DNA of 64,000 nt from Martelella mediterranea (GTDB lineage Bacteria > Pseudomonadota > Alphaproteobacteria > Rhizobiales > Rhizobiaceae), in contig NZ_JAINWJ010000019.1 in the NCBI RefSeq assembly GCF_021021415.1, positions 1 to 64,000 of the forward strand. Direction: 5' to 3'. The position numbers and the translations under genes are program-made. The notes beneath the pieces were generated by a model. That model was given only the letters and a program-made list of their open reading frames with translations, searched no databases and was not told the origin of the DNA. Of the stretch, positions 1 to 64,000 are shown one piece after another. Every line of letters begins with the position of its first letter. Position 1 is the first letter of the stretch.

Positions 1-205
1 TTTTCCGGACCGCTAGAGATGGGCTGCCACGCTTCCCTGCGTGAACCCAACGTTCGGCTTGGTATCCTGGTTCAAAATAACCAGAATGAAGACGGAAACG
101 GTCATGGAGACCTGCCCGCGCTTAGGCGGTTTGGACGGATTGCCGCAGTTTGAAGAAATGGGATTCCCCGGCTGAGCGTTGTCTGATTCATGGGATGTCG
201 ACTGA
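1..205. other. Left flank, no gene supported
   Basis: I see no convincing coding sequence here. A 70-codon reading frame on the minus strand has no recognisable motif and is treated as chance. The last 30 bases lead into the IS5-family transposase. Confidence 0.5.
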
Positions 206-960
206 TTGGAGGTCGACATGAGCACGAAGATGACAGAGGACGACTGGCGGGTAGCGCTTGAGGCTTTTCAGGCATCGTTACCCCGACGTGGCGATAAAGG
301 CCGGGATGACCGGCTTTTTCTGGAGGCCCTTCATTATTTCGCGATTCACAATATCACATGGCGTGCCCTGCCGGAGCGCTTCGGCAAATGGAATAGCGTC
401 TGGAAACGGTTCGACCGACTGAGCAAAGGCGGCACCTTCGATCTCTTCTTCGAGCATCTGGCCTCTCTGTCCTCCACGGCCAGTCTGGTTCAGATGTTCG
501 ATTCCACGATCGTCCGCGCTCATGTTTCGGCTGCTGGCGCAAAGGGGGGCAGAAAGGTCAGGCGCTCGGCCGGTCACGCGGCGGTTTCACGACCAAAATC
601 CATCTGAAGACGGATTTCGACGGCCTGCCAATCGCATTCGATCTGACCGGTGGCGAAAAAGGCGATGCTCCGCATTTCCGGATCCTGTTGGACCTCGGTC
701 CCGACGTGACACCCCGCGCGGTTGTCGCGGATAAGGGGTATGCCAGCAAGGCCAACCGCAACGCAGCCCGTTCTCGCGGTGCCATTCCGGTGATCCCGCA
801 TAAAACCAACGAGAAAGATAAACCCGCCCACTTTGCCAAGGCCATCTACCGAGGTCGCGCCCGCATCGACCAAGCTGTCGGGAAAATCAAACGCAACTTT
901 TCAGCCATCGTATCAATCGCGGCAGCGTTCAACCTCATAGAATCCGTCCACATGGCCTAG
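206..960 (+). pseudogene. IS5-family transposase, frameshifted and degenerate
   Basis: This is the DDE transposase of an IS5-family element. The first frame (206 to about 549) holds the N-terminal DUF4096-like domain and the first catalytic Asp in DSTIVRAH. The second frame (about 550 to 960) holds the second Asp in VVADKGY and ends in the family-typical SVHxA. The join needs a -1 shift on the G-rich run at 544-550; G GGG GGC fits a programmed slippery heptamer, which is known in this group. The third catalytic residue, normally Glu in the RARIEQ motif, is Asp here (RARIDQ). About a dozen residues usually found after VGKIKR are also missing. The copy is therefore probably inactive even if the frameshift is programmed. 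Confidence 0.85.
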
Positions 961-2008
961 AGCGTTTCAGTTTTTCACGGAAGCGTATCCAGCATTTGCA
1001 AGGTATTTTGCGCACTCTTGCGGTTTGATGGTCGTAACAAGGCGTCCTATGGCCCGCCATGTTTCCTCGACGGTTCGCTTCTGCCCCATACGCATCCAGT
1101 GTTTGATCTTGGCGAACGCCTGTTCGATCGGATTGAGATGGGGCGAATAGGGCGGCAGGAACCATAGCCTCGCGCCTGCCGCTTTGATCGCCTTGCGGAT
1201 GGCGGCCGACTTGTGGCTGCCGAGATTGTCCATGACGACGATATCACCCGGCTTGAGAGTGGGCACGAGAATCTGCTCGACATAGGCTTTGAAGCATTGA
1301 CCGTTGATCGGCCCGTCGAAGACGCAAGGGGCCGTCAGCCGGTCGCAGCGCAGCGCGCCGAGAAAGGTCAGTGTTCGCCAATGCCCATGCGGCGCAAAGC
1401 CGCGAAGGCGTTTGCCGCGTTTGCCCCATCCCCTGAGCGGCGCCATATTGGTCTTGATCCAGGTTTCATCGATGAACACCGGCCTGCCGGGATCGAGGCC
1501 GGCCTGCAAAGTTTGCCAGCGTTGACGCCGTCTGGCGATGTCAACGCGCGCCTGCTCAAGGGCGAACAGTGTTTTTTTTGAAGCTGAGGCCCTCGCGCCG
1601 CAGGAACTTCCAGACCGTATCGTGCGAGACTTTTACGCCACGCGCAGCCAGTTCATCCTTCACCCCCTGCAGCGTCAGATGCGAGGTCTGGTTGATGCGC
1701 TCGATGATGAAGGCCCGGTGCGGTTCCAGTATGCGCTTGCGATGGCCACCCATCTTGCCGGGCGCGAGCGAACCTGTCGCCCGGTAGCGCTGCGATCACT
1801 TCACTGCAGCAGACACGGAAACCCCAAAGCGAGAAGCGACCGAGCGGCAGCTCTCGCCAGCCTCAATGGCAAGAACCACACGCTTTCGAAGATCATTGGA
1901 AAGAGGTGCCGTCATCAGATGCTGGCCTCCTGCCCAGCCAGAATCTTGAATCACAAAACCAGCAAAAGGGGAATCCCTTTGATTCCGTCAAACACAGAAC
2001 CGCTCTAG
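957..2008 (-). mobile_element. IS630-family insertion sequence (decayed)
   Basis: The ends are imperfect inverted repeats of 26 bases, 957-982 and 1983-2008, with about four mismatches. Both start with CTAG, consistent with the TA target preference of IS630/Tc1-mariner elements. The left end coincides with the TAG stop codon of the IS5 transposase, so this element entered an older IS5 copy. The transposase inside runs on the minus strand and is broken. Confidence 0.8.
967..1915 (-). pseudogene. IS630-family transposase, nonsense mutation plus frameshift
   Basis: Read from 1915 downwards, the protein begins MTAPLSNDLRKR and has the N-terminal helix-turn-helix, a linker, and the DDE domain with [14 protein letters not shown] and the [11 protein letters not shown] motif carrying the catalytic Glu. 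Two lesions break it. An in-frame TGA lies at 1796-1798, where TGG (Trp) is expected. An A8 run (1572-1579 on the plus strand) is one base longer than needed to keep frame; restoring it requires a +1 shift, so it does not look like the usual programmed -1 event. Intact length would be about 315 residues. Confidence 0.88.
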
Positions 2009-2041
2009 TGGCGGCAATTTCATCAGCCAGGGGCGACGCTC

Positions 2042-2262
2042 CCGTTCGGCTACTAGCAGTTTATTCAATTGAATATCATTTCGACGGGGCCGCCGGATCA
2101 TATCCCTTCAAGACCTTTGAGCACCGAAGGCGTCATTGACTTCGTCTTGATGAACTTGACTTGCGCAGCTAAGCCGATGGAAAAGTTGTCGAAACCGGAG
2201 CTGTTCTGCTTGAGGAGACTGCCGAACGGATTGCTGCGAGTTTCGTCATTGCGATCGGACGC
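2042..2262. other. Spacer, no gene supported
   Basis: No gene is visible. On the minus strand, 2083-2122 reads as a short C-terminus-like peptide (SKVLKGYDPAAPSK then stop). Similar peptides occur antisense in two other decayed spacers of the window (about 30.77 and 47.71 kb). Confidence 0.4.
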
Positions 2263-2802
2263 CTATTTCCCGGTTCCGGAAAACACGTCGGCAATGCCGG
2301 CGTCGAGGGGCGTGCGATAGGTCATCAGGATATAGCCGAGCACGGCATAAAAGCCGACGGTGGCGATGAGGTCGAAGACCGCGGGTCGTCCGAGTGCTTC
2401 GGCAAGTGCTGCTTCGGTTTCGGGCGCAAGCCGGCGCTGGTCGATCAGCATGTCGACGGCGCGGACGATCAAACCGTCCTCGCCCTCCGGCATAGCGCGA
2501 AGCGCGGCGATGCGCTCGGCGGAGAAACCGAGCCGTGTCGCCCGGTCGACATGGTGGTTCCACTCATAGCCTGAACCGAAACGGAAGGCGACGCGCAGGA
2601 TCACGACTTCCGAGCGCTCCGGGCCGAGCGCGGTGTCCTTGACCACATGCTGGCGCAGCGGCGCCCAGGCGCGCAGCAGGTCCGGGTGATGCGCCATGGT
2701 GCGATAGACGTTGAGCGCGCTGGCGAAGCCGTCTTTCAGGTCTGCGATCTCCGGCGGCCAGTCGCTGTCCTGAAGCGGCGGCAGGAGGGGTTTGTCGGTC
2801 AT
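2263..2802 (-). CDS. Carboxymuconolactone decarboxylase / AhpD-like family protein
   Basis: This 179-residue protein belongs to the CMD/AhpD-like alpha-helical family, whose members include gamma-carboxymuconolactone decarboxylase and peroxidase-like proteins. The core signature is around residues 66-92: EVVILRVAF followed by YEWNHHVDRATRLG, with the Glu and His typical of the decarboxylase-type proton relay. The CxxC of AhpD peroxidases is absent, which favours a decarboxylase-like or unknown lactone/peroxide activity. The ATG at 2800-2802 was chosen over an upstream start at 2898 because family members begin close to this point. It is separated from the sulfatase by 292 bases and is probably a single-gene unit. 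The true substrate cannot be told from sequence. Confidence 0.75.
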   Translation of the reverse strand: MTDKPLLPPLQDSDWPPEIADLKDGFASALNVYRTMAHHPDLLRAWAPLRQHVVKDTALGPERSEVVILRVAFRFGSGYEWNHHVDRATRLGFSAERIAALRAMPEGEDGLIVRAVDMLIDQRRLAPETEAALAEALGRPAVFDLIATVGFYAVLGYILMTYRTPLDAGIADVFSGTGK

Positions 2803-3094
2803 TGCAACGGGCTCCACTCGGTGTTGCATACAGCCTTGGGGGGCCGAATGGTCGCCCTTGCGCCGCGGAAAAGACAGGTCTAAATCCGGCCTGTCCATCT
2901 AGCGGACCAGCCGAATCCTGGTTTTGCGTCAACAATCGACCAGATCTGGCGTGAAAGGTTCCGGCAAGCTCGACCAAGCCACCGCGTCAGTTCCACAAGA
3001 TATGGATTCACACAATGGGCGGCCCGGGACGCTTGTGTCCCCGGCGCGTGGTCACCGCTGCCGAGGCCGTCGTTTCAAACACAATCTCACGCTT
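2803..3094. other. Spacer upstream of the CMD-family gene
   Basis: This non-coding gap must hold the promoter of the CMD-family gene and the 3' end of the sulfatase transcript. I found no strong hairpin or operator-like repeat in it. Confidence 0.4.
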
Positions 3095-4663
3095 TCAAGC
3101 GATGCGTTGGGCGCGGGGGCTTTCCTCCATCACCGCGATCATCTCCCCCACCAGGCGCTCGGACAAGCGACCGCGCACGGACTCATAGCGGGGATCGGAC
3201 CATAGATTGTTTGTCTCGTCCGGATCGGCAACCAGATCGTAAAGCTCGCCCCATTCGAAATTCATGAAGATGGTCAGCCGCCATCGCTTGGTGATCAGGG
3301 TGCGGATGCGGGCGGGCTCCTCGAGATTGTAGCGCGCGCCGCTGTCGTGGTGTTCGATCAGCAGGGCGTCGCGAATTTCGCCGCCCTCGGCCATGGCCGG
3401 GATCAGGCTTTTCCCCTGCATGCCCCAATATGGCTTGACGCCTGCCCGCTCAAGGATCGTTGCCGCGACATCCACCGTTGAAGCAAGCGTTCCGGACTTG
3501 GCTATGGCGTCGGTGTTGGACGGGTCGCTCCAGATAAAAGGCACCCGCGTCAGGCCGCGCATCTGCAACATACCCTTCAGGAGAAGGTTGAAGTCGCCCA
3601 TGTAATCGCCGTGGTCCGAGTTGAAGATCACAACGGTATTGTCGGCATGTCCGGATTCTTCAAGCGCCTGCATCACCTTGCCGATTTGATCGTCGATCAT
3701 GGTGATCATGCCCGCGGTAAGCGCCATCGCCTCGCGGATTTGCCGGTCGTCGGCGTAGAACGCGGTCTGCAGAAGCGGAGCGGTTTCCCCGTTCTCCCAC
3801 ATTTTCCTGATGTGTTCGAAAATGGGGTTGGGGTTCTTGTGGGCGGAGTAGGGCAGTCTCACCTCAAAGTCGTCCGGATCATACATCGACCAGTATTTGC
3901 CCGGCGGATTGAACGGGTGATGCGGATCGGGAAACGAGACAAATGCGAAGAATGGCGTATCGTCGCCCGCGCGATCGCGCAGCCATTCCGCAGCCCTGTC
4001 GCCGATCCAGGCCGTGGGGTAACTTTCTTCGGGCACAGGCGTTCGATAGGCTTGAGGACATGTATAGTCGTGCGGCAGCTCATTGGCCGGATCATGCAGC
4101 TCTCGCCAGTCGGGGTGCGTTCGGCGAAACCACTGGCCGTAATGCCCGCCGCATTTGTCGCCGTGGCCTGTTACCATCTCCACATGCTGATAGCCATAAT
4201 AGGGCGTCTTGATTTTGTAGGGTTCCGTCTTTCCGTAGCTGCCAGGTGCCTCCTCATCGTAGCCCGTCTGCTCCGGCTTCCAGGCTTCCGTGATCGGACC
4301 GGCTTCAAACGGCTTGCGCCCGAGCGGCTTGGCGTCGGTGAAGGCCTGCAAATGGCTTTTGCCGATCGCGGCGGTGGCATAGCCCGAAGCAGCCAGCACC
4401 TCCACGAATGTGTTTGCCCGCTCGGTGAGAGCGCAGCCATTGTAACGCAGCCCGTGGACCGACGGATACCGTCCCGTAATCAGCGAAGCCCGGTTTGGCA
4501 TGCAGACGGGCAGCGCAACGTGGAAATCCTCAAACGATGTTCCGTTTTCCGCAATGCGGTCGATATTGGGCGTTTTGACCACAGGGTGTCCGGCGCATCC
4601 AAGCCAGTCGGCGCGCTGCTGGTCCGTTATGAAATAGAGAAAATTGGGCCGCTTAGCTCTCAT
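3095..4663 (-). CDS. Type I (Cys-type) sulfatase
   Basis: This 522-residue protein is an alkaline-phosphatase-superfamily sulfatase. It opens with PNFLYFITDQQRADW, giving the first metal-binding Asp at residue 14. The formylglycine site is C54-M-P-N-R58, followed by ASLITGRYPS. A later NSDHGDYMGD segment supplies the second metal-ligand group. It needs Cys-to-formylglycine conversion, and no maturase gene lies in this window. There is no signal peptide, so it probably acts in the cytoplasm on an imported sulfate ester. ATG 4663 was chosen (4666 is equally possible); longer frames run through the GntR gene. It overlaps the 3' end of the upstream GntR gene by about 11 bases, so the two are co-transcribed and translationally coupled. 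The TRAP system divergent from them is a plausible importer of its substrate. Confidence 0.9.
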   Translation of the reverse strand: MRAKRPNFLYFITDQQRADWLGCAGHPVVKTPNIDRIAENGTSFEDFHVALPVCMPNRASLITGRYPSVHGLRYNGCALTERANTFVEVLAASGYATAAIGKSHLQAFTDAKPLGRKPFEAGPITEAWKPEQTGYDEEAPGSYGKTEPYKIKTPYYGYQHVEMVTGHGDKCGGHYGQWFRRTHPDWRELHDPANELPHDYTCPQAYRTPVPEESYPTAWIGDRAAEWLRDRAGDDTPFFAFVSFPDPHHPFNPPGKYWSMYDPDDFEVRLPYSAHKNPNPIFEHIRKMWENGETAPLLQTAFYADDRQIREAMALTAGMITMIDDQIGKVMQALEESGHADNTVVIFNSDHGDYMGDFNLLLKGMLQMRGLTRVPFIWSDPSNTDAIAKSGTLASTVDVAATILERAGVKPYWGMQGKSLIPAMAEGGEIRDALLIEHHDSGARYNLEEPARIRTLITKRWRLTIFMNFEWGELYDLVADPDETNNLWSDPRYESVRGRLSERLVGEMIAVMEESPRAQRIA

Positions 4664-5402
4664 CATCGCTGCTTTCGGTGTGACTTTCGCCCAGACCTGG
4701 GAATGACTTCTGCGACAGTCTGTGAAGGTTCCTGAAAATGAGCTCCGCCTTACCCAGGGGGGCCAGCGCGTGTTCGCGCATGGCAAACTCCGCCCGCGTC
4801 CCTTCTCCGTTCCTGATCGCCTCGACAATTCTCTTGTGATCGAACTGGGATGTCGCGAAACCCTCGACCGCTTCTTCATCGGTGAAGGCATGAAACAGCG
4901 GAGAGGCGCGAAACGGGCTTTCTTCAAGCCGTCGCGTCAGAACTGAATTGCCGGCCATGCTCGCGATCGTCGCGTGAAACCGGACATTCACCTCGATAAA
5001 TTCGTTTCGGGCGGATTCGCCGCCGTCGCCCCTGGCGATAAGCTCGTCCACGATCGCGATGCAGCGCGTCATTTCATCTTCGTATTGTTGAAATCCGCCT
5101 CTCTCTGCGGCAAGGCGCGCCGACATGCCCTCAAGCGTGGCCCGGACTTCAATGATTTCCCGCATCTCGTCAATAGTGAACCGCCGCACGCGAAAGCCGC
5201 GATGCGGTTCTCCTTGAACAAGGTCTTCCTGCTCAAGCCGCGCGAGTGCGAGGCGTACCGGCGTGCGCGAAACATCGAGCAGCCTGGCGAGGCCAACCTC
5301 GGTCAACCGGTCGCCGGGGGATATCTCGCCGGTCATGATCAAATGACGCAGGCGCTTCGTCACCGCCTCTGTATTGCTGCTCGGCGCAGATCTTGATTGC
5401 AT
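4653..5402 (-). CDS. GntR-family regulator (FCD/FadR type)
   Basis: This 249-residue repressor-like protein has an N-terminal winged helix (about residues 10-75; LTEVGLARLLDVSRTPVRLAL is the recognition region) and a C-terminal all-helical FCD ligand-binding domain with the expected Asp/His metal-type residues (NVRFHATIASMAG). The start is ATG 5400-5402, since upstream codons lie in the regulatory region. That ATG sits inside a perfect ATTGCATGCAAT palindrome, so the protein very probably represses its own operon. It is co-transcribed with the sulfatase downstream and divergent from a TRAP transporter whose leader carries a second copy of the site. The ligand is likely the sulfated or desulfated TRAP substrate. 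Confidence 0.9.
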   Translation of the reverse strand: MQSRSAPSSNTEAVTKRLRHLIMTGEISPGDRLTEVGLARLLDVSRTPVRLALARLEQEDLVQGEPHRGFRVRRFTIDEMREIIEVRATLEGMSARLAAERGGFQQYEDEMTRCIAIVDELIARGDGGESARNEFIEVNVRFHATIASMAGNSVLTRRLEESPFRASPLFHAFTDEEAVEGFATSQFDHKRIVEAIRNGEGTRAEFAMREHALAPLGKAELIFRNLHRLSQKSFPGLGESHTESSDDES

Positions 5403-5407
5403 GCAAT
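5396..5407. promoter_or_regulatory. Perfect 12-bp palindrome ATTGCATGCAAT over the GntR start codon
   Basis: The palindrome includes the ATG start codon of the GntR gene. It matches the general form of FCD-type GntR operators and recurs 105 bases away, centre to centre. Confidence 0.75.
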
Positions 5408-5499
5408 TTCTAGCCTCTTTAGTCTTCGTATCCCGAAAATCGCAGGAATATGGGCGTAATTCAACCCGAAAATTCGCATACATCAAGAAATGATTATTG

Positions 5500-5513
5500 A
5501 ATTGCATGCAATT
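5500..5513. promoter_or_regulatory. Perfect 14-bp palindrome AATTGCATGCAATT upstream of the TRAP operon
   Basis: This is the second copy of the ATTGCATGCAAT core, on the TRAP side of the divergent promoter region. The 105-base spacing from the first copy is ten helical turns, suitable for looping by a dimer-of-dimers. Confidence 0.75.
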
Positions 5514-5570
5514 ATATGAAATGAGTTGCGAGGGAGAGACGTTCAGATCTGGATCGGCAAGGCTGTCACC

Positions 5571-5590
5571 ATGCATCCTATCGGATGCAT
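5571..5590. promoter_or_regulatory. Inverted repeat ATGCATCC-4-GGATGCAT in the TRAP leader
   Basis: Perfect 8-base arms surround a TATC spacer, 75 bases before the DctP start. It could be a third, divergent regulator site or a small hairpin in the 5' leader. Confidence 0.5.
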
Positions 5591-5664
5591 CGACGCGAAA
5601 TATCGCCCGGCCGGCCGGTGAAATGAAAACCGGGTGCGACAGGCACCGAGAGGGAGGCGTGCCA

Positions 5665-6690
5665 ATGATATCAAGAACTCTGACCGCTGCGATGGCGGCG
5701 GTGCTTTTGACCGGAGCTTCGGCCAAGGCGGAAACCAGCGTGGTCTTCAACAATTATCTGCCCGAGCACAACGAGATCATGCGCAATGTCATTCGGCCCT
5801 GGGCCAATGCCGTGGAAGAAGCCTCTGATGGCAATATAGAGATCGATTTCACGGCCTCGTCGCTGGCACCGCCCCCGCGCCAACTGGAGATGATCCGGGC
5901 GGGCGTCGCCGATGCGGCGATGAATATTTCATCCTTCACGGCGTCTCAGTGGCTTGCGCCGCTGATTTCGGAACTGCCGGTTCTGTTCGATCGCGACAGC
6001 GCCAAGGCGCATTCCATTGCTCTCTGGCGCACATATGAGAAATTCTTCCGCGAAGCGGAGCCCATTGACGGGGTCCATGTCGTCGCTCTGGTGGCGCTCA
6101 CGGGCAATCACATCTGGAACAACAAGCGTCCTGTCGAAGTGGCCGAGGATGTCAGCGGTCTCAAGCTGCGGGTCAATCCCAATGGCGTGCCCGTGATCGC
6201 TGCCATGGGCGGCGTGATTGTCTCTCGCCCGGCGGTCGATACATTCGAGCTCGTCGAGCGCGGGGTGGTCGATGGCACCGTTCTGCCGATCTCCTCGGTT
6301 GAAGGGCTCGGTGTGCTCGAGGAGCTCAAATACGCAACGCTTTATCCGGGCAGCCTTTATCGATCGACGGCTTCGATCATCTTCAATCAGAAGGTCTGGG
6401 ATGCCATGCCGGAGGCCGACAGGGCCGCAATCGAGAAAGTCAGCGGCGAAGCGCTGGCGGCGCTTGCAGGCGGCAATCTCGATGATGCGACCGAACAGGC
6501 CCGCGCCGAACTGGAGCCAGCGGGCATGGAGGTCATCGAGGCCGGCGCCGATCAGATAGCCCAACTGCGTCAAAGCGAAGAGGTTGAAGCCGCGATTGCA
6601 AAGTGGAAGGAAAAGGTTGCCGGGCTTGGGCTTGATCCTGATGAAGTGATCAGTTTTTATCGGGCCCAGCTTGAGGAGCTGGAAAACTGA
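5665..6690 (+). CDS. dctP: TRAP transporter solute-binding protein (DctP family)
   Basis: This 341-residue periplasmic binding protein has a signal peptide (MISRTLTAAMAAVLLTGAS, cleavage near AKAE at about residues 20-24). The mature part contains the family hallmark LKLRVNPNGVPVIAAMGG, in which the Arg (about residue 172) contacts the substrate carboxylate. The start at 5665 is supported by the strong GAGAGGGAGG site at 5649-5658; the longer frame reads through the operator region. It is the first gene of a dctPQM operon divergent from the GntR/sulfatase pair. The substrate is probably an organic acid, possibly an acidic sulfated compound given the neighbouring sulfatase. Confidence 0.92.
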   Translation: MISRTLTAAMAAVLLTGASAKAETSVVFNNYLPEHNEIMRNVIRPWANAVEEASDGNIEIDFTASSLAPPPRQLEMIRAGVADAAMNISSFTASQWLAPLISELPVLFDRDSAKAHSIALWRTYEKFFREAEPIDGVHVVALVALTGNHIWNNKRPVEVAEDVSGLKLRVNPNGVPVIAAMGGVIVSRPAVDTFELVERGVVDGTVLPISSVEGLGVLEELKYATLYPGSLYRSTASIIFNQKVWDAMPEADRAAIEKVSGEALAALAGGNLDDATEQARAELEPAGMEVIEAGADQIAQLRQSEEVEAAIAKWKEKVAGLGLDPDEVISFYRAQLEELEN

Positions 6691-7236
6691 ATGGCCGCCG
6701 CTCCAGATACCGCGACCAGCCGCGCCAGCACGGTTTTCGAAACGCTCCTGAAGGTTGTCCTGACGGTTACCCTGCTGGGCATTCTCGTTCTGACCTTCTT
6801 CGATGTTGTGGGTCGTTACGTATTCAACGCGCCGATCCCCGGCGCCTTTGAAATTCAGCAATATGGCATGGGAATCCTGATCTTTGCGGGTCTGCCCCTC
6901 ATTACGTTTGACCGCGGCCATATCACCGTTTCCCTCGTAGACGGTTTTTTTGGGCGAAACGCGATGTTGAAGCGCGTTCAGGGCGCGGTTCTGAATTTGA
7001 TCAGTGCCGCGATCGTGGCGCTTTTGACCTATTGCCTCTGGGACCAAGCGGAAAAGGCAATGCAGTGGGGCGTGACCTCGGCGTTTCTTGAGTTGCCGCA
7101 ATATCCGGTGATGTTCTTCATGGCGTTCATGGGCGCCGTAACCTGTGTGGTTCTTCTGCTGCAGGCGGCGACCGGCATTCGGGGGCTGGAGGACGACGGG
7201 CAGGGAAGCAAAGCCGGGGGAGGCTGGGAGCTATGA
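6691..7236 (+). CDS. dctQ: TRAP transporter small membrane subunit (DctQ)
   Basis: This 181-residue protein has four hydrophobic segments at roughly residues 18-40, 50-70, 90-112 and 130-152. It carries the DctQ hallmark FFDVVGRYVFNAPIPGAFE. Its ATG follows the DctP stop directly, and its own stop overlaps the DctM start by four bases, so the three subunits are translationally coupled. It pairs with DctM to form the membrane part of the sodium-driven importer. Confidence 0.9.
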   Translation: MAAAPDTATSRASTVFETLLKVVLTVTLLGILVLTFFDVVGRYVFNAPIPGAFEIQQYGMGILIFAGLPLITFDRGHITVSLVDGFFGRNAMLKRVQGAVLNLISAAIVALLTYCLWDQAEKAMQWGVTSAFLELPQYPVMFFMAFMGAVTCVVLLLQAATGIRGLEDDGQGSKAGGGWEL

Positions 7237-8525
7237 TCGCGGGTCTGGTTGGAATGGGCTTGCTTCTGGCCCTGGCGTTTATCGGAGTGCCCCTCGGCTT
7301 TTGCATGATGCTCGTAGGCTTTGGCGGTTTCGCGATGGTGCGCGGAACCGACGCGGCGCTTGCGATGCTGGGCCAGACGGTGACCTCAAACAGCATGTCA
7401 TACGGGTTTATCGTTGTTCCCCTGTTCGTGTTGATGGGAAACCTCATCTATCGGGCGGATCTGGCCTCGGATCTCTATAGAACCTCCTACGCCTGGTTCG
7501 GGCGTTTTCGCGGCGGGTTGGCCATGTCCACCATCGTCGCTTGCGGAGGCTTTTCCGCGGTGAGCGGATCGTCCGTCGCGACGGCAGCCACAATGGGCAA
7601 GGTGGCGTTTCCGGAGATGATAAAATACGGCTACAGCCCGTCATTCTCCGCGGGCACGATTGCCGCGGGCGGGACGATCGGTATTCTCATCCCGCCCTCG
7701 GTCATCCTGGTCCTCTACGGGATCATAACGGAGTCGGATATTGGCGCGCTTTTCATTGCCGGAATTCTGCCGGGGATTTTGACGGTCCTTGGATATTTGC
7801 TGGTCGTTGTCGGATTGACGACGCTGTTCCCGCGCATCGGGCCCAGAGGAGAAAGTTTTTCCTGGAGGTACCGGTTTGCATCGCTCAAAGGGGTGTGGCC
7901 GGTCATGCTGCTGTTTTTCTTCGTGATCAGCGGCCTCTATTTCGGAATGTTCACCGCCACGGAGGCGGGCGGCATGGGGGCCGTGGGGGCGCTTGTCTTC
8001 TGCATTATCCGGAAAAGGATAACATTGCCGGGTTTTCTGGAATCGATTTTCGAGGCCGGCAAAATGACGGCGATGGTATTCACCGTGGCGCTCGGAGCGC
8101 TCGTTTTCTCGAATTTCATAGAAATTGCCCGTATGCCGGCAGAACTCAAAACCTGGATGGAGACGCTGGCCCTGTCGCCGATGCAGGTGATGTGGCTGAT
8201 TCTGGCCATCTATCTCTTGTTGGGATGCGTGTTCGAAGGCGCGGGCATGGTGTTGTTGACCGTCCCGCTCTTCGCCCCGCTCGTGTCGCTCTTGGGCTTC
8301 GACCTCATCTGGTTCGGGATCGTGGTTGTCGTCGTGACCGAGATTTCGCTTGTGACGCCGCCGATCGGGATGAATGCCTTTGTCATGAAGGCGGTTATCC
8401 CTGAACTTTCACTCACTGCCATATTCAGGGGAATAGCGCCGTTCTGGGTGGCGGACATATGTCGCCTGGCGCTGATCGTGTTTTATCCGCCGATTGCGCT
8501 TTATCTGCCCTCGGTCATGGGATGA
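7233..8525 (+). CDS. dctM: TRAP transporter large permease (DctM)
   Basis: This 430-residue polytopic membrane protein of the DctM/ion-transporter superfamily has about 12 hydrophobic segments. Typical elements include FSAVSGSSVATAATMGKVAFPEM, GTIGILIPPSVILVLYGIITE and the C-terminal VTEISLVTPPIGMNAFV. It begins in an ATGA overlap with dctQ. It is the transport channel, taking substrate from the DctP protein with sodium. The operon ends 26 bases before the convergent Lrp gene, with no strong terminator. Confidence 0.92.
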   Translation: MIAGLVGMGLLLALAFIGVPLGFCMMLVGFGGFAMVRGTDAALAMLGQTVTSNSMSYGFIVVPLFVLMGNLIYRADLASDLYRTSYAWFGRFRGGLAMSTIVACGGFSAVSGSSVATAATMGKVAFPEMIKYGYSPSFSAGTIAAGGTIGILIPPSVILVLYGIITESDIGALFIAGILPGILTVLGYLLVVVGLTTLFPRIGPRGESFSWRYRFASLKGVWPVMLLFFFVISGLYFGMFTATEAGGMGAVGALVFCIIRKRITLPGFLESIFEAGKMTAMVFTVALGALVFSNFIEIARMPAELKTWMETLALSPMQVMWLILAIYLLLGCVFEGAGMVLLTVPLFAPLVSLLGFDLIWFGIVVVVVTEISLVTPPIGMNAFVMKAVIPELSLTAIFRGIAPFWVADICRLALIVFYPPIALYLPSVMG

Positions 8526-8551
8526 CGGGCCGCGCCTCTCGGAGGGGGGCT

Positions 8552-9037
8552 TCAAGCTGAGGGCGCATTTTCGATCGGCAGGGCGGTTTTGTATTTGACC
8601 TGCTTCAGGGCGAAGCTCGACTTGATATTCGCGACCCCGGGGATCGTGGTCAGATAATTGATGATGAATTTCTGCAGCAGATCGACATCGGCGACCGCCA
8701 CGCGAATGAGGTAGTCGCTGTCGCCTGTCATCAGGTAGCATTCCATGACCTCGGGATAGGCTTCCATCTTGCTTTCGAACAGTTCGAGCGCGTTTTCCAC
8801 CTGGCGTTCGAGCGTGACCTGAATGAAGACGCTGATCGATAGGCCGACGGATTTGGGATCCACCAACGCCACATAGCGGTCGATAACCCCTTCCTCTTCC
8901 AGGGCGCGCACGCGCTGCAGGCAGGGTGAGGGCGAGAGCCCCACGCGACCGGACAGCTCCACATTCGTGATCTTGCCATCCACCTGCAGCTCGGACAGGA
9001 TTTTTCGATCTATTTTATCAAGCGCCATTTGCCGCAT
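8552..9037 (-). CDS. Lrp/AsnC-family transcriptional regulator
   Basis: This 161-residue regulator has an N-terminal helix-turn-helix (KIDRKILSELQVDGKITNVE.. through SPSPCLQRVRALEEEGVI) and a C-terminal RAM ligand-binding domain (residues about 70-150, with EVMECYLMTGDSDYLIRV). ATG 9037 is preferred over 9058 because an AAGGAA site precedes it at good spacing. It is divergent from the pyruvate dehydrogenase operon, so control of pyruvate oxidation in response to an amino acid or 2-oxoacid is the obvious inference. The dctM gene converges on it. Confidence 0.88.
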   Translation of the reverse strand: MRQMALDKIDRKILSELQVDGKITNVELSGRVGLSPSPCLQRVRALEEEGVIDRYVALVDPKSVGLSISVFIQVTLERQVENALELFESKMEAYPEVMECYLMTGDSDYLIRVAVADVDLLQKFIINYLTTIPGVANIKSSFALKQVKYKTALPIENAPSA

Positions 9038-9093
9038 TTTATTTCCTTGAGATTTCACTTGGCAGCATGAAAGCCTGATTATTTGGTTTTTGC

Positions 9094-9116
9094 AACATAT
9101 GAACGGCAGAACATAT
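9094..9116. promoter_or_regulatory. Direct repeat AACATAT x2 between lrp and aceE
   Basis: AACATAT occurs at 9094-9100 and 9110-9116, 16 bases apart, in the 131-base divergent region. Lrp-type regulators often bind helically phased A/T-rich repeats, so this is a plausible but weak site. Confidence 0.35.
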
Positions 9117-9168
9117 TCCGTCTCTTCGCCTATGATCGGGAAAACACAGCGTCTGGGAGGCGAGCACG

Positions 9169-11856
9169 ATGAGTAAAGTCGAACTTCAAATTGGCGGTCA
9201 TATCGATCCTGATCCTCTGGAGACGCGCGAATGGATCGAAGCGCTCACCGCGGTGATCGAGGCCAATGGAAGTTCGCGCGCCCAATTCCTGCTCAGGCAG
9301 TTGGAGGAGGTCGGACGGCGCAACGGCGTTTTTGTCGGCGGTCAACCCTATTCCTCCTACCGGAACACGATCCCCGTGGCCTCTCAGGGGCACTATCCGG
9401 GCAACCTCGCCATCGAGGAGAAGCTGACGTCGATCATGCGCTGGAATGCGCTGGCCATGGTGGTTCGCGCCAACAAGGCCTATGGCGGCCTGGGTGGCCA
9501 CATCGCCAGCTATGCCTCCGTGGCGGAAATTTTCGAGGTCGGGTTCAATCATTTCTTCCGCGCGAAGACCGAGACGTTCGGCGGCGATCTCGTTTACTTC
9601 CAGCCGCATTCCGCGCCGGGCGTTTACGCGCGCGCCTTCCTGGAAGGCAGGCTGAAGGAAGAGCAGCTTGACAATTACCGGCAGGAGCTGTCGGGCAACG
9701 GGCTGTGTTCCTATCCGCATCCCTGGCTGATGCCGGATTTTTGGCAGTTCCCGACAGGGTCGATGGGGATCGGCCCCTTGAACGCCGTCTATCAGGCGCG
9801 CTACATGCGTTACCTCGAAGCCCGCGGATTGGCCGACACCGCCGGGCGGCACGTCTGGGGCGTATTCGGCGACGGCGAGATGGACGAGCCGGAATCGGTC
9901 GCCGGCCTGACGCTGGCCGCGCGTGAAAAGCTCGACAACCTGACCTTCATCGTCAACTGCAACCTGCAGCGGCTTGATGGGCCGGTGCGCGGCAACGGCC
10001 AGATCATTCAGGAGCTTGAGAGCCTGTTTATCGGCGCTGGCTGGAATGTCATCAAGGTGCTCTGGGGGTCGGAGTGGGACGGCCTTTTCGCCCGGGATAA
10101 GGATCTGGTCCTGCTCAGGCGCTTTGCCGAAACCGTGGACGGGGAATACCAGAATCTCGGCTCCAAGGATGGCGACTACAACCGCCATAAATTCTTCGAT
10201 ATCGACCCGGCCACACGCGATCTGGTTGCGCACATGACCGACGACGAGATCCACACGCTCAAGCGCGGGGGTCACGATCTCAGAAAACTTCATGCCGCTT
10301 TTGCCGCCGCCAAGGCGCATAAGGGCCGGCCCACGGTCATCCTCGCCAAGACCAAGAAGGGCTACGGCATGGGCAATGCCGGCGAAAGCAGGATGACGGC
10401 CCACCAGTCCAAGAAACTCGACATGGAAGCACTGGTGAGCTTCCGCGACCGGTTCAAGCTTCCGTTGAGCGAGAAAGATCTTGAGGATCTGAAATTCTAC
10501 AAACCGGCGGATGACAGCGAGGAAATGCGCTATCTGCGCGCGCGCCGCGAGGCCCTGGGCGGGTCGATGCCGTCGCGGCGCACCACCGTTCAGGGCGCCG
10601 CGCTGCCAAACATTCCCGAACTCGCGGACTATGCGAAATTCGCGCTGGAGGCGGATGGCAAGGAAATGTCGACCACGATGGCTGCGGTGCGCATGCTCAG
10701 CGCGCTCTTGAAGGACAAGTCGGTCGGTCCGCGCATCGTGCCCATCGTCGCAGACGAGGCGCGCACTTTCGGGATGGATAACCTGTTCCGCCAGATCGGC
10801 ATCTACGCGCCCGAAGGTCAGCTTTATGAACCCGAAGATGCCGGCTCGATGCTGTTCTACAAGGAAGCGAAGAACGGCCAACTGCTCGAAGAGGGCATCA
10901 CGGAAGCCGGCGCGATTTCATCCTGGGCGGCGGCTGCCACCTCCTACTCGGTTCACGACACGGCAACGCTGCCCTTCTACATCTATTATTCGATGTTCGG
11001 CTTCCAGCGCGTTGGCGACCTGATCTGGGCAGCGGCCGACCAGCGCGCCCGCGGGTTCCTGCTTGGCGCGACGGCGGGCCGAACGACCCTGTCCGGAGAG
11101 GGGCTGCAGCACCAGGATGGCGCAAGCCATGTGATTGCCGCGACCATTCCGAACTGCAAGGCCTACGACCCCGCCTTTGCCTACGAGCTCGCGGTGATCA
11201 TGCATGCGGGCATTCTGCGCATGATGGCTGAGCAGAGGGACGAGTTCTATTATCTGACCGTGATGAACGAGAACTACGCCCAGCCATCCATGCCGGAAGG
11301 ATGCGAGGAGGGAATCCTCAAGGGTCTTTACAAGCTCGGCGAACGCGGGGAGGCAGAATCCGAAGTCAAGGTCAGACTGGTCGGCTCCGGCACGATACTC
11401 AACGAGGTCATCGCCGCCGCCGATATCCTTGCTGACGAGTTCGGCATTGCATCCGAGATCTTTTCGGCGACGAGTTTCTCGGAGCTTTCACGGGAGGCTC
11501 GCAGCGTCGAAAGGCGAAACCGGCTCTCGCCCCAAAAGGACCGGGCGAAGCCCTATGTCGAGACATGTCTGCCCGGCACACTGCCGATTATCGCCGCGAC
11601 CGATTATGTCCGCGCCGTTCCCGAAATGATCGCTCCCTATGTCGAAGGCCGTCTTGTCGCCCTCGGCACGGATGGCTTCGGCAGGTCCGATCAACGCGAG
11701 GCCCTGCGCCGGTTCTTCGAGGTCGATCGCGAAAGCATCGCCATTGCTGCAATCGAGGCGCTTGTTCGGGCCGGGCACAGCGAACCCGAGACTTTGACCA
11801 AGGCGCTCAAGTCGTTCGGGATCGACGGCACGTCGCCGGATCCGTGGACAGTTTGA
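9169..11856 (+). CDS. aceE: Pyruvate dehydrogenase E1, homodimeric type
   Basis: This 895-residue enzyme decarboxylates pyruvate with thiamine diphosphate and reductively acetylates the E2 lipoyl group. It is the single-chain AceE type (usual length about 885-900). The N-terminal region has RNGVFVGGQPYSSYRNTIPV. The ThDP/Mg motif is GDGEMDEPES near residue 230, followed by NLTFIVNCNLQRLDGPVRGN. It starts at ATG 9169 behind GGGAGGCGAG. It is the first gene of aceE-E2-E3 and divergent from the Lrp gene. Most alphaproteobacteria instead use a heterotetrameric PdhA/PdhB E1, so this operon looks acquired, or specialised for the pyruvate released by the catabolic genes around it. Confidence 0.95.
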   Translation: MSKVELQIGGHIDPDPLETREWIEALTAVIEANGSSRAQFLLRQLEEVGRRNGVFVGGQPYSSYRNTIPVASQGHYPGNLAIEEKLTSIMRWNALAMVVRANKAYGGLGGHIASYASVAEIFEVGFNHFFRAKTETFGGDLVYFQPHSAPGVYARAFLEGRLKEEQLDNYRQELSGNGLCSYPHPWLMPDFWQFPTGSMGIGPLNAVYQARYMRYLEARGLADTAGRHVWGVFGDGEMDEPESVAGLTLAAREKLDNLTFIVNCNLQRLDGPVRGNGQIIQELESLFIGAGWNVIKVLWGSEWDGLFARDKDLVLLRRFAETVDGEYQNLGSKDGDYNRHKFFDIDPATRDLVAHMTDDEIHTLKRGGHDLRKLHAAFAAAKAHKGRPTVILAKTKKGYGMGNAGESRMTAHQSKKLDMEALVSFRDRFKLPLSEKDLEDLKFYKPADDSEEMRYLRARREALGGSMPSRRTTVQGAALPNIPELADYAKFALEADGKEMSTTMAAVRMLSALLKDKSVGPRIVPIVADEARTFGMDNLFRQIGIYAPEGQLYEPEDAGSMLFYKEAKNGQLLEEGITEAGAISSWAAAATSYSVHDTATLPFYIYYSMFGFQRVGDLIWAAADQRARGFLLGATAGRTTLSGEGLQHQDGASHVIAATIPNCKAYDPAFAYELAVIMHAGILRMMAEQRDEFYYLTVMNENYAQPSMPEGCEEGILKGLYKLGERGEAESEVKVRLVGSGTILNEVIAAADILADEFGIASEIFSATSFSELSREARSVERRNRLSPQKDRAKPYVETCLPGTLPIIAATDYVRAVPEMIAPYVEGRLVALGTDGFGRSDQREALRRFFEVDRESIAIAAIEALVRAGHSEPETLTKALKSFGIDGTSPDPWTV

Positions 11857-11867
11857 GGGTGTCGGAC

Positions 11868-13157
11868 ATGAGCAAGACCATAGAATTCACCGTGCCCGAT
11901 ATCGGCGATTTCTCCAGCGTGCCTGTCGTCGAAATCCATGTCGCGCCGGGCGATACCATAGCGATCGACGACTCGGTCATATCGCTTGAATCCGACAAGG
12001 CCACGCTGGATGTGCCCTCCACCATTGCCGGGCGGATCGTCGAAGTGTGCGTCGGTGAAGGCGACAGGGTCAGCCAGGGCTCGCTGATCGCCATCGTCGA
12101 GATCAGCGCCGAGAATGCAGCTTCGGATGAGGCTCGGGGCACTGAGAAAGAGACGGCTGTCGAGACCGCCACTGCCGAGCCCCCGGACGCCGCCGCCGCG
12201 CCGGCGCCAAAGCCGGCGTTGGCGACAACCACGACGGCGGTCGCCGATGGAAGGTTGGCCCATGCCTCGCCCGGGGTTCGAAAGCTCGCGCGCGAACTCG
12301 GCGTCGAGATCGGCGCGGTGAGCGGGAGCGGCCCCAAGGGCCGGATAACGCGTGACGACCTGCATGCCTTTGTGAAATCGAGGCTTGGCGGCAGCGCGCC
12401 ATCGGCAAATGCTGCCACCGGCGAAGGGTTGGACCTCCTTCCCTGGCCGAAAGTCGATTACGAGAAATTTGGCGAAACGGAACGGGTGCCGCTTTCCCGT
12501 ATCGCCCGGCTTTCCGGTCCCAACCTGGTGCGCAATGCGACGATCATTCCGCATGTTACCAATTTCGAAGAGGCAGACATCACCGAACTGGAGGCGTTCC
12601 GGAAATCTCTCAACGCTGATTCCAGAGACGGCCTCAAGCTTTCGATCCTGCCGTTCGTCGTCAAGGCGGCGGCGGCCACGCTGAGGCTGCACCCCAAGTT
12701 CAATTCTTCGCTCGATGGCGATTCACTCGTCCTGAAGAAATATTTCAATATCGGGGTGGCCGCAGATACGCCGGAGGGGCTGGTCGTGCCTGTCGTCAAG
12801 GCCGCGGACCAAAAGGGGATCATCGAGATCGCCGCGGAAATGGTCGAGCTCGCCGCTCAGGCGAGAGCCGGCAAGCTCAAGCCTCAGGATATGCAGGGCG
12901 CAACCTTCACGATTTCGTCTTTGGGCGGCATCGGCGGCACGAATTTCACGCCGATCATCAACGCGCCCGAAGTCGCCATTCTGGGTATGACGCGGGCCAG
13001 GATGCAGCCGGTGTGGAACGGAGAGGACTTCGAGCCGCGCCTGATACAGCCGCTTTCCATGAGCTGGGATCACCGCGCCGTCGACGGCGTGGCCGCCGCG
13101 CGCTTCCTGGTGACGCTGAAAGACATGCTGTCGGATTTCCGGCGTATTACCCTTTAG
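11868..13157 (+). CDS. aceF: Dihydrolipoamide acetyltransferase (PDH E2)
   Basis: This 429-residue E2 core protein transfers acetyl from lipoyl to CoA. It has one lipoyl domain (residues 1-75; lipoyl Lys44 in SLESDKATLDVPS), an Ala/Pro-rich linker (about 85-120), a peripheral-subunit-binding domain (HASPGVRKLARELG.., about 125-165) and the catalytic domain ending in SMSWDHRAVDGVAAARFL, with the active-site His and Asp. It starts 11 bases after aceE at ATG 11868; longer frames read through the aceE end. A single lipoyl domain, against up to three in some enterobacteria, is common in the beta/gamma type. Confidence 0.94.
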   Translation: MSKTIEFTVPDIGDFSSVPVVEIHVAPGDTIAIDDSVISLESDKATLDVPSTIAGRIVEVCVGEGDRVSQGSLIAIVEISAENAASDEARGTEKETAVETATAEPPDAAAAPAPKPALATTTTAVADGRLAHASPGVRKLARELGVEIGAVSGSGPKGRITRDDLHAFVKSRLGGSAPSANAATGEGLDLLPWPKVDYEKFGETERVPLSRIARLSGPNLVRNATIIPHVTNFEEADITELEAFRKSLNADSRDGLKLSILPFVVKAAAATLRLHPKFNSSLDGDSLVLKKYFNIGVAADTPEGLVVPVVKAADQKGIIEIAAEMVELAAQARAGKLKPQDMQGATFTISSLGGIGGTNFTPIINAPEVAILGMTRARMQPVWNGEDFEPRLIQPLSMSWDHRAVDGVAAARFLVTLKDMLSDFRRITL

Positions 13158-13168
13158 GAGATCTGTTG

Positions 13169-14905
13169 ATGAAAACGGACATCAAGGTCCCCGCCATAGG
13201 GGACTTCGCCAATGTGCCCGTCGTCGAGGTGAGCGTCGCCGTGGGCGACATCATTGCAGTCGAAGACACGGTCGTGATGCTGGAAAGCGACAAGGCGACG
13301 CTCGATATTCCGTCGCCCGTCGCGGGCAGGGTCACGGCCATACACATCGCTGTCGGCGACCGCGTCAGTGAGGGCAGCGCGATCCTGGAGGTCGAATCCG
13401 AAACCGAATTGCCGGCCGAGAGAAGGGAAGCGGCCACGCAGGCCGTTGCTGCGCAACCGGCTAACGCGCCGCTAACAACACCTTCGGTCCATGCCGCGCC
13501 CGGCTTGCCGGATGCGGACGCTGAGGCCGAACTCGTCGTTATCGGGGCGGGGCCGGGCGGCTACACGGCCGCCTTCCGCGCGGCTGATCTCGGTCTGAAG
13601 GTGACCCTCGTCGAACGCGACCCCAATCTTGGGGGCGTCTGCCTGAATGTCGGGTGCATTCCGTCCAAGGCGCTGTTGCACGCGGCCAAGGTGATTGACG
13701 AGGCGGCGGCGATGTCGGGCCACGGCATTACCTACCCGAAGCCCGAAATCGATATCGATCGATTGCGCGCATGGAAGAGTGACGTGGTCGGAAAGTTGAC
13801 GGGCGGGCTGACCGGGCTTGCCAGGAGACGCAAGGTCAAGATCTTGCGCGGGTCTGCCGTGTTCGAAGGCGGCAATCTTGTGCGCGTGTCGCATGGGGGC
13901 GACGAGAAAACCATCGCCTTCAAGCAGGCGATCATCGCCTGCGGCTCCGAGCCGGTGCGGCTCCCTTTCCTGCCGGACGATGACAGGATCATCGACAGCA
14001 CGGGCGCCCTCGAACTTGCCGATATCCCCAAGCGCATGCTGGTGCTGGGTGGCGGCATTATCGGCCTTGAAATGGCGCAGGTCTATCACGCGCTCGGCGC
14101 GCGCATCACCATTGTCGAGCTCATGGATCAGATCATCCCGGGGGCTGACAGGGATATCGTCGCCCCTTTGATGAAACGTATCGAGCAGCGTTACGAGAAC
14201 GTGCGCCTGAAGACCAAGGTGACCAAAGTGCAATCCGAAAAGACGGGATTGAGGGTCACGTTTGAAGGACCGGAGGGAACCCGCGAAGAACTGTTCGACA
14301 AGATCCTCTCGGCGGTGGGCCGCAGGCCGAATGGCCGGCTGATCGGCGCTGAAAAAGCGGGGATCAGTGTCGATGAGGGCGGTTTCATCAGGGTCGACCG
14401 GCAGATGCGGACCAGCCGGGAGAACATATTCGCCATTGGCGATGTCGTCGGGCAGCCAATGCTGGCGCACAAGGCCACGCATGAAGGCAAGGTCGCCGCG
14501 GAAGTCGCTGCCGGCCACAAGTCCGCCTTTGATGCACCGGCCATTCCCTCGGTCGCCTATACCGAGCCGGAGGTCGGCTGGGTGGGCCTGACGGAAAACG
14601 AGGCCAGGTCGAAAGGCATCGCTTATAAAAAGGCGTCCTTCCCCTGGGCGGCTTCCGGGCGGGCCCTTGCCATGGCCGGTTCGGACGGCGTTTCCAAGCT
14701 GCTGTTCGACCCCGATAGCGGGCGCGTTCTCGGCGCCGGCATTTGCGGTCCGAACGCGGGTGAGTTGCTTGCCGAAGTGGCGCTCGCCATCGAGATGGGC
14801 GCCGATGCCGAGGATCTGTCGCTCACCATTCATCCTCACCCGACCTTGTCCGAGACCATCGGGCTTGCCGCTGAAATCTTTGAAGGAACGATCACCGACC
14901 TTTGA
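13169..14905 (+). CDS. lpdA: Dihydrolipoamide dehydrogenase with N-terminal lipoyl domain (PDH E3)
   Basis: This 578-residue flavoprotein reoxidises dihydrolipoamide with NAD. It carries an extra N-terminal lipoyl domain (residues 1-75; LESDKATLDIPSPVAG) and an Ala/Pro linker before the standard E3 body. The body includes the FAD motif VIGAGPGGYTAAFRAADLG, the redox disulfide GGVCLNVGCIPSK, the NAD motif VLGGGIIGLEMAQVY and the C-terminal HPHPTLSE, with the His/Glu pair at the dimer interface. Lipoyl-fused E3 is known from the homodimeric-E1 type of PDH, for example in Neisseria and Ralstonia. It starts 11 bases after E2 behind AGGAGATCTGTTG. It completes a self-contained complex. Confidence 0.95.
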   Translation: MKTDIKVPAIGDFANVPVVEVSVAVGDIIAVEDTVVMLESDKATLDIPSPVAGRVTAIHIAVGDRVSEGSAILEVESETELPAERREAATQAVAAQPANAPLTTPSVHAAPGLPDADAEAELVVIGAGPGGYTAAFRAADLGLKVTLVERDPNLGGVCLNVGCIPSKALLHAAKVIDEAAAMSGHGITYPKPEIDIDRLRAWKSDVVGKLTGGLTGLARRRKVKILRGSAVFEGGNLVRVSHGGDEKTIAFKQAIIACGSEPVRLPFLPDDDRIIDSTGALELADIPKRMLVLGGGIIGLEMAQVYHALGARITIVELMDQIIPGADRDIVAPLMKRIEQRYENVRLKTKVTKVQSEKTGLRVTFEGPEGTREELFDKILSAVGRRPNGRLIGAEKAGISVDEGGFIRVDRQMRTSRENIFAIGDVVGQPMLAHKATHEGKVAAEVAAGHKSAFDAPAIPSVAYTEPEVGWVGLTENEARSKGIAYKKASFPWAASGRALAMAGSDGVSKLLFDPDSGRVLGAGICGPNAGELLAEVALAIEMGADAEDLSLTIHPHPTLSETIGLAAEIFEGTITDL

Positions 14906-15133
14906 AGATGAGGCTGCTGTTCGAGCATGTCTCGCGTCGGCGCATTCCTTTTGCATCCGACCCGGCCGGCAGCGTTGTCCACTAGCTGGACAAATTCGAA
15001 TTTCGACTGGATTTCAATCGGATGGCATCCTTATTGTGGTGCAAGCGACACGGAAACAGGTTCCGGCTCTTGCTGAAAAACGTAGCCCGAGGGTGCGTTG
15101 TCACAGTGAAAACCGGGCGGGAGGAGTGGATAG
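14906..15133. promoter_or_regulatory. Promoter region of the extradiol dioxygenase operon
   Basis: This spacer between the PDH operon and the aromatic operon contains two adjacent perfect dyads (14975-14993 and 14992-15003) and a good ribosome site, GGGAGGAG, before 15134. The dyads make it likely that this operon has its own regulated promoter. Confidence 0.6.
14975..15003. promoter_or_regulatory. Adjacent dyads TTGTCCA-5-TGGACAA and AAATTCGAATTT
   Basis: The first repeat (14975-14993) has perfect 7-base arms around CTAGC. The second (14992-15003) is a perfect 12-base palindrome overlapping its end. Together they look like an operator, most likely for one of the two IclR proteins of the cluster. 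Confidence 0.6.
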
Positions 15134-16114
15134 ATGTCGATTATTTCCCTTGGATATATGGGTATCAATTCCAAGAGGCTGGGTGATTGGGAAGGCTTCG
15201 CCACGGATCTGCTTGGCATGCAGAAAGTCGATCAGGGCGGACCCATGCGCATGTTCCGGATGGACGACCGCAAGCAGCGCCTGATCGTGACCGGCGAAGG
15301 CGAGGAGGACCTTGCCTTCATGGGCTGGGAGGTCGGTTCGCCCGAAGATCTGGAAGCTCTGGCGGCCAGGCTCGAGAATGCGGGCTTCCCCGTCACCTTG
15401 CACGGCGCGTCCCTTTCCGATCAACGCCACGTTGCCCGTCTGATTTCCTTCCATGATCCCGACGGCAACCGGCTGGAAGCCTTTTACGGGCCCGAGATCG
15501 CAAGCGACCCGTTCCTGTCCGGTCGTCCGATCAGTGGCTTCAAGACCGGGTCTCTCGGCATGGGGCATGCTGTCCTGCATGTCGCCAACGTTGAAGGAAT
15601 CCTGCATTTCTACAGGGACATACTGGGTTTCAACGTGACCGATTACGGCCTGAAGCCCTATCCGCTCTACTTCTTCCACGTCAATGGACGTCATCACAGC
15701 TTCGCGATGGTCGGCTCCGGCCGCAAGGGCATTCACCACTTCATGGTCGAACTGCTCTCGCTCGACGATGTGGGCCAGGGCTATGACATAGCCCAGCAGC
15801 GCGACGAGGGGATCGCCTATACGCTTGGCCGGCACTCCAATGACCATATGATGAGTTTCTACACCAACACGCCGTCCAAGTTCTTCGTGGAATACGGCTG
15901 GGGCGCACAGGTGGTTGATCCCGAGACCTGGAAGCCGTTCGAGACGCATGAAGGTCCGTCAACCTGGGGACATGAGCGCGTCTATCTGCCCGAAGACGAT
16001 GAAGTCAGAATTCGGATGCGCGAGATGCGGCACAAGAATGCCCGCGACGGGTTCCGCGCGCCCGATCCGAAGCCGAACTGCGCCTGGCTCGATAGCGTCG
16101 TGCACGCAGAATAA
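15134..16114 (+). CDS. Two-domain extradiol ring-cleavage dioxygenase (BphC type, VOC superfamily)
   Basis: This 326-residue enzyme resembles 2,3-dihydroxybiphenyl or catechol 2,3-dioxygenases, which insert O2 next to a catechol diol using Fe(II). It has two VOC repeats (about 1-125 and 140-300). Probable iron ligands are His145 (LGMGHAVLH), His201/202 (GIHHFMVE) and Glu253 (FFVEYGWG). Second-shell residues match BphC: the RHHSF pair near 187, His238 in GRHSNDHMMSFY and Tyr243. It is the first gene of an operon with a FAH-type hydrolase, a flavin hydroxylase and a quinone oxidoreductase. The catechol is presumably made by the hydroxylase two genes downstream. The exact substrate is unknown. 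Confidence 0.9.
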   Translation: MSIISLGYMGINSKRLGDWEGFATDLLGMQKVDQGGPMRMFRMDDRKQRLIVTGEGEEDLAFMGWEVGSPEDLEALAARLENAGFPVTLHGASLSDQRHVARLISFHDPDGNRLEAFYGPEIASDPFLSGRPISGFKTGSLGMGHAVLHVANVEGILHFYRDILGFNVTDYGLKPYPLYFFHVNGRHHSFAMVGSGRKGIHHFMVELLSLDDVGQGYDIAQQRDEGIAYTLGRHSNDHMMSFYTNTPSKFFVEYGWGAQVVDPETWKPFETHEGPSTWGHERVYLPEDDEVRIRMREMRHKNARDGFRAPDPKPNCAWLDSVVHAE

Positions 16115-16154
16115 AACAGCAAGTTGAACACATAAAAACGGAGAGGAGACGACG

Positions 16155-16997
16155 TTGCGAGTAGCATCATTCATTTTGCCCGAGGGCACTGCATCTTACG
16201 GAGTGGTTGAAGGGGATACGATCAGGGATGCCGGCGCCGGCCTGCGCGCCAAATACCCTGACCTCAAGGCGGTGATTGCGGCAGATGCGATTGGAGAATT
16301 GCGGTCCGCCGATGGCGAAAGCCTGGCGACCGACAGCGTCAGCTTCATCCCGACGATCCAGAATCCGGACAAGATCATCTGCATCGGGCTCAACTATCTG
16401 GGCCACATCAAGGAGACCGGCCGGGACCGGCCGGAATATCCCTCGATCTTCACCCGATACCCGTCGACGGTCGTTGGTCACGACCAGCCCATGATCCGGC
16501 CGAAGGCGTCGGACAAGTTCGACTACGAGGGCGAGTTCGCGGTGGTCATCGGCAAGCGCGGGCGCGCCATCGCAAAGGACAAGGCCTTCGATCACGTTGC
16601 CGGATATACCGGCTTCAATGACGGCTCGATCCGCGACTATCAACGGCATACGACCCAGTTCTGGGGCGGCAAGAATTTCGACCGGTCGGGCTCCATGGGG
16701 CCGTGGATCGTCACGCCTGACGAACTGGGCGACGTTGACAGCCAGACCCTGGTCACGCGGCTGAATGGCGAGGTGATGCAGGAGACGTCTATTGGCGATC
16801 TCGCGTTCAAGGTGCCGGATCTGATCGCCTATGTCTCCACGATCACGGAACTCCTGCCGGGCGACATCATCGCAACGGGCACGCCGAGCGGCGTCGGTTT
16901 CTTCCGGGATCCGAAGGTGTTCATGAAAGCCGGCGACCGGATCGAAGTCGAGATTTCGGGCATTGGAACGCTGCGAAACACCATTGCCGACGAATAA
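16155..16997 (+). CDS. Fumarylacetoacetate hydrolase (FAH) family protein
   Basis: This 280-residue protein has a FAH-type C-terminal domain: IICIGLNYLGHIKETG, the metal-binding acid cluster in KFDYEGEFAVVIGKRGR (about residues 116-132), GYTGFNDGSIRDYQ and LLPGDIIATGTPSGVGF. The family hydrolyses or decarboxylates 2-oxo-diene acids such as fumarylpyruvate, acylpyruvates or 2-oxohept-3-ene-dioate. The start is TTG at 16155 behind GAGAGGAG; no ATG lies near a ribosome site. Its place after an extradiol dioxygenase suggests it processes the ring-fission product to release pyruvate or a related acid. Confidence 0.88.
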   Translation: MRVASFILPEGTASYGVVEGDTIRDAGAGLRAKYPDLKAVIAADAIGELRSADGESLATDSVSFIPTIQNPDKIICIGLNYLGHIKETGRDRPEYPSIFTRYPSTVVGHDQPMIRPKASDKFDYEGEFAVVIGKRGRAIAKDKAFDHVAGYTGFNDGSIRDYQRHTTQFWGGKNFDRSGSMGPWIVTPDELGDVDSQTLVTRLNGEVMQETSIGDLAFKVPDLIAYVSTITELLPGDIIATGTPSGVGFFRDPKVFMKAGDRIEVEISGIGTLRNTIADE

Positions 16998-17028
16998 GAA
17001 AACAAGACAAGAAGGCTGGAGGACAAAG

Positions 17029-18768
17029 ATGATACCGACGCACGCGGATGTTGCCGTCATTGGCGGCGGCCCCGTCGGGCTGACCGCAGCAAGCCTGCTG
17101 GGCAGACTCGGCATCAATTGTGTTCTGTTCGAGCGGAACCAGACGACTGCCTTTCATCCGAAGGGTCACGTGGTGAATACCAGGACCATGGAGATTTTCC
17201 GGATGATGGGCATAGCCGAGGGCGTGGACGCGGAGGCGCTTCCCCTTGAACGACACGCCGGCATCGGGTTTGTCACCAGCCTTCTCGGCGATGAGATCGG
17301 CGCGATCAAGACGCGTAGCGATCCCGAATGGGCGCGCATCGAGCGCACTCAGAGCCCTGTCCTGAAGCGGTCATGCCCGCAGGACAGGCTGGAACCGGTG
17401 ATCCGCAACCATGCGGAGGGCTTTGAAAGCGTTTCACTGAATTTCGGCTGCAATGTCACCGGCATCGAACAGCATGATGATGGCGTCACGCTCAGCTGGG
17501 AAGATTCCGACGGCGCGTCCGGCACCACGCAGGCTAAATACGTGATTGCCGCGGACGGCACGCGCAGCGAAGCGCGCGACGCGGTCGGCCTCGGCATCAG
17601 CGGCGAGTCGATGGGGCAGCAGATCGGCATCTATTTCCACGCCGATCTTTGGGAGTATGTGAAGGACCGGCCTTACCTGCTCATGTGGATCTACAACGCC
17701 AGGACGTCGGGCGTGCTGATATCGCTGGATGGGCGCAATCGCTGGACCTACAATTTCGGCTATGCGGAAACCGAGACGCGGCACGATTTCACCGAGGAGC
17801 GCTGTCTGGAGATACTGCATGCGGTGATCGGGACGGATGATATCGACATCGAAATCAAGAACATCATGCCATGGCGCATGCAGGCGCGCATTGTCGATTC
17901 CATGTCGTCGGGGCGCGTCTTCTTTGCCGGCGATGCCGCGCATCCGTTGCCGCCCACGGGTGGGCAGGGGGTAAATACCGGTGTTGCCGATGTGCATAAT
18001 CTGGCGTGGAAACTGGATTTCGTGCTCAGGGGATTTGCGCCTGAAGGTCTGCTGGAGACCTATGACACGGAGCGCCGGCCGGTTGCCAAGTTCAATGTCG
18101 AGCAAAGCGCGCGCAACGCCCGGGCCATGGAGAAGAAGGGCCTGTCGGGAATGCTGTTCAATGACAGCAAGTTCCTGTCCAACATCGAGGGTCCCGCGGG
18201 CGCCGCGAACCGGGCCAGGCTCGCCGAGGGCATTCCGGAACAGCGCGCGCATTTCGACTATCCGGGCCAGACCTTCGGCTTTCACTATGACTCCAGCCTC
18301 GTGACGGGAGATGGCACGCCCGAGCCGCCGATCGAGGTGGAAACCTACACGCCGACGGCGCGTCCGGGTCACCGCGCGCCGCATATTCCGATCCGTTTCG
18401 AAGGCCGGGACATTTCGATCATCGACCTCTTCGATTTTGACGCCTTCACGCTTCTCGCGGGCCCGAAGGGGCAAGCCTGGAAGGTGGCGCTTGATGGCCT
18501 GGACGGCAAGTCACTGCCGAAGGTGAATGCCTATCTGGTTGGACATGGTCTCGATGTCGAAACCGATCTTGAAGCCTGGAAAGACCTGTATGGGGTCTCG
18601 GATGAAGGGGCGGTTCTCATCCGTCCCGATGGACATGTGGCGTGGCGCAGCTCCCGGGGCGGCGATGCTGATGCCCTGATTGCCGCGCTTTTCAGGTCGA
18701 TCGGCCGGAATTCCGCATCCGAAGATGAAATCGCTACGAGAAAGACCGTATTGAATGCCGCATCCTGA
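17029..18768 (+). CDS. FAD-dependent class A aromatic hydroxylase (MhpA/PheA type)
   Basis: This 579-residue flavoprotein monooxygenase has the N-terminal dinucleotide motif VIGGGPVGLTAASLLGRLG (residues about 8-26), the DG motif VIAADGTRSEARD and the GD motif FFAGDAAHPLPPTGGQGVNTG. Its long C-terminus (about 400-579, including IDLFDFDAFTLLAGPKG and VLIRPDGHVAWR) is the thioredoxin-like domain of the phenol-hydroxylase group. It uses NAD(P)H and O2 to hydroxylate a phenolic acid to a catechol or hydroquinone. ATG 17029 behind GCTGGAGG was chosen; the longer frame overlaps the FAH gene. Its stop overlaps the next gene's start by 14 bases, showing coupling. Substrate specificity is undetermined. 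Confidence 0.9.
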   Translation: MIPTHADVAVIGGGPVGLTAASLLGRLGINCVLFERNQTTAFHPKGHVVNTRTMEIFRMMGIAEGVDAEALPLERHAGIGFVTSLLGDEIGAIKTRSDPEWARIERTQSPVLKRSCPQDRLEPVIRNHAEGFESVSLNFGCNVTGIEQHDDGVTLSWEDSDGASGTTQAKYVIAADGTRSEARDAVGLGISGESMGQQIGIYFHADLWEYVKDRPYLLMWIYNARTSGVLISLDGRNRWTYNFGYAETETRHDFTEERCLEILHAVIGTDDIDIEIKNIMPWRMQARIVDSMSSGRVFFAGDAAHPLPPTGGQGVNTGVADVHNLAWKLDFVLRGFAPEGLLETYDTERRPVAKFNVEQSARNARAMEKKGLSGMLFNDSKFLSNIEGPAGAANRARLAEGIPEQRAHFDYPGQTFGFHYDSSLVTGDGTPEPPIEVETYTPTARPGHRAPHIPIRFEGRDISIIDLFDFDAFTLLAGPKGQAWKVALDGLDGKSLPKVNAYLVGHGLDVETDLEAWKDLYGVSDEGAVLIRPDGHVAWRSSRGGDADALIAALFRSIGRNSASEDEIATRKTVLNAAS

Positions 18769-19750
18769 GTATCAGACAGCAGTCATCATCAAAGAAGCGG
18801 GTGGTCCCGAAGTTCTCGTCGCCGAACAGGTGCCTGTCCAGAGCCCCGGCCCCGGCGAGGTGCTGATCCGGGTCTCCGCGGCCGGCGTGAACCGGCATGA
18901 CGTTCACCAGCGTGCGGCAGGAAAGCACAGCGACGGCCAGGCTGTTCCCGGCCTCGAGGTATGCGGCGAGGTCGTCGCCGCGGGCGAGGGCGTGCGCGGC
19001 GTGGCCGAAGGCGAGCGCGTCATGGCGCTGGTTCAGGGCGGCGGCTACGGCCAGTATGTCACGGCAAATGCGGGACTGGTGATGCCAGCGCCCGACACGC
19101 TTTCCGATGCCGAGGCGGCCGGCATTCCCGAGGCCGTTTTCACGACGTGGTGGAACTTCTTCAATCTCATGTCGCTTGAGAAGGACCAGTTCGCATTGTT
19201 TCACGGCGGTACAAGCGGCGTGGGTCACATCGCGCTGCAGGCCATGTCGGCGCTCGGGTATAATGTTCTGGCGACCTGCGGCAGCGAGAAGAAGGTGTCG
19301 GCCGCGCTGAATTTCGGCGCCAAAGCCGCCTTTCTCTACGATGATCCCGAACTTGCGGACAAGGTTCTGGCCGCCACCGGCGGCAAGGGCGTATCAGCGC
19401 TTCTGGACGTTTCCGCCGGCGCGCATGTGGCGCAGGATCTGAAGATGATGGCGCCGGACGGGATGATGGCGCATCTGTCCGGCGGCGGCGGCGCCTCCCT
19501 CAGCGTTCCGTTGCGCGACATCATGGCCAAGCGGATTCGCATCACCGGTTCGCTGCTGCGTCCGTTGCCGCTGGCGCGCAAGATCGAAGTCGCAAGGATG
19601 ATCCGCGCGGATGTCTGGCCGCTTCTCGGACGCCAGGTGCGGCCTCAGATCGAGGGCAGATTCGACTTCAGAAGAGCCGCCGATGCGCATCGCATGATGG
19701 AGAACAACAGCCATATCGGCAAGATCATCCTCGACGTCGTTCACGACTGA
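18755..19750 (+). CDS. Zinc-independent MDR oxidoreductase (NADPH:quinone reductase type)
   Basis: This 331-residue medium-chain reductase of the quinone-reductase branch has PGLEVCGEVVAAGEGV, the NAD(P) motif FHGGTSGVGHIALQAM (about residues 150-165) and a tail ending GKIILDVVHD. No structural or catalytic zinc Cys set is visible. The ATG at 18755 lies inside the end of the hydroxylase gene, so the two are coupled. It may reduce a quinone formed from the hydroxylated aromatic, or an enone intermediate. It is the last gene of the operon, followed by a GC-rich hairpin. Confidence 0.88.
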   Translation: MPHPEYQTAVIIKEAGGPEVLVAEQVPVQSPGPGEVLIRVSAAGVNRHDVHQRAAGKHSDGQAVPGLEVCGEVVAAGEGVRGVAEGERVMALVQGGGYGQYVTANAGLVMPAPDTLSDAEAAGIPEAVFTTWWNFFNLMSLEKDQFALFHGGTSGVGHIALQAMSALGYNVLATCGSEKKVSAALNFGAKAAFLYDDPELADKVLAATGGKGVSALLDVSAGAHVAQDLKMMAPDGMMAHLSGGGGASLSVPLRDIMAKRIRITGSLLRPLPLARKIEVARMIRADVWPLLGRQVRPQIEGRFDFRRAADAHRMMENNSHIGKIILDVVHD

Positions 19751-19773
19751 CAGGCTGACGCAGATATCTCCCG

Positions 19774-19795
19774 GGCGGCGGCTCAGTCCGCCGCC
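19774..19795 (+). terminator. GC-rich hairpin after the aromatic operon
   Basis: GGCGGCGG-6-CCGCCGCC forms an 8-bp stem 24 bases after the quinone reductase stop. There is no T-run directly behind it, so it may act as a weak terminator or 3' stabiliser. Confidence 0.5.
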
Positions 19796-19983
19796 GGCAT
19801 GCCGTGTTTGTGCGCCGCGCCTTTTATGGCTGATGGGTGTCTTCCCGATAGACGGGGTCAAGGCGGGCTTTGATCGATCGCCCGGCTTGGCATTGCCCCC
19901 GATTTTCCCATAATAGATGATCGCGGACGCGAAACATGCCACTGGACAAGCCCTGCGCTTGTGCATCCGGAGACGAGTTGAGA

Positions 19984-20748
19984 ATGGCCACCAAGGGCGG
20001 ATCACGCTACAAAAGGATTCTCGACCAGTTCACCGAAGACCGTCCGGCATGGACCGTGGCCGATCTGGCAGTGCAGCTGGAAACAGCCAGCAGCACCGTT
20101 TACAAATGGGTCGGAGAGCTTGTCGCGCTCGGTTTTCTGGAGGCCACGCTCGATGCCCAGTATCGGCTGGGTCCGGCGTTCCTGGAGTTCGAGCGCCGTT
20201 TGCGGCGTACGGACCCGTTGTTGCGGGCGGGCGAGGTATTCCTCACGGAGCTTGTCGAAAAGTCCGGGCTCGAGTGCACGGCAATTCTGGCGCGGCTTTA
20301 CGGCAACAAGGTCATGTGCGTCGCGGATGCGCATAGCGCGAACATGGAGTTGACGAGCAGTTTCGAACGTGGCCTGCCGATGCCTTTGACGAGGAGCGCC
20401 ACCTCGCGGGCCATCCTCTCCGTCATCGAGTCACGCCGCCTGAAGCGCTTCCTGCAGCGCGAAACCGAACTGAAGGGCCCGTCCCTGAGCCGGTTTCTCG
20501 AAGATGTTTTTGCTGCGCGCAAACAGGGATACTGGATCTCCCGCGGCGAGGTCGACCAAGGCGCGATCGGCATCGCGGTTCCGCTTTTCGACCGTCAATT
20601 GGGGCTCGAAGCGTCGCTCAGCCTGGTGGTGAAAACCGACAACGTGACCGAGGAAGAGCTTGGCAGAGTGACCGCTCTACTGACGCAGACCGTCGAGCGG
20701 ATACAGGCGTTTCTGGCGCAGCAGTATAAAGAGCCGGAAACGACATAG
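19984..20748 (+). CDS. IclR-family transcriptional regulator
   Basis: This 254-residue protein has a winged helix-turn-helix (about residues 5-65; WTVADLAVQLETASSTVYKWVGELVALGFLE) and the IclR effector domain (about 80-245; RSATSRAILSVI, GYWISRGEVDQGAIGIAVPLF). ATG 19984 is preferred to 19936 because a GGAGACGAG site lies upstream at usable distance and family members start near the helix-turn-helix. It follows the aromatic operon on the same strand and converges on the second VOC gene across a bidirectional terminator. It probably controls one of the two aromatic sets. Confidence 0.85.
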   Translation: MATKGGSRYKRILDQFTEDRPAWTVADLAVQLETASSTVYKWVGELVALGFLEATLDAQYRLGPAFLEFERRLRRTDPLLRAGEVFLTELVEKSGLECTAILARLYGNKVMCVADAHSANMELTSSFERGLPMPLTRSATSRAILSVIESRRLKRFLQRETELKGPSLSRFLEDVFAARKQGYWISRGEVDQGAIGIAVPLFDRQLGLEASLSLVVKTDNVTEEELGRVTALLTQTVERIQAFLAQQYKEPETT

Positions 20749-20753
20749 CGATT

Positions 20754-20786
20754 TCAGGGTTGCGGCTCCAAGGGCGGCAACCCTGA
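20754..20786. terminator. Bidirectional terminator between IclR and VOC genes
   Basis: TCAGGGTTGC and GCAACCCTGA form a perfect 10-bp stem with a 13-base loop. GAAAA follows on the plus strand and an A/T-rich stretch on the other side. It sits between two convergent stop codons. Confidence 0.75.
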
Positions 20787-20796
20787 GAAAACGGCG

Positions 20797-21663
20797 TTAT
20801 GACCGCAGAATGGCCTTGCCCCAGGTGTTCAGCGAGCGTGCTTCGTGGGGCCAGTCTTCGCATGGGCGGTCATGAATGACTTCAAGTTCGGCGGAGATTT
20901 CGATCCAGTTGCCATCCGGATCCGCGATGAACGCAAAAAGATTGTGCCCGGGTCCATGCCGGCCCGGCCCCCACATAAGCTGGATTCCCTTGCTGGCGAA
21001 ATGCTCGCACCAGTCGCGCAGGTAGCTCCATTCGCCGGCTTCGTAGGAATGGTGATCCATGCCCGTGCGGTCGCCGTCAAAGGCGGCGATGGTGTGGTGC
21101 TCGTGATTGGACGTCACGAAGATTGTCGCGATTGATCCGTCGTCGCGCACGACACGGTCAACCATGCGGAAGCCGAGCTTCTTGTGATAGAATTCATAAA
21201 AGCCCTCGATGTTCTGCGTCCGGTAGGTCATGTGCTGAACTGGCCCCCAGATGGGCGCTGCGGCATTGGCCCGCGGCCAGCCCATCGTCTTCACATAAGG
21301 GGCTTTCGACAGTCCGAACACGACGAGATGGCCGTCGTAATCGCGCACCGCAAAGGCGCCATCCTCGAAATAGGGAGACGGGTTGTCGAGGATTTCGACG
21401 CCCTGCGAGCGGGCGCGCTCGCGTATCATCTCCAGCCCATCGGCGTCGCGCACCGCAAGGCCGGAAAATCCGAGCTTCTTGTCCTCTCCTTTCAGGACAA
21501 TCATGCGGCGGGCCGGCCCTTCGCAACGCCACTGGGTGTCGGAGGTCTTCTCGACCTCCATCTGCATGGCGTCGCCGTAGAACGCGGCGAGCCTCTCCGG
21601 GTTCGCGCTCTCGAAGGCGACGTGGTGAAGATATGCGCCGGCTTGGGCGACGGTATCGGGCAT
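20797..21663 (-). CDS. Two-domain VOC-family dioxygenase (catechol 2,3-dioxygenase-like)
   Basis: This 288-residue protein has two VOC repeats. The C-terminal repeat carries the likely iron triad: His144 (PVQHMTYRTQN), His204/205 (GMDHHSYEAGEW) and Glu256 (DGNWIEISAELE). The HEHHTIAAF segment near 187-195 matches the BphC-type second shell. It is a second extradiol-type enzyme of the window, different in detail from the one at 15.1 kb. ATG 21663 is set by GAGGAG at 8 bases; the longer frame adds only five residues. It is divergent from the RraA/hydroxylase genes, with an inverted repeat between them, so the two units are probably co-regulated. Confidence 0.88.
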   Translation of the reverse strand: MPDTVAQAGAYLHHVAFESANPERLAAFYGDAMQMEVEKTSDTQWRCEGPARRMIVLKGEDKKLGFSGLAVRDADGLEMIRERARSQGVEILDNPSPYFEDGAFAVRDYDGHLVVFGLSKAPYVKTMGWPRANAAAPIWGPVQHMTYRTQNIEGFYEFYHKKLGFRMVDRVVRDDGSIATIFVTSNHEHHTIAAFDGDRTGMDHHSYEAGEWSYLRDWCEHFASKGIQLMWGPGRHGPGHNLFAFIADPDGNWIEISAELEVIHDRPCEDWPHEARSLNTWGKAILRS

Positions 21664-21688
21664 TTGTGCTCTCCTCAAAGTTTTTACG

Positions 21689-21721
21689 TTGCAATATTAT
21701 CTGAAAAAGAGAATACTGCAA
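21689..21721. promoter_or_regulatory. Inverted repeat TTGCAATATTATCT-5-AGAGAATACTGCAA
   Basis: The 14-base arms differ at two positions. The repeat lies between the divergent VOC dioxygenase and RraA-type genes, a typical place for an IclR operator. The dyad is palindromic and A/T-rich, unlike its surroundings. Confidence 0.65.
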
Positions 21722-21818
21722 ATGGATTGAGGGGCGAGACGCAAATCATCGATGCGCAAGACTTGCGAGGGGGCTCCCGGCGCAAGCGCCGCAACCCGGA
21801 AAGCAGGGGGGTAAAGCC

Positions 21819-22406
21819 TTGAAGAATAGCGAAGGAAACTTTCGCGCGGCGACATCCGCCGTTAGCCGGGCAACGGGTGCATCAGGCCCCGGGCCTGCAA
21901 TCAGTTGCGCCGATATATATGATACATTTCATGCCGAGCTGGGTGTCTGCAGCCTCCAGTTCAGAAGTCTCGGAAAGTGGGAGGCTTTCTTCGGGCCGGC
22001 GGAGACGGTCGCGACGTTCGAGGATCATACGCCGGTTCTCAAATGCGTTTCCGCTGCTGGCAACGGGCGGGTTCTCGTGGTGGACGGGAGGGGGTCGCTG
22101 ACGACCGGCGTGATGGGCGACCGGCTTGCGGAAATGGCGAGGATGAATGGCTGGGCCGGCGTCGTGATCAACGGCGCGGTTCGCGACAGCGCGGCCATTG
22201 ACGCCATGGCGTTTGGCGTGAAGGCGCTCGGCGCGACCGCAAGGCGGGGGTGGCAGGCGACTTCGGGCAGGTTCGGCGGACAACTGCGCTTCGGCGATAT
22301 CACCATTGATCGCGGCGACTGGATATATGCTGATCGGGATGCGGTTCTGGTCAGCAAATCGGAGCTGGACATGGCCCTCGTGAAGGGCGCCGCAGTAGCG
22401 GAATGA
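21819..22406 (+). CDS. RraA-like protein / HMG-CHA-type aldolase family
   Basis: This 195-residue protein has the RraA/MenG-like fold: LVVDGRGSLTTGVMGDRLAEMA with the glycine-rich ligand loop, then VVINGAVRDS with Arg122-Asp123, the catalytic pair of class II 4-hydroxy-4-methyl-2-oxoglutarate (HMG) aldolases. The start is TTG 21819 behind AGGGGGG; no nearby ATG is available, so the start is uncertain. Between aromatic-cleavage genes, retro-aldol release of pyruvate is the best guess. It lacks the HRGPYKDGPGEI insertion seen in the two RraA-like proteins at 33.6 and 43.6 kb, so it belongs to a different branch. Confidence 0.78.
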   Translation: MKNSEGNFRAATSAVSRATGASGPGPAISCADIYDTFHAELGVCSLQFRSLGKWEAFFGPAETVATFEDHTPVLKCVSAAGNGRVLVVDGRGSLTTGVMGDRLAEMARMNGWAGVVINGAVRDSAAIDAMAFGVKALGATARRGWQATSGRFGGQLRFGDITIDRGDWIYADRDAVLVSKSELDMALVKGAAVAE

Positions 22407-22526
22407 GATGCCGATAAAGCCGGAAAGGCGCAATGTGAGGGAGGCTCCTGACCCTTCAGGAGAAACGGGTCGCCGCGCCGCGCAGACCAATGCGTGGTAA
22501 TCGCGCGGCGGCAGGGAGGATTCCAC

Positions 22527-24170
22527 GTGACTACGGGTAGCAACATGACTGAAACGATAGAGACCGACGTGCTGATTGTCGGCGCGGGACCGGTGGGCCT
22601 GTCGCTGGCCAACGAGTTGGGATACCGTGCCGTCGATTATATCCTCGTGGAGGAGGGGGAAGGGAAGATCTTCTTCCCGGCCGGCGAGAATATCTTCTCC
22701 CGTACGATGGAGCATCTGCGCCGCTGGGGCATTGCCGATCGCGTGCGCTTCGGTGACGCGATATCGCCGGATTACCCGCGCAATATGGGGTTCTGCACCA
22801 CGCTGGAGGGCTGGCCTCTGGCGCTTTTCCCAGGGGTCTCAAACGCCGAAGCCCCGCAAAAGGACGTGCACTCGCCGGAAGGCGGGTTCTTCTACCCCAA
22901 GAAAGGGTTTGATCCCGCGCTTCGTGAGGCCGCTGAAGAAAAGGGCGGCGATTTGCGGTATGGCCACAGGCTGATTTCATTTAATCAGGACTCAGACTAT
23001 GTGACGAGCACCGTCGAAGACCTGCAAACCGGGGAAAGGCGTCAGATACGCAGCCGGTATCTTGCGGCCTGCGACGGCGCGCGCAGCACGGTCCGCAAAC
23101 AGCTTGGCATCAGCTACATCGGAAGCTTCGGCGAAGGCTTCAACTTTGCGGTCTATTTCCGCTGTCAGGGTCTGGGAGACAAACTCACTCGCTTGTTCGG
23201 GCGCAAGATGGCGCAGGTGCATACCGTATGTCACGCCAATCGCGCCTACATCACCGCGGTTGACGGCCGGGATGAATGGCGGTTCTCCATGTATACGGAG
23301 GAAAAACGGGATTTCGACCCGACAGACGTGGTGGCCGCGGTCATCGGCCCGGAGCTCGCCTTCGAGGTGATCCAGGCCCAGCCCTGGACGGGACACCGCG
23401 TGGTGGCGGAGCGCTATCGCGATAATCGCGCGTTTCTGCTGGGCGATGCAAATCATCTGCGCTGGCCGAAGGGCGGTTTCGGCGCCAACACCGGCATCGG
23501 CGATGCCGTGGACCTGGGCTGGAAGCTTGCCGCGCGATTGCAGGGATGGGGCGGAGAAGCCCTGCTGGACAGCTATGAGGCCGAACGGCGGCCGATCGCC
23601 ATACGCAATACCAACGAGGCGGCCAACAACCGGGTGTTCGACAGCATGATCGCGCCGGAGCCGCATGTGGAAGAGGCCGGCGAAGAAGGCGCGGAAGCAC
23701 GCCAGCGCTTGAGAGACCGTCTCTTTGCCCTGCGCTACCGGGAGTTCGCGACAGCCGGCATACAATTGGGACACCGCTATCGCCAGTCGCCGGTCTGCGT
23801 TCCGGACAACAGTCTTGAGCCGCCGGACGATCACATGCTCTATCGCCCGTCAACATATCCCGGCGGTCGGGCGCCGCATGCCTGGATGAATGATGGCCGC
23901 TCCACGCTCGACCTGTTCGGCAAGGCCTATGTCCTGATGGTTTTCGGCACGATAGCGGGAACCGATGCGTTTCTGGCCGAAGCCAAACGAATGGGCATAC
24001 CTGCCGGCATGCATCTGATCGAGGAGGAGGAAATCGGCGCGCTCTACGAAAAGCCGCTGGTGCTGGTGCGGCCGGACGGGCATGTCTGCTGGCGCGGCGA
24101 ACAGGTTCCCGAAGCAATGACGGAATTGTGGAACACGGTCACGGGCCGGCGTTGCGCCGAGGAACCGTAA
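22527..24170 (+). CDS. FAD-dependent class A aromatic hydroxylase
   Basis: This 547-residue flavoprotein monooxygenase is a second member of the phenol/3-hydroxyphenylpropionate hydroxylase group. It has the dinucleotide motif VLIVGAGPVGLSLANELG, the DG motif LAACDGARSTVRKQLG, the GD-type motif FLLGDANHLRWPKGGFGANTGIGDAVDLGW, and a C-terminal thioredoxin-like part (LDLFGKAYVLMVFG .. VLVRPDGHVCWRG). GTG 22527 was chosen because AGGGAGGA ends six bases before it; ATG 22545 has no ribosome site. The GD motif has Ala-Asn instead of the common Ala-Ala before His. It follows the RraA gene and precedes an IclR gene on the same strand. Confidence 0.88.
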   Translation: MTTGSNMTETIETDVLIVGAGPVGLSLANELGYRAVDYILVEEGEGKIFFPAGENIFSRTMEHLRRWGIADRVRFGDAISPDYPRNMGFCTTLEGWPLALFPGVSNAEAPQKDVHSPEGGFFYPKKGFDPALREAAEEKGGDLRYGHRLISFNQDSDYVTSTVEDLQTGERRQIRSRYLAACDGARSTVRKQLGISYIGSFGEGFNFAVYFRCQGLGDKLTRLFGRKMAQVHTVCHANRAYITAVDGRDEWRFSMYTEEKRDFDPTDVVAAVIGPELAFEVIQAQPWTGHRVVAERYRDNRAFLLGDANHLRWPKGGFGANTGIGDAVDLGWKLAARLQGWGGEALLDSYEAERRPIAIRNTNEAANNRVFDSMIAPEPHVEEAGEEGAEARQRLRDRLFALRYREFATAGIQLGHRYRQSPVCVPDNSLEPPDDHMLYRPSTYPGGRAPHAWMNDGRSTLDLFGKAYVLMVFGTIAGTDAFLAEAKRMGIPAGMHLIEEEEIGALYEKPLVLVRPDGHVCWRGEQVPEAMTELWNTVTGRRCAEEP

Positions 24171-24321
24171 ATGCGCCGCAGGCGCGGCTGCTGTTGTCCG
24201 GTCCCGTGCTGACGTTCGGGAGCCGGCGGATCGCCGCGTCAAACCTTTACCGTGGCCACCGCCCATGCGATATCTCGTCTGGAAGCGGCCGATCTCCACA
24301 ACGCGCGGGTCTGTAGCAAAG

Positions 24322-25116
24322 ATGAGCCAACTCAATCACGTGCGATCGTTGCAGCGCGGCATTGCGATCCTACAGATCATAAACCAGAAGAACGGCCTGA
24401 AGGCCGCTGAAATCGCCGCGATCGCGGACATCCCGCGGCCGACGGTCTATCGGCTTCTGGAAACGCTGGAGCAGATGCGCCTGATCGTGAAGGATCAGAC
24501 GAGCGACAGCTGGCGCGTTGCCATTCACGCGAAATCGCTCAGCTCCGGTTTCCGCGACGAGGACTGGGTCATTCAAACCGCGGTGCCCGAGATGGTGCGG
24601 CTGGGTCGCCAGGTTCTGTGGCCGCTTGATCTGGTCGCATTTCGCAATTCTGTCATGGAGATCCGGGAATCCACGCATAATTTCAGTCCGTATTCCCTGG
24701 ATCACGGCATGGTTGGCCTGGGCCTGCCCGTGCTGGGCAGTTCCAGCGGGCGCGCCTATCTGGCCTTCTCCCCGGATGACGAGCGGGAGCATGTTCTGGC
24801 CGGCCTGAGCGTTGAGCTGGGCGTTGAGCCGCCCTTCATGACCGTGGACGGCCCCTTGGAAAAGATATTGGGAGAATGCAGAGATCTGGGGGTCGGGTTT
24901 CGCCGCGAGGGCTTTCGCAGCGGAACCATGAGCATTTCGGCCCCGGTGGTTTTCAGAAAGCGTGTGATTGCGTGCCTGACGATGGTCTGGATCAAGTCGG
25001 CGCTGAGCTTTGAATCAGCCGTGGCCAGCTATCGCGAACCGCTCATCGAAGCCGCCAACAGGATCTCCGCCCAGGTCGAAAAGCTGGAATACGAGATCGA
25101 GGAACTCGGCGATTGA
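24322..25116 (+). CDS. IclR-family transcriptional regulator (MhpR-like)
   Basis: This 264-residue IclR protein has a helix-turn-helix at about residues 5-65 (VRSLQRGIAILQIINQKNG.., IPRPTVYRLLETLEQM) and an effector domain beyond (SSSGRAYLAFSPDDERE, GFRREGFRSGTMSISAPVVF). Its overall look is closest to MhpR-type activators of phenylpropionate catabolism. ATG 24322 was picked over 24265 because it lies just before the conserved region; the ribosome site is weak. It follows the second hydroxylase in the same direction and is the likely regulator of that set. Confidence 0.82.
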   Translation: MSQLNHVRSLQRGIAILQIINQKNGLKAAEIAAIADIPRPTVYRLLETLEQMRLIVKDQTSDSWRVAIHAKSLSSGFRDEDWVIQTAVPEMVRLGRQVLWPLDLVAFRNSVMEIRESTHNFSPYSLDHGMVGLGLPVLGSSSGRAYLAFSPDDEREHVLAGLSVELGVEPPFMTVDGPLEKILGECRDLGVGFRREGFRSGTMSISAPVVFRKRVIACLTMVWIKSALSFESAVASYREPLIEAANRISAQVEKLEYEIEELGD

Positions 25117-25159
25117 TTTCTCCTGCATGCGCTCACTGTCGGCGCGCGAGAGGAGGGGT

Positions 25160-25192
25160 GGCGCTGCCCCTTATCAAAACGGGGACAGCGCC
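25160..25192. terminator. Hairpin between convergent IclR and GST genes
   Basis: GGCGCTGCCCC and GGGGACAGCGCC form a stem with one bulge around a 10-base A/T-rich loop. It lies between two convergent stop codons and can serve both. Confidence 0.6.
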
Positions 25193-25200
25193 CGAACGCT

Positions 25201-25866
25201 TCAGAGTTTCGAAGCGTCGATATTCAGCTTGTTGTCCGTGACAGCCGCCCGCTCACGCGTCAGCGCGCGCTGGAACGAAGGACGCGCGCGAACGCGCTCG
25301 GCATGGGCTGCCAGCGCGGGATAGTCCTCCAGGTTGAACGCGCCCTTGGCCGCCGTGGAGAACACCCAGTAAAGATAGACATCGACGATCGACCATTGCT
25401 CGCCGTACCACCATGTGGACGTCGACAGCGTTTCTTCGACGAAGCGCGCTTCCTTGTTCAGCTTCTCCAGACCGTCCTCGGCAATGCCGCTGACATCGCC
25501 CTTGGTCCATTTTTTGGGATTTCGGATCTGGCGTACCATCGGATGCAGCATGCTGGCGCACCAGGCAAGGTCGCTCAGTCCGCGGGCATCATCAAAAAAG
25601 TCGCCGCTGCGCGGCAACAGGGCCGCGTCGGGGAAGGTCTGATGCAGGTAGAACAAAATTGCCGGATTCTCGGTCAGGGTCTTGCCGTCAACCGAGAGTG
25701 CCGGAACCTTCGCCTTCCGGTTCTGCGCGATGTAGTCGGGGCTATATTGCTGATCCGCGCGGATATCGATCCAGCGATCAAGATAGGGCGCACCTGCCTC
25801 CTCGAGCGCTGTCAACGTTACGCGTGAGCACGCGCCAGGATAGGCATATAGTACGGTTTGGCTCAT
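25201..25866 (-). CDS. Glutathione S-transferase family protein
   Basis: This 221-residue GST has an N-terminal thioredoxin fold (VLYAYPGACSRVTLTALEEAG; Cys13 matches the beta-class active-site Cys region, PGACS) and a glutathione-binding VPALSVDGKTLTENPAILFYL. An all-helical C-terminal domain follows from about residue 90. GSTs in aromatic clusters act as isomerases (maleylpyruvate type), dehalogenases or ether-cleaving enzymes. Its place next to two aromatic operons suggests such a role, but the substrate is open. It converges on the IclR gene across a hairpin. Confidence 0.85.
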   Translation of the reverse strand: MSQTVLYAYPGACSRVTLTALEEAGAPYLDRWIDIRADQQYSPDYIAQNRKAKVPALSVDGKTLTENPAILFYLHQTFPDAALLPRSGDFFDDARGLSDLAWCASMLHPMVRQIRNPKKWTKGDVSGIAEDGLEKLNKEARFVEETLSTSTWWYGEQWSIVDVYLYWVFSTAAKGAFNLEDYPALAAHAERVRARPSFQRALTRERAAVTDNKLNIDASKL

Positions 25867-26009
25867 GTGTGTCCTCCTCCGGATACGAATTAATCGATTG
25901 GCGTGATTGATATCGGCGGGCGTTGGCCGTGAGTGCGGCGCGTGGGCCGCCGGATGGCTGGAGCGGCCGTGTCATTGGCTGCGTTTAGGCTGGGATGATC
26001 ATGCCCGGT
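25867..26009. other. Spacer between GST and GntR genes
   Basis: This 143-base gap holds the GST promoter region and the 3' end of the GntR gene. No repeat stands out. Confidence 0.4.
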
Positions 26010-26795
26010 TCAACGAACCAGGGAGCGCACATTGGCCGCCGGCGGCAGCATCTCGCGCACCTGCAGATCGCACTCGAATATTTCCCGCAATCGCTCCCTG
26101 ACCGTGTGGCCATGTTCGACCACCAGGCTTTCCGCGCGCGAGGACTGCCCCCTCCGGACCGCCCCGTAAATCGCCTTGTGCTCTCTGTGAGCCTCCTCCA
26201 TCCGGGCCAATCCGTCCTCGTCCTTCTTAACCGTGAACAGAAAGGTTGACGGCGATACGAGCGGCATGCGGCTGAGGTTCGCATAGACCTTGTTGAGCGT
26301 CGAGCGATTGGCGGCCTGGATCATGTTGAGGTGGAACTTCTCGTTCGCCCGCGTCCATCGCGAAAGCTTCTCGGCCGATGTTCCAGCGCCGGACAACAGG
26401 TCATCGCACTCGGCGATGCATTCTTCAAAGACCTCAATGCCTCGGCCGGCCAGATGCCCTTCCTCCATCGCGGTGCGGATGGCGAGGCCCTCGAGGGCGC
26501 TGCGGACGTCGTAAGCGGACAGGATATCGTCAACGGTAAATTCACAGACGGTGAAACCCCGGTTGGGATGGCCCTCGACGAGGCCATCCGCCTCCAGCAT
26601 GCCCAGGGCGACCCGCACCGGGGTGCGCGAAACACCGAATGTTTCGGCGATGTCGCGCTCCTGCACGCGTTTGCCGGCGGGCAGTTCGCCGCCCAGTATC
26701 ATTTCGCGCAGTCTCTGCGCCACGATTTCGGTGTTCGTGAGCGTTCCCGCGCGCACCTGAAGTTTGCTTTGAGACTCTGTGTTTGAATTGGCCAC
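26010..26795 (-). CDS. GntR-family regulator (FCD type)
   Basis: This roughly 261-residue regulator has a winged helix (LREMILGGELPAGKRVQE.., TFGVSRTPVRVALGMLEADGLVEGH) and an FCD domain with WTRANEKFHLNMIQAANRS, similar in plan to the GntR at 4.7-5.4 kb. GTG 26795 is preferred because GGAG lies seven bases upstream; ATG 26831 would add 12 residues. It is divergent from the second TRAP operon. Two GCATGC-centred sites, TAGCATGCCA and TGGCATGCCA, lie between them and are its likely operators. Confidence 0.87.
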   Translation of the reverse strand: MANSNTESQSKLQVRAGTLTNTEIVAQRLREMILGGELPAGKRVQERDIAETFGVSRTPVRVALGMLEADGLVEGHPNRGFTVCEFTVDDILSAYDVRSALEGLAIRTAMEEGHLAGRGIEVFEECIAECDDLLSGAGTSAEKLSRWTRANEKFHLNMIQAANRSTLNKVYANLSRMPLVSPSTFLFTVKKDEDGLARMEEAHREHKAIYGAVRRGQSSRAESLVVEHGHTVRERLREIFECDLQVREMLPPAANVRSLVR

Positions 26796-27235
26796 CTGAC
26801 ACTCCAGTGTTTCAGACCTCACCTTGTACATCAATTCCGGCCTCTTGGGAGCGCCTGAACGGTTGCGGGCAGCGCAAGTCGGCCTCGTGTATCCGACGCT
26901 TTCGACAAAATAGCATGCCATTTTGCAAAAAATCAATAATTCTCTTTGAATTTTGCCATTGATCAATTAGTTTGGCATGCCAGAATGGAATTGAGGCAAA
27001 TCCGGGAGGATCGGGCAAGGATTGCCCGGCAGGTGTTTTGACTCAAAAGCGGGAAGGGGAGGCTCGGCGCGGGGCGGCATGTTTCGCAAATGCAATTGCC
27101 GCTCTATTTCGGGGTAACCGAAGCAAATTCCGTTCGTAAGGCATTCAAGATTCTGATTCTGCAGGGGTTATATTCGGAGATTGTCCTGAGGCAGAATTTG
27201 AAGGCGCAAAATTAAACTTTCTTTGGGAGGAAAGA
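26796..27235. promoter_or_regulatory. Divergent control region, GntR / TRAP 2
   Basis: This 440-base region has an A/T-rich centre around 26900-26980 holding both GCATGC-type sites. The part from 27000 to 27235 contains no gene; it likely holds the TRAP promoter and leader and ends in GGGAGGAAAG before the TTG start. Confidence 0.6.
26911..26983. promoter_or_regulatory. Paired GntR-type sites TAGCATGCCA and TGGCATGCCA
   Basis: The first site is at 26911-26920 (one mismatch from a perfect dyad). The second is the perfect palindrome TGGCATGCCA at 26973-26982. Their centres are 62 bases apart, close to six helical turns. This parallels the paired ATTGCATGCAAT sites of the first GntR/TRAP locus. 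Confidence 0.68.
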
Positions 27236-28267
27236 TTGTCAAAACTTACCAGATTTACCAGTGGTATTGCCGCGGTAGGCGTAGCCTGCTCGGTGCTTCT
27301 TTTTTCGGTTGCCGGTGCCTCTGCAGCGGAAAAGCTGCGCATGGTGACCAGCCTTCCGGCCCCTTCGTTCCTGTACAAGGACATCATTTCGGTCTGGGCG
27401 AAAAATGTGACGGATGCCTCCAACGGCACGCTCGACGTGGAGGTATTCCCGGCAGGCGCCTTGGGTCGGGATCCTGCATCGCACCTTGATATGGTCTCCA
27501 GCGGCATAGCCGACATCGGCTATGTCGTGGCCGGCTACACGCCGGGCGCCTTTCCCGAAACGACGGTGATGGAACTGCCTGGCGTCATTCCTTCCGCGAC
27601 GGTTGGCTCGATTGCCGGCGCCATGATGGTCGAGGAGGGCCTGTTCAAGGGCGTTGGCATGGACAAGGTGAAGATCTTGGGCATGTTCTCGACCGCGCCC
27701 ACGCTTTTGCACACCACCTCCAAGGTCGAGACCCTGGATGAGGTCAAGGGCATGCGGCTTCGCGGAGCGGGCCCGCAGCTGCTGCATTCGATCGAGGCGC
27801 TCGGGGCAACCCCTGTCGGCGGCATCACCAGCTCAAACCTCAGCGAGGCGCTGTCGCGCGGGCTCGTGGCAGGTTCGGTGAATGAATGGGTGGCAGCGAC
27901 GATTTTCGGCGTTATCGAATCCGCGAAATTTCATCTCGACGTCAATATGGGAACCTCTCCCATCATGGTTGTGATGAACAAGGCGAAATACGACGCCCTT
28001 TCGGACGAGCAGAAAGCGGCGATCGACAAGAACGCCGGCGAAGCTTTTTCGCGGCTGTGGGGCGAGCAGTTTGACGGGAACAACGAAAAGTTCCGCGCCA
28101 AGGCCCTGGAAGATCCTTCCCAGCAGATGGTGACCCTTTCGCCCGAGGAGAAGGCCAAGTGGGAGGCCCGCCTGCAGACCGTGGTCGACAACTGGATCGA
28201 GCAGACGCCGAACGGCCAGCAGATCTTCGACAAATACAGCGAGGCGGTTGCCGCGGCGAGCCAGTAG
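27236..28267 (+). CDS. dctP: TRAP transporter solute-binding protein (DctP family)
   Basis: This 343-residue periplasmic protein has a signal peptide of about 29 residues ending VAGASAA before EKLRMV. The substrate-binding core includes LDEVKGMRLRGAGPQLLHSIEALGA, with the conserved Arg contacting a carboxylate. Translation starts at TTG 27236 behind GGGAGG; no ATG competes. It heads a dctPQM operon divergent from the FCD-type GntR gene. It is only distantly similar to the DctP at 5.7 kb, so a different acid substrate is expected. Confidence 0.9.
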   Translation: MSKLTRFTSGIAAVGVACSVLLFSVAGASAAEKLRMVTSLPAPSFLYKDIISVWAKNVTDASNGTLDVEVFPAGALGRDPASHLDMVSSGIADIGYVVAGYTPGAFPETTVMELPGVIPSATVGSIAGAMMVEEGLFKGVGMDKVKILGMFSTAPTLLHTTSKVETLDEVKGMRLRGAGPQLLHSIEALGATPVGGITSSNLSEALSRGLVAGSVNEWVAATIFGVIESAKFHLDVNMGTSPIMVVMNKAKYDALSDEQKAAIDKNAGEAFSRLWGEQFDGNNEKFRAKALEDPSQQMVTLSPEEKAKWEARLQTVVDNWIEQTPNGQQIFDKYSEAVAAASQ

Positions 28268-28276
28268 GTTCGCCCG

Positions 28277-28320
28277 AACACGGGCGGCGGCGCGCGTGAA
28301 AAACGCACCCGTCCGCCGTT
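28277..28320 (+). other. Possible intercistronic hairpin after dctP
   Basis: A G/C-rich imperfect stem (GGGCGGCGGCGCGCGTG against CGCACCCGTCCGCC) with an AAAAA loop lies between dctP and dctQ. Such hairpins often raise the level of the binding-protein message over that of the permease. Confidence 0.4.
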
Positions 28321-28395
28321 CGTGCTCGCTTGTCATTCTCTCCAATGCCTTGCCGCGAAACCAGAACCTCACCGTTTCCGAGGGGAGTAAGTCCT

Positions 28396-28956
28396 TTGTC
28401 GTCCATAGATAGAATCACGCGCTACGCGACGCGCTGGTTGGCGCTGCTGGGGTTTGGCGGCCTTCTCGTGCTTGCGATCATGACCGCGATCGATGTGCTC
28501 TCGCGGTCGCTGCTGTCGGCCCCCATCCATGGCGTCAACGATGTCAGCTCGGTCGTCATGGCGGTGGTGATCGCATCATGCATACCCGCCAGTCTCTACG
28601 ACCGCAGCAATATCTCGGTCGAGATACTCGGCTCCATGGGAGGGCCCTCGCTCGAACGGGTGTTCCGGGTATTCGCGAGCCTGGTGGTTCTCATCTTCAT
28701 GTCGCTGATGGCCTGGTACTTCGTGCCCTATACGGAAGAAACCTACAGGACCGCGCGCCAGACCTGGGTGCTAGCCTGGCCGGTCTGGCCCTGGTGGGCG
28801 GCGGCAACGGCGTTCCTGTTTCTCGCCGCCTTCGTTCAATTGCTGAATTTTATCAATGATATAATCGTGATGGTCACCGGCGGGCGGGTCGATCCGCAAG
28901 GAGTCGAAACGAAGCTCGTGCCTTCCCGCAACCCGAATTCGGAAAGTGACGCATAA
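28396..28956 (+). CDS. dctQ: TRAP transporter small membrane subunit (DctQ)
   Basis: This roughly 186-residue protein has four hydrophobic helices (about residues 14-36, 48-66, 84-106 and 125-150) and the DctQ-type segment MTAIDVLSRSLLSAPIHGV. TTG 28396 is preferred because GGGGAG lies about nine bases before it; an ATG at 28330 would add a non-hydrophobic leader with no ribosome site. It sits between dctP and dctM in one operon. Confidence 0.85.
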   Translation: MSSIDRITRYATRWLALLGFGGLLVLAIMTAIDVLSRSLLSAPIHGVNDVSSVVMAVVIASCIPASLYDRSNISVEILGSMGGPSLERVFRVFASLVVLIFMSLMAWYFVPYTEETYRTARQTWVLAWPVWPWWAAATAFLFLAAFVQLLNFINDIIVMVTGGRVDPQGVETKLVPSRNPNSESDA

Positions 28957-28958
28957 AA

Positions 28959-30257
28959 ATGGAGCCTTCTGTCATTGCCCTGATCGGCTTTGCCGTCATG
29001 TTCGCTCTGGTCGCGGCGCATGTGCCGATCGGCGTTTCGATGGCCGTGGTCGGCGTTGTCGGCTTTGCCTTTCTGGCCGGCTGGGGCCCGGCGCTGTCGC
29101 TTCTCGCTTCGGAACCCGCCTCGACAATGGCCAGCCTTGACCTCGCGGTCATCCCTCTGTTCATGCTGATGGGCGGTCTCGCCACCGCCGGGGGCCTTGC
29201 CAAGGACATATATGAAACCGCGGAAGCGCTCGTCGGACACCGCCCCGGCGGGCTCGCCGCCACGACCGTCGTCGCAAGCGCCGGTTTCGGCGCCGTCTGC
29301 GGCTCGGGCGTTGCCACCACCGCGACCTTCGGGCGCGTCGCGCTGCCGGAAATGCTCAAGCGCGGATATTCCCCCGGCAGCGCCGCCGGCTCTGTCGCCG
29401 CCGGCGGTACGCTCGGCATCATCGTGCCGCCGTCGAGCATCATGATCCTGTACGCCGTGCTGACGGAACAGTCCGTGCTTTCGCTCTTCACGGCGGCGGT
29501 GGTCCCGGCCCTGCTGTCGGTGACGCTCTACATGATCGCCATCTGGATCGTCGCCAAGCACAATCCGGCCGCAATGCCCGGAACGGACCGCCTGCCTTAC
29601 AAGGACCGGATCAGGGCGATCGGCAAGTCCTGGGGCGCGATAATGCTGGCGGTCATCGTGCTCGGCGGCATTTATTCGGGCGTCTTCACGGTCAACGAGG
29701 CGGCGGCGATCGGCGTGGTTCTGGCATTCCTGTTTGCGATCTTCCGCGGGCGGCTGAACCGCAAGACATTTCTGGTCGTGCTCTCCGACGCCAGCGTGTC
29801 GACCGTGATGATCTACATCATGGTCTTCGGCGCCATGATCTTCTCCTACTTCATCAGCATATCGGGCGTGACGACCGACATCGTGGTCGGCATCAACAAT
29901 CTGGACCTGCCGCCGCTCGGCGTGATCTTCATCCTGGTGGTAGTCTATCTCTTCCTTGGGTCGATCTTCGACGAGGTGGCGGCCATTGTCGTCACGCTGC
30001 CCTTCGTGCTGCCGATCATCATTGCGATGGGCTACGATCCGGTCTGGTGGGGCATATTGAACGTCGCTCTCGTGGGCGTCGGCATGCTGACGCCGCCAAT
30101 CGGGATCAATGTGATGCTGCTGAGTTCGATGAGGCCGGACATACCGCTCTTCACGATCTATCGCGGAATCACGCCATACTTCCTGGCCGATTGCGTCCGG
30201 ATCCTGATCCTCGTCCTGTTCCCGCAGGTAACGCTGTGGCTGCTGCATGCCGGCTGA
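28959..30257 (+). CDS. dctM: TRAP transporter large permease (DctM)
   Basis: This 432-residue polytopic permease has about 12 hydrophobic segments and family elements AGFGAVCGSGVATTATFGRVALPEM, GGTLGIIVPPSSIMILYAVLTEQ and VGVGMLTPPIGINVMLL. It starts two bases after the dctQ stop. It completes the second TRAP system. The sequence beyond the stop is decayed, beginning with a hemE fragment that overlaps the last codons. Confidence 0.92.
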   Translation: MEPSVIALIGFAVMFALVAAHVPIGVSMAVVGVVGFAFLAGWGPALSLLASEPASTMASLDLAVIPLFMLMGGLATAGGLAKDIYETAEALVGHRPGGLAATTVVASAGFGAVCGSGVATTATFGRVALPEMLKRGYSPGSAAGSVAAGGTLGIIVPPSSIMILYAVLTEQSVLSLFTAAVVPALLSVTLYMIAIWIVAKHNPAAMPGTDRLPYKDRIRAIGKSWGAIMLAVIVLGGIYSGVFTVNEAAAIGVVLAFLFAIFRGRLNRKTFLVVLSDASVSTVMIYIMVFGAMIFSYFISISGVTTDIVVGINNLDLPPLGVIFILVVVYLFLGSIFDEVAAIVVTLPFVLPIIIAMGYDPVWWGILNVALVGVGMLTPPIGINVMLLSSMRPDIPLFTIYRGITPYFLADCVRILILVLFPQVTLWLLHAG

Positions 30258-30279
30258 CGCGGCGCCCGTGCCCGGCCTC

Positions 30280-30351
30280 GCATATGGCGAGACCGTAAAC
30301 CCTCCGATCTGGCTGATGCGGCAGGCAGGACGCTATCTGCTAGAGTACCGT
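30280..30351 (+). pseudogene. hemE: hemE (uroporphyrinogen decarboxylase) N-terminal fragment
   Basis: A stretch of about 24 codons reads YGETVNPPIWLMRQAGRYLL then EYR, which is the conserved N-terminal signature of uroporphyrinogen decarboxylase (normally PPIWLMRQAGRYLPEYR). The usual Pro is Leu here. Similarity stops right after EYR, and the frame then runs through unrelated sequence to a stop at 30429. A full enzyme has about 340 residues, so this is a scrap only. The functional hemE must lie elsewhere in the genome. Confidence 0.72.
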
Positions 30352-30429
30352 ACTTTTCGCCTGCGATTATCTGTAACCAAGCCAAACCGTTATCTCGTCG
30401 GCATGACAGTCTGGGGTACCTTGGCGTAA

Positions 30430-31090
30430 ATTGTCCCGAACGACTGGCGAAGGACCCCATCGGGAGTTCTCGCGTTTTCCCTATTGGCATATTTGTCGTT
30501 GTCCTTATTGCAGCAAGCGCAACGTCATAGGGAGGAAACGTGACGCCACTGCCCCGAGCTCGATAATTACCGGAGTTGTAGACTGCGAAAATTCCGCTTC
30601 AGAGCCATCGGCGGGCGTCGGCGAACCGCGGTGTGCCAGCAGCCTTTCTCATATTAACGCAAAATCAGTCAGACCGGACATAGCCTCATTTTTGTCATTC
30701 TAGCTATGCCGAAGCTCTTGTTCGGTCATCAGAATTTTTCCGCGGAAAAATTTCATAGCGACTGCGTCGAAGGTTCATATCCCCTCAAGACTTTTGGGTA
30801 AGGCACTATTCCGCCACCCGCTCACGAGAGTGTTCCAAGACAGACGCAGCGGCCGCCTTGGAAACGAAGTCGTTCATTCCCTGTGTGTTGCCTTGGGCGG
30901 CGACCTCTGCCTCCACGGCCGTGGTTTCCTCGAATCGGAGATAGCCGATCAGGCGGGCAGGGGCGATATGGTTTCGATAGTCAATGATCGGCGGCTGATG
31001 AGAATGCAGCTTTTGGCTGTATCGGGGCTGACTGCCTCGCCTTCGGACCCGATAGGTGCAATGTAAGAGAAATGCGACGTCGGGGTTCCG
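30430..31090. other. Decayed spacer
   Basis: This strip of 660 bases has no gene I can support. It is A/T-richer than its surroundings around 30660-30780. Two 90-codon frames (30431-30703 and 30794-31066) lack motifs. The minus strand near 30770-30800 reads YPKVLRGYEPSTQSL then stop, similar to a peptide antisense near 2.1 kb. Confidence 0.45.
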
Positions 31091-31117
31091 TTGAGGTCTG
31101 CGCCGGAAAGGCTTGAG

Positions 31118-31417
31118 ATGGCGCGCGCGGGTCTCCGGTTCTCGCTGCTTGGGCCGGGAGCGGATATCCGGTCAGTGGTGGCGCTGGCGGAGGCGGCGCA
31201 TGCCGAAAGCCGGTTTTCCTATATTTCCTTCAGTTCGGTAAAGGTTGAGGCGATCGTCGCGCGCATTGTCGCGCGGCCGGAGCAATCGGCCTGTATTCTG
31301 GCAATGCGGGGCAGCGATGTCGTGGGCATGCTGTGGTGCTCCGTCGGCGCCAGCACCAAGTTCTGTCAATATGGCGCACGACGAACCGTAAGGGCCACAC
31401 TCGGATACAAATGGTAG
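31118..31417 (+). pseudogene. GNAT-family acetyltransferase fragment
   Basis: The frame reads like the first half of a GNAT N-acetyltransferase: an ADIRSVVALAEAAHAESRF segment typical of helices 1-2, then a beta region ILAMRGSDVVGMLWCSVG. The acetyl-CoA-binding half (Q/RxxGxG/A) is missing; the frame continues into unrelated sequence and stops. About 99 codons remain of an expected 150 or so. The call rests on pattern only. Confidence 0.5.
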
Positions 31418-31531
31418 GGCGTTGCGATCGGCTCTCTTCCTATCTGCCTTTTCAATGAGGACGGAAACAACAGGCCTCGTCCACGGGACTGTGGATCATG
31501 CCAGCAGAACAGAACGGGCATCCCATCATGA
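31418..31531. other. Spacer
   Basis: No gene or clear signal was seen between the GNAT fragment and the LysR stop codon. Confidence 0.4.
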
Positions 31532-32425
31532 TCATTCCTCCTCGGTGCGCACGCCATAGGGACCGCAGAGATCGACGAGGACGCCGTGCAGCGCGCGCGT
31601 CAGTTCCCTTCTCGGAGAATTGACGCGGTCAACGAGGCCGATCTGGCGTGTAACCTGGGGGGTGCCAAAAGGGATTTTCTCGATTTCCATGTTTCCGGGC
31701 TCCTGCAGCGCGACGTGAGGCACGACCGAGATGCCAAGGCCCTGTCGAACGCAGGTCACGATCGATCCGATCGTATCGATATGGGCGATGTCCTGCGTGA
31801 CGACGCCGAGGCGTGACAGTTCGGTGTCGATGAGGTTTGCCAGCGGAACCGGGCTGTGAAAACGGACATAGGGCTGGGTATTCAGAAGATGAATGGGGTC
31901 ACGGCTTGCTGTTCCGGATGGAGTGATCAGCCAAAGAGGTTCCTTGAGGAAAGGAGACCACCGCAGGGCGTGCGGAAATCCGATGTGTTCGGCAACCATG
32001 GCAGCGTCGAGACGGCCCGAGGCGACATCGGTGATCATCGGCGCAGAGAGCGAGACGCGCAGGTTGATCTTGAGCTGCGGATATTCATCCCGCATTCGCA
32101 ACAGGGCCCGCGGCAATAGGTTCAGCGCGCTTGAACGGACCGAGCCGAGCAGAAGGGTTCCTGCGATCTGGCTGCCCCGCAACACCGCCTTGGCATCATC
32201 TTCGCGCTGAAGGATATCCTTGGCCATATCAAGGACCTGCATCCCCTGCGAGGTGAATTTCGGCGGCCGGCTGGCGCGGTCGAAAATGACCACGTTCAGC
32301 TCCTGCTCGAGCGCGTGGATCTGCTGGCTGACGGCCGAAGGCGTGAGGCCGACTTCGTCCGCAGCGCGGGCGAACGTGCCCTGGCTGTGGATGGACAGAA
32401 GGGTCTTTAACTGACGCGTATCCAT
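31532..32425 (-). CDS. LysR-family transcriptional regulator
   Basis: This 297-residue LysR regulator has an N-terminal helix-turn-helix (residues 1-62; MDTRQLKTLLSIHSQGTFAR.., LTPSAVSQQIHALEQEL) and a periplasmic-binding-protein-like effector domain (about 90-290). ATG 32425 fits the family start; longer frames have no homology. It is divergent from the dehydrogenase gene of the first 2-hydroxyacid module, 186 bases away, and is the natural activator of that operon (32.6-37.4 kb). The other copy of the module uses a GntR protein instead. Confidence 0.9.
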   Translation of the reverse strand: MDTRQLKTLLSIHSQGTFARAADEVGLTPSAVSQQIHALEQELNVVIFDRASRPPKFTSQGMQVLDMAKDILQREDDAKAVLRGSQIAGTLLLGSVRSSALNLLPRALLRMRDEYPQLKINLRVSLSAPMITDVASGRLDAAMVAEHIGFPHALRWSPFLKEPLWLITPSGTASRDPIHLLNTQPYVRFHSPVPLANLIDTELSRLGVVTQDIAHIDTIGSIVTCVRQGLGISVVPHVALQEPGNMEIEKIPFGTPQVTRQIGLVDRVNSPRRELTRALHGVLVDLCGPYGVRTEEE

Positions 32426-32611
32426 ATAAAATCCAGTTTTTCTAAATCTAATAACAATAATTAATCGCTTTTGTGAAGTCAAACTTTCTACTAGACCTCC
32501 CGTGGTGGAGGACAAGAACCGGCAATGGCTGGGAGGCTGATCCGGAGTCCCGAGAAAATCAGAACAGTTGCGCGCTCCAGCCCCTTCGGAGCGTCCCTGG
32601 AGACGTGTTTG
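32426..32611. promoter_or_regulatory. Divergent LysR / dehydrogenase promoter region
   Basis: The region from 32430 to 32500 is A/T-rich compared with the flanking genes and should hold both promoters and the LysR site. I could not pick a single convincing T-N11-A dyad. A CTGGAGACG ribosome site precedes the dehydrogenase start. Confidence 0.5.
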
Positions 32612-33622
32612 ATGAGCAAGACGATACTGGTAACCGGTCCTGACCTGGCCGCCGAGGCAAAGGCGCTGGCGGAGAGCCACGGCTACGAGCTGGTGCATAT
32701 GCCGGCCTATTCCGATTCCACCGTGATTGCGGACTACATGGCGAAGACCGGAGCCGTCGGGATCGTGTCGCGCATGGGTCGTATCGATGCTTCCGTCATC
32801 GAGGCTGCCCCGCAGCTTCGGGTGATTTCCAAGCACGGCGTGGGCGTCGACAACATCGATATCGTCGCGGCTGCCAAGCGTGGAATTCCGGTTCTGGTTG
32901 CCACGGGCGCCAATGCGGTTTCGGTGGCCGAACATACCATCGCTCTTTTGCTGACCGTCTCAAAACGCATCCTGTCCTTGGACCGGAGCCTGCGCGAAGG
33001 CCGCTGGGAAAAGCCCGGCTTTCAGGGGCGGGAGCTCAACGGCGGCACGATGGGCCTGATGGGTATCGGCGCGATCGCCCGTGCGACCGGCGTCATGGCC
33101 AAGGGGCTGGGCATGACGCTGATCGCCTATGATCCCTATGCACCTGACAGTGCCTTCGAGGCTGTAGGCGCGCGCCGCTGCGCGACACCGCAGGAGCTGT
33201 TTTCCGGGTCGCAGGTGCTGTCGCTGCACAGCCCGTTGACCGAAGCGACGCGCAATATCGTCAATGCCGAGGCGCTGGCGCTGATGCCCAAAGGCTCATA
33301 CGTCATCAATACCGCGCGCGGGGGGCTGATCGACGAGCAGGCGCTGCTGGACGCCGTGGTCTCGGGTCACATCGCCGGCGCCGGCATCGATACCTTCGCA
33401 TCCGAGCCTCCGGGGCCGGATCATATCTTCTTCTCGCAGCCGAATATCGTCATGACTCCGCACATCGGCGGTGTCACCGCCGAAGCCAATGCGCGCGTCG
33501 GGACAGAAGCGCTGCGTGGAATCTTCCAGATTATCGACGGCCAGCCGGTCGCTCCCGAGCGGATCATCAATCGCGAATTTCTGGCCGCCGACGCGGCGCA
33601 CCTCACAAGCGTGGAGAAGTAA
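32612..33622 (+). CDS. D-2-hydroxyacid dehydrogenase
   Basis: This 336-residue NAD(P)-dependent dehydrogenase of the PGDH/D-isomer-specific family interconverts a 2-hydroxyacid and a 2-oxoacid. The substrate loop is KHGVGVDNID (residues 74-83). The catalytic residues are Arg236 (NTARGG), Glu265 (FASEPP) and His284 (TPHIGG). The Rossmann motif is GIGAIA (151-156), with Ala in place of the usual third Gly. ATG 32612 follows CTGGAGACG; a longer frame from 32525 covers the promoter. It is the first gene of an operon with an RraA-like aldolase and TctCBA, and divergent from LysR. It likely oxidises the imported hydroxyacid for aldol cleavage by the next gene product. Confidence 0.9.
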   Translation: MSKTILVTGPDLAAEAKALAESHGYELVHMPAYSDSTVIADYMAKTGAVGIVSRMGRIDASVIEAAPQLRVISKHGVGVDNIDIVAAAKRGIPVLVATGANAVSVAEHTIALLLTVSKRILSLDRSLREGRWEKPGFQGRELNGGTMGLMGIGAIARATGVMAKGLGMTLIAYDPYAPDSAFEAVGARRCATPQELFSGSQVLSLHSPLTEATRNIVNAEALALMPKGSYVINTARGGLIDEQALLDAVVSGHIAGAGIDTFASEPPGPDHIFFSQPNIVMTPHIGGVTAEANARVGTEALRGIFQIIDGQPVAPERIINREFLAADAAHLTSVEK

Positions 33623-33623
33623 T

Positions 33624-34304
33624 ATGCCTGCCGGCTTCCGAATCCTTAATCGTAATCAGGTTGCCTCGAAAGAGCTTGTCGATGCCTTTGCCAGGCTTCC
33701 CGTCGCCAATGTTTCCGACAGCATGTCACGGATGACCGCGGCCGGACCCACTCTGCGACCCATGCATGCGTCCGGGAACCTTGCCGGCGTTGCCCTGACC
33801 GTGAAGGCGCGGCCGGGCGATAATCTGATGCTGCACAAGGCAATTGATATGGCGGTCCCGGGCGACGTGATCGTCGTTGATGGCGGCGGTGACCTTTCGA
33901 ATGCGCTGATGGGCGAACTGATGCTCGCCTATGCAGTCCGCAAGGGCGTTGCCGGATTCGTGCTGAACGCGGCGATCCGCGACCTCGACGCTTTCGTCAA
34001 GACCAACCTGCCGACCTTCGCCGCCGGCGTCAGCCATCGCGGCCCATACAAGGATGGCCCCGGCGAGATCAACGTTCCGGTGAGCATCGGCGGCATGGTG
34101 ATCCACCCCGGCGACATCGTCATCGGCGATAGCGATGGTGTGCATTGCGTTCCGCTTGCCGATGCGGAGGAGGTCCTGAAGAAAACCCAGGCCAAGTCGG
34201 ATGCCGAGATCCACCAGATGAAGGCGATCGCCGAGGGCACCAATGACCGCGCCTGGGTCGATGCGGCCCTGAAGCGGCTCGGCTGTGAGTTCCCCGCGGA
34301 CTGA
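33624..34304 (+). CDS. RraA-like protein, HMG/CHA-type aldolase family
   Basis: This 226-residue member of the RraA/HMG-aldolase family has VVDGGGDLSNALMGELML (glycine-rich ligand loop) and LNAAIRD with Arg119-Asp120, the catalytic pair that binds pyruvate enolate and metal in HMG aldolases. A GVSHRGPYKDGPGEI segment (136-149) marks a branch shared with the protein at 43.6 kb. It starts one base after the dehydrogenase stop. The inferred role is retro-aldol cleavage or oxaloacetate-type decarboxylation of the 2-oxoacid from that dehydrogenase. RNase E inhibition, the original RraA role, is unlikely in this context. Confidence 0.85.
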   Translation: MPAGFRILNRNQVASKELVDAFARLPVANVSDSMSRMTAAGPTLRPMHASGNLAGVALTVKARPGDNLMLHKAIDMAVPGDVIVVDGGGDLSNALMGELMLAYAVRKGVAGFVLNAAIRDLDAFVKTNLPTFAAGVSHRGPYKDGPGEINVPVSIGGMVIHPGDIVIGDSDGVHCVPLADAEEVLKKTQAKSDAEIHQMKAIAEGTNDRAWVDAALKRLGCEFPAD

Positions 34305-34346
34305 TCCGCGACGAGACGACCAAAGCATGAAAAGGAGGAGAAAACC

Positions 34347-35300
34347 ATGCTGAAACTGATCCATACCACAGCGCTGACCGGCGCGATAATCCTGACTGCG
34401 GGCGCTGCGCTCGCCGAATATCCGGAAAAGCCGATCGAGGTCATCGTCGGCTTTTCCGCAGGAGGTGGCACGGACGTAATGGCGCGCACCGCGGCCCCCT
34501 TTATCGAGAAATATCTCGGTGACGGGGCAAGCCTGGTGGTGAAGAACGTGCCGGGCGCTTCCGGCCAGATCGGCGTCACCGAGGTCGCCGAGGCAGAGCC
34601 CGACGGTTACACCATCGGCACGTTCAACCTGCCCGGCATGATGGCGCGTACCATCGATCGTGAAGCCGGATATGACAGGGACAGCTTCACCTACCTGGCC
34701 AACGTCGTAAATGATCCCAATGTGATCGTCACCGCGAAAGGCAGCGGCTTCGACACGATCGACAAGCTGATCGCGGCGGCGAAGAAGGACCCCGGCGCCG
34801 TCACAGTCGGCATGTCCAGTCTGGGCGGCGACGATCACTTCGCGCTGATCAAGCTGGAGGGTTTGACGGATGCCGAGTTCACCATCGTTCCCTTCAAGGG
34901 GTCGGCGCCCGCGCGCACCGCGCTGATGGGCGGCCATGTCGCAATGGGGATCCTGAATATCTCCGAAGTGGCGAGCTTTCAGGATGAACTGAACGTGCTG
35001 GGCGTCGCGACCGAGGAGCGGTCCGACTTTGCTCCGGACATTCCGACGTTCAAGGAGCAGGGGATCGACCTCGTGAACGGCTCCATGCGCGGCTTCGTGG
35101 CGCCGGCCGGCTTGCCGGATGATGTTTCCGCCAAGCTGGATGATGCCTTCGAACAGATGGCTGGGGACCCCGAATTCCTTGCCGCCATGAAGGCCACAGC
35201 GAACCCGGTCGAGATCGTCACCGGCGATGAATTCAAGCAGCTGACGTCCGAGCTCTACGATCTGGCGAACGGCGTCTGGCAGGAAACGCCGTGGAACTGA
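34347..35300 (+). CDS. tctC: TTT transporter solute-binding protein (TctC), system 1
   Basis: This 317-residue periplasmic protein of the Bug/TctC family has a signal peptide (about 22 residues, ending AALA before EYPEKP). It carries the first ligand loop VGFSAGGGTDVMART and the EVAEAEPDGYTIGT element. Bug proteins usually bind carboxylates through bridging waters. It has a strong AAAGGAGGAG ribosome site, 42 bases after the aldolase gene. A long perfect hairpin follows it, likely setting a high binding-protein-to-permease ratio. Confidence 0.92.
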   Translation: MLKLIHTTALTGAIILTAGAALAEYPEKPIEVIVGFSAGGGTDVMARTAAPFIEKYLGDGASLVVKNVPGASGQIGVTEVAEAEPDGYTIGTFNLPGMMARTIDREAGYDRDSFTYLANVVNDPNVIVTAKGSGFDTIDKLIAAAKKDPGAVTVGMSSLGGDDHFALIKLEGLTDAEFTIVPFKGSAPARTALMGGHVAMGILNISEVASFQDELNVLGVATEERSDFAPDIPTFKEQGIDLVNGSMRGFVAPAGLPDDVSAKLDDAFEQMAGDPEFLAAMKATANPVEIVTGDEFKQLTSELYDLANGVWQETPWN

Positions 35301-35309
35301 TGTTCCATT

Positions 35310-35339
35310 CCGACGGCGCATCGACCCATGCGCCGTCGG
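35310..35339 (+). other. Perfect intercistronic hairpin, tctC-tctB system 1
   Basis: CCGACGGCGCAT and ATGCGCCGTCGG form a perfect 12-bp stem with a 6-base loop, nine bases after the tctC stop. There is no U-run, so it is more likely a 3' mRNA stabiliser or partial attenuator than a full terminator. Confidence 0.75.
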
Positions 35340-35383
35340 GCCTGCTACCCAAATTCGTCAAGCCTCTATGAGGGAGACTGTCC

Positions 35384-35845
35384 ATGCCAGACGACCGCAA
35401 GAGCCGCCTGCTCCGACCCGAGACGTTGACTGCCGTCGGCATCATCATCGCGGCTGCCGCTTTTCTCTTTCCCACGGCTGATCTGCGTCCGATCTCCGCC
35501 CTGCTGCCCGCCGCCATGCTGGTGGGCCTGATCGTATTGTCGGTCCTGCTCCTGATCGGCGATCAGCGTCATGCTGCGCAAGGAGAAGCCGCCCAAACCA
35601 TCGCCAAATCCTGGCGCCGCGTCATCGGGGCCTTCTGCCTGATCTTCGCCTATGCGCTCGGATGCGACTTTCTCGGCTTCTATCCGAGCACGATTGTCGT
35701 CATCCCGCTGGTCGCCTGGGTATTCGGGTTCAGGAACCCGCTCGGCCTGTTTGCCGCCACGGTCATTGTCGTCGGCGCAATCTGGCTGATCTTTGATTTC
35801 GGGATGTCCCAGGACTTCCCTGTCGGACGCCTCTGGCAGAACTGA
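35384..35845 (+). CDS. tctB: TTT transporter small membrane subunit (TctB), system 1
   Basis: This 153-residue protein has about four hydrophobic helices (residues 14-32, 40-62, 75-98 and 105-145) and the TctB-style GCDFLGFYPSTIVVIPLVAWVFGFRNP. It starts behind TGAGGGAGA. The TctB subunit is poorly conserved, and the assignment rests on hydrophobicity and its place between tctC and tctA. Confidence 0.85.
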   Translation: MPDDRKSRLLRPETLTAVGIIIAAAAFLFPTADLRPISALLPAAMLVGLIVLSVLLLIGDQRHAAQGEAAQTIAKSWRRVIGAFCLIFAYALGCDFLGFYPSTIVVIPLVAWVFGFRNPLGLFAATVIVVGAIWLIFDFGMSQDFPVGRLWQN

Positions 35846-35852
35846 GGTCACG

Positions 35853-37373
35853 ATGTATTCCGATCTTCTCAATGCGCTCCCCGAGGTTGTGGGATTTACG
35901 AATTTCGCCGCCGTCGTGATCGGCGTTCTGTCGGGCATCATCGTAGGCGCCATGCCGGGCCTGTCGGCAACGATGGCGATTTCGGTTCTGGTGCCCTTCA
36001 CCTTCGGGCTTGATCCGCTGGTGGCCCTCGGCCTGATGGCCGGCATCTACAACGGCGCGATGTATGGCGGCGCGATCCCGGCGGTGCTGCTGCGCATTCC
36101 CGGCACGCCGGCCGCCGTCGCCACCACCTTTGACGGCTATCCCATGGCCCAGAAGGGCGAGGGGGGCTTTGCGCTGCAGGTGGCGGTCGTGTCCTCATCC
36201 ATCGGCGGCATCGCGTCCGCCTTCGCGCTGATGCTGCTGGCGCCGCCGCTTTCCAAGGTGACGCTGCTATTCGGTCCGGCTGAGGTGTTCTGGGTCGCGA
36301 TCTTCGGTCTCGCCTCGATCATCTTTCTGCTGGGCGGCAATCCGGTAAAGGGGTTGATCAGCGCCTGCTTCGGGGTGTTCATCTCGGTGGTGGGTTCCGA
36401 TCCGATCTATGGCAATGACCGTTTCACCTTCGGCCAGCTCGAGCTTCTCGACGGGATCAGCATCGTGATCCTGCTTGTCGGTCTCTACGCGCTGCCGCCG
36501 GTGATCGATCTTCTGGAATCGCCGCTGAAGACGGAAGGCGTGGAAGGCAGCAAGCTGGGTACGCAACCGATCTGGAAAGCGCTTCCTCGGATGAAGCATT
36601 TCTGGAAGACCTGGCTGCGTGGATCACTGATCGGTATCTGGATCGGGATTCTGCCCGGCGCGGGCGGGTCGATGGCGGCCTTCATGTCCTATAACGAGGC
36701 GCGGCGAGCCTCGAAGCACCCCGAACGCTGGGGTGAGGGCGAGCCCGAGGGCGTTGCTGCCGCGGAGACCGCCAACAATGCCGACACCGCCTCGGCGCTG
36801 ATCCCGGCCCTGACGCTTGGCATTCCGGGAACCGCCGTTGCCGCGGTGATGCTGGGCGGCCTGCTGGTCCATGGCCTGCAGCCTGGGCCGATGCTGTTCC
36901 GGGACAATCCGGATGTCGTTTTTGGCTTCATGTGGCAGTTCCTGTTCGGCGCCATCCTTCTGGTTCTTCTGGGCGGTTCGCTGGCGACCAACAGTTTCGC
37001 AAGGCTTCTGAACCTGCCGCGTCCGCTGCTCGGCTCGATCATCATCGTGCTGATGCTGATCGGTGTCTATTCGATCAATGGCCGCATGTTCGACGTCTAT
37101 CTGATGCTCGGCTTCGGCGTGATCGGATGGCTGATGGACAAGATGAAGTTCCCGCTGCCGCCAATGGTGCTGGGCCTGATCCTGGGCGCCTTCGCGGAAG
37201 AGAACCTGCGCCTTGCCCTGCGGATCGGGCGTGGCGACTGGTTGGTCCTGTTCCAGAACACCACCAGCCTCGTGATCGTCGCGCTGACGGTCGCCGTGGT
37301 CGTCGGGCCAATCATCAAACGTCGGATCGTGGCCCGCCGCGCGGCGGATGGTGACGCTGGGACGGAAGGCTAA
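35853..37373 (+). CDS. tctA: TTT transporter large permease (TctA), system 1
   Basis: This 506-residue permease has about 12 membrane segments. Family elements are VGAMPGLSATMAISVLVPFTF, RIPGTPAAVATTFDGYPMA and, in the second half, GIWIGILPGAGGSMAAFMSY and ETANNADTASALIPALTLGIPG. ATG 35853 fits the family start, seven bases after tctB. It ends the first module operon. About 280 bases separate it from the next tctC, which appears to have its own promoter. Confidence 0.93.
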   Translation: MYSDLLNALPEVVGFTNFAAVVIGVLSGIIVGAMPGLSATMAISVLVPFTFGLDPLVALGLMAGIYNGAMYGGAIPAVLLRIPGTPAAVATTFDGYPMAQKGEGGFALQVAVVSSSIGGIASAFALMLLAPPLSKVTLLFGPAEVFWVAIFGLASIIFLLGGNPVKGLISACFGVFISVVGSDPIYGNDRFTFGQLELLDGISIVILLVGLYALPPVIDLLESPLKTEGVEGSKLGTQPIWKALPRMKHFWKTWLRGSLIGIWIGILPGAGGSMAAFMSYNEARRASKHPERWGEGEPEGVAAAETANNADTASALIPALTLGIPGTAVAAVMLGGLLVHGLQPGPMLFRDNPDVVFGFMWQFLFGAILLVLLGGSLATNSFARLLNLPRPLLGSIIIVLMLIGVYSINGRMFDVYLMLGFGVIGWLMDKMKFPLPPMVLGLILGAFAEENLRLALRIGRGDWLVLFQNTTSLVIVALTVAVVVGPIIKRRIVARRAADGDAGTEG

Positions 37374-37656
37374 TGTATGGCCGCTGCATCTGGATATCTC
37401 GGGCGTGCCGATGTTCGCCCGCGCCGACTGAGCATGCCGGAGGGCGGCGAGAGCCTCAGTGAATATGTCGAAGAACTTCATTTGTCGTTAGCATGGAGAC
37501 CGGACGGGGATAGATGCAGTAATTCTGGATAAAACCTTAAATTTAATTCTCTTTTATTAAGGAAAACAAATGTTACATAAGGTGCTCTGGGAGGAGCGGT
37601 CTGGCAAAAGTTTATGGCAGATGGTTTCCGCTGACTGAAAATCTGAGGAGGAGAAC
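37374..37656. promoter_or_regulatory. Promoter region of TTT system 2
   Basis: The stretch at 37520-37600 is strikingly A/T-rich and carries CCTTAA-16-TTAAGG (37535-37562), a loose dyad. GGAGGAG precedes the tctC start. The first 100 bases may be the worn end of an older gene, but I could not identify it. No regulator gene lies beside this system. Confidence 0.5.
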
Positions 37657-38622
37657 ATGAAATTTTTCCGTAGTATTACCGCCGCCGCACTGGTCAGCAC
37701 ACTCGGGCTGGCCGCCGGCATAGGCTTCGCTCAGGCCGCCGAATGGCCCGAGCGCAGCATCACGCTCGTCGTGCCTTATGGCGCAGGCGGCACCACCGAT
37801 GTCTCCGCCCGGCAGCTTGCTACCATGGCCGAGAAGACGCTGGGCCAGCCGATCGTGGTTGAAAACCGCCCGGGCGGCAGCGGCGCCAACGCCATGCGCT
37901 TCGTGGCGAGCGCCAAGCCGGATGGCTATACGCTGATCGCGACGACCTCCTCGCCGAGCTTCGTGACGCCTGCGCTGCGCCCGACCGGCTATGATCCACT
38001 CAAGGATTTCGTGCCGATCATGAACTATTCGGGGCCCTATCACGGCGTTCTCGTCAAAGGAGATTCCGAATACACTTCCCTGAACGATCTGGTTGAGGCC
38101 GCCAACACGGGCAAGACCCTCACTTATGGCACGGCCGGTGCCATGGGCGGCGCGCATCTCGCCTTCACCAAGCTTGCCGGCGAAACCGGCGCTCGCCTGC
38201 AGCACGTGCCCTTCGACGGCGCGGCTTCGGCCACGGCGGCGGTTCTCGGCGGTCATGTCGATATCGCTCTGGTGCCAGCCTATCGCGATCTGGTCGAGGA
38301 TGGCCAACTGAAGCTGCTCGGCGTGCTTGATGGTGACAACGATCCGGATTTCCCTGACGCGCCGACCCTGGAAGAGGCCGGCTATGACGTCGAATTCCCC
38401 TCGATCGTCGGCGTGCTTGCGCCCGCAGGCACCGATCCCGCAATCGTGGAGCAGCTTGAGACGGTGTTCACCGAGGTGGCGTCGTCCGACGAGTTCAAGG
38501 ACTTCATGACCCGTCTGAACCAGCCCGTCCGCATCATGAGCGGCGAGGAACTGGGTGAAACGATCGCCACCAATCTTGAAGCTTACAAGGCCGTGGCAAA
38601 AGAAATGAGCATGTCTCAGTGA
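37657..38622 (+). CDS. tctC: TTT transporter solute-binding protein (TctC), system 2
   Basis: This 321-residue Bug/TctC-type periplasmic protein has a signal peptide ending FAQAA before EWPERS at about residue 28. It has the ligand loop VPYGAGGTTDVSARQLA, the ENRPGGSGANAMRFVASAKPDGYT element and the second-domain GTAGAMGGAHLAFTKLAGETGARLQHVPFDG, all typical of the family. Its last codons overlap the tctB start. It is the sole binding protein of the second system, whose operon ends with an amidohydrolase. Confidence 0.92.
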   Translation: MKFFRSITAAALVSTLGLAAGIGFAQAAEWPERSITLVVPYGAGGTTDVSARQLATMAEKTLGQPIVVENRPGGSGANAMRFVASAKPDGYTLIATTSSPSFVTPALRPTGYDPLKDFVPIMNYSGPYHGVLVKGDSEYTSLNDLVEAANTGKTLTYGTAGAMGGAHLAFTKLAGETGARLQHVPFDGAASATAAVLGGHVDIALVPAYRDLVEDGQLKLLGVLDGDNDPDFPDAPTLEEAGYDVEFPSIVGVLAPAGTDPAIVEQLETVFTEVASSDEFKDFMTRLNQPVRIMSGEELGETIATNLEAYKAVAKEMSMSQ

Positions 38623-39086
38623 GCCCCGACGGGAACAAACGCTGGATGCCGGTCTTCGGCATCCGCACCCTGACCTGCGCGCTACTGCTGGCGGGCGCGG
38701 CTGCAGGGCTCGTGCTACTTGAAGCACAGGTCCCGGTCTGGAATCTCGGCGGTGCGGGGCCGACGGCGCGGACCCTGCCGCGCGTGGCGCTGGCGCTGCT
38801 GGTCGCAGCGCTTCTGCTGCGCCTTGTCGTCGGGCTTTTCGGAACGGACAGGCCTGTCGGATCGATTCGTGACTGGAGTCCGGTTTTCCTGGTGGTCGTT
38901 GCGACGGTGGCCGCGCTGGCATTGATGCCCCTTGCCGGTTTCATTCCCTGTGCAGCCGGTCTTGGCATCATCATTGCGCTCGCCTATGGGGAACGCAAGC
39001 CGGTCTTCAGCATTGGCCTGCCGGTTCTGGCGGCGCTTGCGATCGGCCTTGGCGCCGAGCATGTGCTGAACATTCCCTTGCCCTGA
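38619..39086 (+). CDS. tctB: TTT transporter small membrane subunit (TctB), system 2
   Basis: This 155-residue protein starts at a GTG that overlaps the tctC stop (GTGA). About four hydrophobic segments are visible (residues 12-32, 45-68, 85-112 and 116-145), with the TctB-like LAGFIPCAAGLGIIIALAYGERKP. Position and membrane profile support the call. Confidence 0.83.
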   Translation: MSPDGNKRWMPVFGIRTLTCALLLAGAAAGLVLLEAQVPVWNLGGAGPTARTLPRVALALLVAALLLRLVVGLFGTDRPVGSIRDWSPVFLVVVATVAALALMPLAGFIPCAAGLGIIIALAYGERKPVFSIGLPVLAALAIGLGAEHVLNIPLP

Positions 39087-39148
39087 CGCCGTCGTTGCAC
39101 GACGGGTTGGGCCCCCCATTCACGGCCGACCCAACGGAGATCCCCGGC

Positions 39149-40636
39149 ATGATCACGGAAGCCTTCTACATGCTTTTCGACATCTGGATCCTGCTTGCCA
39201 TGCTGGCCGGGATCGCGGTGGGGATCATCATCGGCGCCATTCCCGGTCTGGGGCCGAGCATGGCCATTGCCCTGCTGATCCCGATCACATTCTCGATGCA
39301 ACCGATACCGGCGCTGCTTCTGCTTCTGGGCGTCTATCAGGGCGCGATCTTCGGCGGTTCCATCTCCGCCATCCTCCTGAATGTGCCCGGCACGCCGTCC
39401 GCTGCCGCGACAGCGCTGGACGGCTACCCGATGGCGCGCCAGGGGAAGGCCGGAAGGGCGCTTCGGATCGCGCTCTACGCCAGTGTCGTCGGCAACTTCT
39501 TCAGCTGTCTCGTGCTGATGGCGCTGGCCCAGCCGCTGGCCTCGGTGGCGCTCGATTTCGGCCCGGCGGAGATGGCAGTGCTGATCTTCTTTGCCTTGCT
39601 TGTCATCGTCCTTCTGGGCGGAGGATCAAAACTCGACGCGCTGATCATGGTGATGGTCGGCGTCTGTGCCGGGGTTGTCGGGCTTGACCCGATCAGCGGT
39701 TCGCCCCGGTTCACGTTCAACTCCTTCTCGCTTGAAAACGGGTTCGCACTGATCCCCGTTCTGATCGGCCTGTTCGCCATGTCGGAGGTGCTGGTCCAGC
39801 TTTTCGACCGACCCAAGTCCGATGTGGACGAGGTTCCGATTCCTCCAGTGCCAAGTTCGCATGTCGGTTGGCTCGATATGTGGCGTATGCGCTCCACGCT
39901 GGTGCTGTCCTCGGCCATTGGAACCTTCATCGGCATTCTGCCGGGGATCGGCTCCACCATTCCAGCCTTCATGAGCTACGGCCTGGCGCGATCGCGCGCG
40001 AAAGACCCGGAGCGGTTCGGCAAAGGCGAGGATGCCGGCGTTGCGGCACCCGAGGCTGCCAATAACGCGGTGACCGGTGGCGCTCTTGTCCCGATGCTGG
40101 CACTGGGCATTCCCGGCGATGCGGTGACGGCTGTCATTCTTGGCGCCTTCATGCTGCAAGGGCTGGCACCCGGTCCGTTTCTGTTCCGCGATCACGGCGT
40201 CGAGGTTTATGCGATCATCGAAGCGCTGCTGATCGCTTCGCTGCCGACGATCCTGATCGGTCTTGCGCTGTTCCGCGTCGCGATCCACGTCATCCGGGTC
40301 CGGCCCCGGCATCTTTTCCCGGTCATCGCGCTGCTCTCCGTTTTCGGGGCCTACTCGGTCAACAACATGCTCTTCGACGTATGGGTCATGCTCGGCGCAG
40401 GCGTGCTGGGCTTCCTGTTCCGCCGCTCCGGCCTGCCCGTGCCGCCGCTTCTGATCGGGCTGATCCTCGGCAAGCCGCTGGAGCAGGCGGCGCGGCAGGC
40501 GCTGCTGACGAGCGGCGGCAGTCCCGCTATTTTCGTCAGTTCGCCGATTTCAATCGGCTTTGTGGCCCTGATCGTCGTCTTTGTTGCCGGGACGCTGGTC
40601 CTGCCGCATCTGCGCAAGAGGCAAAAGCCGCTATGA
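39149..40636 (+). CDS. tctA: TTT transporter large permease (TctA), system 2
   Basis: This 495-residue permease has the elements IGAIPGLGPSMAIALLIPITF, NVPGTPSAAATALDGYPMARQG, GILPGIGSTIPAFMSYG and EAANNAVTGGALVPMLALGIPGD. ATG 39149 is preceded by CGGAGA; a longer frame from 39095 begins with a poorly placed TTG. Its stop overlaps the amidohydrolase start (ATGA), so the hydrolase is made with the transporter and probably acts on the imported compound. Confidence 0.92.
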   Translation: MITEAFYMLFDIWILLAMLAGIAVGIIIGAIPGLGPSMAIALLIPITFSMQPIPALLLLLGVYQGAIFGGSISAILLNVPGTPSAAATALDGYPMARQGKAGRALRIALYASVVGNFFSCLVLMALAQPLASVALDFGPAEMAVLIFFALLVIVLLGGGSKLDALIMVMVGVCAGVVGLDPISGSPRFTFNSFSLENGFALIPVLIGLFAMSEVLVQLFDRPKSDVDEVPIPPVPSSHVGWLDMWRMRSTLVLSSAIGTFIGILPGIGSTIPAFMSYGLARSRAKDPERFGKGEDAGVAAPEAANNAVTGGALVPMLALGIPGDAVTAVILGAFMLQGLAPGPFLFRDHGVEVYAIIEALLIASLPTILIGLALFRVAIHVIRVRPRHLFPVIALLSVFGAYSVNNMLFDVWVMLGAGVLGFLFRRSGLPVPPLLIGLILGKPLEQAARQALLTSGGSPAIFVSSPISIGFVALIVVFVAGTLVLPHLRKRQKPL

Positions 40637-41421
40637 TCATCTGCGATTGCCACATCCACGCCTTCGCCAAGGGTGTCGAACGGGCAGTGGGCGCCTATGT
40701 CCCGCCCGAGAAGGATATCGGGGACTTTATCGCCGAGGAGGCGCAGACCAACGGCATCGGTCGGGCGGTAGTCATTCAGGCCTCGGTCGACGGGACCGAC
40801 AATACCGCTCTCGCCCGGATGGTGGCGTCTCCACCCGAGGCGATCGCGCTGCGCGGCGTGGCGATGATCTCGCCCGCCTCGACGGGCCTTGAGGCGCTTG
40901 CCGCAAGCGGCATCAGGGCGGCGCGGCTGCAGGACCGGCGCCGTGTGGGGATCAACCAACTCGACCTCTTGCCGCAGGTGGCGGCGCTGGCGGCAGAGGT
41001 GGACTGGCATGTCGAACTCAACACCGAGCCGGAGCGCTTCGACCGCGTGGCGGCGGCGCTCGAAGCCATGCCCGCGGGACAGCCGCTCGTTCTTGATCAT
41101 TTCGGCCATGTCAACCCGACCTCCGAGGCCCAAGTGACAAGCCTCTGTCGTCTTCTGGACAGCGGGCGCATCTGGGTGAAACTCTCGCCCACCCGGGTCA
41201 GCACAAGGCCGGACAACTATGATGACCTCGCCGCCCTCGTTTCACGCCTTGTGCAGGGCTGGCCCGATCGCTGCCTCTGGGGCAGTGACTGGCCTCACGT
41301 GATGACGCCGCCGCCCGTGCCCCGTTTGGCGCCGATGCTCGATTTGCTGAAACAGGTTCTGCCGGATGAAGGTCTCAGGGCTGTGCTGCAGGACAATCCC
41401 GCAGCGCTCTATCGGTTCTAG
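40633..41421 (+). CDS. Amidohydrolase-2 family hydrolase (PDC lactonase / LigI-like)
   Basis: This 262-residue TIM-barrel hydrolase of the amidohydrolase-2 family has the N-terminal metal motif CDCHIHAF (residues 4-11), the strand-end LVLDHFGHVN and the C-terminal WGSDWPHVMTP with the catalytic Asp. Family members include 2-pyrone-4,6-dicarboxylate lactonase and 4-sulfomuconolactone hydrolase. Translational overlap with tctA implies that the substrate is what system 2 imports, plausibly a lactone of a di- or tricarboxylate. It is the last gene of its operon. Confidence 0.87.
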   Translation: MIICDCHIHAFAKGVERAVGAYVPPEKDIGDFIAEEAQTNGIGRAVVIQASVDGTDNTALARMVASPPEAIALRGVAMISPASTGLEALAASGIRAARLQDRRRVGINQLDLLPQVAALAAEVDWHVELNTEPERFDRVAAALEAMPAGQPLVLDHFGHVNPTSEAQVTSLCRLLDSGRIWVKLSPTRVSTRPDNYDDLAALVSRLVQGWPDRCLWGSDWPHVMTPPPVPRLAPMLDLLKQVLPDEGLRAVLQDNPAALYRF

Positions 41422-41774
41422 AGCATTCTCCGCGAAAACCGGTATCCACTTGTCCTGGGCACCCTCAAGTGGCTTTGTCCCGACATTTCCCGGGTAATAG
41501 GCGGAAAGGCGCTGGGCTCTGCGGTCCACGCCTTACAAAACCCGCGTTGGTTGGGGTCGTTGATAGTCTTGAGCTTGCAGTCGAAGCTCGATGCTGCGCT
41601 GAATCAGCGCGGCATCGTCGGAACTGAAGTTGGCTCTCATAGGGGTAGCGCTTGGCGGCCGCGTCCTCGATCGATCGTTTCGTCCTCTCTGTGAGCGCAT
41701 GAAAGCTGCCGTTGAATCGCAGACTTTGAGGCGGGAACGCTTCAAGCACCGCTCGTTGCCGTCATTAAATGGCG
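41422..41774. other. Spacer with a rhizobial-type repeat half
   Basis: The 353 bases between convergent amidohydrolase and GntR genes hold no supported gene. AGAGCATTCTCCGCGAAAACCGGTATCCACTT at about 41421-41452 resembles half of a palindromic spacer motif common in rhizobia. The remainder shows nothing recognisable. Confidence 0.45.
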
Positions 41775-42461
41775 TCAATCGTCCGACTTTTCGGACCCTG
41801 CTTTGTCAGATCCTTCAAGCAGCAATGCGAGGCGCTGGAACCGTCCGCGGCGAATATGCTGCCGGGCGGCCTCTTCCGCCGCAGCGACATCGCCGTTTTC
41901 GATAGCGGCATATATGGCGAGGTGATCCTTGAGCGACCAGGCTTCATAATCATAGCGTCCTTCTGTCTGTCCCCGTATCATTTCGGCGGAGGCCAGCAGA
42001 ATCTCGGCGGTGTGCTGGACATATCGATTGTTCGAGATTCGGTAGATACATCTGTGAAAGCGATCATTGACTCCGAGAAACTCAGTCTCGTTACTTTGCC
42101 CCTTCTCCTGATCGGCGAGGATGGACCGCAGCTCTATCAGATTCGACGTGTTCGCCCGCTTGGCGGCAAGGCGCGCAGCCAGACACTCCACCGCTTCGCG
42201 CATGTCATAGATTTCTTCGGCGCGCGCGATATCGATGGTGGCGACAATCATTCGCCCACCACTGGTATGCGCTAGAAAACCTTCGCTGAGCAGACGCTGC
42301 AGGGCTTCGCGCGCCGGCGTCCGGCTGACATTGAATAGCTTGCAAAGGCTCTGCTCACTGACCCGGTCGGCCGGAGCAAGAGTCCCATTGCGCAGCAACT
42401 CGCGCACTTTACCGTATACAGCCTCTCCCAGAGAGTCATCTGTCTTGCTGTTGGCGCTCAA
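41775..42461 (-). CDS. GntR-family regulator (FCD type)
   Basis: This 228-residue regulator has a winged helix (residues about 10-75; LCKLFNVSRTPAREALQRLLSEGFL) and an FCD domain with GVNDRFHRCIYRISNNRY and a downstream His pair. The start is TTG 42461 with GAGG eight bases upstream. It is divergent from the dehydrogenase of the second 2-hydroxyacid module, 148 bases away. A TTGTGT-5-ACACAA dyad in that gap is its likely operator. It replaces the LysR protein that sits in the same place in the first module. Confidence 0.88.
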   Translation of the reverse strand: MSANSKTDDSLGEAVYGKVRELLRNGTLAPADRVSEQSLCKLFNVSRTPAREALQRLLSEGFLAHTSGGRMIVATIDIARAEEIYDMREAVECLAARLAAKRANTSNLIELRSILADQEKGQSNETEFLGVNDRFHRCIYRISNNRYVQHTAEILLASAEMIRGQTEGRYDYEAWSLKDHLAIYAAIENGDVAAAEEAARQHIRRGRFQRLALLLEGSDKAGSEKSDD

Positions 42462-42498
42462 GATAAAACCTCAAAAAAACAATGTGAAAACCGGTAAC

Positions 42499-42515
42499 TT
42501 GTGTCTAGCACACAA
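42499..42515. promoter_or_regulatory. Dyad TTGTGT-5-ACACAA upstream of module 2
   Basis: Perfect 6-base arms flank CTAGC, in the divergent GntR/dehydrogenase region. Two further TGNATACAG-type half sites (around 42550 and 42588) lie closer to the dehydrogenase start. One or more of these are probably bound by the GntR protein. Confidence 0.55.
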
Positions 42516-42609
42516 TTTGCCGCAGCATCAAGGTTGACGAATTTTCGACCAATGGTATACAGAATTAGCAATTAAATCGAATTGTGCATACAGTTGAAAG
42601 CCTGCATTC

Positions 42610-43608
42610 ATGCCCCGAACAGTTCTCGTAACCCGCGACCGAATTCACCCGGATGCCGTCGCAATGCTGGGCGAAGCCGGCTTCGAATGTCTGTTTTCGC
42701 CTCCGTATGCGACTGGCGAGGAGGTTGTCCGCGCCGCCTCGGAAGCCCGGGTCGACGCGATCATGGTCTCTCAGGGGCGAATTACGCGTGAGGTCATCGC
42801 CGCGTCGAGCGCGTTGAAGGTGATCGTCAAGCACGGCAGCGGGGTCAACAACATCAATCTGACAGCCGCCGAGGATTTGGGCATACCGGTCTACCGCGCC
42901 GTCGGTGCGAATGCGCGTTCCGTAGCCGAGCATACAATCGCGCTGATCCTGTCATTGCTCAAGTCGTTGCCGCAGCTCGACAAGGCGACGAAGAGCGGGG
43001 AGTGGATGAAATCCTCGTTTATCGGACGGGATATCAAGGGTGCCCGGCTGGCACTGGTGGGATTGGGCGTGATCGGGCGTGAGGTCGCCACGCTCGCCAA
43101 GGGGCTGGGGATGGAGGTCAGCGCCTTTGACCCCGGCTGCGATGCCGAAGCCCGCGAGGCGCTGGGCCGTGACAACATCACGCTGGTGAGCGCAATCGAG
43201 GACATGCTTGGCGAGGCCGATATCGTTTCCCTGCACTGCCCGCTCACGAGCAAGACTCGTCATCTGGTCGACAGGCGTTTTCTGGCGGCGCTGAAGCCCG
43301 AGGCTGTCTTGATCAACACCGCGCGCGGCGGGATCGTCGACGAAGAGGCGCTGGCCGAGGCGCTGATAGCCGGAGAGATCGCCGGAGCGGGGATCGACAG
43401 TTTCGAGCAGGAGCCACCTCCGGCAAGTTTGTCTTTGTGGGGCGCGCCGAACCTGATCGTCTCCCCGCATGCCGCAGGTCTGACGCCGGGAGCGGAGCGC
43501 GCCATGGCGACGACAGCGGCTCAGCTCATTATCGATCATCTGGCGGGCAAAACCATCCCCGCCGTGTTTCATGCCAAGGCCGCCGTTCTCGGCGGGCTTC
43601 AGGAATAG
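42610..43608 (+). CDS. D-2-hydroxyacid dehydrogenase
   Basis: This 332-residue paralogue of the dehydrogenase at 32.6 kb has the loop KHGSGVNNIN (74-83), a normal Rossmann motif GLGVIG (151-156), Arg239 (NTARGG), Glu268 (FEQEPP) and His287 (SPHAAG). Its 2-oxoacid product is presumably handed to the RraA-like protein next door. It is the first gene of the second module and divergent from a GntR gene. Similarity to the first copy is clear but moderate by eye, so it may serve a related but different acid. Confidence 0.9.
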   Translation: MPRTVLVTRDRIHPDAVAMLGEAGFECLFSPPYATGEEVVRAASEARVDAIMVSQGRITREVIAASSALKVIVKHGSGVNNINLTAAEDLGIPVYRAVGANARSVAEHTIALILSLLKSLPQLDKATKSGEWMKSSFIGRDIKGARLALVGLGVIGREVATLAKGLGMEVSAFDPGCDAEAREALGRDNITLVSAIEDMLGEADIVSLHCPLTSKTRHLVDRRFLAALKPEAVLINTARGGIVDEEALAEALIAGEIAGAGIDSFEQEPPPASLSLWGAPNLIVSPHAAGLTPGAERAMATTAAQLIIDHLAGKTIPAVFHAKAAVLGGLQE

Positions 43609-43616
43609 GAAATGAC

Positions 43617-44294
43617 ATGACCGAAGGTTTCCGCGTCAAGACAAATTGGGACAGGGTGAGCGAGACCGAGGTGCAGCGCGCGAAGAGCCTGCCGGTCTCC
43701 AACATAAGTGACGTTATGTCACGCCGTTTCGCGGCCCCGGCCAGCCTGCGTCCGATGCACCGCGCAGGTGCGATGGCCGGGCCCGCCCTGACCGTCAGCG
43801 TACGCCCCGGCGACAACCTGATGCTGCACAAGGCACTGCAGATGGTCCGGCCGGGCGAGGTAATTGTGGTCGATGCAGGCGGTGCACTCGACAATGCGAT
43901 CATGGGTGAACTGATGCTGGCGCGGGGCGCATGCTCCGGCGTAGCGGGGATCGTGATTTACGGCGCCATCCGCGACGTGGAGGCAATCAGCCAGCAGGAC
44001 ATACCGGTTTTTGCCAGCGGCGTTTGCCATCGTGGCCCCTACAAGGACGGCCCCGGCGAGATCGGTCTGCCGATTGCTCTGGGTACGATGATCGTTCACC
44101 CCGGAGATCTGATCGTTGGCGATCGGGATGGCGTTCTGGCGGTGCCTCGCTCCTCTGTGGGCGCGGTTCTGACTCGAGCCGAGACGAAGCACGCCTCCGA
44201 GGAGGCGCAGCTTCAAGATACGCTTCAGGGTGCATACAAAGGCGACTGGATCGACCAGACGCTGCATCAACTGGGATGTGAATTCATGGATTGA
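43617..44294 (+). CDS. RraA-like protein, HMG/CHA-type aldolase family
   Basis: This 225-residue close relative of the protein at 33.6 kb has VVDAGGALDNAIMGELML and YGAIRD with Arg119-Asp120 at the same positions. The branch-marking segment GVCHRGPYKDGPGEI is also present. The start is ATG 43617; an ATG at 43612 gives a two-codon frame. It follows the dehydrogenase by eight bases and precedes TctC. Same inferred role: cleavage of the 2-oxoacid to pyruvate plus a second product. Confidence 0.85.
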   Translation: MTEGFRVKTNWDRVSETEVQRAKSLPVSNISDVMSRRFAAPASLRPMHRAGAMAGPALTVSVRPGDNLMLHKALQMVRPGEVIVVDAGGALDNAIMGELMLARGACSGVAGIVIYGAIRDVEAISQQDIPVFASGVCHRGPYKDGPGEIGLPIALGTMIVHPGDLIVGDRDGVLAVPRSSVGAVLTRAETKHASEEAQLQDTLQGAYKGDWIDQTLHQLGCEFMD

Positions 44295-44347
44295 GGCCGG
44301 CATCGATGTGATTGCCGAAGCCTGATTTTTCAAAACGGGAGGAAGAT

Positions 44348-45319
44348 ATGACAGTGTTCAGAAACAGTTTCAAAGCCGTGATGACGGCAGTTGCGCTGAC
44401 GGCGGCAACCATCATGCCTGCGGCGGCACAGGAGTTTCCGGGCTCGCGGGGCCTCGAATTCGTAGCTGGCTACGGCCCGGGCGGCGGGCACGATACGATG
44501 CTGCGCATGATGGCCAAAATCATCCAGTCCGAGAAGATTGTCGACGCCAGCATCAATGTGGTGAATAAACCCGGCGGCGCCGGCGCCACCTCGCTGGGCT
44601 ACCTGAACTCTCATAAGGGGGATGGACATTATCTCATGTCTGCAACCTCCTCATTCATCACCACTCCGTTGACCACGGATGTCGGCCTCAACTACACGGA
44701 TTTTACCCCGATTGCCCGGCTGGGCATCGACCCGGTCATCATGGTCGTGCCAGCCAAATCCCCGATCAAGTCGCTCGATGATGTCAAGAACGCCGAACGC
44801 GTTCTCAACATCGCCGGCGGCGGGCGCGGACAGATCGAGAATATCGTGACGCTTCTGCTCGGCGACAGAATGGACAAGACCTTCAACTTCATCCCTTTCC
44901 AGGGAGATGGAGAGGTCTCCACGGCGGTCCTCAGTGGCCAGGTCGATGCAGCGATGATCAACCCCGGTGCGATCAAGGAATTCATCGAAGCCGGACGGGT
45001 GCGGGCAATCGCTATCTCCACCGATGAGCGGGCGGCAATGTTCCCTGATCTGCCCACCTTCAAGGAAAGTGGCTTCGATGTCGTCGCTTCGGTTTTCCGA
45101 GGCGTGGTGGCTGCCAAGGACATTCCCGAAGATGAAAAGAACTACCTGTCGAGCATGGTCGAGAAGCTTCAGGTCACCGATGCTTGGAAAACGCAGTATC
45201 TCGAGCCCAACGGGATCATCCCGGGTTACCTCGGGCCCGATGCTTTCGGGGCCTATCTGGAGCAGACCAACGAACTGTATCGTTCGACCCTGGAACGACT
45301 CGACCTTCTGAAGGGGTGA
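44348..45319 (+). CDS. tctC: TTT transporter solute-binding protein (TctC), system 3
   Basis: This 323-residue periplasmic protein has a signal peptide ending MPAAAQ before EFPGSR (about residue 27). Its ligand loop GYGPGGGHDTMLRMMA differs from the usual GGxxDxxAR form. GGGAGGAAGAT gives the start at 44348; the longer frame adds a polar leader. Its stop overlaps the tctB GTG. It looks more divergent than systems 1 and 2, suggesting a different ligand shape. Confidence 0.9.
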   Translation: MTVFRNSFKAVMTAVALTAATIMPAAAQEFPGSRGLEFVAGYGPGGGHDTMLRMMAKIIQSEKIVDASINVVNKPGGAGATSLGYLNSHKGDGHYLMSATSSFITTPLTTDVGLNYTDFTPIARLGIDPVIMVVPAKSPIKSLDDVKNAERVLNIAGGGRGQIENIVTLLLGDRMDKTFNFIPFQGDGEVSTAVLSGQVDAAMINPGAIKEFIEAGRVRAIAISTDERAAMFPDLPTFKESGFDVVASVFRGVVAAKDIPEDEKNYLSSMVEKLQVTDAWKTQYLEPNGIIPGYLGPDAFGAYLEQTNELYRSTLERLDLLKG

Positions 45320-45768
45320 CTGAGTTGGAAAAAGGGATCCATTTGATCTTCTTGGGTTTGCTGACGGCTTTCGCCGTCGGCATCCTAGGCGGTTCGGCCC
45401 ATCTGAAATTTGCGGACGAATATTCTTTCGGGCCGGGTTTCGTGCCTGTGGTCATCGCATCACTGATGCTGTTCTGCTGTGCTGTTCAGGCGGTCAAGCT
45501 TCTGCGTGCCCGGCCGGCTGTGGTGACGCAAGCAACCGATAGGCAGCCACCTAACCTGGTTGGGCTCGGGCTTGCAATTGCGATTATCGGTTTCGGCGTT
45601 GCCGCCATGTCGTTCGGTTCGGTCTTTGGTCCGGTCGCGGCGATCGTGTTTCTGGTTTCCTGGGGGGTGATACGACACCCGTTGCCAATCTCGCTGTTCG
45701 TCAGCGCCTCAACGACCGCTGTCCTGTACCTGATCTTCGCTGTCTGGCTCGGCCTACCCATCACTTGA
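45316..45768 (+). CDS. tctB: TTT transporter small membrane subunit (TctB), system 3
   Basis: This 150-residue protein starts at GTG 45316 in a GTGA overlap with tctC. The N-terminal YSFGPGFVPVVIASLMLFCCAVQAVKLLRAR is typical of TctB, and four hydrophobic segments are visible. It sits between tctC and tctA in the second module. Confidence 0.83.
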   Translation: MTELEKGIHLIFLGLLTAFAVGILGGSAHLKFADEYSFGPGFVPVVIASLMLFCCAVQAVKLLRARPAVVTQATDRQPPNLVGLGLAIAIIGFGVAAMSFGSVFGPVAAIVFLVSWGVIRHPLPISLFVSASTTAVLYLIFAVWLGLPIT

Positions 45769-45786
45769 GCTTTTATAGGTTTGCAA

Positions 45787-47292
45787 ATGCTACATTCGCT
45801 GTCCGAACTCTTTTCGGCGATGGCTCAGTTTGCTTCGCCGGGCAACTTGGTACTGATTTTTGCGGCCGGAATGATTGGCACCGTCGTCGGCGCCTTGCCG
45901 GGGCTTGGTCCGTCGGCAGGGATCGCGCTGATGATGCCGCTTACCTTCGGGATGAACCCTATCTCCGGATTGAGCCTGTTGACCGGCGTCTATATGGGCA
46001 CGATGTATGGCGGACGCCTGACTTCGATCCTGATCAATACGCCGGGCGACGCACCAGCTATCGTGACGGCGATAGAGGGTTACCCGATGATGCAGAAGGG
46101 CAAGGGGGGGCTGGCGCTCGGAATCTCGGCGATAGCCTCTTTCATCGGCGGCTTGTTCGGTCTTGCGGTGCTGGTGCTTTTCGCGCCGGTTATCGCCGAA
46201 TATGCGATCTTCCTCGGGCCGCCGGAATATTTCATGCTGATGTTGCTTGGTCTCAGTATGATTGTCGTCCTCGCGGGCGCAGATCCGATCAAGGCCTTGA
46301 TCGCGACATTTTTCGGCGTCCTGATTAGCACCATCGGCAGCGACTACGTATCAGGCAATGCCCGCTTCGTGATCATGCCCGAACTGATCGACGGCGTTGA
46401 TTTTGTCGCTGTCATTATTGGCCTATATGGTATTGGGGAAGTCCTGGTGGGCATCGAGGAACGGGTTCGCCTTGAGATGGGCAAACCGCGCTTTCGCTTC
46501 GGAGAGTTTGTGCCAAACCGGAGCGAGCTGCGCCAAACGGCGCTGCCGATCCTGCGCGGCTCAACGCTGGGCACGCTGATCGGCGTTCTGCCCGGAGCCG
46601 GCGCAACGATCGCCACCTTCGTATCCTATACGACCGAAAGGAAACTGACGAAGACGCCCGAGCGGTTTGGCAAGGGGGCTATCGAGGGTCTGGCTTCGCC
46701 CGAAGCAGCGAACAATGCAGCCGTGCCCGGCTCGCTGATCCCGCTCCTGGCGCTGGGCATTCCAGGCTCAGGCGGCACGGCAATCATGCTAGGCGCGCTG
46801 GTCATGTTCGGGCTCAATCCCGGACCGATGCTCATGGTGCAATCCGCCGATATCGTCTGGGGGACCATCGCCGGGCTCATCATCGCGAATTTCTTCCTGC
46901 TACTGTCCAACATTATGTTGATCCCGGTTTTCGTCAACGCATTGCGGATCATCCAGAAGCACCTCAGCGCCATCGTCCTGGCCTTCTGCCTGGTCGGCGC
47001 CTTTGCGATCAATTACGGGCTTTTCGATATCTGGGTCACCGCGATTTTTGGACTCATTGGCTACATGATGAAACGCGCAGACTACCCGACGGGCCCGTTC
47101 ATCCTGGCGCTCGTCCTGTCGCCGCTCGCCGAGAACTACCTGCGACAGTCCATTATGCTGGGGCAGGGGGAGTGGAGCATTTTCTTTGCCAAGCCGCTGA
47201 CCGCAATTTTCAGCACACTGGTGCTGCTGGTGATGGCATTCGGCCTGCTCAAGGCCCCACTTAGGGCGATCTGGAGCCGCCGCGAATTGTAA
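45787..47292 (+). CDS. tctA: TTT transporter large permease (TctA), system 3
   Basis: This 501-residue permease has VGALPGLGPSAGIALMMPLTF, NTPGDAPAIVTAIEGYPMMQKG, GTLIGVLPGAGATIATFVSY and EAANNAAVPGSLIPLLALGIPG. Its PGDAPA loop differs from the PGTPxA of the other three permeases. ATG 45787 was chosen; a TTG two codons earlier is also possible. It is the last gene of the second module. Confidence 0.92.
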   Translation: MLHSLSELFSAMAQFASPGNLVLIFAAGMIGTVVGALPGLGPSAGIALMMPLTFGMNPISGLSLLTGVYMGTMYGGRLTSILINTPGDAPAIVTAIEGYPMMQKGKGGLALGISAIASFIGGLFGLAVLVLFAPVIAEYAIFLGPPEYFMLMLLGLSMIVVLAGADPIKALIATFFGVLISTIGSDYVSGNARFVIMPELIDGVDFVAVIIGLYGIGEVLVGIEERVRLEMGKPRFRFGEFVPNRSELRQTALPILRGSTLGTLIGVLPGAGATIATFVSYTTERKLTKTPERFGKGAIEGLASPEAANNAAVPGSLIPLLALGIPGSGGTAIMLGALVMFGLNPGPMLMVQSADIVWGTIAGLIIANFFLLLSNIMLIPVFVNALRIIQKHLSAIVLAFCLVGAFAINYGLFDIWVTAIFGLIGYMMKRADYPTGPFILALVLSPLAENYLRQSIMLGQGEWSIFFAKPLTAIFSTLVLLVMAFGLLKAPLRAIWSRREL

Positions 47293-47958
47293 ACGATGAG
47301 TGGCGCTCCAGTCGTTCGAGTTGAGTACGGGAGCGGACGCCTGGTCGGCGAAGAGCTTTGACGAAGCCTTCAGATGCTCGCTCAGCCTTTGATGTGTCGG
47401 CGTAGGTGCCAGGCGGTACGGCTGACCCGTTGGGCGTCGAACGGCCGAGATCGGTCCCCGGCGCATGTGGATTTGAGCCTGCCTTTGGAGGGGGTACGTG
47501 ACCAGTGTATGCGGAGACCAGCACTTGGGAGACGGTCGCCTCAGTTGACATACCGCCTCGCGATTGACGCGATCGGTTTTCGCTTCGGCAAGCATTTGCC
47601 TTGATGTTTCATCTTATAGTGGAATTCCAGATTGGCATTTCTCTCGTATAAGGCAAAACGGTCCTAACTGTCAGCGTCGGAGTGAATGATGTGTCGTCTG
47701 TTCGTATTCCCTCAAGACCTGAAGCAGCCCATCAACACGGGACATTGGGCAGGGATCAAATTTCAACGTTTTGCGTCTATTCGGTCGGGATTGAAAAATA
47801 GGTTGATTGATCCCCTGCTCTGCTCCCATGATTGACGTCGTTTGCATAGAGCATTCTCCCGATATATCTGAGACGTAGCTACCGCTTTCGACCAGAAACA
47901 GCCGGCACGTGGAAGCAAGAAGGCCCGATAGCGGGGATGCCTTCTCGGATGGTCCCGG
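47293..47958. other. Spacer, possible gene debris
   Basis: These 666 bases separate module 2 from the convergent LysR gene. Two minus-strand frames (47261-47551 and up to 47595) have no known motif. The minus strand near 47695-47740 reads QVLREYEQTTHHSLRR then stop, reminiscent of the antisense peptides at 2.1 and 30.8 kb. It looks like worn mobile or gene debris, unidentified. Confidence 0.4.
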
Positions 47959-48858
47959 CTAGAATTCATCCTGCTGTAGCGTCAGTATGCGCAAATGCTC
48001 GAGCATTTTCTCGGCGGCCGGACTGAGCCAGTCGTCGCGCAGGCGCTGGATGCCTGTGGTCCGTTTGGGCAGCGACCGGGAAAGCGGCAGTTCGGTTAAG
48101 CCGGGATGGCCCCGCAGGATCGGCGTGACGGCGAAGGTGAGGGCGTCGGACTGCTCCAGATAGGTGGTGATGAAACCGTTGGAGGTTGATCGAATGCGGG
48201 CGACGGGCGGGCTCAGGCCCTCGGTTTGAAACAGCCCGTCGAGCCGCTTCTGGGCGTTGACGGCCTTGTCGGGCATGATCCAGGGAAATTCGAGCAGATC
48301 CGGCAGCTCCAGCGTTCCCGCCCGCTCCAGCGGGTGCCCCCGGCGCGCGACCACGGCGTAACGCGCGGACGCGAGCGGTTCCGAATGGAGATCGGAGAAT
48401 TCCGGGTCGTCCGTCAACTCGGTGAGGATGAAGGCGACCTGTCCGCGCCGGACCAGTTCGGCAAGCTGGCGCTCGAAACCGCCGATCACGCTGATCGAGA
48501 CGCCGGGCAGGTCCCGCGTGGTCAGGTTGATTGCGCCCGGCAGCAGGCCTGTCAGCCAGACCGGGCCGGAACCCACGGAAAGCTCCGTCTCCTCATGTTC
48601 CTGCAGGTGCCGGATTTCGTGCTGGGCATCTTCCAACTGCCGGAAAATGCCCTGCGCCCGGCGCACCATCACCCGTCCGAATACGGTCAGTCGCATGGCC
48701 TTTGGAAGTCGCACGAAAAGCTGTGCTCCCACTTCCTCCTCAAGCGCGGCAAGGCCGCGGCTCAGTGCCGGCTGGGTCATGTTCAGCTGCACTGCCGAGC
48801 GGGTCATCGACCCCGTTTCGGCTATGGAAAGTAGGTAGCGCAGGTTTTGCAGGTTCAT
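47959..48858 (-). CDS. LysR-family transcriptional regulator
   Basis: This 299-residue LysR protein has a helix-turn-helix at residues 1-60 (LQNLRYLLSIAETGSMTRSA.., MTQPALSRGLAALEEEVG) and an effector domain (about 90-295). ATG 48858 was chosen; a TTG five codons earlier is possible. It is divergent from the fourth tct operon across 98 bases containing ATGCAT and TTGCAT elements, where it is likely to bind. It should activate tctCBA-sulfatase-SDR in response to the imported compound. Confidence 0.9.
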   Translation of the reverse strand: MNLQNLRYLLSIAETGSMTRSAVQLNMTQPALSRGLAALEEEVGAQLFVRLPKAMRLTVFGRVMVRRAQGIFRQLEDAQHEIRHLQEHEETELSVGSGPVWLTGLLPGAINLTTRDLPGVSISVIGGFERQLAELVRRGQVAFILTELTDDPEFSDLHSEPLASARYAVVARRGHPLERAGTLELPDLLEFPWIMPDKAVNAQKRLDGLFQTEGLSPPVARIRSTSNGFITTYLEQSDALTFAVTPILRGHPGLTELPLSRSLPKRTTGIQRLRDDWLSPAAEKMLEHLRILTLQQDEF

Positions 48859-48956
48859 GTTTTCGATTACCAAAATGCATGAAGAATGCGTTGTTAATTA
48901 TTTGCATTAATGAAGGCCTCTCTTTAGCCTTTGTCAAATCCAAGGGAGGAGAAATG
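48859..48956. promoter_or_regulatory. Divergent LysR / tctC promoter region, system 4
   Basis: This short A/T-rich region has ATGCAT (around 48880) and TTGCATTAAT (around 48902), which could be the two ends of a LysR footprint. GGGAGGAG precedes the tctC start. Confidence 0.5.
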
Positions 48957-49934
48957 ATGAATTCCAAATCACTGGCCCGCTTTGCGGGCGTGGCTCTTTC
49001 GTTTGCCGCTTTCGCCGGCGCAGCCGTGGCACAGGACTTTCCGACGCGCCCGATCACGATGATCGAGCCTTGGGAGGCCGGCACGTCCGGCGACATAACG
49101 GCGCGCATTGTTGCCGAGTTCGCTTCCCAAAAGCTGGGGCAGCCGATCGCGGTGCAGAACATCGCCGGCGGCGGCGGCGCCAAGGCGATGCTTGCGCTTG
49201 CCGAGGCTGATCCAGATGGCTACACCATCGGCAATTCGTGGGTCGCCACCCAGATCATGGTGCCGACGTTCGAGCCGCGGATCGGCTTCGATCCGATGGG
49301 TTTCGACCCGATCGGACTGATGTGGGTGAACCCCTTCACATTGACGGTGGCCGCCGATCACCCCGCAAACAACGTTGATGAATTCGTGGAATGGGCAAAG
49401 GCCCAGGACGGTGTCCTCAGGGTTGGCGTCTGCCCGGCGGTCAGCCTGCCGCATGTGGTGATGCGGCGGTTCCTCGAGGTGGCGGAGATCACGAAATACC
49501 AGCCGATTCCGGCGGATGGCTGCGAAACCTCGAATATTCAGGGCCTGTTCGACGGCTCGCTCGACTTCACCACCGGCGCGCTCGGCGCGGTGAAGATCTA
49601 CGGCGACAAGATCAAGACGCTCGCGATCTTCACCGAAGAGCGCTCCCCGATCGAACCCGGGATTCCGACGGCAAAGGAACAGGGTTACGATCTTGACTGG
49701 GGTGCTGCGACCGCCGGCTGGTCGGGACTGGTGGCGCCCGAGGGCACGGATCCGGAACACTTGAAGAAGCTTCAGAACGTGTTCCGCGAGGTCATCAATT
49801 CCGAGCCCTTCAAGAAGAAGATGTTCGAAGGCGGGTTCACCGTCCAGTACATGGAGCCGGATGCCTTCCAGGATCTCTGGCAGGTGTCGCTCGACCGGCT
49901 GGCGCCGGCACTGGAAAACCTGAAGAAAAATTGA
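48957..49934 (+). CDS. tctC: TTT transporter solute-binding protein (TctC), system 4
   Basis: This 325-residue Bug-type periplasmic protein has a signal peptide ending AAVAQ before DFPTRP (about residue 23). The ligand loop reads IEPWEAGTSGDITARIVA, in which the usual small residues after the first strand are replaced by Trp and Glu, an unusual pocket. ATG 48957 was chosen by ribosome-site spacing; 48954 also reads in frame. A hairpin follows the stop. The operon continues with TctB, TctA, a sulfatase and an SDR, so a sulfate ester or its acid is a plausible ligand. Confidence 0.9.
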   Translation: MNSKSLARFAGVALSFAAFAGAAVAQDFPTRPITMIEPWEAGTSGDITARIVAEFASQKLGQPIAVQNIAGGGGAKAMLALAEADPDGYTIGNSWVATQIMVPTFEPRIGFDPMGFDPIGLMWVNPFTLTVAADHPANNVDEFVEWAKAQDGVLRVGVCPAVSLPHVVMRRFLEVAEITKYQPIPADGCETSNIQGLFDGSLDFTTGALGAVKIYGDKIKTLAIFTEERSPIEPGIPTAKEQGYDLDWGAATAGWSGLVAPEGTDPEHLKKLQNVFREVINSEPFKKKMFEGGFTVQYMEPDAFQDLWQVSLDRLAPALENLKKN

Positions 49935-49939
49935 GCGTT

Positions 49940-49973
49940 TCGCGCCGCTCCATAACATTGGCCGGCGGCGCGA
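49940..49973 (+). other. Intercistronic hairpin, tctC-tctB system 4
   Basis: TCGCGCCGC and GCGGCGCGA form a 9-bp stem with a 16-base loop, followed by TTTCCTTT. It lies between tctC and tctB as in system 1 and probably sets differential expression. Confidence 0.65.
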
Positions 49974-50000
49974 TTTCCTTTCAGACCTGAGGTTTTCCCG

Positions 50001-50534
50001 ATGTCCAACGACGAAACCTTTCAGGCTCCGCAGCGGGAAACGGCAACCCGGTCGCAAGACCTTGCCGCCATCGTCGTGGGAGCAGGATCCTTCATTCTCG
50101 GCCTCTGGATGGTTCTGGATATCGCGGCGATGGAGGATAATCCCATCGCATCGCTGTCGGGGGGCATCGATGCCAAGCAGTACCCGACATGGCTGGGCGT
50201 GGGCCTGATGGTCCTGGCGTTCGCCGTTATCGTCCGCCCCTTGGTGCGGCTGATTTCCATACACGACCGTCCCAATGAAGCCTTGCCGTGGAGACGCATT
50301 ATCGGCGTCGTCGCGGCGCTGTTTTTCTATCTTCTGGCGTTTCCGCGCTTTGGCTATATCGCGTCGACCACGCTTTTCGGCGCCGCGCTGATGGTGGCCG
50401 GCGGCGCGCGCAGGCCGCTTTCGATCATCGGCTTTCCGGTGGCGTTCTCGCTGGCCCTTTACTGGCTGGTGCGGATCGTCTTCGACATTCACCTGCCCTT
50501 CGGGCGGTTTCTCACCGCCCTGATCGGAGGCTGA
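50001..50534 (+). CDS. tctB: TTT transporter small membrane subunit (TctB), system 4
   Basis: This 177-residue protein has a polar N-terminus of about 15 residues and then about four hydrophobic segments. FPRFGYIASTTLFGAALMVAGGARRPL is typical of TctB. It starts at ATG 50001 and is followed five bases later by tctA. Confidence 0.84.
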   Translation: MSNDETFQAPQRETATRSQDLAAIVVGAGSFILGLWMVLDIAAMEDNPIASLSGGIDAKQYPTWLGVGLMVLAFAVIVRPLVRLISIHDRPNEALPWRRIIGVVAALFFYLLAFPRFGYIASTTLFGAALMVAGGARRPLSIIGFPVAFSLALYWLVRIVFDIHLPFGRFLTALIGG

Positions 50535-50539
50535 AGGAC

Positions 50540-52057
50540 ATGGATACCCTGCTTTCGGCGCTGGACCTCGCCGGCGTTATGTCGCTTCTTCTGGCCATTA
50601 TTGTCGGCATCGGCGTGGGCATCATCTTCGGCGTCCTGCCGGGCATGGGGCCATTGCTGGGCATCGCGCTCGCGATTCCATTCACCTTCTACATGGATCC
50701 GGTCCCTTCGATCGCCCTGCTGATGGGCATCTATCAGGGGGGCAATTTCGGCGGCGCGGTCACCGCGATCATGATCGGCGTTCCGGGCACGCCGATGGCC
50801 GCGGCGACGCTGCTGGACGGCTTTCCCATGGCCCGCGCCGGCCGCGTTTCCGACGCACTGGTGCTGGCCACGCTGTCGTCGTTTGCCGGCGCTCTTATCA
50901 GCGCGGTGTTGCTGATCCTGCTGTCGCCCTATCTCGCCGCCGCCGCGGCCAATTTCGGGCCGATGGAGACGATGCTGCTGGCGGCGCTCGGCCTGTCGAC
51001 CGTTGCCTCGCTGACCGGAAAATCCCTGCCGCGGGGCCTGCTGGCGGCCGCGCTCGGCCTGTCGGCGGCGGCGATCGGGACCGACCCGATCCTCGGCCTG
51101 CCGCGCATGACGATGGGCCTCTCTGGTCTCGATGGCGGGTTCAACCTCGTTGCTCTCCTGATGGGGCTGTTCGCAGTCTCCGAGCTTCTGACCCAGGTGG
51201 CCGCAGGCGAACACCTGAAGGCAGACCGTGTACGCCTTCAGTTGCGCAACGGCGTCCTCGGAAACTTCCTCGGACGCTGGACGAACTGGCTCCGTTCCAG
51301 CGCGTTCGGCATCTTCATCGGCGCCATTCCCGGTATCGGCGGCGATGCCTCCGCCTATATCGCCTACCGCGTTTCCCGCGACTTCTCCGATGAACCCGAG
51401 AAATTCGGGCAGGGCGCGGATGATGGCGTCGTGGCCTCGGAATCCGCCAACAGCGCCACGACCGGCGGAGCGCTTCTGCCAATGCTGGCGATCGGCATTC
51501 CCGGCGATCCTGTCGTGGCGGCGCTCATGGGCGGGTTCCTCATCCAGGGGCTCACTCCGGGCCCACAACTCTTCCAACAGCATCCGGAAATCGTCTATGG
51601 CGTTCTGGCGGCCTTTCTGCTCGGCGCATTGCTGCTGCTCCCGATCGCACTGGTCATGCTGCGCGCCCTGATCCGCACGCTGGCGGTCCCCAAACCCTAT
51701 CTCGTCGCCGCCGTCGGCATGTTCAGCGTGCTGGGCGTGTTCATGGTGCAGCGCTACATGTTCGACCTCTGGGTGTTCTTCGCCTTTGGCCTGATCGGCT
51801 ACGCGCTTCGCCTGGCGGCGATCCCGCTCGCGCCGCTGATCATCGGCTATGTGCTGGGCTCGACCTTCGAGGAGGAACTCAGGATGACATCGCTGGTCAC
51901 CGGCGGCGACTGGGTCGGCTTCTTCCTGAACCGGCCGGCCTCGCAGATCATTCTGGCGCTTCTGGTTCTCGTTCTCTTCACGCCGATCGTGCAGGCGCTG
52001 CTGCGCCGCCGCGCACGCCGCAAGCTTTCCATTTCGACACGTGAGACCCATTCATGA
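50540..52057 (+). CDS. tctA: TTT transporter large permease (TctA), system 4
   Basis: This 505-residue permease has FGVLPGMGPLLGIALAIPFTF, GVPGTPMAAATLLDGFPMA, GAIPGIGGDASAYIAYR and ESANSATTGGALLPMLAIGIPGD. ATG 50540 follows CTGAAGGAC. Its stop overlaps the sulfatase start by ATGA, so transport and desulfation are produced together. Confidence 0.92.
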   Translation: MDTLLSALDLAGVMSLLLAIIVGIGVGIIFGVLPGMGPLLGIALAIPFTFYMDPVPSIALLMGIYQGGNFGGAVTAIMIGVPGTPMAAATLLDGFPMARAGRVSDALVLATLSSFAGALISAVLLILLSPYLAAAAANFGPMETMLLAALGLSTVASLTGKSLPRGLLAAALGLSAAAIGTDPILGLPRMTMGLSGLDGGFNLVALLMGLFAVSELLTQVAAGEHLKADRVRLQLRNGVLGNFLGRWTNWLRSSAFGIFIGAIPGIGGDASAYIAYRVSRDFSDEPEKFGQGADDGVVASESANSATTGGALLPMLAIGIPGDPVVAALMGGFLIQGLTPGPQLFQQHPEIVYGVLAAFLLGALLLLPIALVMLRALIRTLAVPKPYLVAAVGMFSVLGVFMVQRYMFDLWVFFAFGLIGYALRLAAIPLAPLIIGYVLGSTFEEELRMTSLVTGGDWVGFFLNRPASQIILALLVLVLFTPIVQALLRRRARRKLSISTRETHS

Positions 52058-53484
52058 CCGATACCCGTCCCAATATCGTTTTCGTCATCACCGACCAGCA
52101 AAGGCACGACACGATCCGCGCCATGGGTTTTCCTTACATGGATACGCCCAATCTCGACGCGCTGGTGGAAGAGGGGACGGCGTTTTCGAACATGTATGTG
52201 ACCTCGCCGTGCTGCGCGCCCTCGCGGGCAAGCCTGTTCACCGGGCTCTATCCGCACAATTCCGGCGTGCTGCGCAATGACGAGGTCTGGCCCTCGACCT
52301 GGGTCAGCGACCTGGCGGCGGCCGGCTATCACTGCTGCAATGTCGGAAAGATGCATACCCATCCCTTCGAGGCGCCGTTCGGCTTTCATGAGCGCCATGT
52401 CGTCGAGAACAAGGACCGGGCCCATCCAAACCTGCCCTTCTTCCTTGACAACTGGGACAAGGCGCTGATGGCGCGCGGCGTCGAGAAACCCGACCGCCGC
52501 AGCTACCGCCGCCGGCAGGACTATGCGACCGCGCTCGGCGCGTTTTCATGGGAGCTCGATCGGGACCTGCATCCCGATGTCTTCACCGGCCGGCTCGCCT
52601 GCCGCTGGCTGAAGGAATGGAATGGGACGAAGCCGTTCTTCCTCCAGGTCGGCCTGCCCGGACCGCACCCGCCCTACGACCCCGCGCCGGAGGATCTGGA
52701 GCCTTATCTCGATCGCGACCTGCCGGCGCCCATTCCCTCGGACATAGAGGCGCAACCGAAGGCGCTGCAGGAACTGCAGGCAAACCATATCCGCGACGAC
52801 CATGACGCCGTGCGCCACCTTGCACATCCGACAGAGGAGCAGACCAGGCGTCAGCGTGCGCATTACTACGCCAATGTCTCGATGATCGACGGCATCATGG
52901 GGGAGATCAGGGCAGCGCTCGAGGAACGCGGCGTGGCCGACAACACGATCATCATCTTCACCTCCGACCACGGCGATTGTCTCAACGACCATGGTCACAG
53001 CCAGAAATGGACGATGTACGAGCATTCCGTGCGCGTTCCGACGATCATCCATGATCCCCGCCGTCCCGGCGGAGCCCGCGTCGACGATCTCGTCTCGCTC
53101 ATGGATCTCGGGCCGACCGTGCTGGAATTTGCGGGCCTTGTTCCCCCTTCATGGATGGAAGGCATATCGCTCGCGCCCTACATCCGGGGTGAAACCGAAG
53201 CGCCGCTGAGGACCGAGGTCTTCGCCGAGCTGGCGCGCGACATGATCCAGAGCAACGCGGCGTTCTTCACCATGATCCGGACCGGGCCGTGGAAGCTGGT
53301 GCACATTTCCGGAACGGCCGAAGGGCAGCTCTTTAATCTTGAGGATGACCCGGACGAATGCGCCAATCTCTGGGACGATGCGAACCATGCCGACACGCGC
53401 CGACAACTGACCGCGCGGCTTCTGGAATGGCGCATCGAGAGTGGCCTGGCCGCCCAGGGTTGGCTCGGAAGGGTGGCATGCTGA
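52054..53484 (+). CDS. Type I (Cys-type) sulfatase
   Basis: This 476-residue sulfatase has PNIVFVITDQQRHDT (Asp14 as metal ligand), the formylglycine motif C54-A-P-S-R58 followed by ASLFTGLYPHNSG, GKMHTHPF with the sulfate-binding Lys/His, and TSDHGDCLNDHG (second metal site). There is no signal peptide, so it should act in the cytoplasm after import. It needs a formylglycine-generating enzyme encoded elsewhere. Overlaps with tctA upstream (4 bases) and the SDR gene downstream (7 bases) show tight coupling. The sulfatase at 3.1 kb is only distantly similar. Confidence 0.92.
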   Translation: MTDTRPNIVFVITDQQRHDTIRAMGFPYMDTPNLDALVEEGTAFSNMYVTSPCCAPSRASLFTGLYPHNSGVLRNDEVWPSTWVSDLAAAGYHCCNVGKMHTHPFEAPFGFHERHVVENKDRAHPNLPFFLDNWDKALMARGVEKPDRRSYRRRQDYATALGAFSWELDRDLHPDVFTGRLACRWLKEWNGTKPFFLQVGLPGPHPPYDPAPEDLEPYLDRDLPAPIPSDIEAQPKALQELQANHIRDDHDAVRHLAHPTEEQTRRQRAHYYANVSMIDGIMGEIRAALEERGVADNTIIIFTSDHGDCLNDHGHSQKWTMYEHSVRVPTIIHDPRRPGGARVDDLVSLMDLGPTVLEFAGLVPPSWMEGISLAPYIRGETEAPLRTEVFAELARDMIQSNAAFFTMIRTGPWKLVHISGTAEGQLFNLEDDPDECANLWDDANHADTRRQLTARLLEWRIESGLAAQGWLGRVAC

Positions 53485-54206
53485 TGTCGGCGAACTGGGA
53501 TTTTTCGGTTGAGGGCAAGCGCGTTTTGATCACGGGCGGCCTTGGCGGCATCGGCTCGGCGCTGGCGGAGGGTTTTGTCCACCATCGCGCGGAAGTCATC
53601 GTCACCGGTCGAACGCCTGATCGCGCCCCGCCAAAGGGCTGCCGATACGAAGCCGTGGACCTCACGAATGATGCCGATGTGAGCCGTCTTGCCGAACGAA
53701 CCGGCGCGATCGATACGCTGATCCACTGCGCCGGGCAGATCGAGCGCGAGCGGGAAATGCTGCCCGATGGCTTCAACGCGGTGCTCGACGTTCATCTGAC
53801 CGGCGCGTTGCGGCTTGCCAATGCCTATCGCACGGGACTTGCCGCGCGCGGCGGTGCGATCATCAATATCGCCTCGATGTTTTCCTATTACGGCGCGCCG
53901 CATATACCGGCCTATGCAGCTGCAAAGGCCGGCGTGGTGTCGCTGACGAAATCGCTGGCGCTTTCCTTCGCGGAGGAAGGCATCCGGGTCAACGCGATCG
54001 CGCCCGGCTGGATCCGGACGCCGATGACCGAGCGCGGCCGGGCCGACCCGGATATCCGTCAGAAAGTCCTGACCAGATTGCCGAAGGGCGGCGACTGGGC
54101 CGATCCGGACGAACTCTGCGGTACGGCGGTGTTTCTGGCATCTTCGGCATCGCGCATGATCACCGGCGTCACGATCCCCGTCGACGGCGGGTATACGGCC
54201 GCATAG
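53478..54206 (+). CDS. Short-chain dehydrogenase/reductase (SDR)
   Basis: This 242-residue classical SDR has TGGLGGIG (residues 19-26) for NAD(P), HCAG (83-86), Ser133 (NIASMFS), and Tyr146 and Lys150 (YAAAK). The structural Asn usually found in the NLTG helix is His107 here (DVHLTG), an unusual change in the catalytic tetrad. The tail VTIPVDGGYTAA is typical. The start is ATG 53478 behind GGAAGGG, inside the sulfatase end. It probably oxidises the alcohol released by the sulfatase. Confidence 0.9.
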   Translation: MLMSANWDFSVEGKRVLITGGLGGIGSALAEGFVHHRAEVIVTGRTPDRAPPKGCRYEAVDLTNDADVSRLAERTGAIDTLIHCAGQIEREREMLPDGFNAVLDVHLTGALRLANAYRTGLAARGGAIINIASMFSYYGAPHIPAYAAAKAGVVSLTKSLALSFAEEGIRVNAIAPGWIRTPMTERGRADPDIRQKVLTRLPKGGDWADPDELCGTAVFLASSASRMITGVTIPVDGGYTAA

Positions 54207-54234
54207 GCAGGATGAAACAAGGGAGGACGGCTCG

Positions 54235-54561
54235 ATGGCCGGACATATTCTCATTACCGGCGCCGGCGCCGGCGGCGGCAACGGTTCCGCCACGGCGCGC
54301 ATGGCGGCGGCGCGCGGCTATGCCGTCAGCCTGATGGCGCGTTCCTCCGGCAGCAAGGAAGCCTCGGCGCTTCTGGGGGAGATCGCCGCGAAGGGCGGAG
54401 CGGCACAGGTGGTGACCGCCGATGTCACCAGCGAGGGCGATATCGTCGACGCGTTCAAGAAAGCGGCCGACCGGTTCGGCCCCCTCACGGCGCTGATGAA
54501 CTCGGCCGGCATCGCCTACGACGCGCACAAATGCCCGGCGATCAGCCAGATGGGCTACTGA
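54235..54561 (+). pseudogene. SDR oxidoreductase, C-terminally truncated
   Basis: The first 97 codons or so are a good SDR N-terminal half: ITGAGAGGGNGSATARMAAARG for the cofactor loop, then VVTADVTSEGDIV and ALMNSAGIAYDA (NNAG-like). Similarity then ends and the frame stops at 54561, exactly where IS91-type sequence begins. The catalytic Ser-Tyr-Lys half is gone. It was presumably the last gene of the sulfatase operon before the insertion or deletion. Confidence 0.82.
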
Positions 54562-54564
54562 GCC

Positions 54565-55191
54565 GAAGAAGGTAAGTTTGCCGGCGTCACGGAGCTGAAG
54601 CAGTCGCGTGAGGAACAGGCGGCGGAACAGCTTTCCGAGTACGCGCACCGGCAGGAGGAACGCCGGGCGTGATGATACCCATCGTTTTCCATCGAGGGTG
54701 ATGCCGCCGCCCGGCACGATCATGTGAACATGGGGATGATGCATGGCCGAACCCCATGTGTGGAGAACGGCGGTGATGCCGATGCGGGCGCCGAGATGCT
54801 TCGTATCGTCAGCATCGTTTGCGAGGCGGTCTTGAACAGAAGGTCGTGGATGAGCGCCTTGTTGTGGAAGGCGATTGTGGCGATCTCGGCAGGCAGCGTG
54901 AAGACGACATGGAAGTATCCGACCGGCAGGAGATCGGCCTCGCGCGCGGCAAGCCATGTGCGTTCGGCAACGCCGTGGCATTTCGGCAGTGCCGGTTACG
55001 GCAGGAATTGTAGGCGATACGCCATTCTCCGCAATCTTCACAGGCCTCGACATCGCCGCCCAGGGACGCGGTGCGGCAATGTTCGATCGCGGACATCGCC
55101 TTGAGTTGGGCCAGACTGAGATGTCCATGGTGGGCTGCACGGTAGGCCCGGCAACACGGAAGATATCGGCGACCTCGATCGAGGTGCGCAT
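54565..55191 (-). pseudogene. IS91-family (Y2) transposase, frameshifted and truncated
   Basis: Starting at ATG 55191 (MRTSIEVADIFRVAGP) the protein passes through at least three frames. Recognisable blocks are the Cys-rich zinc part CEDCGEWRIAYNSCRNRHC, HNKALIHDLLFKTAS, the His block WGSAMHHPHVHMIVPGGG and RVLGKLFRRLFLTRLL. It ends after GKLTFF at about 54570, without the region holding the catalytic tyrosines. It is clearly non-functional. Confidence 0.85.
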
Positions 55192-55229
55192 GGCTTATCC
55201 GTCGGGCGCTTTGCCTTCCATCAGCGCCA

Positions 55230-55600
55230 TCAGCCGGTCGAGGGGCCTGCGACGGCATGGATCGTCCGGGTCGAGACCTTGGCATAGAGCGCGGTCGTTT
55301 CCAGCTTGCCATGACCGAGCAGAACCTGGATGACACGGACATCGACGCCATCTTCGAGAAGATGGGTGGCAATACCTTGCCGCAGGGTATGCGGGCTGAC
55401 ACGCTTGTGGATGCCTCCGTTCTGGGCGGCTTCCTGAAACGCACGATGCAGTTGCCGCGACGAGATCGGGTCGGTAAGGCTGCGACCCGGAAACAGCCAG
55501 CCATGGGGCAGCATCACGCCGCGCCGCTTTCCTTCTCGCCACCACAGTCGCAGCAGTTCCAGGAGTTGCGGAGAAAGCAGGGTTTTGCGCAACCCGCTGT
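55230..55600 (-). pseudogene. Tyrosine recombinase, C-terminal part only
   Basis: About 120 codons remain of a phage-integrase-type recombinase: GWLFPGRSLTDPISSRQLHRAFQ, then the catalytic HTLR, LLGHGKLETTALY with the second His and the nucleophile Tyr. The N-terminal half, including the first catalytic Arg, is missing. Similar genes accompany IS91-type transposases. It lies 38 bases upstream of the transposase start on the same strand. Confidence 0.82.
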
Positions 55601-55720
55601 TTTGATGCGGCGATCATCGAACGCGTTGAGCGTCAACATCGTCGTCGGACCCAGTTAAGACAATGCAGACTTTCGTTCCAGTACCCGCTGTTTTGTAAGT
55701 ATCGAATTTGGGAGATCACA

Positions 55721-56080
55721 ATGACCGAGACGCATTTTCGATGCGGCCTGGAGGCGGTTCTGGCCATCCTCGGTGGTAAGTGGAAGCCGCTTATCGTGTA
55801 TCATCTCGCTGGCGACCCCAAGCGCACCGGGCAACTGCGCAGGCTGGTCACCAATGTGAGCGAGAAAATGCTGATCCAGCATCTGAAGGAACTGACGGAT
55901 GACGGCGTCGTTCGCCGCATCGATTTTCAGAAGGTGCCGCCGCATGTCGAGTATGAATTGACCGACTTTGGCCGAAGCCTGGCCCAGGTACTCGCGCCGC
56001 TCTGCGAATGGGGAACGCACCACAACGCGGAAATCGCAAGGATCGTAGAAAGCCGCGATCACGGAGCGAAGGTGGCTTAG
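55721..56080 (+). CDS. HxlR-family transcriptional regulator
   Basis: This 119-residue MarR-like winged-helix protein has the HxlR pattern: FRCGLEAVLAILGGKWKPLIVYHL, then LVTNVSEKMLIQHLKELTDDGVV and VEYELTDFGRSL. The N-terminal Cys8 corresponds to the redox- or electrophile-sensing Cys of several HxlR proteins. It stands alone between the IS91 remnant and a convergent dehydrogenase-like gene, so its target cannot be read from context. Confidence 0.88.
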   Translation: MTETHFRCGLEAVLAILGGKWKPLIVYHLAGDPKRTGQLRRLVTNVSEKMLIQHLKELTDDGVVRRIDFQKVPPHVEYELTDFGRSLAQVLAPLCEWGTHHNAEIARIVESRDHGAKVA

Positions 56081-56259
56081 CTGCCCCGCAGGAAAGGGCA
56101 ACCCGGAACGCTGTGTCCGCGAACGTGCGTTGACGAGCGGCCGCCCGGTGCCAGAACGACCGAGGCGCTTTTCCGATGACGCCATCAGCCATTTCGAAAC
56201 GGGGAGCTGATCGACGACCATCGCGGAAATGGCTGGGCGGAAACTATGCCGAAAGCGCT
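56081..56259. other. Spacer
   Basis: No gene or hairpin stands out between the convergent HxlR and saccharopine-dehydrogenase-like genes. Confidence 0.4.
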
Positions 56260-57336
56260 TTATGACGAAGTGAATGGTCCAGACGGATCAGCGAAGATGC
56301 GCTCCATTGAAACCCCTTTGTTGTTCGGCCCGTCAGACCCGAGATCGATGATTGATCCGCCGATTTTCCGGAGCCGGGCGAAGTAGGCACCTGCGTCCAG
56401 GAGCTGGTAGGGAAAATAAAGGCCCGGCTGTGTCGGCGCCTGACCGGCCAGCCCAGTCAGGCTTTCAAGAACCATCGCCACCCCCAGACCGGTCAGCGGC
56501 ATCTGTCCACCGGGGTGGACAACGGCAAACCGGATGGCCAGGGGCTGCCCCTCCGGGGCCGTGCCGGAGAGTTCAATCAATATCTCGGCCGAGAGCGGCT
56601 CACCCGCACGACGGCTGGAACTGACGCCGATCGCCAGGTCAAACCTGACATTCGGCGCGCCCGTCTCCATGGACAGCCCGAGAAGATCGTTCGGCGAAAG
56701 GGCGGATGCCTCCATCTCGGTCCCATCCACGGCTCGGAACCGCGCGGCCGTGGCGTCACCGGTTCGCCAGGAAAAGGCCCCCTCGCGGCGCTCCAGCGCC
56801 GCCGCCATCACCTGGGTCTGGCGCTCAAGGTCCGCCTCGGCGGCCGGACCGAACGCGTCCTCCTCGTCAAGCAGGGCGCCGATGCGGATATCCTCGACAT
56901 GCCCGAAGGATTTCGCGGCTGCCAATGCCGGCACGCTGGTTGCGCCGACCAGCCATTCCGTCCCGAGGACGACCGCTGCGGCATCAGGGCGGTGGATGTA
57001 AGCCGCAACCTCAGGGCCCAGCTCGATTATGCCCGGGGAGATATTCACGTAAGGCACGCCCCGATCCTGCGCAAAACGAAGGCCCGCGACCCGCTGGTCG
57101 GTGAACAGGACCGCGACGGCGCCAACCGGGCGATCGCCTATGCCAAGATCGCCGGCTGACAGATCGACGGCGATGCCTTCCGCATTTCCGGTTTCGTCCG
57201 CCACGCGCTGCACCTTGTCGAGATCGCGTCCTCCGATGAGCAGAGGCACATCCGGGTGCGCGTCTCTCAGATACCGGGCCGCGTGCTGCCCGACGATACC
57301 GGAGCCTCCCACCAGAAATATTGGGTTGATCGCCAT
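56260..57336 (-). CDS. Saccharopine-dehydrogenase-like NAD(P)-binding protein
   Basis: This 358-residue protein opens with the Rossmann motif IFLVGGSGIVGQHAARYLRDA (residues about 5-25) and GGRDLDKVQ. This is the pattern of saccharopine dehydrogenase/trans-acting enoyl reductase-like proteins. The rest has no motif that reveals a substrate. ATG 57336 is preferred because AAGGAGG is eight bases upstream (two bases from ATG 57342). It is divergent from a TetR gene with two tandem CCTAC-5-GTAGG sites in between, so it is almost certainly the TetR target. Confidence 0.78.
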   Translation of the reverse strand: MAINPIFLVGGSGIVGQHAARYLRDAHPDVPLLIGGRDLDKVQRVADETGNAEGIAVDLSAGDLGIGDRPVGAVAVLFTDQRVAGLRFAQDRGVPYVNISPGIIELGPEVAAYIHRPDAAAVVLGTEWLVGATSVPALAAAKSFGHVEDIRIGALLDEEDAFGPAAEADLERQTQVMAAALERREGAFSWRTGDATAARFRAVDGTEMEASALSPNDLLGLSMETGAPNVRFDLAIGVSSSRRAGEPLSAEILIELSGTAPEGQPLAIRFAVVHPGGQMPLTGLGVAMVLESLTGLAGQAPTQPGLYFPYQLLDAGAYFARLRKIGGSIIDLGSDGPNNKGVSMERIFADPSGPFTSS

Positions 57337-57358
57337 TGTCATGGCCTCCTTGTTGCAT

Positions 57359-57402
57359 TACCTACCATTCGTAGGATATACGTAACCTACTTTTGGTAGG
57401 TT
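57359..57402. promoter_or_regulatory. Two tandem TetR-type operators CCTAC-5-GTAGG
   Basis: Site 1 is at 57361-57375 (CCTAC CATTC GTAGG). Site 2 is at 57384-57402 (AACCTAC TTTTG GTAGGTT, perfect 7-base arms). Centres are 25 bases apart, within the 79-base divergent promoter region. They fit binding by the adjacent TetR protein. Confidence 0.85.
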
Positions 57403-57415
57403 TCAAGGGGAGCGT

Positions 57416-58024
57416 ATGACGGACAGGCAGATCAGGCAGAAAACCGACGGGCGAAGCGTGTCCGCGAGGCTTTCCAAGGCGGAGCGCCGCCACCAGTTAT
57501 TGACCACGGCCCGAGCGATTGTCCGGGAGGAAGGCACGGACCGGCTTAGTCTCGGCCACCTCGCCGAACGTGCCGGCGTGTCGAAGCCGGTTGCCTACGA
57601 TCACTTCGGTGATCGATCCGGCCTGCTGATCGCGCTCTACAGGTGGATCGACACGGAGCGGATGGACACGTTCCGCAATGGCCTTGTCAGCCGAAACCCC
57701 GCCACTGTGGAAGCGATTGAAGAACTTGCCACCGCCTATATTGGCTGCGCCACCGACACCTCCGGCGATTTCCATGCGGTCGGCGCCGCGCTTGCGGGCA
57801 GCGATGAAAAGGCCGACGTCCTGCAGGAGCTTCTGGACCAGGCCGTCGATATGTTCGTCACCGTTCTCGCAGCACACAGCAGTCTGGCCCCCTCGGAACT
57901 CGAACGGCGGAGCATCGGGCTCATCGGCGCGGGCGAGGCGCTCTCGACGGCCGTCCTCCGTGGAAGGCTTAGTAAGGCCGATGCTACCGGAACGTTCTCA
58001 ACAATGATCGCACGTTGCATCTAG
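57416..58024 (+). CDS. TetR-family transcriptional regulator
   Basis: This 202-residue regulator has a helix-turn-helix at about residues 24-70 (RRHQLLTTARAIVREEGTDRLSLGHLAERAGVSKPVAYDHF, shown in the usual order of helices) and a ligand-binding C-terminal domain with no recognisable signature. It starts 14 bases after the second operator, so it should repress itself and the divergent dehydrogenase-like gene. The MDR gene downstream may be part of the same response. Confidence 0.9.
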   Translation: MTDRQIRQKTDGRSVSARLSKAERRHQLLTTARAIVREEGTDRLSLGHLAERAGVSKPVAYDHFGDRSGLLIALYRWIDTERMDTFRNGLVSRNPATVEAIEELATAYIGCATDTSGDFHAVGAALAGSDEKADVLQELLDQAVDMFVTVLAAHSSLAPSELERRSIGLIGAGEALSTAVLRGRLSKADATGTFSTMIARCI

Positions 58025-58174
58025 GTTTCAAAAAGTCGCAGCGCCGCTCGCTGTGTCGGGCATGAACGGTCGGCGTCGGACGGAAACCCCTCGCCAGAAC
58101 CTTGCGGTCAGGAGCGGTGCTTCAGGCATCGTCATCTGACCGCTCGATGAAGAAAACCGATAGAAGGAAAGACC

Positions 58175-59134
58175 ATGAAGGCTGCATATTACGATGTTCC
58201 GGGCGGACCGGAGGTCCTGCGCTACGCCGACGTCGAGGCGCCGGCCTGCCCCGAGGACGGCGTGCTCCTGAAGGTGGAGGCAATCTCGATCGAGGGCGGC
58301 GATCTCATCAATCGGGCGACTGCCGCGCCTGAGGCAGCCGGCCACGTTCCGGGCTATGCGGCCGCGGGCGAGATCGTTGCGGTTGGCGCGAAGGTTCGCG
58401 ACCGCTTCGTCGGGCAAAAGGTGACGTCGTTCGACATGGGCGGGTCCCATGCCGAAATGCGCGCCGTGAAGGCCTCGCGGACATGGGTCGTGCCGGACGG
58501 TCTGGACATGGCGGCTGCGGCGGTGCTCCCCATCTCCTTCGGGACCGCCCATCACAGCCTTTTCGCCCGGGGAATGCTGGCCGAGGGCGAAACCGTCCTC
58601 GTGCAGGGCGGAGCGGGCAGCGTCGGGGTTGCAGCGATACAGCTCGCGCATCGCGCCGGCGCGAAGGTGCTGGCGACCGTTTCGGGCGCGGATCGCGCCG
58701 CGCGGCTGCGGGCCTATGGGCTGGACGCCGCGATCGATCACCGCGCCGAGGACGTGACCGCGGCCGTCATGCGGATGACCGACGGCCGCGGCGTGGATCT
58801 GGTCGTCGATCCCGTCGGCTCCACGCTTGCGGGATCGCTTGCCGCACTGCGGCCCGAGGGCCGTCTTGTGTTCGTCGGCAATGCCGGGCGCGCGGCGCTG
58901 GAGCTCGACCTCTGGCCCGCCTTGCAGGCCAACCAGACGCTTCTGGGCGTGTTCATGGGCAGCCAGCTCGAAAAACCCGAAGTCCACCGGACGGTCGACA
59001 AGATGTTGCAACGGGCCGCTTCCGGCGAACTGGATGTGCCTATCGACCGACGGTTTGCGCTGAGCGAAGCCGCGGCGGCGCACGCCTATGCCGAGGAGAA
59101 TTCCATTCTGGGCCGGGTCGTGCTTGTCCCGTAA
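58175..59134 (+). CDS. Zinc-independent MDR oxidoreductase (quinone reductase type)
   Basis: This 319-residue MDR protein has VPGYAAAGEIVAVGAKV, the NADP motif VLVQGGAGSVGVAAIQLAHRAGA (about residues 145-165), and VDPVGSTLAGSLAALRPEGRLV. No zinc-ligand Cys set is seen. It is 150 bases downstream of the TetR gene and may have its own promoter. The likely role is reduction of quinones or enones, as with the enzyme at 18.8 kb, but the substrate is unknown. Confidence 0.88.
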   Translation: MKAAYYDVPGGPEVLRYADVEAPACPEDGVLLKVEAISIEGGDLINRATAAPEAAGHVPGYAAAGEIVAVGAKVRDRFVGQKVTSFDMGGSHAEMRAVKASRTWVVPDGLDMAAAAVLPISFGTAHHSLFARGMLAEGETVLVQGGAGSVGVAAIQLAHRAGAKVLATVSGADRAARLRAYGLDAAIDHRAEDVTAAVMRMTDGRGVDLVVDPVGSTLAGSLAALRPEGRLVFVGNAGRAALELDLWPALQANQTLLGVFMGSQLEKPEVHRTVDKMLQRAASGELDVPIDRRFALSEAAAAHAYAEENSILGRVVLVP

Positions 59135-59212
59135 CCCGCCGGATTCGAAGCCGCCGCCCGGGCGTGGGCCCGGGTCGCTGCGTCGTAGAGCATTGCCATC
59201 GGTGGACGCGCG

Positions 59213-59578
59213 CTAGCGCCCGTCATCCTGCCTGGCAAAGGTCCGCCTTGCTTCCGCAACCTGATCGCGATGATCAAGCGACCACTGCAGAATACCCTTC
59301 AGATGCGGTTCCAGCGATGCGCCGAGATCTGATACCGCGTAGACGACCGCGACCGGCGACGTGCTGACGACCGTGCGGCTGATCAGGCCACTTGCCTCGA
59401 GCCTGCGCAGGCATTGCGTGAGCGCTTTCTGACTCACGCCTTTATTGAGGCGCTTGAGCGCATTGAAGCGCGCGGGCCCATCGCACAGGGCATTCAGAAC
59501 CAGCAGGCTCCATTTGCCGGTCAGTTCGTCAAGGACGGATCGGATATGTTCCAGGTCTTCGGACGATTGGACAGGCAT
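59213..59578 (-). CDS. HxlR-family transcriptional regulator
   Basis: This 121-residue HxlR protein has the winged-helix core SVLDELTGKWSLLVLNALCDGPARFNALKRLNKGVSQKALTQ, shown as the order of its elements, and VVYAVSDLGASL. Unlike the one at 55.7 kb it lacks an N-terminal Cys near residue 8. It is divergent from an NmrA-type gene; a perfect AGGTATA-5-TATACCT dyad between them is its likely operator. Confidence 0.88.
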   Translation of the reverse strand: MPVQSSEDLEHIRSVLDELTGKWSLLVLNALCDGPARFNALKRLNKGVSQKALTQCLRRLEASGLISRTVVSTSPVAVVYAVSDLGASLEPHLKGILQWSLDHRDQVAEARRTFARQDDGR

Positions 59579-59627
59579 GTGGGATACTCCGGGTTACCTG
59601 GTCGCTTTCAGGTGCGTAATTGATTTC

Positions 59628-59646
59628 AGGTATATCCTGTATACCT
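59628..59646. promoter_or_regulatory. Perfect dyad AGGTATA-5-TATACCT (HxlR operator)
   Basis: The 19-base inverted repeat has perfect 7-base arms around TCCTG. It lies in the 97-base gap between the divergent HxlR and NmrA-like genes, 30 bases before the latter's start. Confidence 0.82.
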
Positions 59647-59675
59647 TGATGTGGCCACCATCAAGGAGAGTCCAG

Positions 59676-60623
59676 ATGCCAAGCGACATGTACAAGCACG
59701 TTCAGACGCAGACCAGGGGAACCGTGCTCGTCTTCGGCGCGACCGGTAAACAGGGCGGAGCGGTCGCCGCGGCGTTGCGCGCCAAAGGCTGGGCTGTCCG
59801 CGCCCTCGTCCGCAACACCGCGCGCGAAGAGGTCAAACGACTTGGCGCGGCCGGCATCGCCATATTCGAGGGCGCGTTCGCGGACATGGCTTCGGTCGAG
59901 AACGCCATGGAAGGGGTCGACGCGGTCTTCAGCGTGCAGCCCCATTCGGGAAGCGCGGGATCGGGCATCACCGATGCCGAGGAAGTGCGCATCGGCAAAA
60001 GCATTGCCGACATTGCGATGCGCAGCGGGGTCAGGCATCTGGTCTACAGCTCGGCGGGCATCATCAGCAGGGGCAGGACAGGCCTGCCCAACCTCGACAC
60101 CAAGATCGAGATCGAGGAACATATCCGCAGCCTGGACCTGCCGAGCACGATCATACGGCCCGCCACCTTCACCGACCTCTTCACGCTCCCCGGTTTCGGG
60201 CTCGATCAGGGGACGTTCTCATTCTTCGTGCATCCGGATCAGCCCTTTCAGGCCATAGCCGTCGATGACATCGGCAAGATCGGCGCGCAGATCATCGAAC
60301 ATCCGAGCGTGTACGCCGGTCGAACGATCGAGATCGCCGGCGACGAACCGACGGGACTGGAGCTGGCAGACGCATTGAGCCATGCGGCAGGGCGCAAGAT
60401 TACCTACCACCGCTTCCCCGACAGAGTGCTGAACGGCAATGAATTTCTGCGGCGCAACGCAAAACTGTTCGAGGAAGGCCGGGCGACCGGGAATGCGGAT
60501 ATTGCCGCCCTGAAGAAGGAATTCGGGCCGCTTTGGAGCGTGTCGGATTGGCTGGAAGGTCCCGGCAAGTCCGCGCTTCAAGCCGCACTCGCAAGCGATG
60601 ACCGGCCTCTCGCGCTCAGATAA
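59676..60623 (+). CDS. NmrA-like NAD(P)-binding protein
   Basis: This 315-residue atypical SDR of the NmrA/quinone-reductase-2-like group has VLVFGATGKQGGAVAAALRAKG (Rossmann, residues about 17-38), VRALVRN, and DAVFSVQPHSG. The active-site Tyr-x-x-x-Lys of classical SDRs is not evident. ATG 59676 follows CAAGGAGAG; the longer frame covers the HxlR region. Such proteins sense NADP or reduce quinones. Control by the divergent HxlR protein is likely. Confidence 0.85.
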   Translation: MPSDMYKHVQTQTRGTVLVFGATGKQGGAVAAALRAKGWAVRALVRNTAREEVKRLGAAGIAIFEGAFADMASVENAMEGVDAVFSVQPHSGSAGSGITDAEEVRIGKSIADIAMRSGVRHLVYSSAGIISRGRTGLPNLDTKIEIEEHIRSLDLPSTIIRPATFTDLFTLPGFGLDQGTFSFFVHPDQPFQAIAVDDIGKIGAQIIEHPSVYAGRTIEIAGDEPTGLELADALSHAAGRKITYHRFPDRVLNGNEFLRRNAKLFEEGRATGNADIAALKKEFGPLWSVSDWLEGPGKSALQAALASDDRPLALR

Positions 60624-60670
60624 AGCGCCGCCGCGCGAACCGGCGCGACGCCGTCTTGGGTTCCCCGGCG

Positions 60671-60958
60671 CTATGCTCTGCGGCAGCAGGTTAGGGTCAC
60701 GTACCGGCGGCCTTCGCTGCGGCGCAGAACGGCATAGGTGTCCGCATGGTTGCCGGTGGCATTGAACGCGCCGACAAGCCTCTTGCCCTTCAGTGCGGCG
60801 CCGAGGTTTCGAACCAGGTCATGGTTGCGGGGGAAGCCGTGGCAATCACCGCGTAGCCCGAGGCGGTCGCAAGTTGCACCGCATTGCTACCGACGCTCGA
60901 CGATGCGCCCCAGACAAGCAGCGTCTCGCCGCCGGGTGTCGGGTTGAGGGAAGGGGAC
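60671..60958 (-). pseudogene. MDR oxidoreductase remnant (zinc-binding dehydrogenase-like)
   Basis: On the minus strand, PGGETLLVWGASSSVGSNAV then QLATASGYAVIATASP is the NAD-binding core of an MDR enzyme. A one-base shift gives LVRNLGAALKGKRLVGAFNA and a tail RRSEGRRYVTLTCC before a stop at 60671-60673. The N-terminal half is missing: similarity starts at the very base where the ABC ATPase stop lies. About two thirds of the gene is lost. Confidence 0.75.
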
Positions 60959-60959
60959 A

Positions 60960-62018
60960 CTACGCCTCGAGGCGTTTTCCGGACTGCTTGTCGAAAAAAT
61001 GCAGTTTGTCCCGGGTGGGCGTGATGTGGACCGTCTCGCCTAGCCGGAGCGGCATGATCCCGCGGGGCGCGCATGTTACGATTGTTCCGCCGATATCAAC
61101 CTCCACATGCGTTTCGGAGCCGAGCACCTCGATATCGTAAACCCTGCCGGCAATGCCGGTTTCTGAGAGGGCCAGGTCTTCCGGACGTATGGCAAGTGTC
61201 ACCGGTCCCTCCGGCAGATTTGTCACGGCGGCAGCTCGCCCGTCGGCAAGGACGCAGGTCTTCCTGCCGTCACGCTGCTCGATCCGCGCGTCGATGAAAT
61301 TCATCTCCGGCGAGCCGATGAACCCTGCGACGAATGTGTTGGCCGGCCGGGTGTAGAGTTCCATCGGCGGTCCGACCTGCTGGACCTCGCCATCCTTCAG
61401 CAGCACCACCCGGTCGGCCAGCGTCATCGCTTCCACCTGGTCGTGGGTAACGTAGATCGAGGTCGAGCCGAGCCTGCGGTGGAGCTGGCGGATCTGGTGG
61501 CGCATTTCCACGCGCAGCTTGGCGTCGAGGTTGGAAAGCGGCTCATCGAAGAGAAAGACGCGCGGATCGCGGATGATCGCCCGGCCCATCGCCACCCGCT
61601 GGCGCTGGCCGCCCGAAAGGTCCCTGGGCCGGCGATGGAGCAGCGCATCCATGCCGATCGTCTTCGAGGTTTCCTCGACGTGGGTGGCGAGCGCTTCGCC
61701 GCTTTCGCCCCGAATCTTCATCGGAAAGCCGATATTCTCATCAACGCTGAAATGCGGGTAGAGCGCATAGGACTGGAACACCATCGCGATATCGCGCTCG
61801 CGCGCTTCCATGTCGTTGACCACCTCGCCGCCGATCCTCATCGTGCCTGACGATATGGTCTCGAGCCCCGCGATCATGCGCAACAGGGTGGACTTGCCGC
61901 AGCCGGAAGGACCGACCAGCACCACGAACTCGCCTTCGGCGATCGACAGGTTGATATCGCTGAGGGCCTGGAACCGGCCGAAATTCTTGCAAATGGACTG
62001 AAGCTCGACAGTGGACAT
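60960..62018 (-). CDS. ugpC: ABC transporter ATPase, CUT1 sugar type (UgpC/MalK-like)
   Basis: This 352-residue ATPase has Walker A GPSGCGKST (36-44), the signature LSGGQRQRV, Walker B VFLFDEPLSNLDAKLR, the H-loop YVTHDQVEAM, and a C-terminal TOBE/MOI domain (about 240-350; VTLAIRPEDLAL). This is the MalK/UgpC form that powers CUT1 sugar or polyol importers. ATG 62018 fits the family; the longer frame adds 13 residues. It is the last gene of the operon, downstream of both permeases. Its 3' end abuts the MDR remnant. Confidence 0.92.
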   Translation of the reverse strand: MSTVELQSICKNFGRFQALSDINLSIAEGEFVVLVGPSGCGKSTLLRMIAGLETISSGTMRIGGEVVNDMEARERDIAMVFQSYALYPHFSVDENIGFPMKIRGESGEALATHVEETSKTIGMDALLHRRPRDLSGGQRQRVAMGRAIIRDPRVFLFDEPLSNLDAKLRVEMRHQIRQLHRRLGSTSIYVTHDQVEAMTLADRVVLLKDGEVQQVGPPMELYTRPANTFVAGFIGSPEMNFIDARIEQRDGRKTCVLADGRAAAVTNLPEGPVTLAIRPEDLALSETGIAGRVYDIEVLGSETHVEVDIGGTIVTCAPRGIMPLRLGETVHITPTRDKLHFFDKQSGKRLEA

Positions 62019-62032
62019 TCTTGTCTCCCAGA

Positions 62033-62080
62033 GCATTTCGCAGTCAGGTGGCACCACCTGACGTCCGCGAAAATGCGTTT
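62033..62080 (-). repeat. Palindromic intercistronic repeat between permease and ATPase genes
   Basis: GTCAGGTGG (62043-62051) and CCACCTGAC (62054-62062) form a perfect inner stem. GAGCATTTCGC and GCGAAAATGC outside extend it imperfectly. The GAGCATTTCGC arm matches a rhizobial spacer motif. It sits between two genes of one operon and may act on message stability. Confidence 0.65.
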
Positions 62081-62085
62081 AAACT

Positions 62086-62913
62086 CTACTTCACCGAACC
62101 GGCGGTCAGGCCGCGCACGATAAAGCGCTGGCCAAGGAACATCAGCACGATCGCTGGCAGCGCCGACAGCACCGAGGCGGCGGCCATTTCGCCATGCTGG
62201 ATTTCATATTGTCCCGCATAGGCCGCAATCGCGACGGGCACGGTCATCGTGTCCTTGGCGGTCAGATTGAGGGCGATCGAGAACTCACTCCACGAGAAGA
62301 TGAAGGCGAGCAGCCCGGCTGCAATGAGCCCCGGCACGACCAGCGGCAGCAGGATCTTGCGAAACGCCGTCGTGCGCCGGCATCCGTCAATCATCGCCGC
62401 CTGTTCGAGATCCTTCGGGATATTGTCGAAGGCCGCCATCATCAGCCAGATGGTCATGGGCAGGTTGATGACGATGTGGGTCAGAACCAGCGCCGTCAGC
62501 GTATCGAACAGGCCGACCTGGCGGAACATCACATACCACGGGCCGACAAGCGTGATCGGCGGAACGATGTTGAAGATCAGCGTCCAGGCCAGAAAGATCG
62601 CGCTGAACATGCCGGAACTGCGCCGCCACGCCAGCGAATAGGCCGCGAGCGTGCCGATCGCGAGCACGATGACCGTGCTGACCACGCCGACGATCAGGCT
62701 GTTCAGGAGGTTCTTCGGAAAGTCCGAGCTGCGGCCGAACAGCACCTGCTGATAGTTCGCGAACGTCGCCTCGAACGGGAACTGCCCCATCAGGATCGCG
62801 ATCTGGTATTTGAGCGAAACGGCGACGATCCAGAGGAAGGGCGCTGCAACGAGCAGCAGCGCAAAGGCCACCAGCGCCCAGATTGCCGCGTTCTTTACAG
62901 GTTTCCGGACCAT
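62086..62913 (-). CDS. ABC sugar transporter permease, second subunit (CUT1)
   Basis: This 275-residue MalG/UgpE-like permease has about six membrane segments and the EAA loop DNIPKDLEQAAMIDGCRRTTAFRKILLPLVVPG (around residues 185-217), which docks to the ATPase. The start at ATG 62913 overlaps the first permease's stop (ATGA). It forms the pore with that protein. Confidence 0.92.
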   Translation of the reverse strand: MVRKPVKNAAIWALVAFALLLVAAPFLWIVAVSLKYQIAILMGQFPFEATFANYQQVLFGRSSDFPKNLLNSLIVGVVSTVIVLAIGTLAAYSLAWRRSSGMFSAIFLAWTLIFNIVPPITLVGPWYVMFRQVGLFDTLTALVLTHIVINLPMTIWLMMAAFDNIPKDLEQAAMIDGCRRTTAFRKILLPLVVPGLIAAGLLAFIFSWSEFSIALNLTAKDTMTVPVAIAAYAGQYEIQHGEMAAASVLSALPAIVLMFLGQRFIVRGLTAGSVK

Positions 62914-63851
62914 CAGCGCGTCCTCGCCAGTCGACGCTGCGCCAGTGCGAATGCGCCGAGATAGGCACAGACGATGGCAATCGTGATCAGGGCGATCAGC
63001 GCGCCGTAGCCAAGCTGGTTCTGCTTGAAGAACACCTTGTAGACGTAAAGGCTGATGACTTCCGTGGCCGTGCCGGGACCGCCCGAGGTCAGCAGATATA
63101 TCTGGTCGAACACCTTGAAGGCCACGATCGAGCGGAAGATGAAGGCAACCATCAGCGCCGGCCACATCAGCGGAATGACGATATGGCGCAGTTTCTGGGC
63201 ATAACTTGCGCCATCGATGGAGGAGGCTTCCATGACCTCCTCCGGCAGCGCCTCAAGGCCCGCAAGCAGGATCAGGAATACCAGCGGCGTCCAGTGCCAG
63301 ATATCGACGATGATGACGGCGATCAGCGCGGTGCCCGTGGAACCGAGCAGGTCCAGCGGCGGAATGCCGACCAGCCCGAAAAGCCAGTTGATGACGCCGA
63401 ATTCGGGATTATACATCAGCCGCCACATATTGCCGATGGCGACCGGTGGAATGAGGATCGGCAAAAGCATGCCGGTGCGCACCAGCCCGCGGCCGCGCAC
63501 GATCTCGCTCACGGCCAGCGCCAGCGCAAATCCGAACGCCATCTCGAAGGCGGTTGCCACCAGCACGAAGATCAGCGTATTGCCCATCGCCCGGCGGAAA
63601 ACCCAGTCGTCGGCGAGCTTGGCGAAATTCTCCAGAAGCGCCGGCGTGCGCACCAGTTCGCCACCTTCGAAGGTGATCGTCGAAGCCGCCATCTGAAACA
63701 GTTCGATCAGCGGAAACACGCTCAGCGCCAGAAAGAACGCGGCGGCGGGCAGGATCGCCAGCAGTTTGAAATGGCGGTCGATGAAGGCCCATAACGGCTC
63801 GAACGGGCCTGTCCTGCCAATATGCGAGCGTGGCTGTGTCTTGTGCGACAT
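62913..63851 (-). CDS. ABC sugar transporter permease, first subunit (CUT1)
   Basis: This 312-residue MalF/UgpA-like permease has six membrane segments after a polar N-terminus of about 30 residues. The EAA loop is EALPEEVMEASSIDGASYAQKLRHIVIPLMWPA (around residues 210-243). It follows the solute-binding protein gene, whose end is at 63917, by 65 bases. The sugar or polyol substrate is not evident. Confidence 0.92.
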   Translation of the reverse strand: MSHKTQPRSHIGRTGPFEPLWAFIDRHFKLLAILPAAAFFLALSVFPLIELFQMAASTITFEGGELVRTPALLENFAKLADDWVFRRAMGNTLIFVLVATAFEMAFGFALALAVSEIVRGRGLVRTGMLLPILIPPVAIGNMWRLMYNPEFGVINWLFGLVGIPPLDLLGSTGTALIAVIIVDIWHWTPLVFLILLAGLEALPEEVMEASSIDGASYAQKLRHIVIPLMWPALMVAFIFRSIVAFKVFDQIYLLTSGGPGTATEVISLYVYKVFFKQNQLGYGALIALITIAIVCAYLGAFALAQRRLARTR

Positions 63852-63916
63852 GCAGAACTCCGGCGAAAGGGCGGGGCCGCCATGGCGGCCCCGGATTTCT
63901 GTTTGGCTTTACGTAT

Positions 63917-64000
63917 TTAGAGTGGCTTCAGCATGCCGGTCTTGCGGCCGGATTTTTCGAGGATGTCGTGGATTTCCTCAGCTGCAGTGTTCAACGCTTC
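63917..64000 (-). CDS. ABC solute-binding protein, C-terminal end only (runs off window)
   Basis: The last 27 codons (AAEEIHDILEKSGRKTGMLK then PL and stop TAA) are visible at the window edge. The helix resembles the C-terminus of family 1 sugar-binding proteins, and the position before two CUT1 permeases fits this. The start and body lie outside the window. Confidence 0.7.
   Translation of the reverse strand, partial: EALNTAAEEIHDILEKSGRKTGMLKPL

Follow-up and report, generated by a model that had tools for sequence, protein, structure and literature searches.

Paired 2-hydroxyacid dehydrogenase and RraA-type genes with separate Tct importers in a Martelella gene island: a candidate route to pyruvate

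Two separate kits, each consisting of a TctCBA importer and an enzyme duo of a D-2-hydroxyacid dehydrogenase (DH) and an RraA-like protein of the PRK06201 subfamily, are encoded on a movable gene island in the 64,000-nucleotide stretch of DNA analysed here (the window). The duo itself is widespread and has, on several occasions, become associated with different importers. With a probability of roughly 0.58, we read the locus as follows. A small carboxylate, probably often met in nature as a lactone, would be imported in each module via its own TctCBA system, and the lactone would be opened by lactonase-type enzymes, a LigI-like amidohydrolase here and SMP-30 proteins or other amidohydrolases in relatives. 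The dehydrogenase would then oxidise the C2 hydroxyl with NAD to give a 2-oxoacid, and RraA, as a metal-dependent pyruvate aldolase, would cleave the 4-hydroxy-2-oxoacid to pyruvate and a second carbonyl compound. Modules 1 and 2 would serve related but different substrates, each with its own regulator. Reaction direction, step order, the lactone form and the products are what we infer.

Gene order, coordinates and regulators were found as the preliminary description had given them: DH-RraA-tctC-tctB-tctA occurs twice, at 32612-37373 with a divergent LysR gene and at 42610-47292 with a divergent GntR gene, and the reading frames of both modules are intact (start codons were partly chosen by us). 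In module 1, the LysR-type regulator (31532-32425, minus strand; Pfam HTH_1 and LysR_substrate) is divergent from DH1 (32612-33622; PF02826 188 bits, PF00389), which is followed on the same plus strand by RraA1 (33624-34304), the solute-binding protein TctC1 (34347-35300; PF03401 125 bits), TctB1 (35384-35845) and the permease TctA1 (35853-37373). Module 2 comprises a GntR/FCD regulator (41775-42461, minus strand; PF00392, PF07729) divergent from DH2 (42610-43608; PF02826 189 bits) and, likewise on the plus strand, RraA2 (43617-44294), TctC2 (44348-45319; PF03401 92.6 bits), TctB2 (45316-45768) and the permease TctA2 (45787-47292). Aligning seven GntR-DH2 intergenic regions revealed TTGACG-16 bp-TATACA at 42534-42562 (plus strand) with a conserved TNGTATACNA palindrome across the -10 element, probably the module 2 promoter.

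The modules had been described as a duplication, which our comparison does not support: RraA1 and RraA2 are 52% identical, the DHs 39%, the TctAs 37% and the TctCs 27%, values of distant paralogues, and the two modules have separate relatives elsewhere. The genome encodes 21 TctAs; in the TctA tree, TctA1 falls into a clade of 30 rows and TctA2 into a separate one. The genome also has a third module of the DH-RraA-Tct type in another place, which had been overlooked.

Between the two modules lies a third TctCBA set with an amidohydrolase gene (37657-41421, plus strand), which had also escaped notice: TctC_m (37657-38622; PF03401 181 bits), TctB_m (38619-39086), TctA_m (39149-40636) and the LigI-like amidohydrolase AmdH, a predicted lactonase (40633-41421; PF04909 99 bits). 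All three TctCs and all three TctAs of the island score above the Pfam cut-offs (PF01970 for TctA), whereas TctB1, TctB_m and TctB2 were named by position and by the TctB annotation of their orthologues at locus L189 (94.8% identical for TctB1, 98.4% for TctB2), the domain scan having covered only the TctB at 50001-50534. The AmdH model matched 4di9, a 2-pyrone-4,6-dicarboxylate (PDC) hydrolase, with Z 29.9, tied with 29.0 for 4mup, an Agrobacterium protein. R98, R104 and R188 of AmdH align with R124, R130 and R217 of the LigI chain, which we take to be the carboxylate-binding arginines; this set is present in AmdH and five orthologues, and all other amidohydrolase rows lack the second and third Arg. 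AmdH thus has the LigI fold and the three arginines at only 29-30% identity to the PDC lactonase LigI. Annotation as a 4-sulfomuconolactone hydrolase (NF042924) was rejected at 89 bits against an equivalog cut-off of 500.

Modules 1 and 2 are parts of a single larger island (about 31347-47744, no strand assigned) common with plasmid unnamed2 of Martelella sp. NC18 (L189), with blastn identities of 91.2% (31347-37388), 93.8% (37381-45388) and 96.5% (45385-47744). This plasmid-borne copy of the entire island had been overlooked as well. It has an additional cassette of a TRAP importer and an SMP-30 lactonase, lost from the window except for the end of the lactonase gene: a scar at 37381-37430 (plus strand) holds the final codons and stop of an SMP-30 gene, reading PLHLDISGVPMFARAD before the stop against PHLDISGAPMFAHAE before the stop in the Martelella counterpart, and the two aligned blocks overlap by ~8 bp at this junction. 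The island is most likely a set of catabolic cassettes.

Of 120 PRK06201 RraA loci sampled across genomes, 74 had a DH no more than 3 kb away, namely 14 of 40 from the order/class sample and 60 of 80 genome-contig loci. The latter were the top hits for an alignment with RraA1 as its first sequence, so that kin of module 1 are over-represented among them. The two genes were on the same strand in 59 of the 74 and separated by at most 300 bp in 70. Chance adjacency would amount to roughly 2-3% by our estimate from the 18 2-hydroxyacid dehydrogenases above 120 bits (of 31 rows) in the 5.4 Mb genome, and the pairing exceeds it. Pairwise distances of DH and RraA correlated (r 0.53, 77 pairs), a value reached in none of 2000 shuffles (maximum 0.34), a test that leaves shared organism ancestry in. 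The pair is therefore a conserved core whose trees agree beyond shuffling, covering alpha-, beta- and gammaproteobacteria. Random gene order in related genomes had been set beforehand as one of two refutations of the proposal; the DH-RraA order proved to be far from random. A LysR1-like gene (>45% identity) is divergent from the DH in 39 of the 74 paired loci, and in all five Cohaesibacter-type loci a counterpart of the module 2 GntR (64-65% identical) occupies the same place. At least five TctA lineages fill the slot behind the pair. Nevertheless, 46 of the 120 loci, 26 of them among the 40 of the order/class sample, had no DH within 3 kb; hence PRK06201 RraA does not everywhere require a DH partner.

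Lactonase-type genes lay within 9 kb in 35 of the 74 paired loci as against 6 of the 46 unpaired ones, and 39 paired loci had none within the available flank of up to 9 kb. Among 22 genomes selected for carrying a module-1-type RraA, 16 had an SMP-30 gene no more than 10 kb from it (16 copies against 0.3 expected), and 13 had an Amidohydro_2 gene at such a distance (18 copies against 0.43 expected). Aldehyde-dehydrogenase-like genes were rare beside the pair (two clusters, named by eye, with only three loci each among the loci clustered), a point we count against our proposal, in which an aldehyde is one possible second product. This rarity would agree with a reading that we consider unlikely, in which DH would convert a 3-carboxy-2-hydroxy acid of the malate type by oxidation into an acid of the oxaloacetate type, from which RraA, as the decarboxylase, would form a 2-oxoacid and CO2. 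Tct systems, whose common cargo is di- and tricarboxylates, fit it too, but the lactonase-type neighbours suit a 4-hydroxyacid better than malate, and a dehydrogenase plus a decarboxylase would be less economical than one decarboxylating dehydrogenase.

Both DHs carry the Pfam domains and the Arg-Glu-His set of the D-2-hydroxyacid dehydrogenase superfamily, in agreement with the earlier claim that all catalytic residues are kept: Arg and His are present in every one of the 76 rows and Glu in all but one, both window DHs having the full set (R236, E265 and H284 in DH1). An Asp at the end of beta2 indicates NAD over NADPH, and Asp174 of DH1, which has equivalents in 71 of 76 rows, stands there, pointing to an intact NAD-type enzyme. 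Arg54 is replaced by Ser in the DH of all six module-2 rows. Phosphoglycerate dehydrogenase (TIGR01327) was rejected, with 276.3 bits for DH1 and 259.4 for DH2 against an equivalog cut-off of 454. The best PDB match of DH1, 9whb (1.1e-69), was deposited as a 3-phosphoglycerate dehydrogenase; over the N-terminal part compared it is, by eye, nearly identical to the DH of an Acinetobacter DH/RraA pair (L128), and the RraA partner, divergent gene layout and MFS importer found there suggest that the enzyme has another role in the cell than its deposited name implies. That RraA first cleaves an imported 4-hydroxy-2-oxoacid and DH then reduces one product, e.g. glyoxylate or hydroxypyruvate, appears very unlikely to us. 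Reductases for both compounds exist within the DH family, and DH1 reaches 190 bits against NF009714, below the cut-off of 455; but Asp174 indicates NAD rather than NADPH, and FMN-dependent 2-hydroxyacid oxidases, which to our knowledge only oxidise, accompany 19 of the 74 paired loci versus 1 of the 46 unpaired, an association favouring 2-hydroxyacid oxidation.

RraA1 (320.7 bits) and RraA2 (292.7 bits) exceed the curated PRK06201 cut-off (NF004850, 231 bits), as do C22, C26a and C26b of the same genome; RraA2 and five Cohaesibacter-type rows form their own clade (SH-aLRT 100). The HRGPYKDGPGEI segment and Arg119-Asp120 are found in both proteins as had been reported, but the segment characterises the whole subfamily rather than setting the two apart: all 125 rows have R139, G140, P141, G145, P146 and G147, and Y142 is kept in 123, K143 in 120 and D144 in 106. 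Equivalents of R40, N71, G101, R123, D124, G144 and E199 of the HMG/CHA aldolase, whose residue roles we took from the available text of PMC5065237, occur in all 125 rows (N67, R119, D120 and E195 in RraA for N71, R123, D124 and E199, the last assigned by eye from a shaky alignment end), that of H75 in 121 and that of K147 in 120; the D102 position holds Glu in 120 and Asp in 5. The RraA1 model (pLDDT 91.9) matched 3NOJ with Z 28.8 over 223 of 226 residues, at 29% identity over the 223 structurally aligned residues. The active site is thus predicted to be of the class II pyruvate aldolase type. However, Pro stands in place of Thr145 throughout the 125 rows, the Arg195 position is mostly Lys (107/125) or Gln (17/125), and both proteins score below the cut-offs for LigK (TIGR02798, 304.5; 144.2 and 130.2 bits) and PRK09262 (NF006731, 179; 155.2 and 142.1 bits). 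The RNase E regulator RraA (NF006875) was rejected at 79.9 and 81.1 bits against an equivalog cut-off of 136. Other RraA chemistry, with a precedent in FlDet, an RraA-like dehydratase/decarboxylase acting on 2-keto-3-deoxy-glucarate according to the available text of PMC8563752, and with the invariant Pro in its favour, is most improbable here, given that FlDet is stated there to be only 20% identical to the HMG/CHA aldolase and that RraA1, at 29%, retains the pyruvate-enolate residue set.

Oxidation followed by aldol cleavage is favoured by the aldolase residues and 3NOJ fold of RraA, the DH catalytic set, the linkage and the lactonase and FMN-oxidase neighbours; the unpaired loci, the paired loci lacking a lactonase-type gene, the SMP-30 loss in the window, the sub-cut-off aldolase scores and the two active-site replacements count against it. 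The import-oxidise-cleave scheme of the preliminary description remains the best reading in view of the RraA active site and the intact DH, but a complete pathway in each module was too strong a claim because the amidohydrolase and SMP-30 hydrolases linked to the pair had been overlooked. More tentatively, and with the odds rather against it, DH and PRK06201 RraA may form a portable core that oxidises and cleaves 2,4-dihydroxy (poly)carboxylates able to form lactones. This would be a catabolic route that is widespread in Proteobacteria yet undescribed and that acquired different importers on at least five occasions; in the present island it would stand together with a LigI-like lactonase, several related and possibly PDC-like compounds thereby converging on pyruvate. 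Literature searches in an open-licence library found no account of such a system.

The RraA superfamily is rich in proteins of unknown role, and the NCBI PRK06201 model is still named "hypothetical protein"; with a conserved, co-evolving DH partner, a two-step reaction can be put to the test. Should this chemistry prove right, a new class of growth substrates, hydroxyacids or lactones, is to be expected from the pair; it would also offer a way towards the ligands of the three Tct receptors encoded at this locus and suggest that 9whb and related entries bear the wrong name. Many carriers of the pair are marine by name.

Among known systems, LumW-LumY-LumX of riboflavin (lumichrome) catabolism shares with our proposal the logic of opening a pyrone and then releasing pyruvate in a retro-aldol reaction, but employs a hydratase, and the available text of PMC12746152 names no 2-hydroxyacid dehydrogenase. 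With the HMG/CHA aldolase (GalC/LigK/ProA, 3NOJ), the RraAs share the full-length fold and the metal and pyruvate-enolate residues, differing by their LigK and PRK09262 scores, Pro for Thr145 and Glu for Asp102, by modules without aromatic ring-cleavage genes and by the pairing with DH. LigI-LigJ-LigK constitutes the lower pathway of protocatechuate 4,5-cleavage. The island likewise combines a LigI-like lactonase, its three arginines kept, with RraA-type aldolases, but no LigJ-type hydratase is among the identified island genes and a 2-hydroxyacid dehydrogenase is involved. Nonphosphorylative sugar-acid pathways proceed via dehydrogenase, lactonase, dehydratase and aldolase, following a 2-oxo-3-deoxy-acid aldolase logic; no dehydratase is among the identified island genes, and oxidation of the 2-hydroxyl would here stand in for dehydration.

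Open reading frame lists and Pfam scans of the window confirmed that the order D-2-hydroxyacid dehydrogenase (DH), RraA-type protein, TctC, TctB and TctA occurs twice, in module 1 (32612-37373) and module 2 (42610-47292), with divergent regulators. The preliminary description had called this a duplicated module, but a recent tandem duplication was rejected, as the parts are distant paralogues in separate clades. The RraA proteins of the two modules (RraA1 and RraA2) are 52% identical, the dehydrogenases (DH1 and DH2) 39%, the TctA proteins 37% and the TctC proteins 27%, and a comparison of TctB1 with TctB2 gave no significant match. The transporters are thus too divergent for such an event, and RraA1 is nearer to C26b, an RraA from contig C26 of the same genome (61% identity), than to RraA2. 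In the TctA tree, TctA1 groups with the TctA of contig C22 and TctA2 is found elsewhere; together with TctA_m, encoded in the cassette between the modules (37657-41421), they represent three clades with other paralogues of the genome between them. Module 1 was likewise placed in another clade than module 2 in the RraA and DH trees, in which an Ensifer-type group (L099, L109, L144, L145) is the sister of module 2, represented by the window and five Cohaesibacter-type loci; all trees are quick reconstructions with SH-aLRT support only, and those of DH and TctA contain long branches. In the Ensifer-type group, whose pairs are closest to module 2, ABC ATPase genes, a CitE-like lyase gene (HpcH_HpaI) and, by eye, a CaiB CoA-transferase-like gene are present where Tct genes would stand, and the CaiB- and CitE-like neighbours are a hint of a link to C4-C5 dicarboxylates.

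The genome (5.41 Mb, 106 contigs) yielded nine RraA-family matches, 21 TctA proteins and, among 31 rows, 18 2-hydroxyacid dehydrogenases above 120 bits. Five RraA proteins belong to the subfamily PRK06201 (RraA1, RraA2, one on C22, and C26a and C26b), a count that leaves out the second RraA of contig C40, and a DH adjoins three of the five. The C22 locus (L060, 134-7914) represents a third module, comprising a GntR gene and TctABC divergent from a DUF1932 dehydrogenase, a DH, a PRK06201 RraA and an FMN 2-hydroxyacid oxidase; similar sets were observed in L160-L162 and L165. On contig C26 (L061, 6780-15823), the two PRK06201 RraA genes stand without a DH, one 3′ of an aminotransferase (by eye), the other with a DUF1932 dehydrogenase, a TRAP importer and an amidohydrolase.

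RraA1 and RraA2 score above the NCBIfam cut-off of PRK06201 (NF004850), a model that NCBI still names hypothetical protein, and below the LigK and RNase E-regulator cut-offs. In HMG/CHA aldolase the pyruvate enolate is stabilised by Arg123, with Asp124 and Glu199 as metal ligands (PMC5065237). The RraA equivalents R119, D120 and (aligned by eye) E195 are invariant across 125 rows, and the RraA1 model superposes on 3NOJ with Z 28.8 over 223 of 226 residues, but on E. coli RraA over 157 only. With a full aldolase active site and scores below the respective cut-off, a role of both proteins in RNase E regulation was rejected. A separate, short RraA protein of the window (21819-22406) does exceed the RNase E-regulator cut-off (NF006875, 157 bits); its neighbours are ring-cleavage-type glyoxalase-fold dioxygenases, an FAH hydrolase and FAD hydroxylases, and it may be an aromatic-pathway aldolase misnamed as a regulator. 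As FlDet, an RraA-like dehydratase/decarboxylase (PMC8563752), warns, RraA chemistry cannot be fixed from the fold alone.

The catalytic residues of the dehydrogenases are intact as originally described (Arg236, Glu265 and His284), and an Asp typical of NAD enzymes is present in 71 of 76 rows. Arg54, which binds the substrate in human PHGDH, is found in module 1, whereas the module-2 dehydrogenases carry Ser at this position (6/6 rows) and, in the two rows shown, Gly-Ser-Gly instead of Gly-Val-Gly. To judge from the exchange of Arg54 for Ser, the two modules probably differ in substrate. The DH of an Acinetobacter DH/RraA pair (L128, 8812-10678) appears to be the protein of PDB entry 9whb, named 3-phosphoglycerate dehydrogenase.

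The core of the modules is the DH-RraA pair. Our set of 120 PRK06201 loci consists of the best 80 of at least 588 relatives on genome contigs and 40 of 45 non-self matches from the order and class samples; a DH was detected within 3 kb of the RraA in 74 loci (60/80 and 14/40, respectively), with genes assigned from crude ORF calls and from BLAST searches whose references came from the window, from its genome and from the first 80 loci; distant partners were missed in this way. In these paired loci the DH is on the same strand in 59 and separated by at most 300 bp in 70. Pairwise distances in the DH tree correlated with those in the RraA tree (r = 0.53 over 77 pairs, compared to a maximum of 0.34 in 2000 shuffles), a correlation that still contains shared organism history, and 41 of the 77 pairs have the same nearest neighbour in both trees. 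The pair from the beta-proteobacterium Azoarcus (L085) is nested within the Paracoccus group in the DH and the RraA tree alike, an instance of co-inheritance where the genes have moved.

The importers behind this pair vary. RraA is followed by a TctA gene on its own strand, at most 3.5 kb away, in 43 of the 74 paired loci, and at least five lineages are represented among these TctA proteins: the TctA1 clade, a clade with L078, L088, L089, L110, L113, L121, L132 and L137, a clade with L085, L090 and L093, TctA_m (in L096, L102 and L106) and TctA2. Two lineages occur within one DH-RraA group (L078, L085, L088, L089, L090), and 13 paired loci, some of them from Pseudomonas and Acinetobacter, have an MFS permease gene within 9 kb. 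The order DH-RraA-tctCBA has thus been attained with different importers, by replacement or separate assembly.

Lactonase-type genes were found within 9 kb of 35 of the 74 paired but only 6 of the 46 unpaired PRK06201 loci, and FMN-dependent hydroxyacid oxidase genes near 19 and 1, respectively. In 22 genomes chosen for a module-1-type RraA (21 of a set of 28 genomes plus G000), SMP-30 lactonase genes stood within 10 kb of this RraA in 16 genomes (16/66 copies, 0.3 expected), Amidohydro_2 genes in 13 (18/97, 0.43 expected) and FMN oxidase genes in 4 (4/47, 0.21 expected); as the genomes are related, Poisson values overstate the significance of this enrichment. All 66 SMP-30 rows were typed, and of the amidohydrolase and FMN oxidase rows those near the module on its contig (21/97 and 5/47). 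Amidohydrolases near the module numbered 20 within 12 kb when counted by hand and 19 within 12.5 kb by script. That a single aldolase can be accompanied by a D-2-hydroxyacid dehydrogenase as well as an FMN 2-hydroxyacid oxidase suggests that both C2 configurations are oxidised to the same oxoacid.

In an IclR regulon study (PMC8222616), LigI-type amidohydrolases (COG3618) are grouped with sugar-acid or aromatic metabolism. The best sequence match of AmdH, the amidohydrolase of the middle cassette, is the 2-pyrone-4,6-dicarboxylate lactonase LigI (5.9e-24), which is also the best match of its predicted fold (Z 29.9, 2.2 A, 256 residues), with 4mup tied at 29.0. Three arginines aligned with LigI R124, R130 and R217, which hold the two carboxylates of the pyrone, are kept in AmdH and five orthologues, whereas all other amidohydrolase rows from these loci lack the second and third. 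A dicarboxylate lactone is thus a reasonable guess for the substrate of the middle cassette. In L078 (13721-14671, Paracoccus-type) and L108 (6394-7377, Pseudomonas-type) the amidohydrolase starts with an apparent export signal (by eye), so that the lactone may open in the periplasm ahead of uptake.

Constant linkage of both modules is not general. Of the other 248 genomes in the order sample, 5 carry RraA2-type proteins (68-69%); all 5 belong to one genus, presumed to be Cohaesibacter because the coordinates of one coincide with those of the named locus L082. The module-1-type RraA is 11.4 kb away in one genome, 41 kb in another and ~1 Mb in a third, and in a fourth it lies on another contig; in the fifth, a module-1-type RraA was absent among matches at E 1e-55. 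Of the set of 28 genomes mentioned above, G012 (the same Cohaesibacter as L082) has an RraA2-type protein, and in G006 two partial matches of 65% and 60% stand on separate contigs. Matches at 1e-55 were obtained from 11 of the 385 genomes in the class sample, G000 among them, and outside G000 none exceeded 55% identity; at most 7 (class) or 11 (order) first-look candidates were scored per genome, making misses possible.

The 259-kb plasmid of Martelella sp. NC18 (L189) carries a larger island, LysR-DH-RraA-TctCBA-DctPQM-SMP30-TctCBA-amidohydrolase-GntR-DH-(RraA)-TctCBA, to which window positions 31347-47744 align in three blocks (91.2, 93.8 and 96.5% identity). Blocks one and two join at 37381-37388, where ~4.0 kb of the plasmid, comprising the TRAP genes and all but the end of SMP30, are absent from the window. 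As the final SMP30 residues are still encoded there, the TRAP-SMP30 cassette was lost in the window rather than gained in Martelella. The TRAP genes at 27.2-30.3 kb are unsupported as the missing ones, their DctM sharing just 37-39% identity with the DctM conserved in L103 and L106. On the plasmid (34122-37043 of L189), the best RraA2 match is in frame for residues 1-153 only and an IS630 transposase splits TctC2 from TctB2, indicating that module 2 is decaying in Martelella; the window copy is intact. Halomonadaceae-type loci (L096, L102, L106), Pseudooceanicola (L081) and others also carry parts of the island, and RraA1-like PRK06201 genes were found on 70 of 72,556 plasmid records (tblastn, E 1e-60). 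Two transposase-like reading frames (by eye) lie at the left end of the window (206-1509). To the right of module 2, a fourth Tct set (47959-53484) comprises LysR (minus strand), TctC (48945-49934), TctB (50001-50534) and TctA (to 52057), directly followed by a sulfatase (PF00884, 166 bits, CxPSR-type motif by eye); it looks like a set for sulfate ester import and desulfation.

Seven GntR-DH2 intergenic regions have the palindrome TNGTATACNA in common, which overlies the promoter-like TTGACG-16-TATACA at 42534-42562 and would fit a GntR/FCD repressor. Across 41 LysR-DH1 regions, conservation lies in the LysR-proximal half.

Of the original proposal, the putative pathway of import, oxidation and cleavage stands as the best explanation, with a probability of somewhat below 0.6, while duplication gave way to distant paralogues with separate importer clades. 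As substrates, 3-deoxyaldonates (metasaccharinates), pantoate, 2,4-dihydroxyglutarate and 4-methyl- or 4-carboxy-branched analogues are guesses. We recognised no description of a DH-RraA-Tct cluster or pair in titles and abstract starts of the open-licence literature, a body of text that covers few subscription papers and no supplements. The modules combine known kinds of enzyme in a new way.
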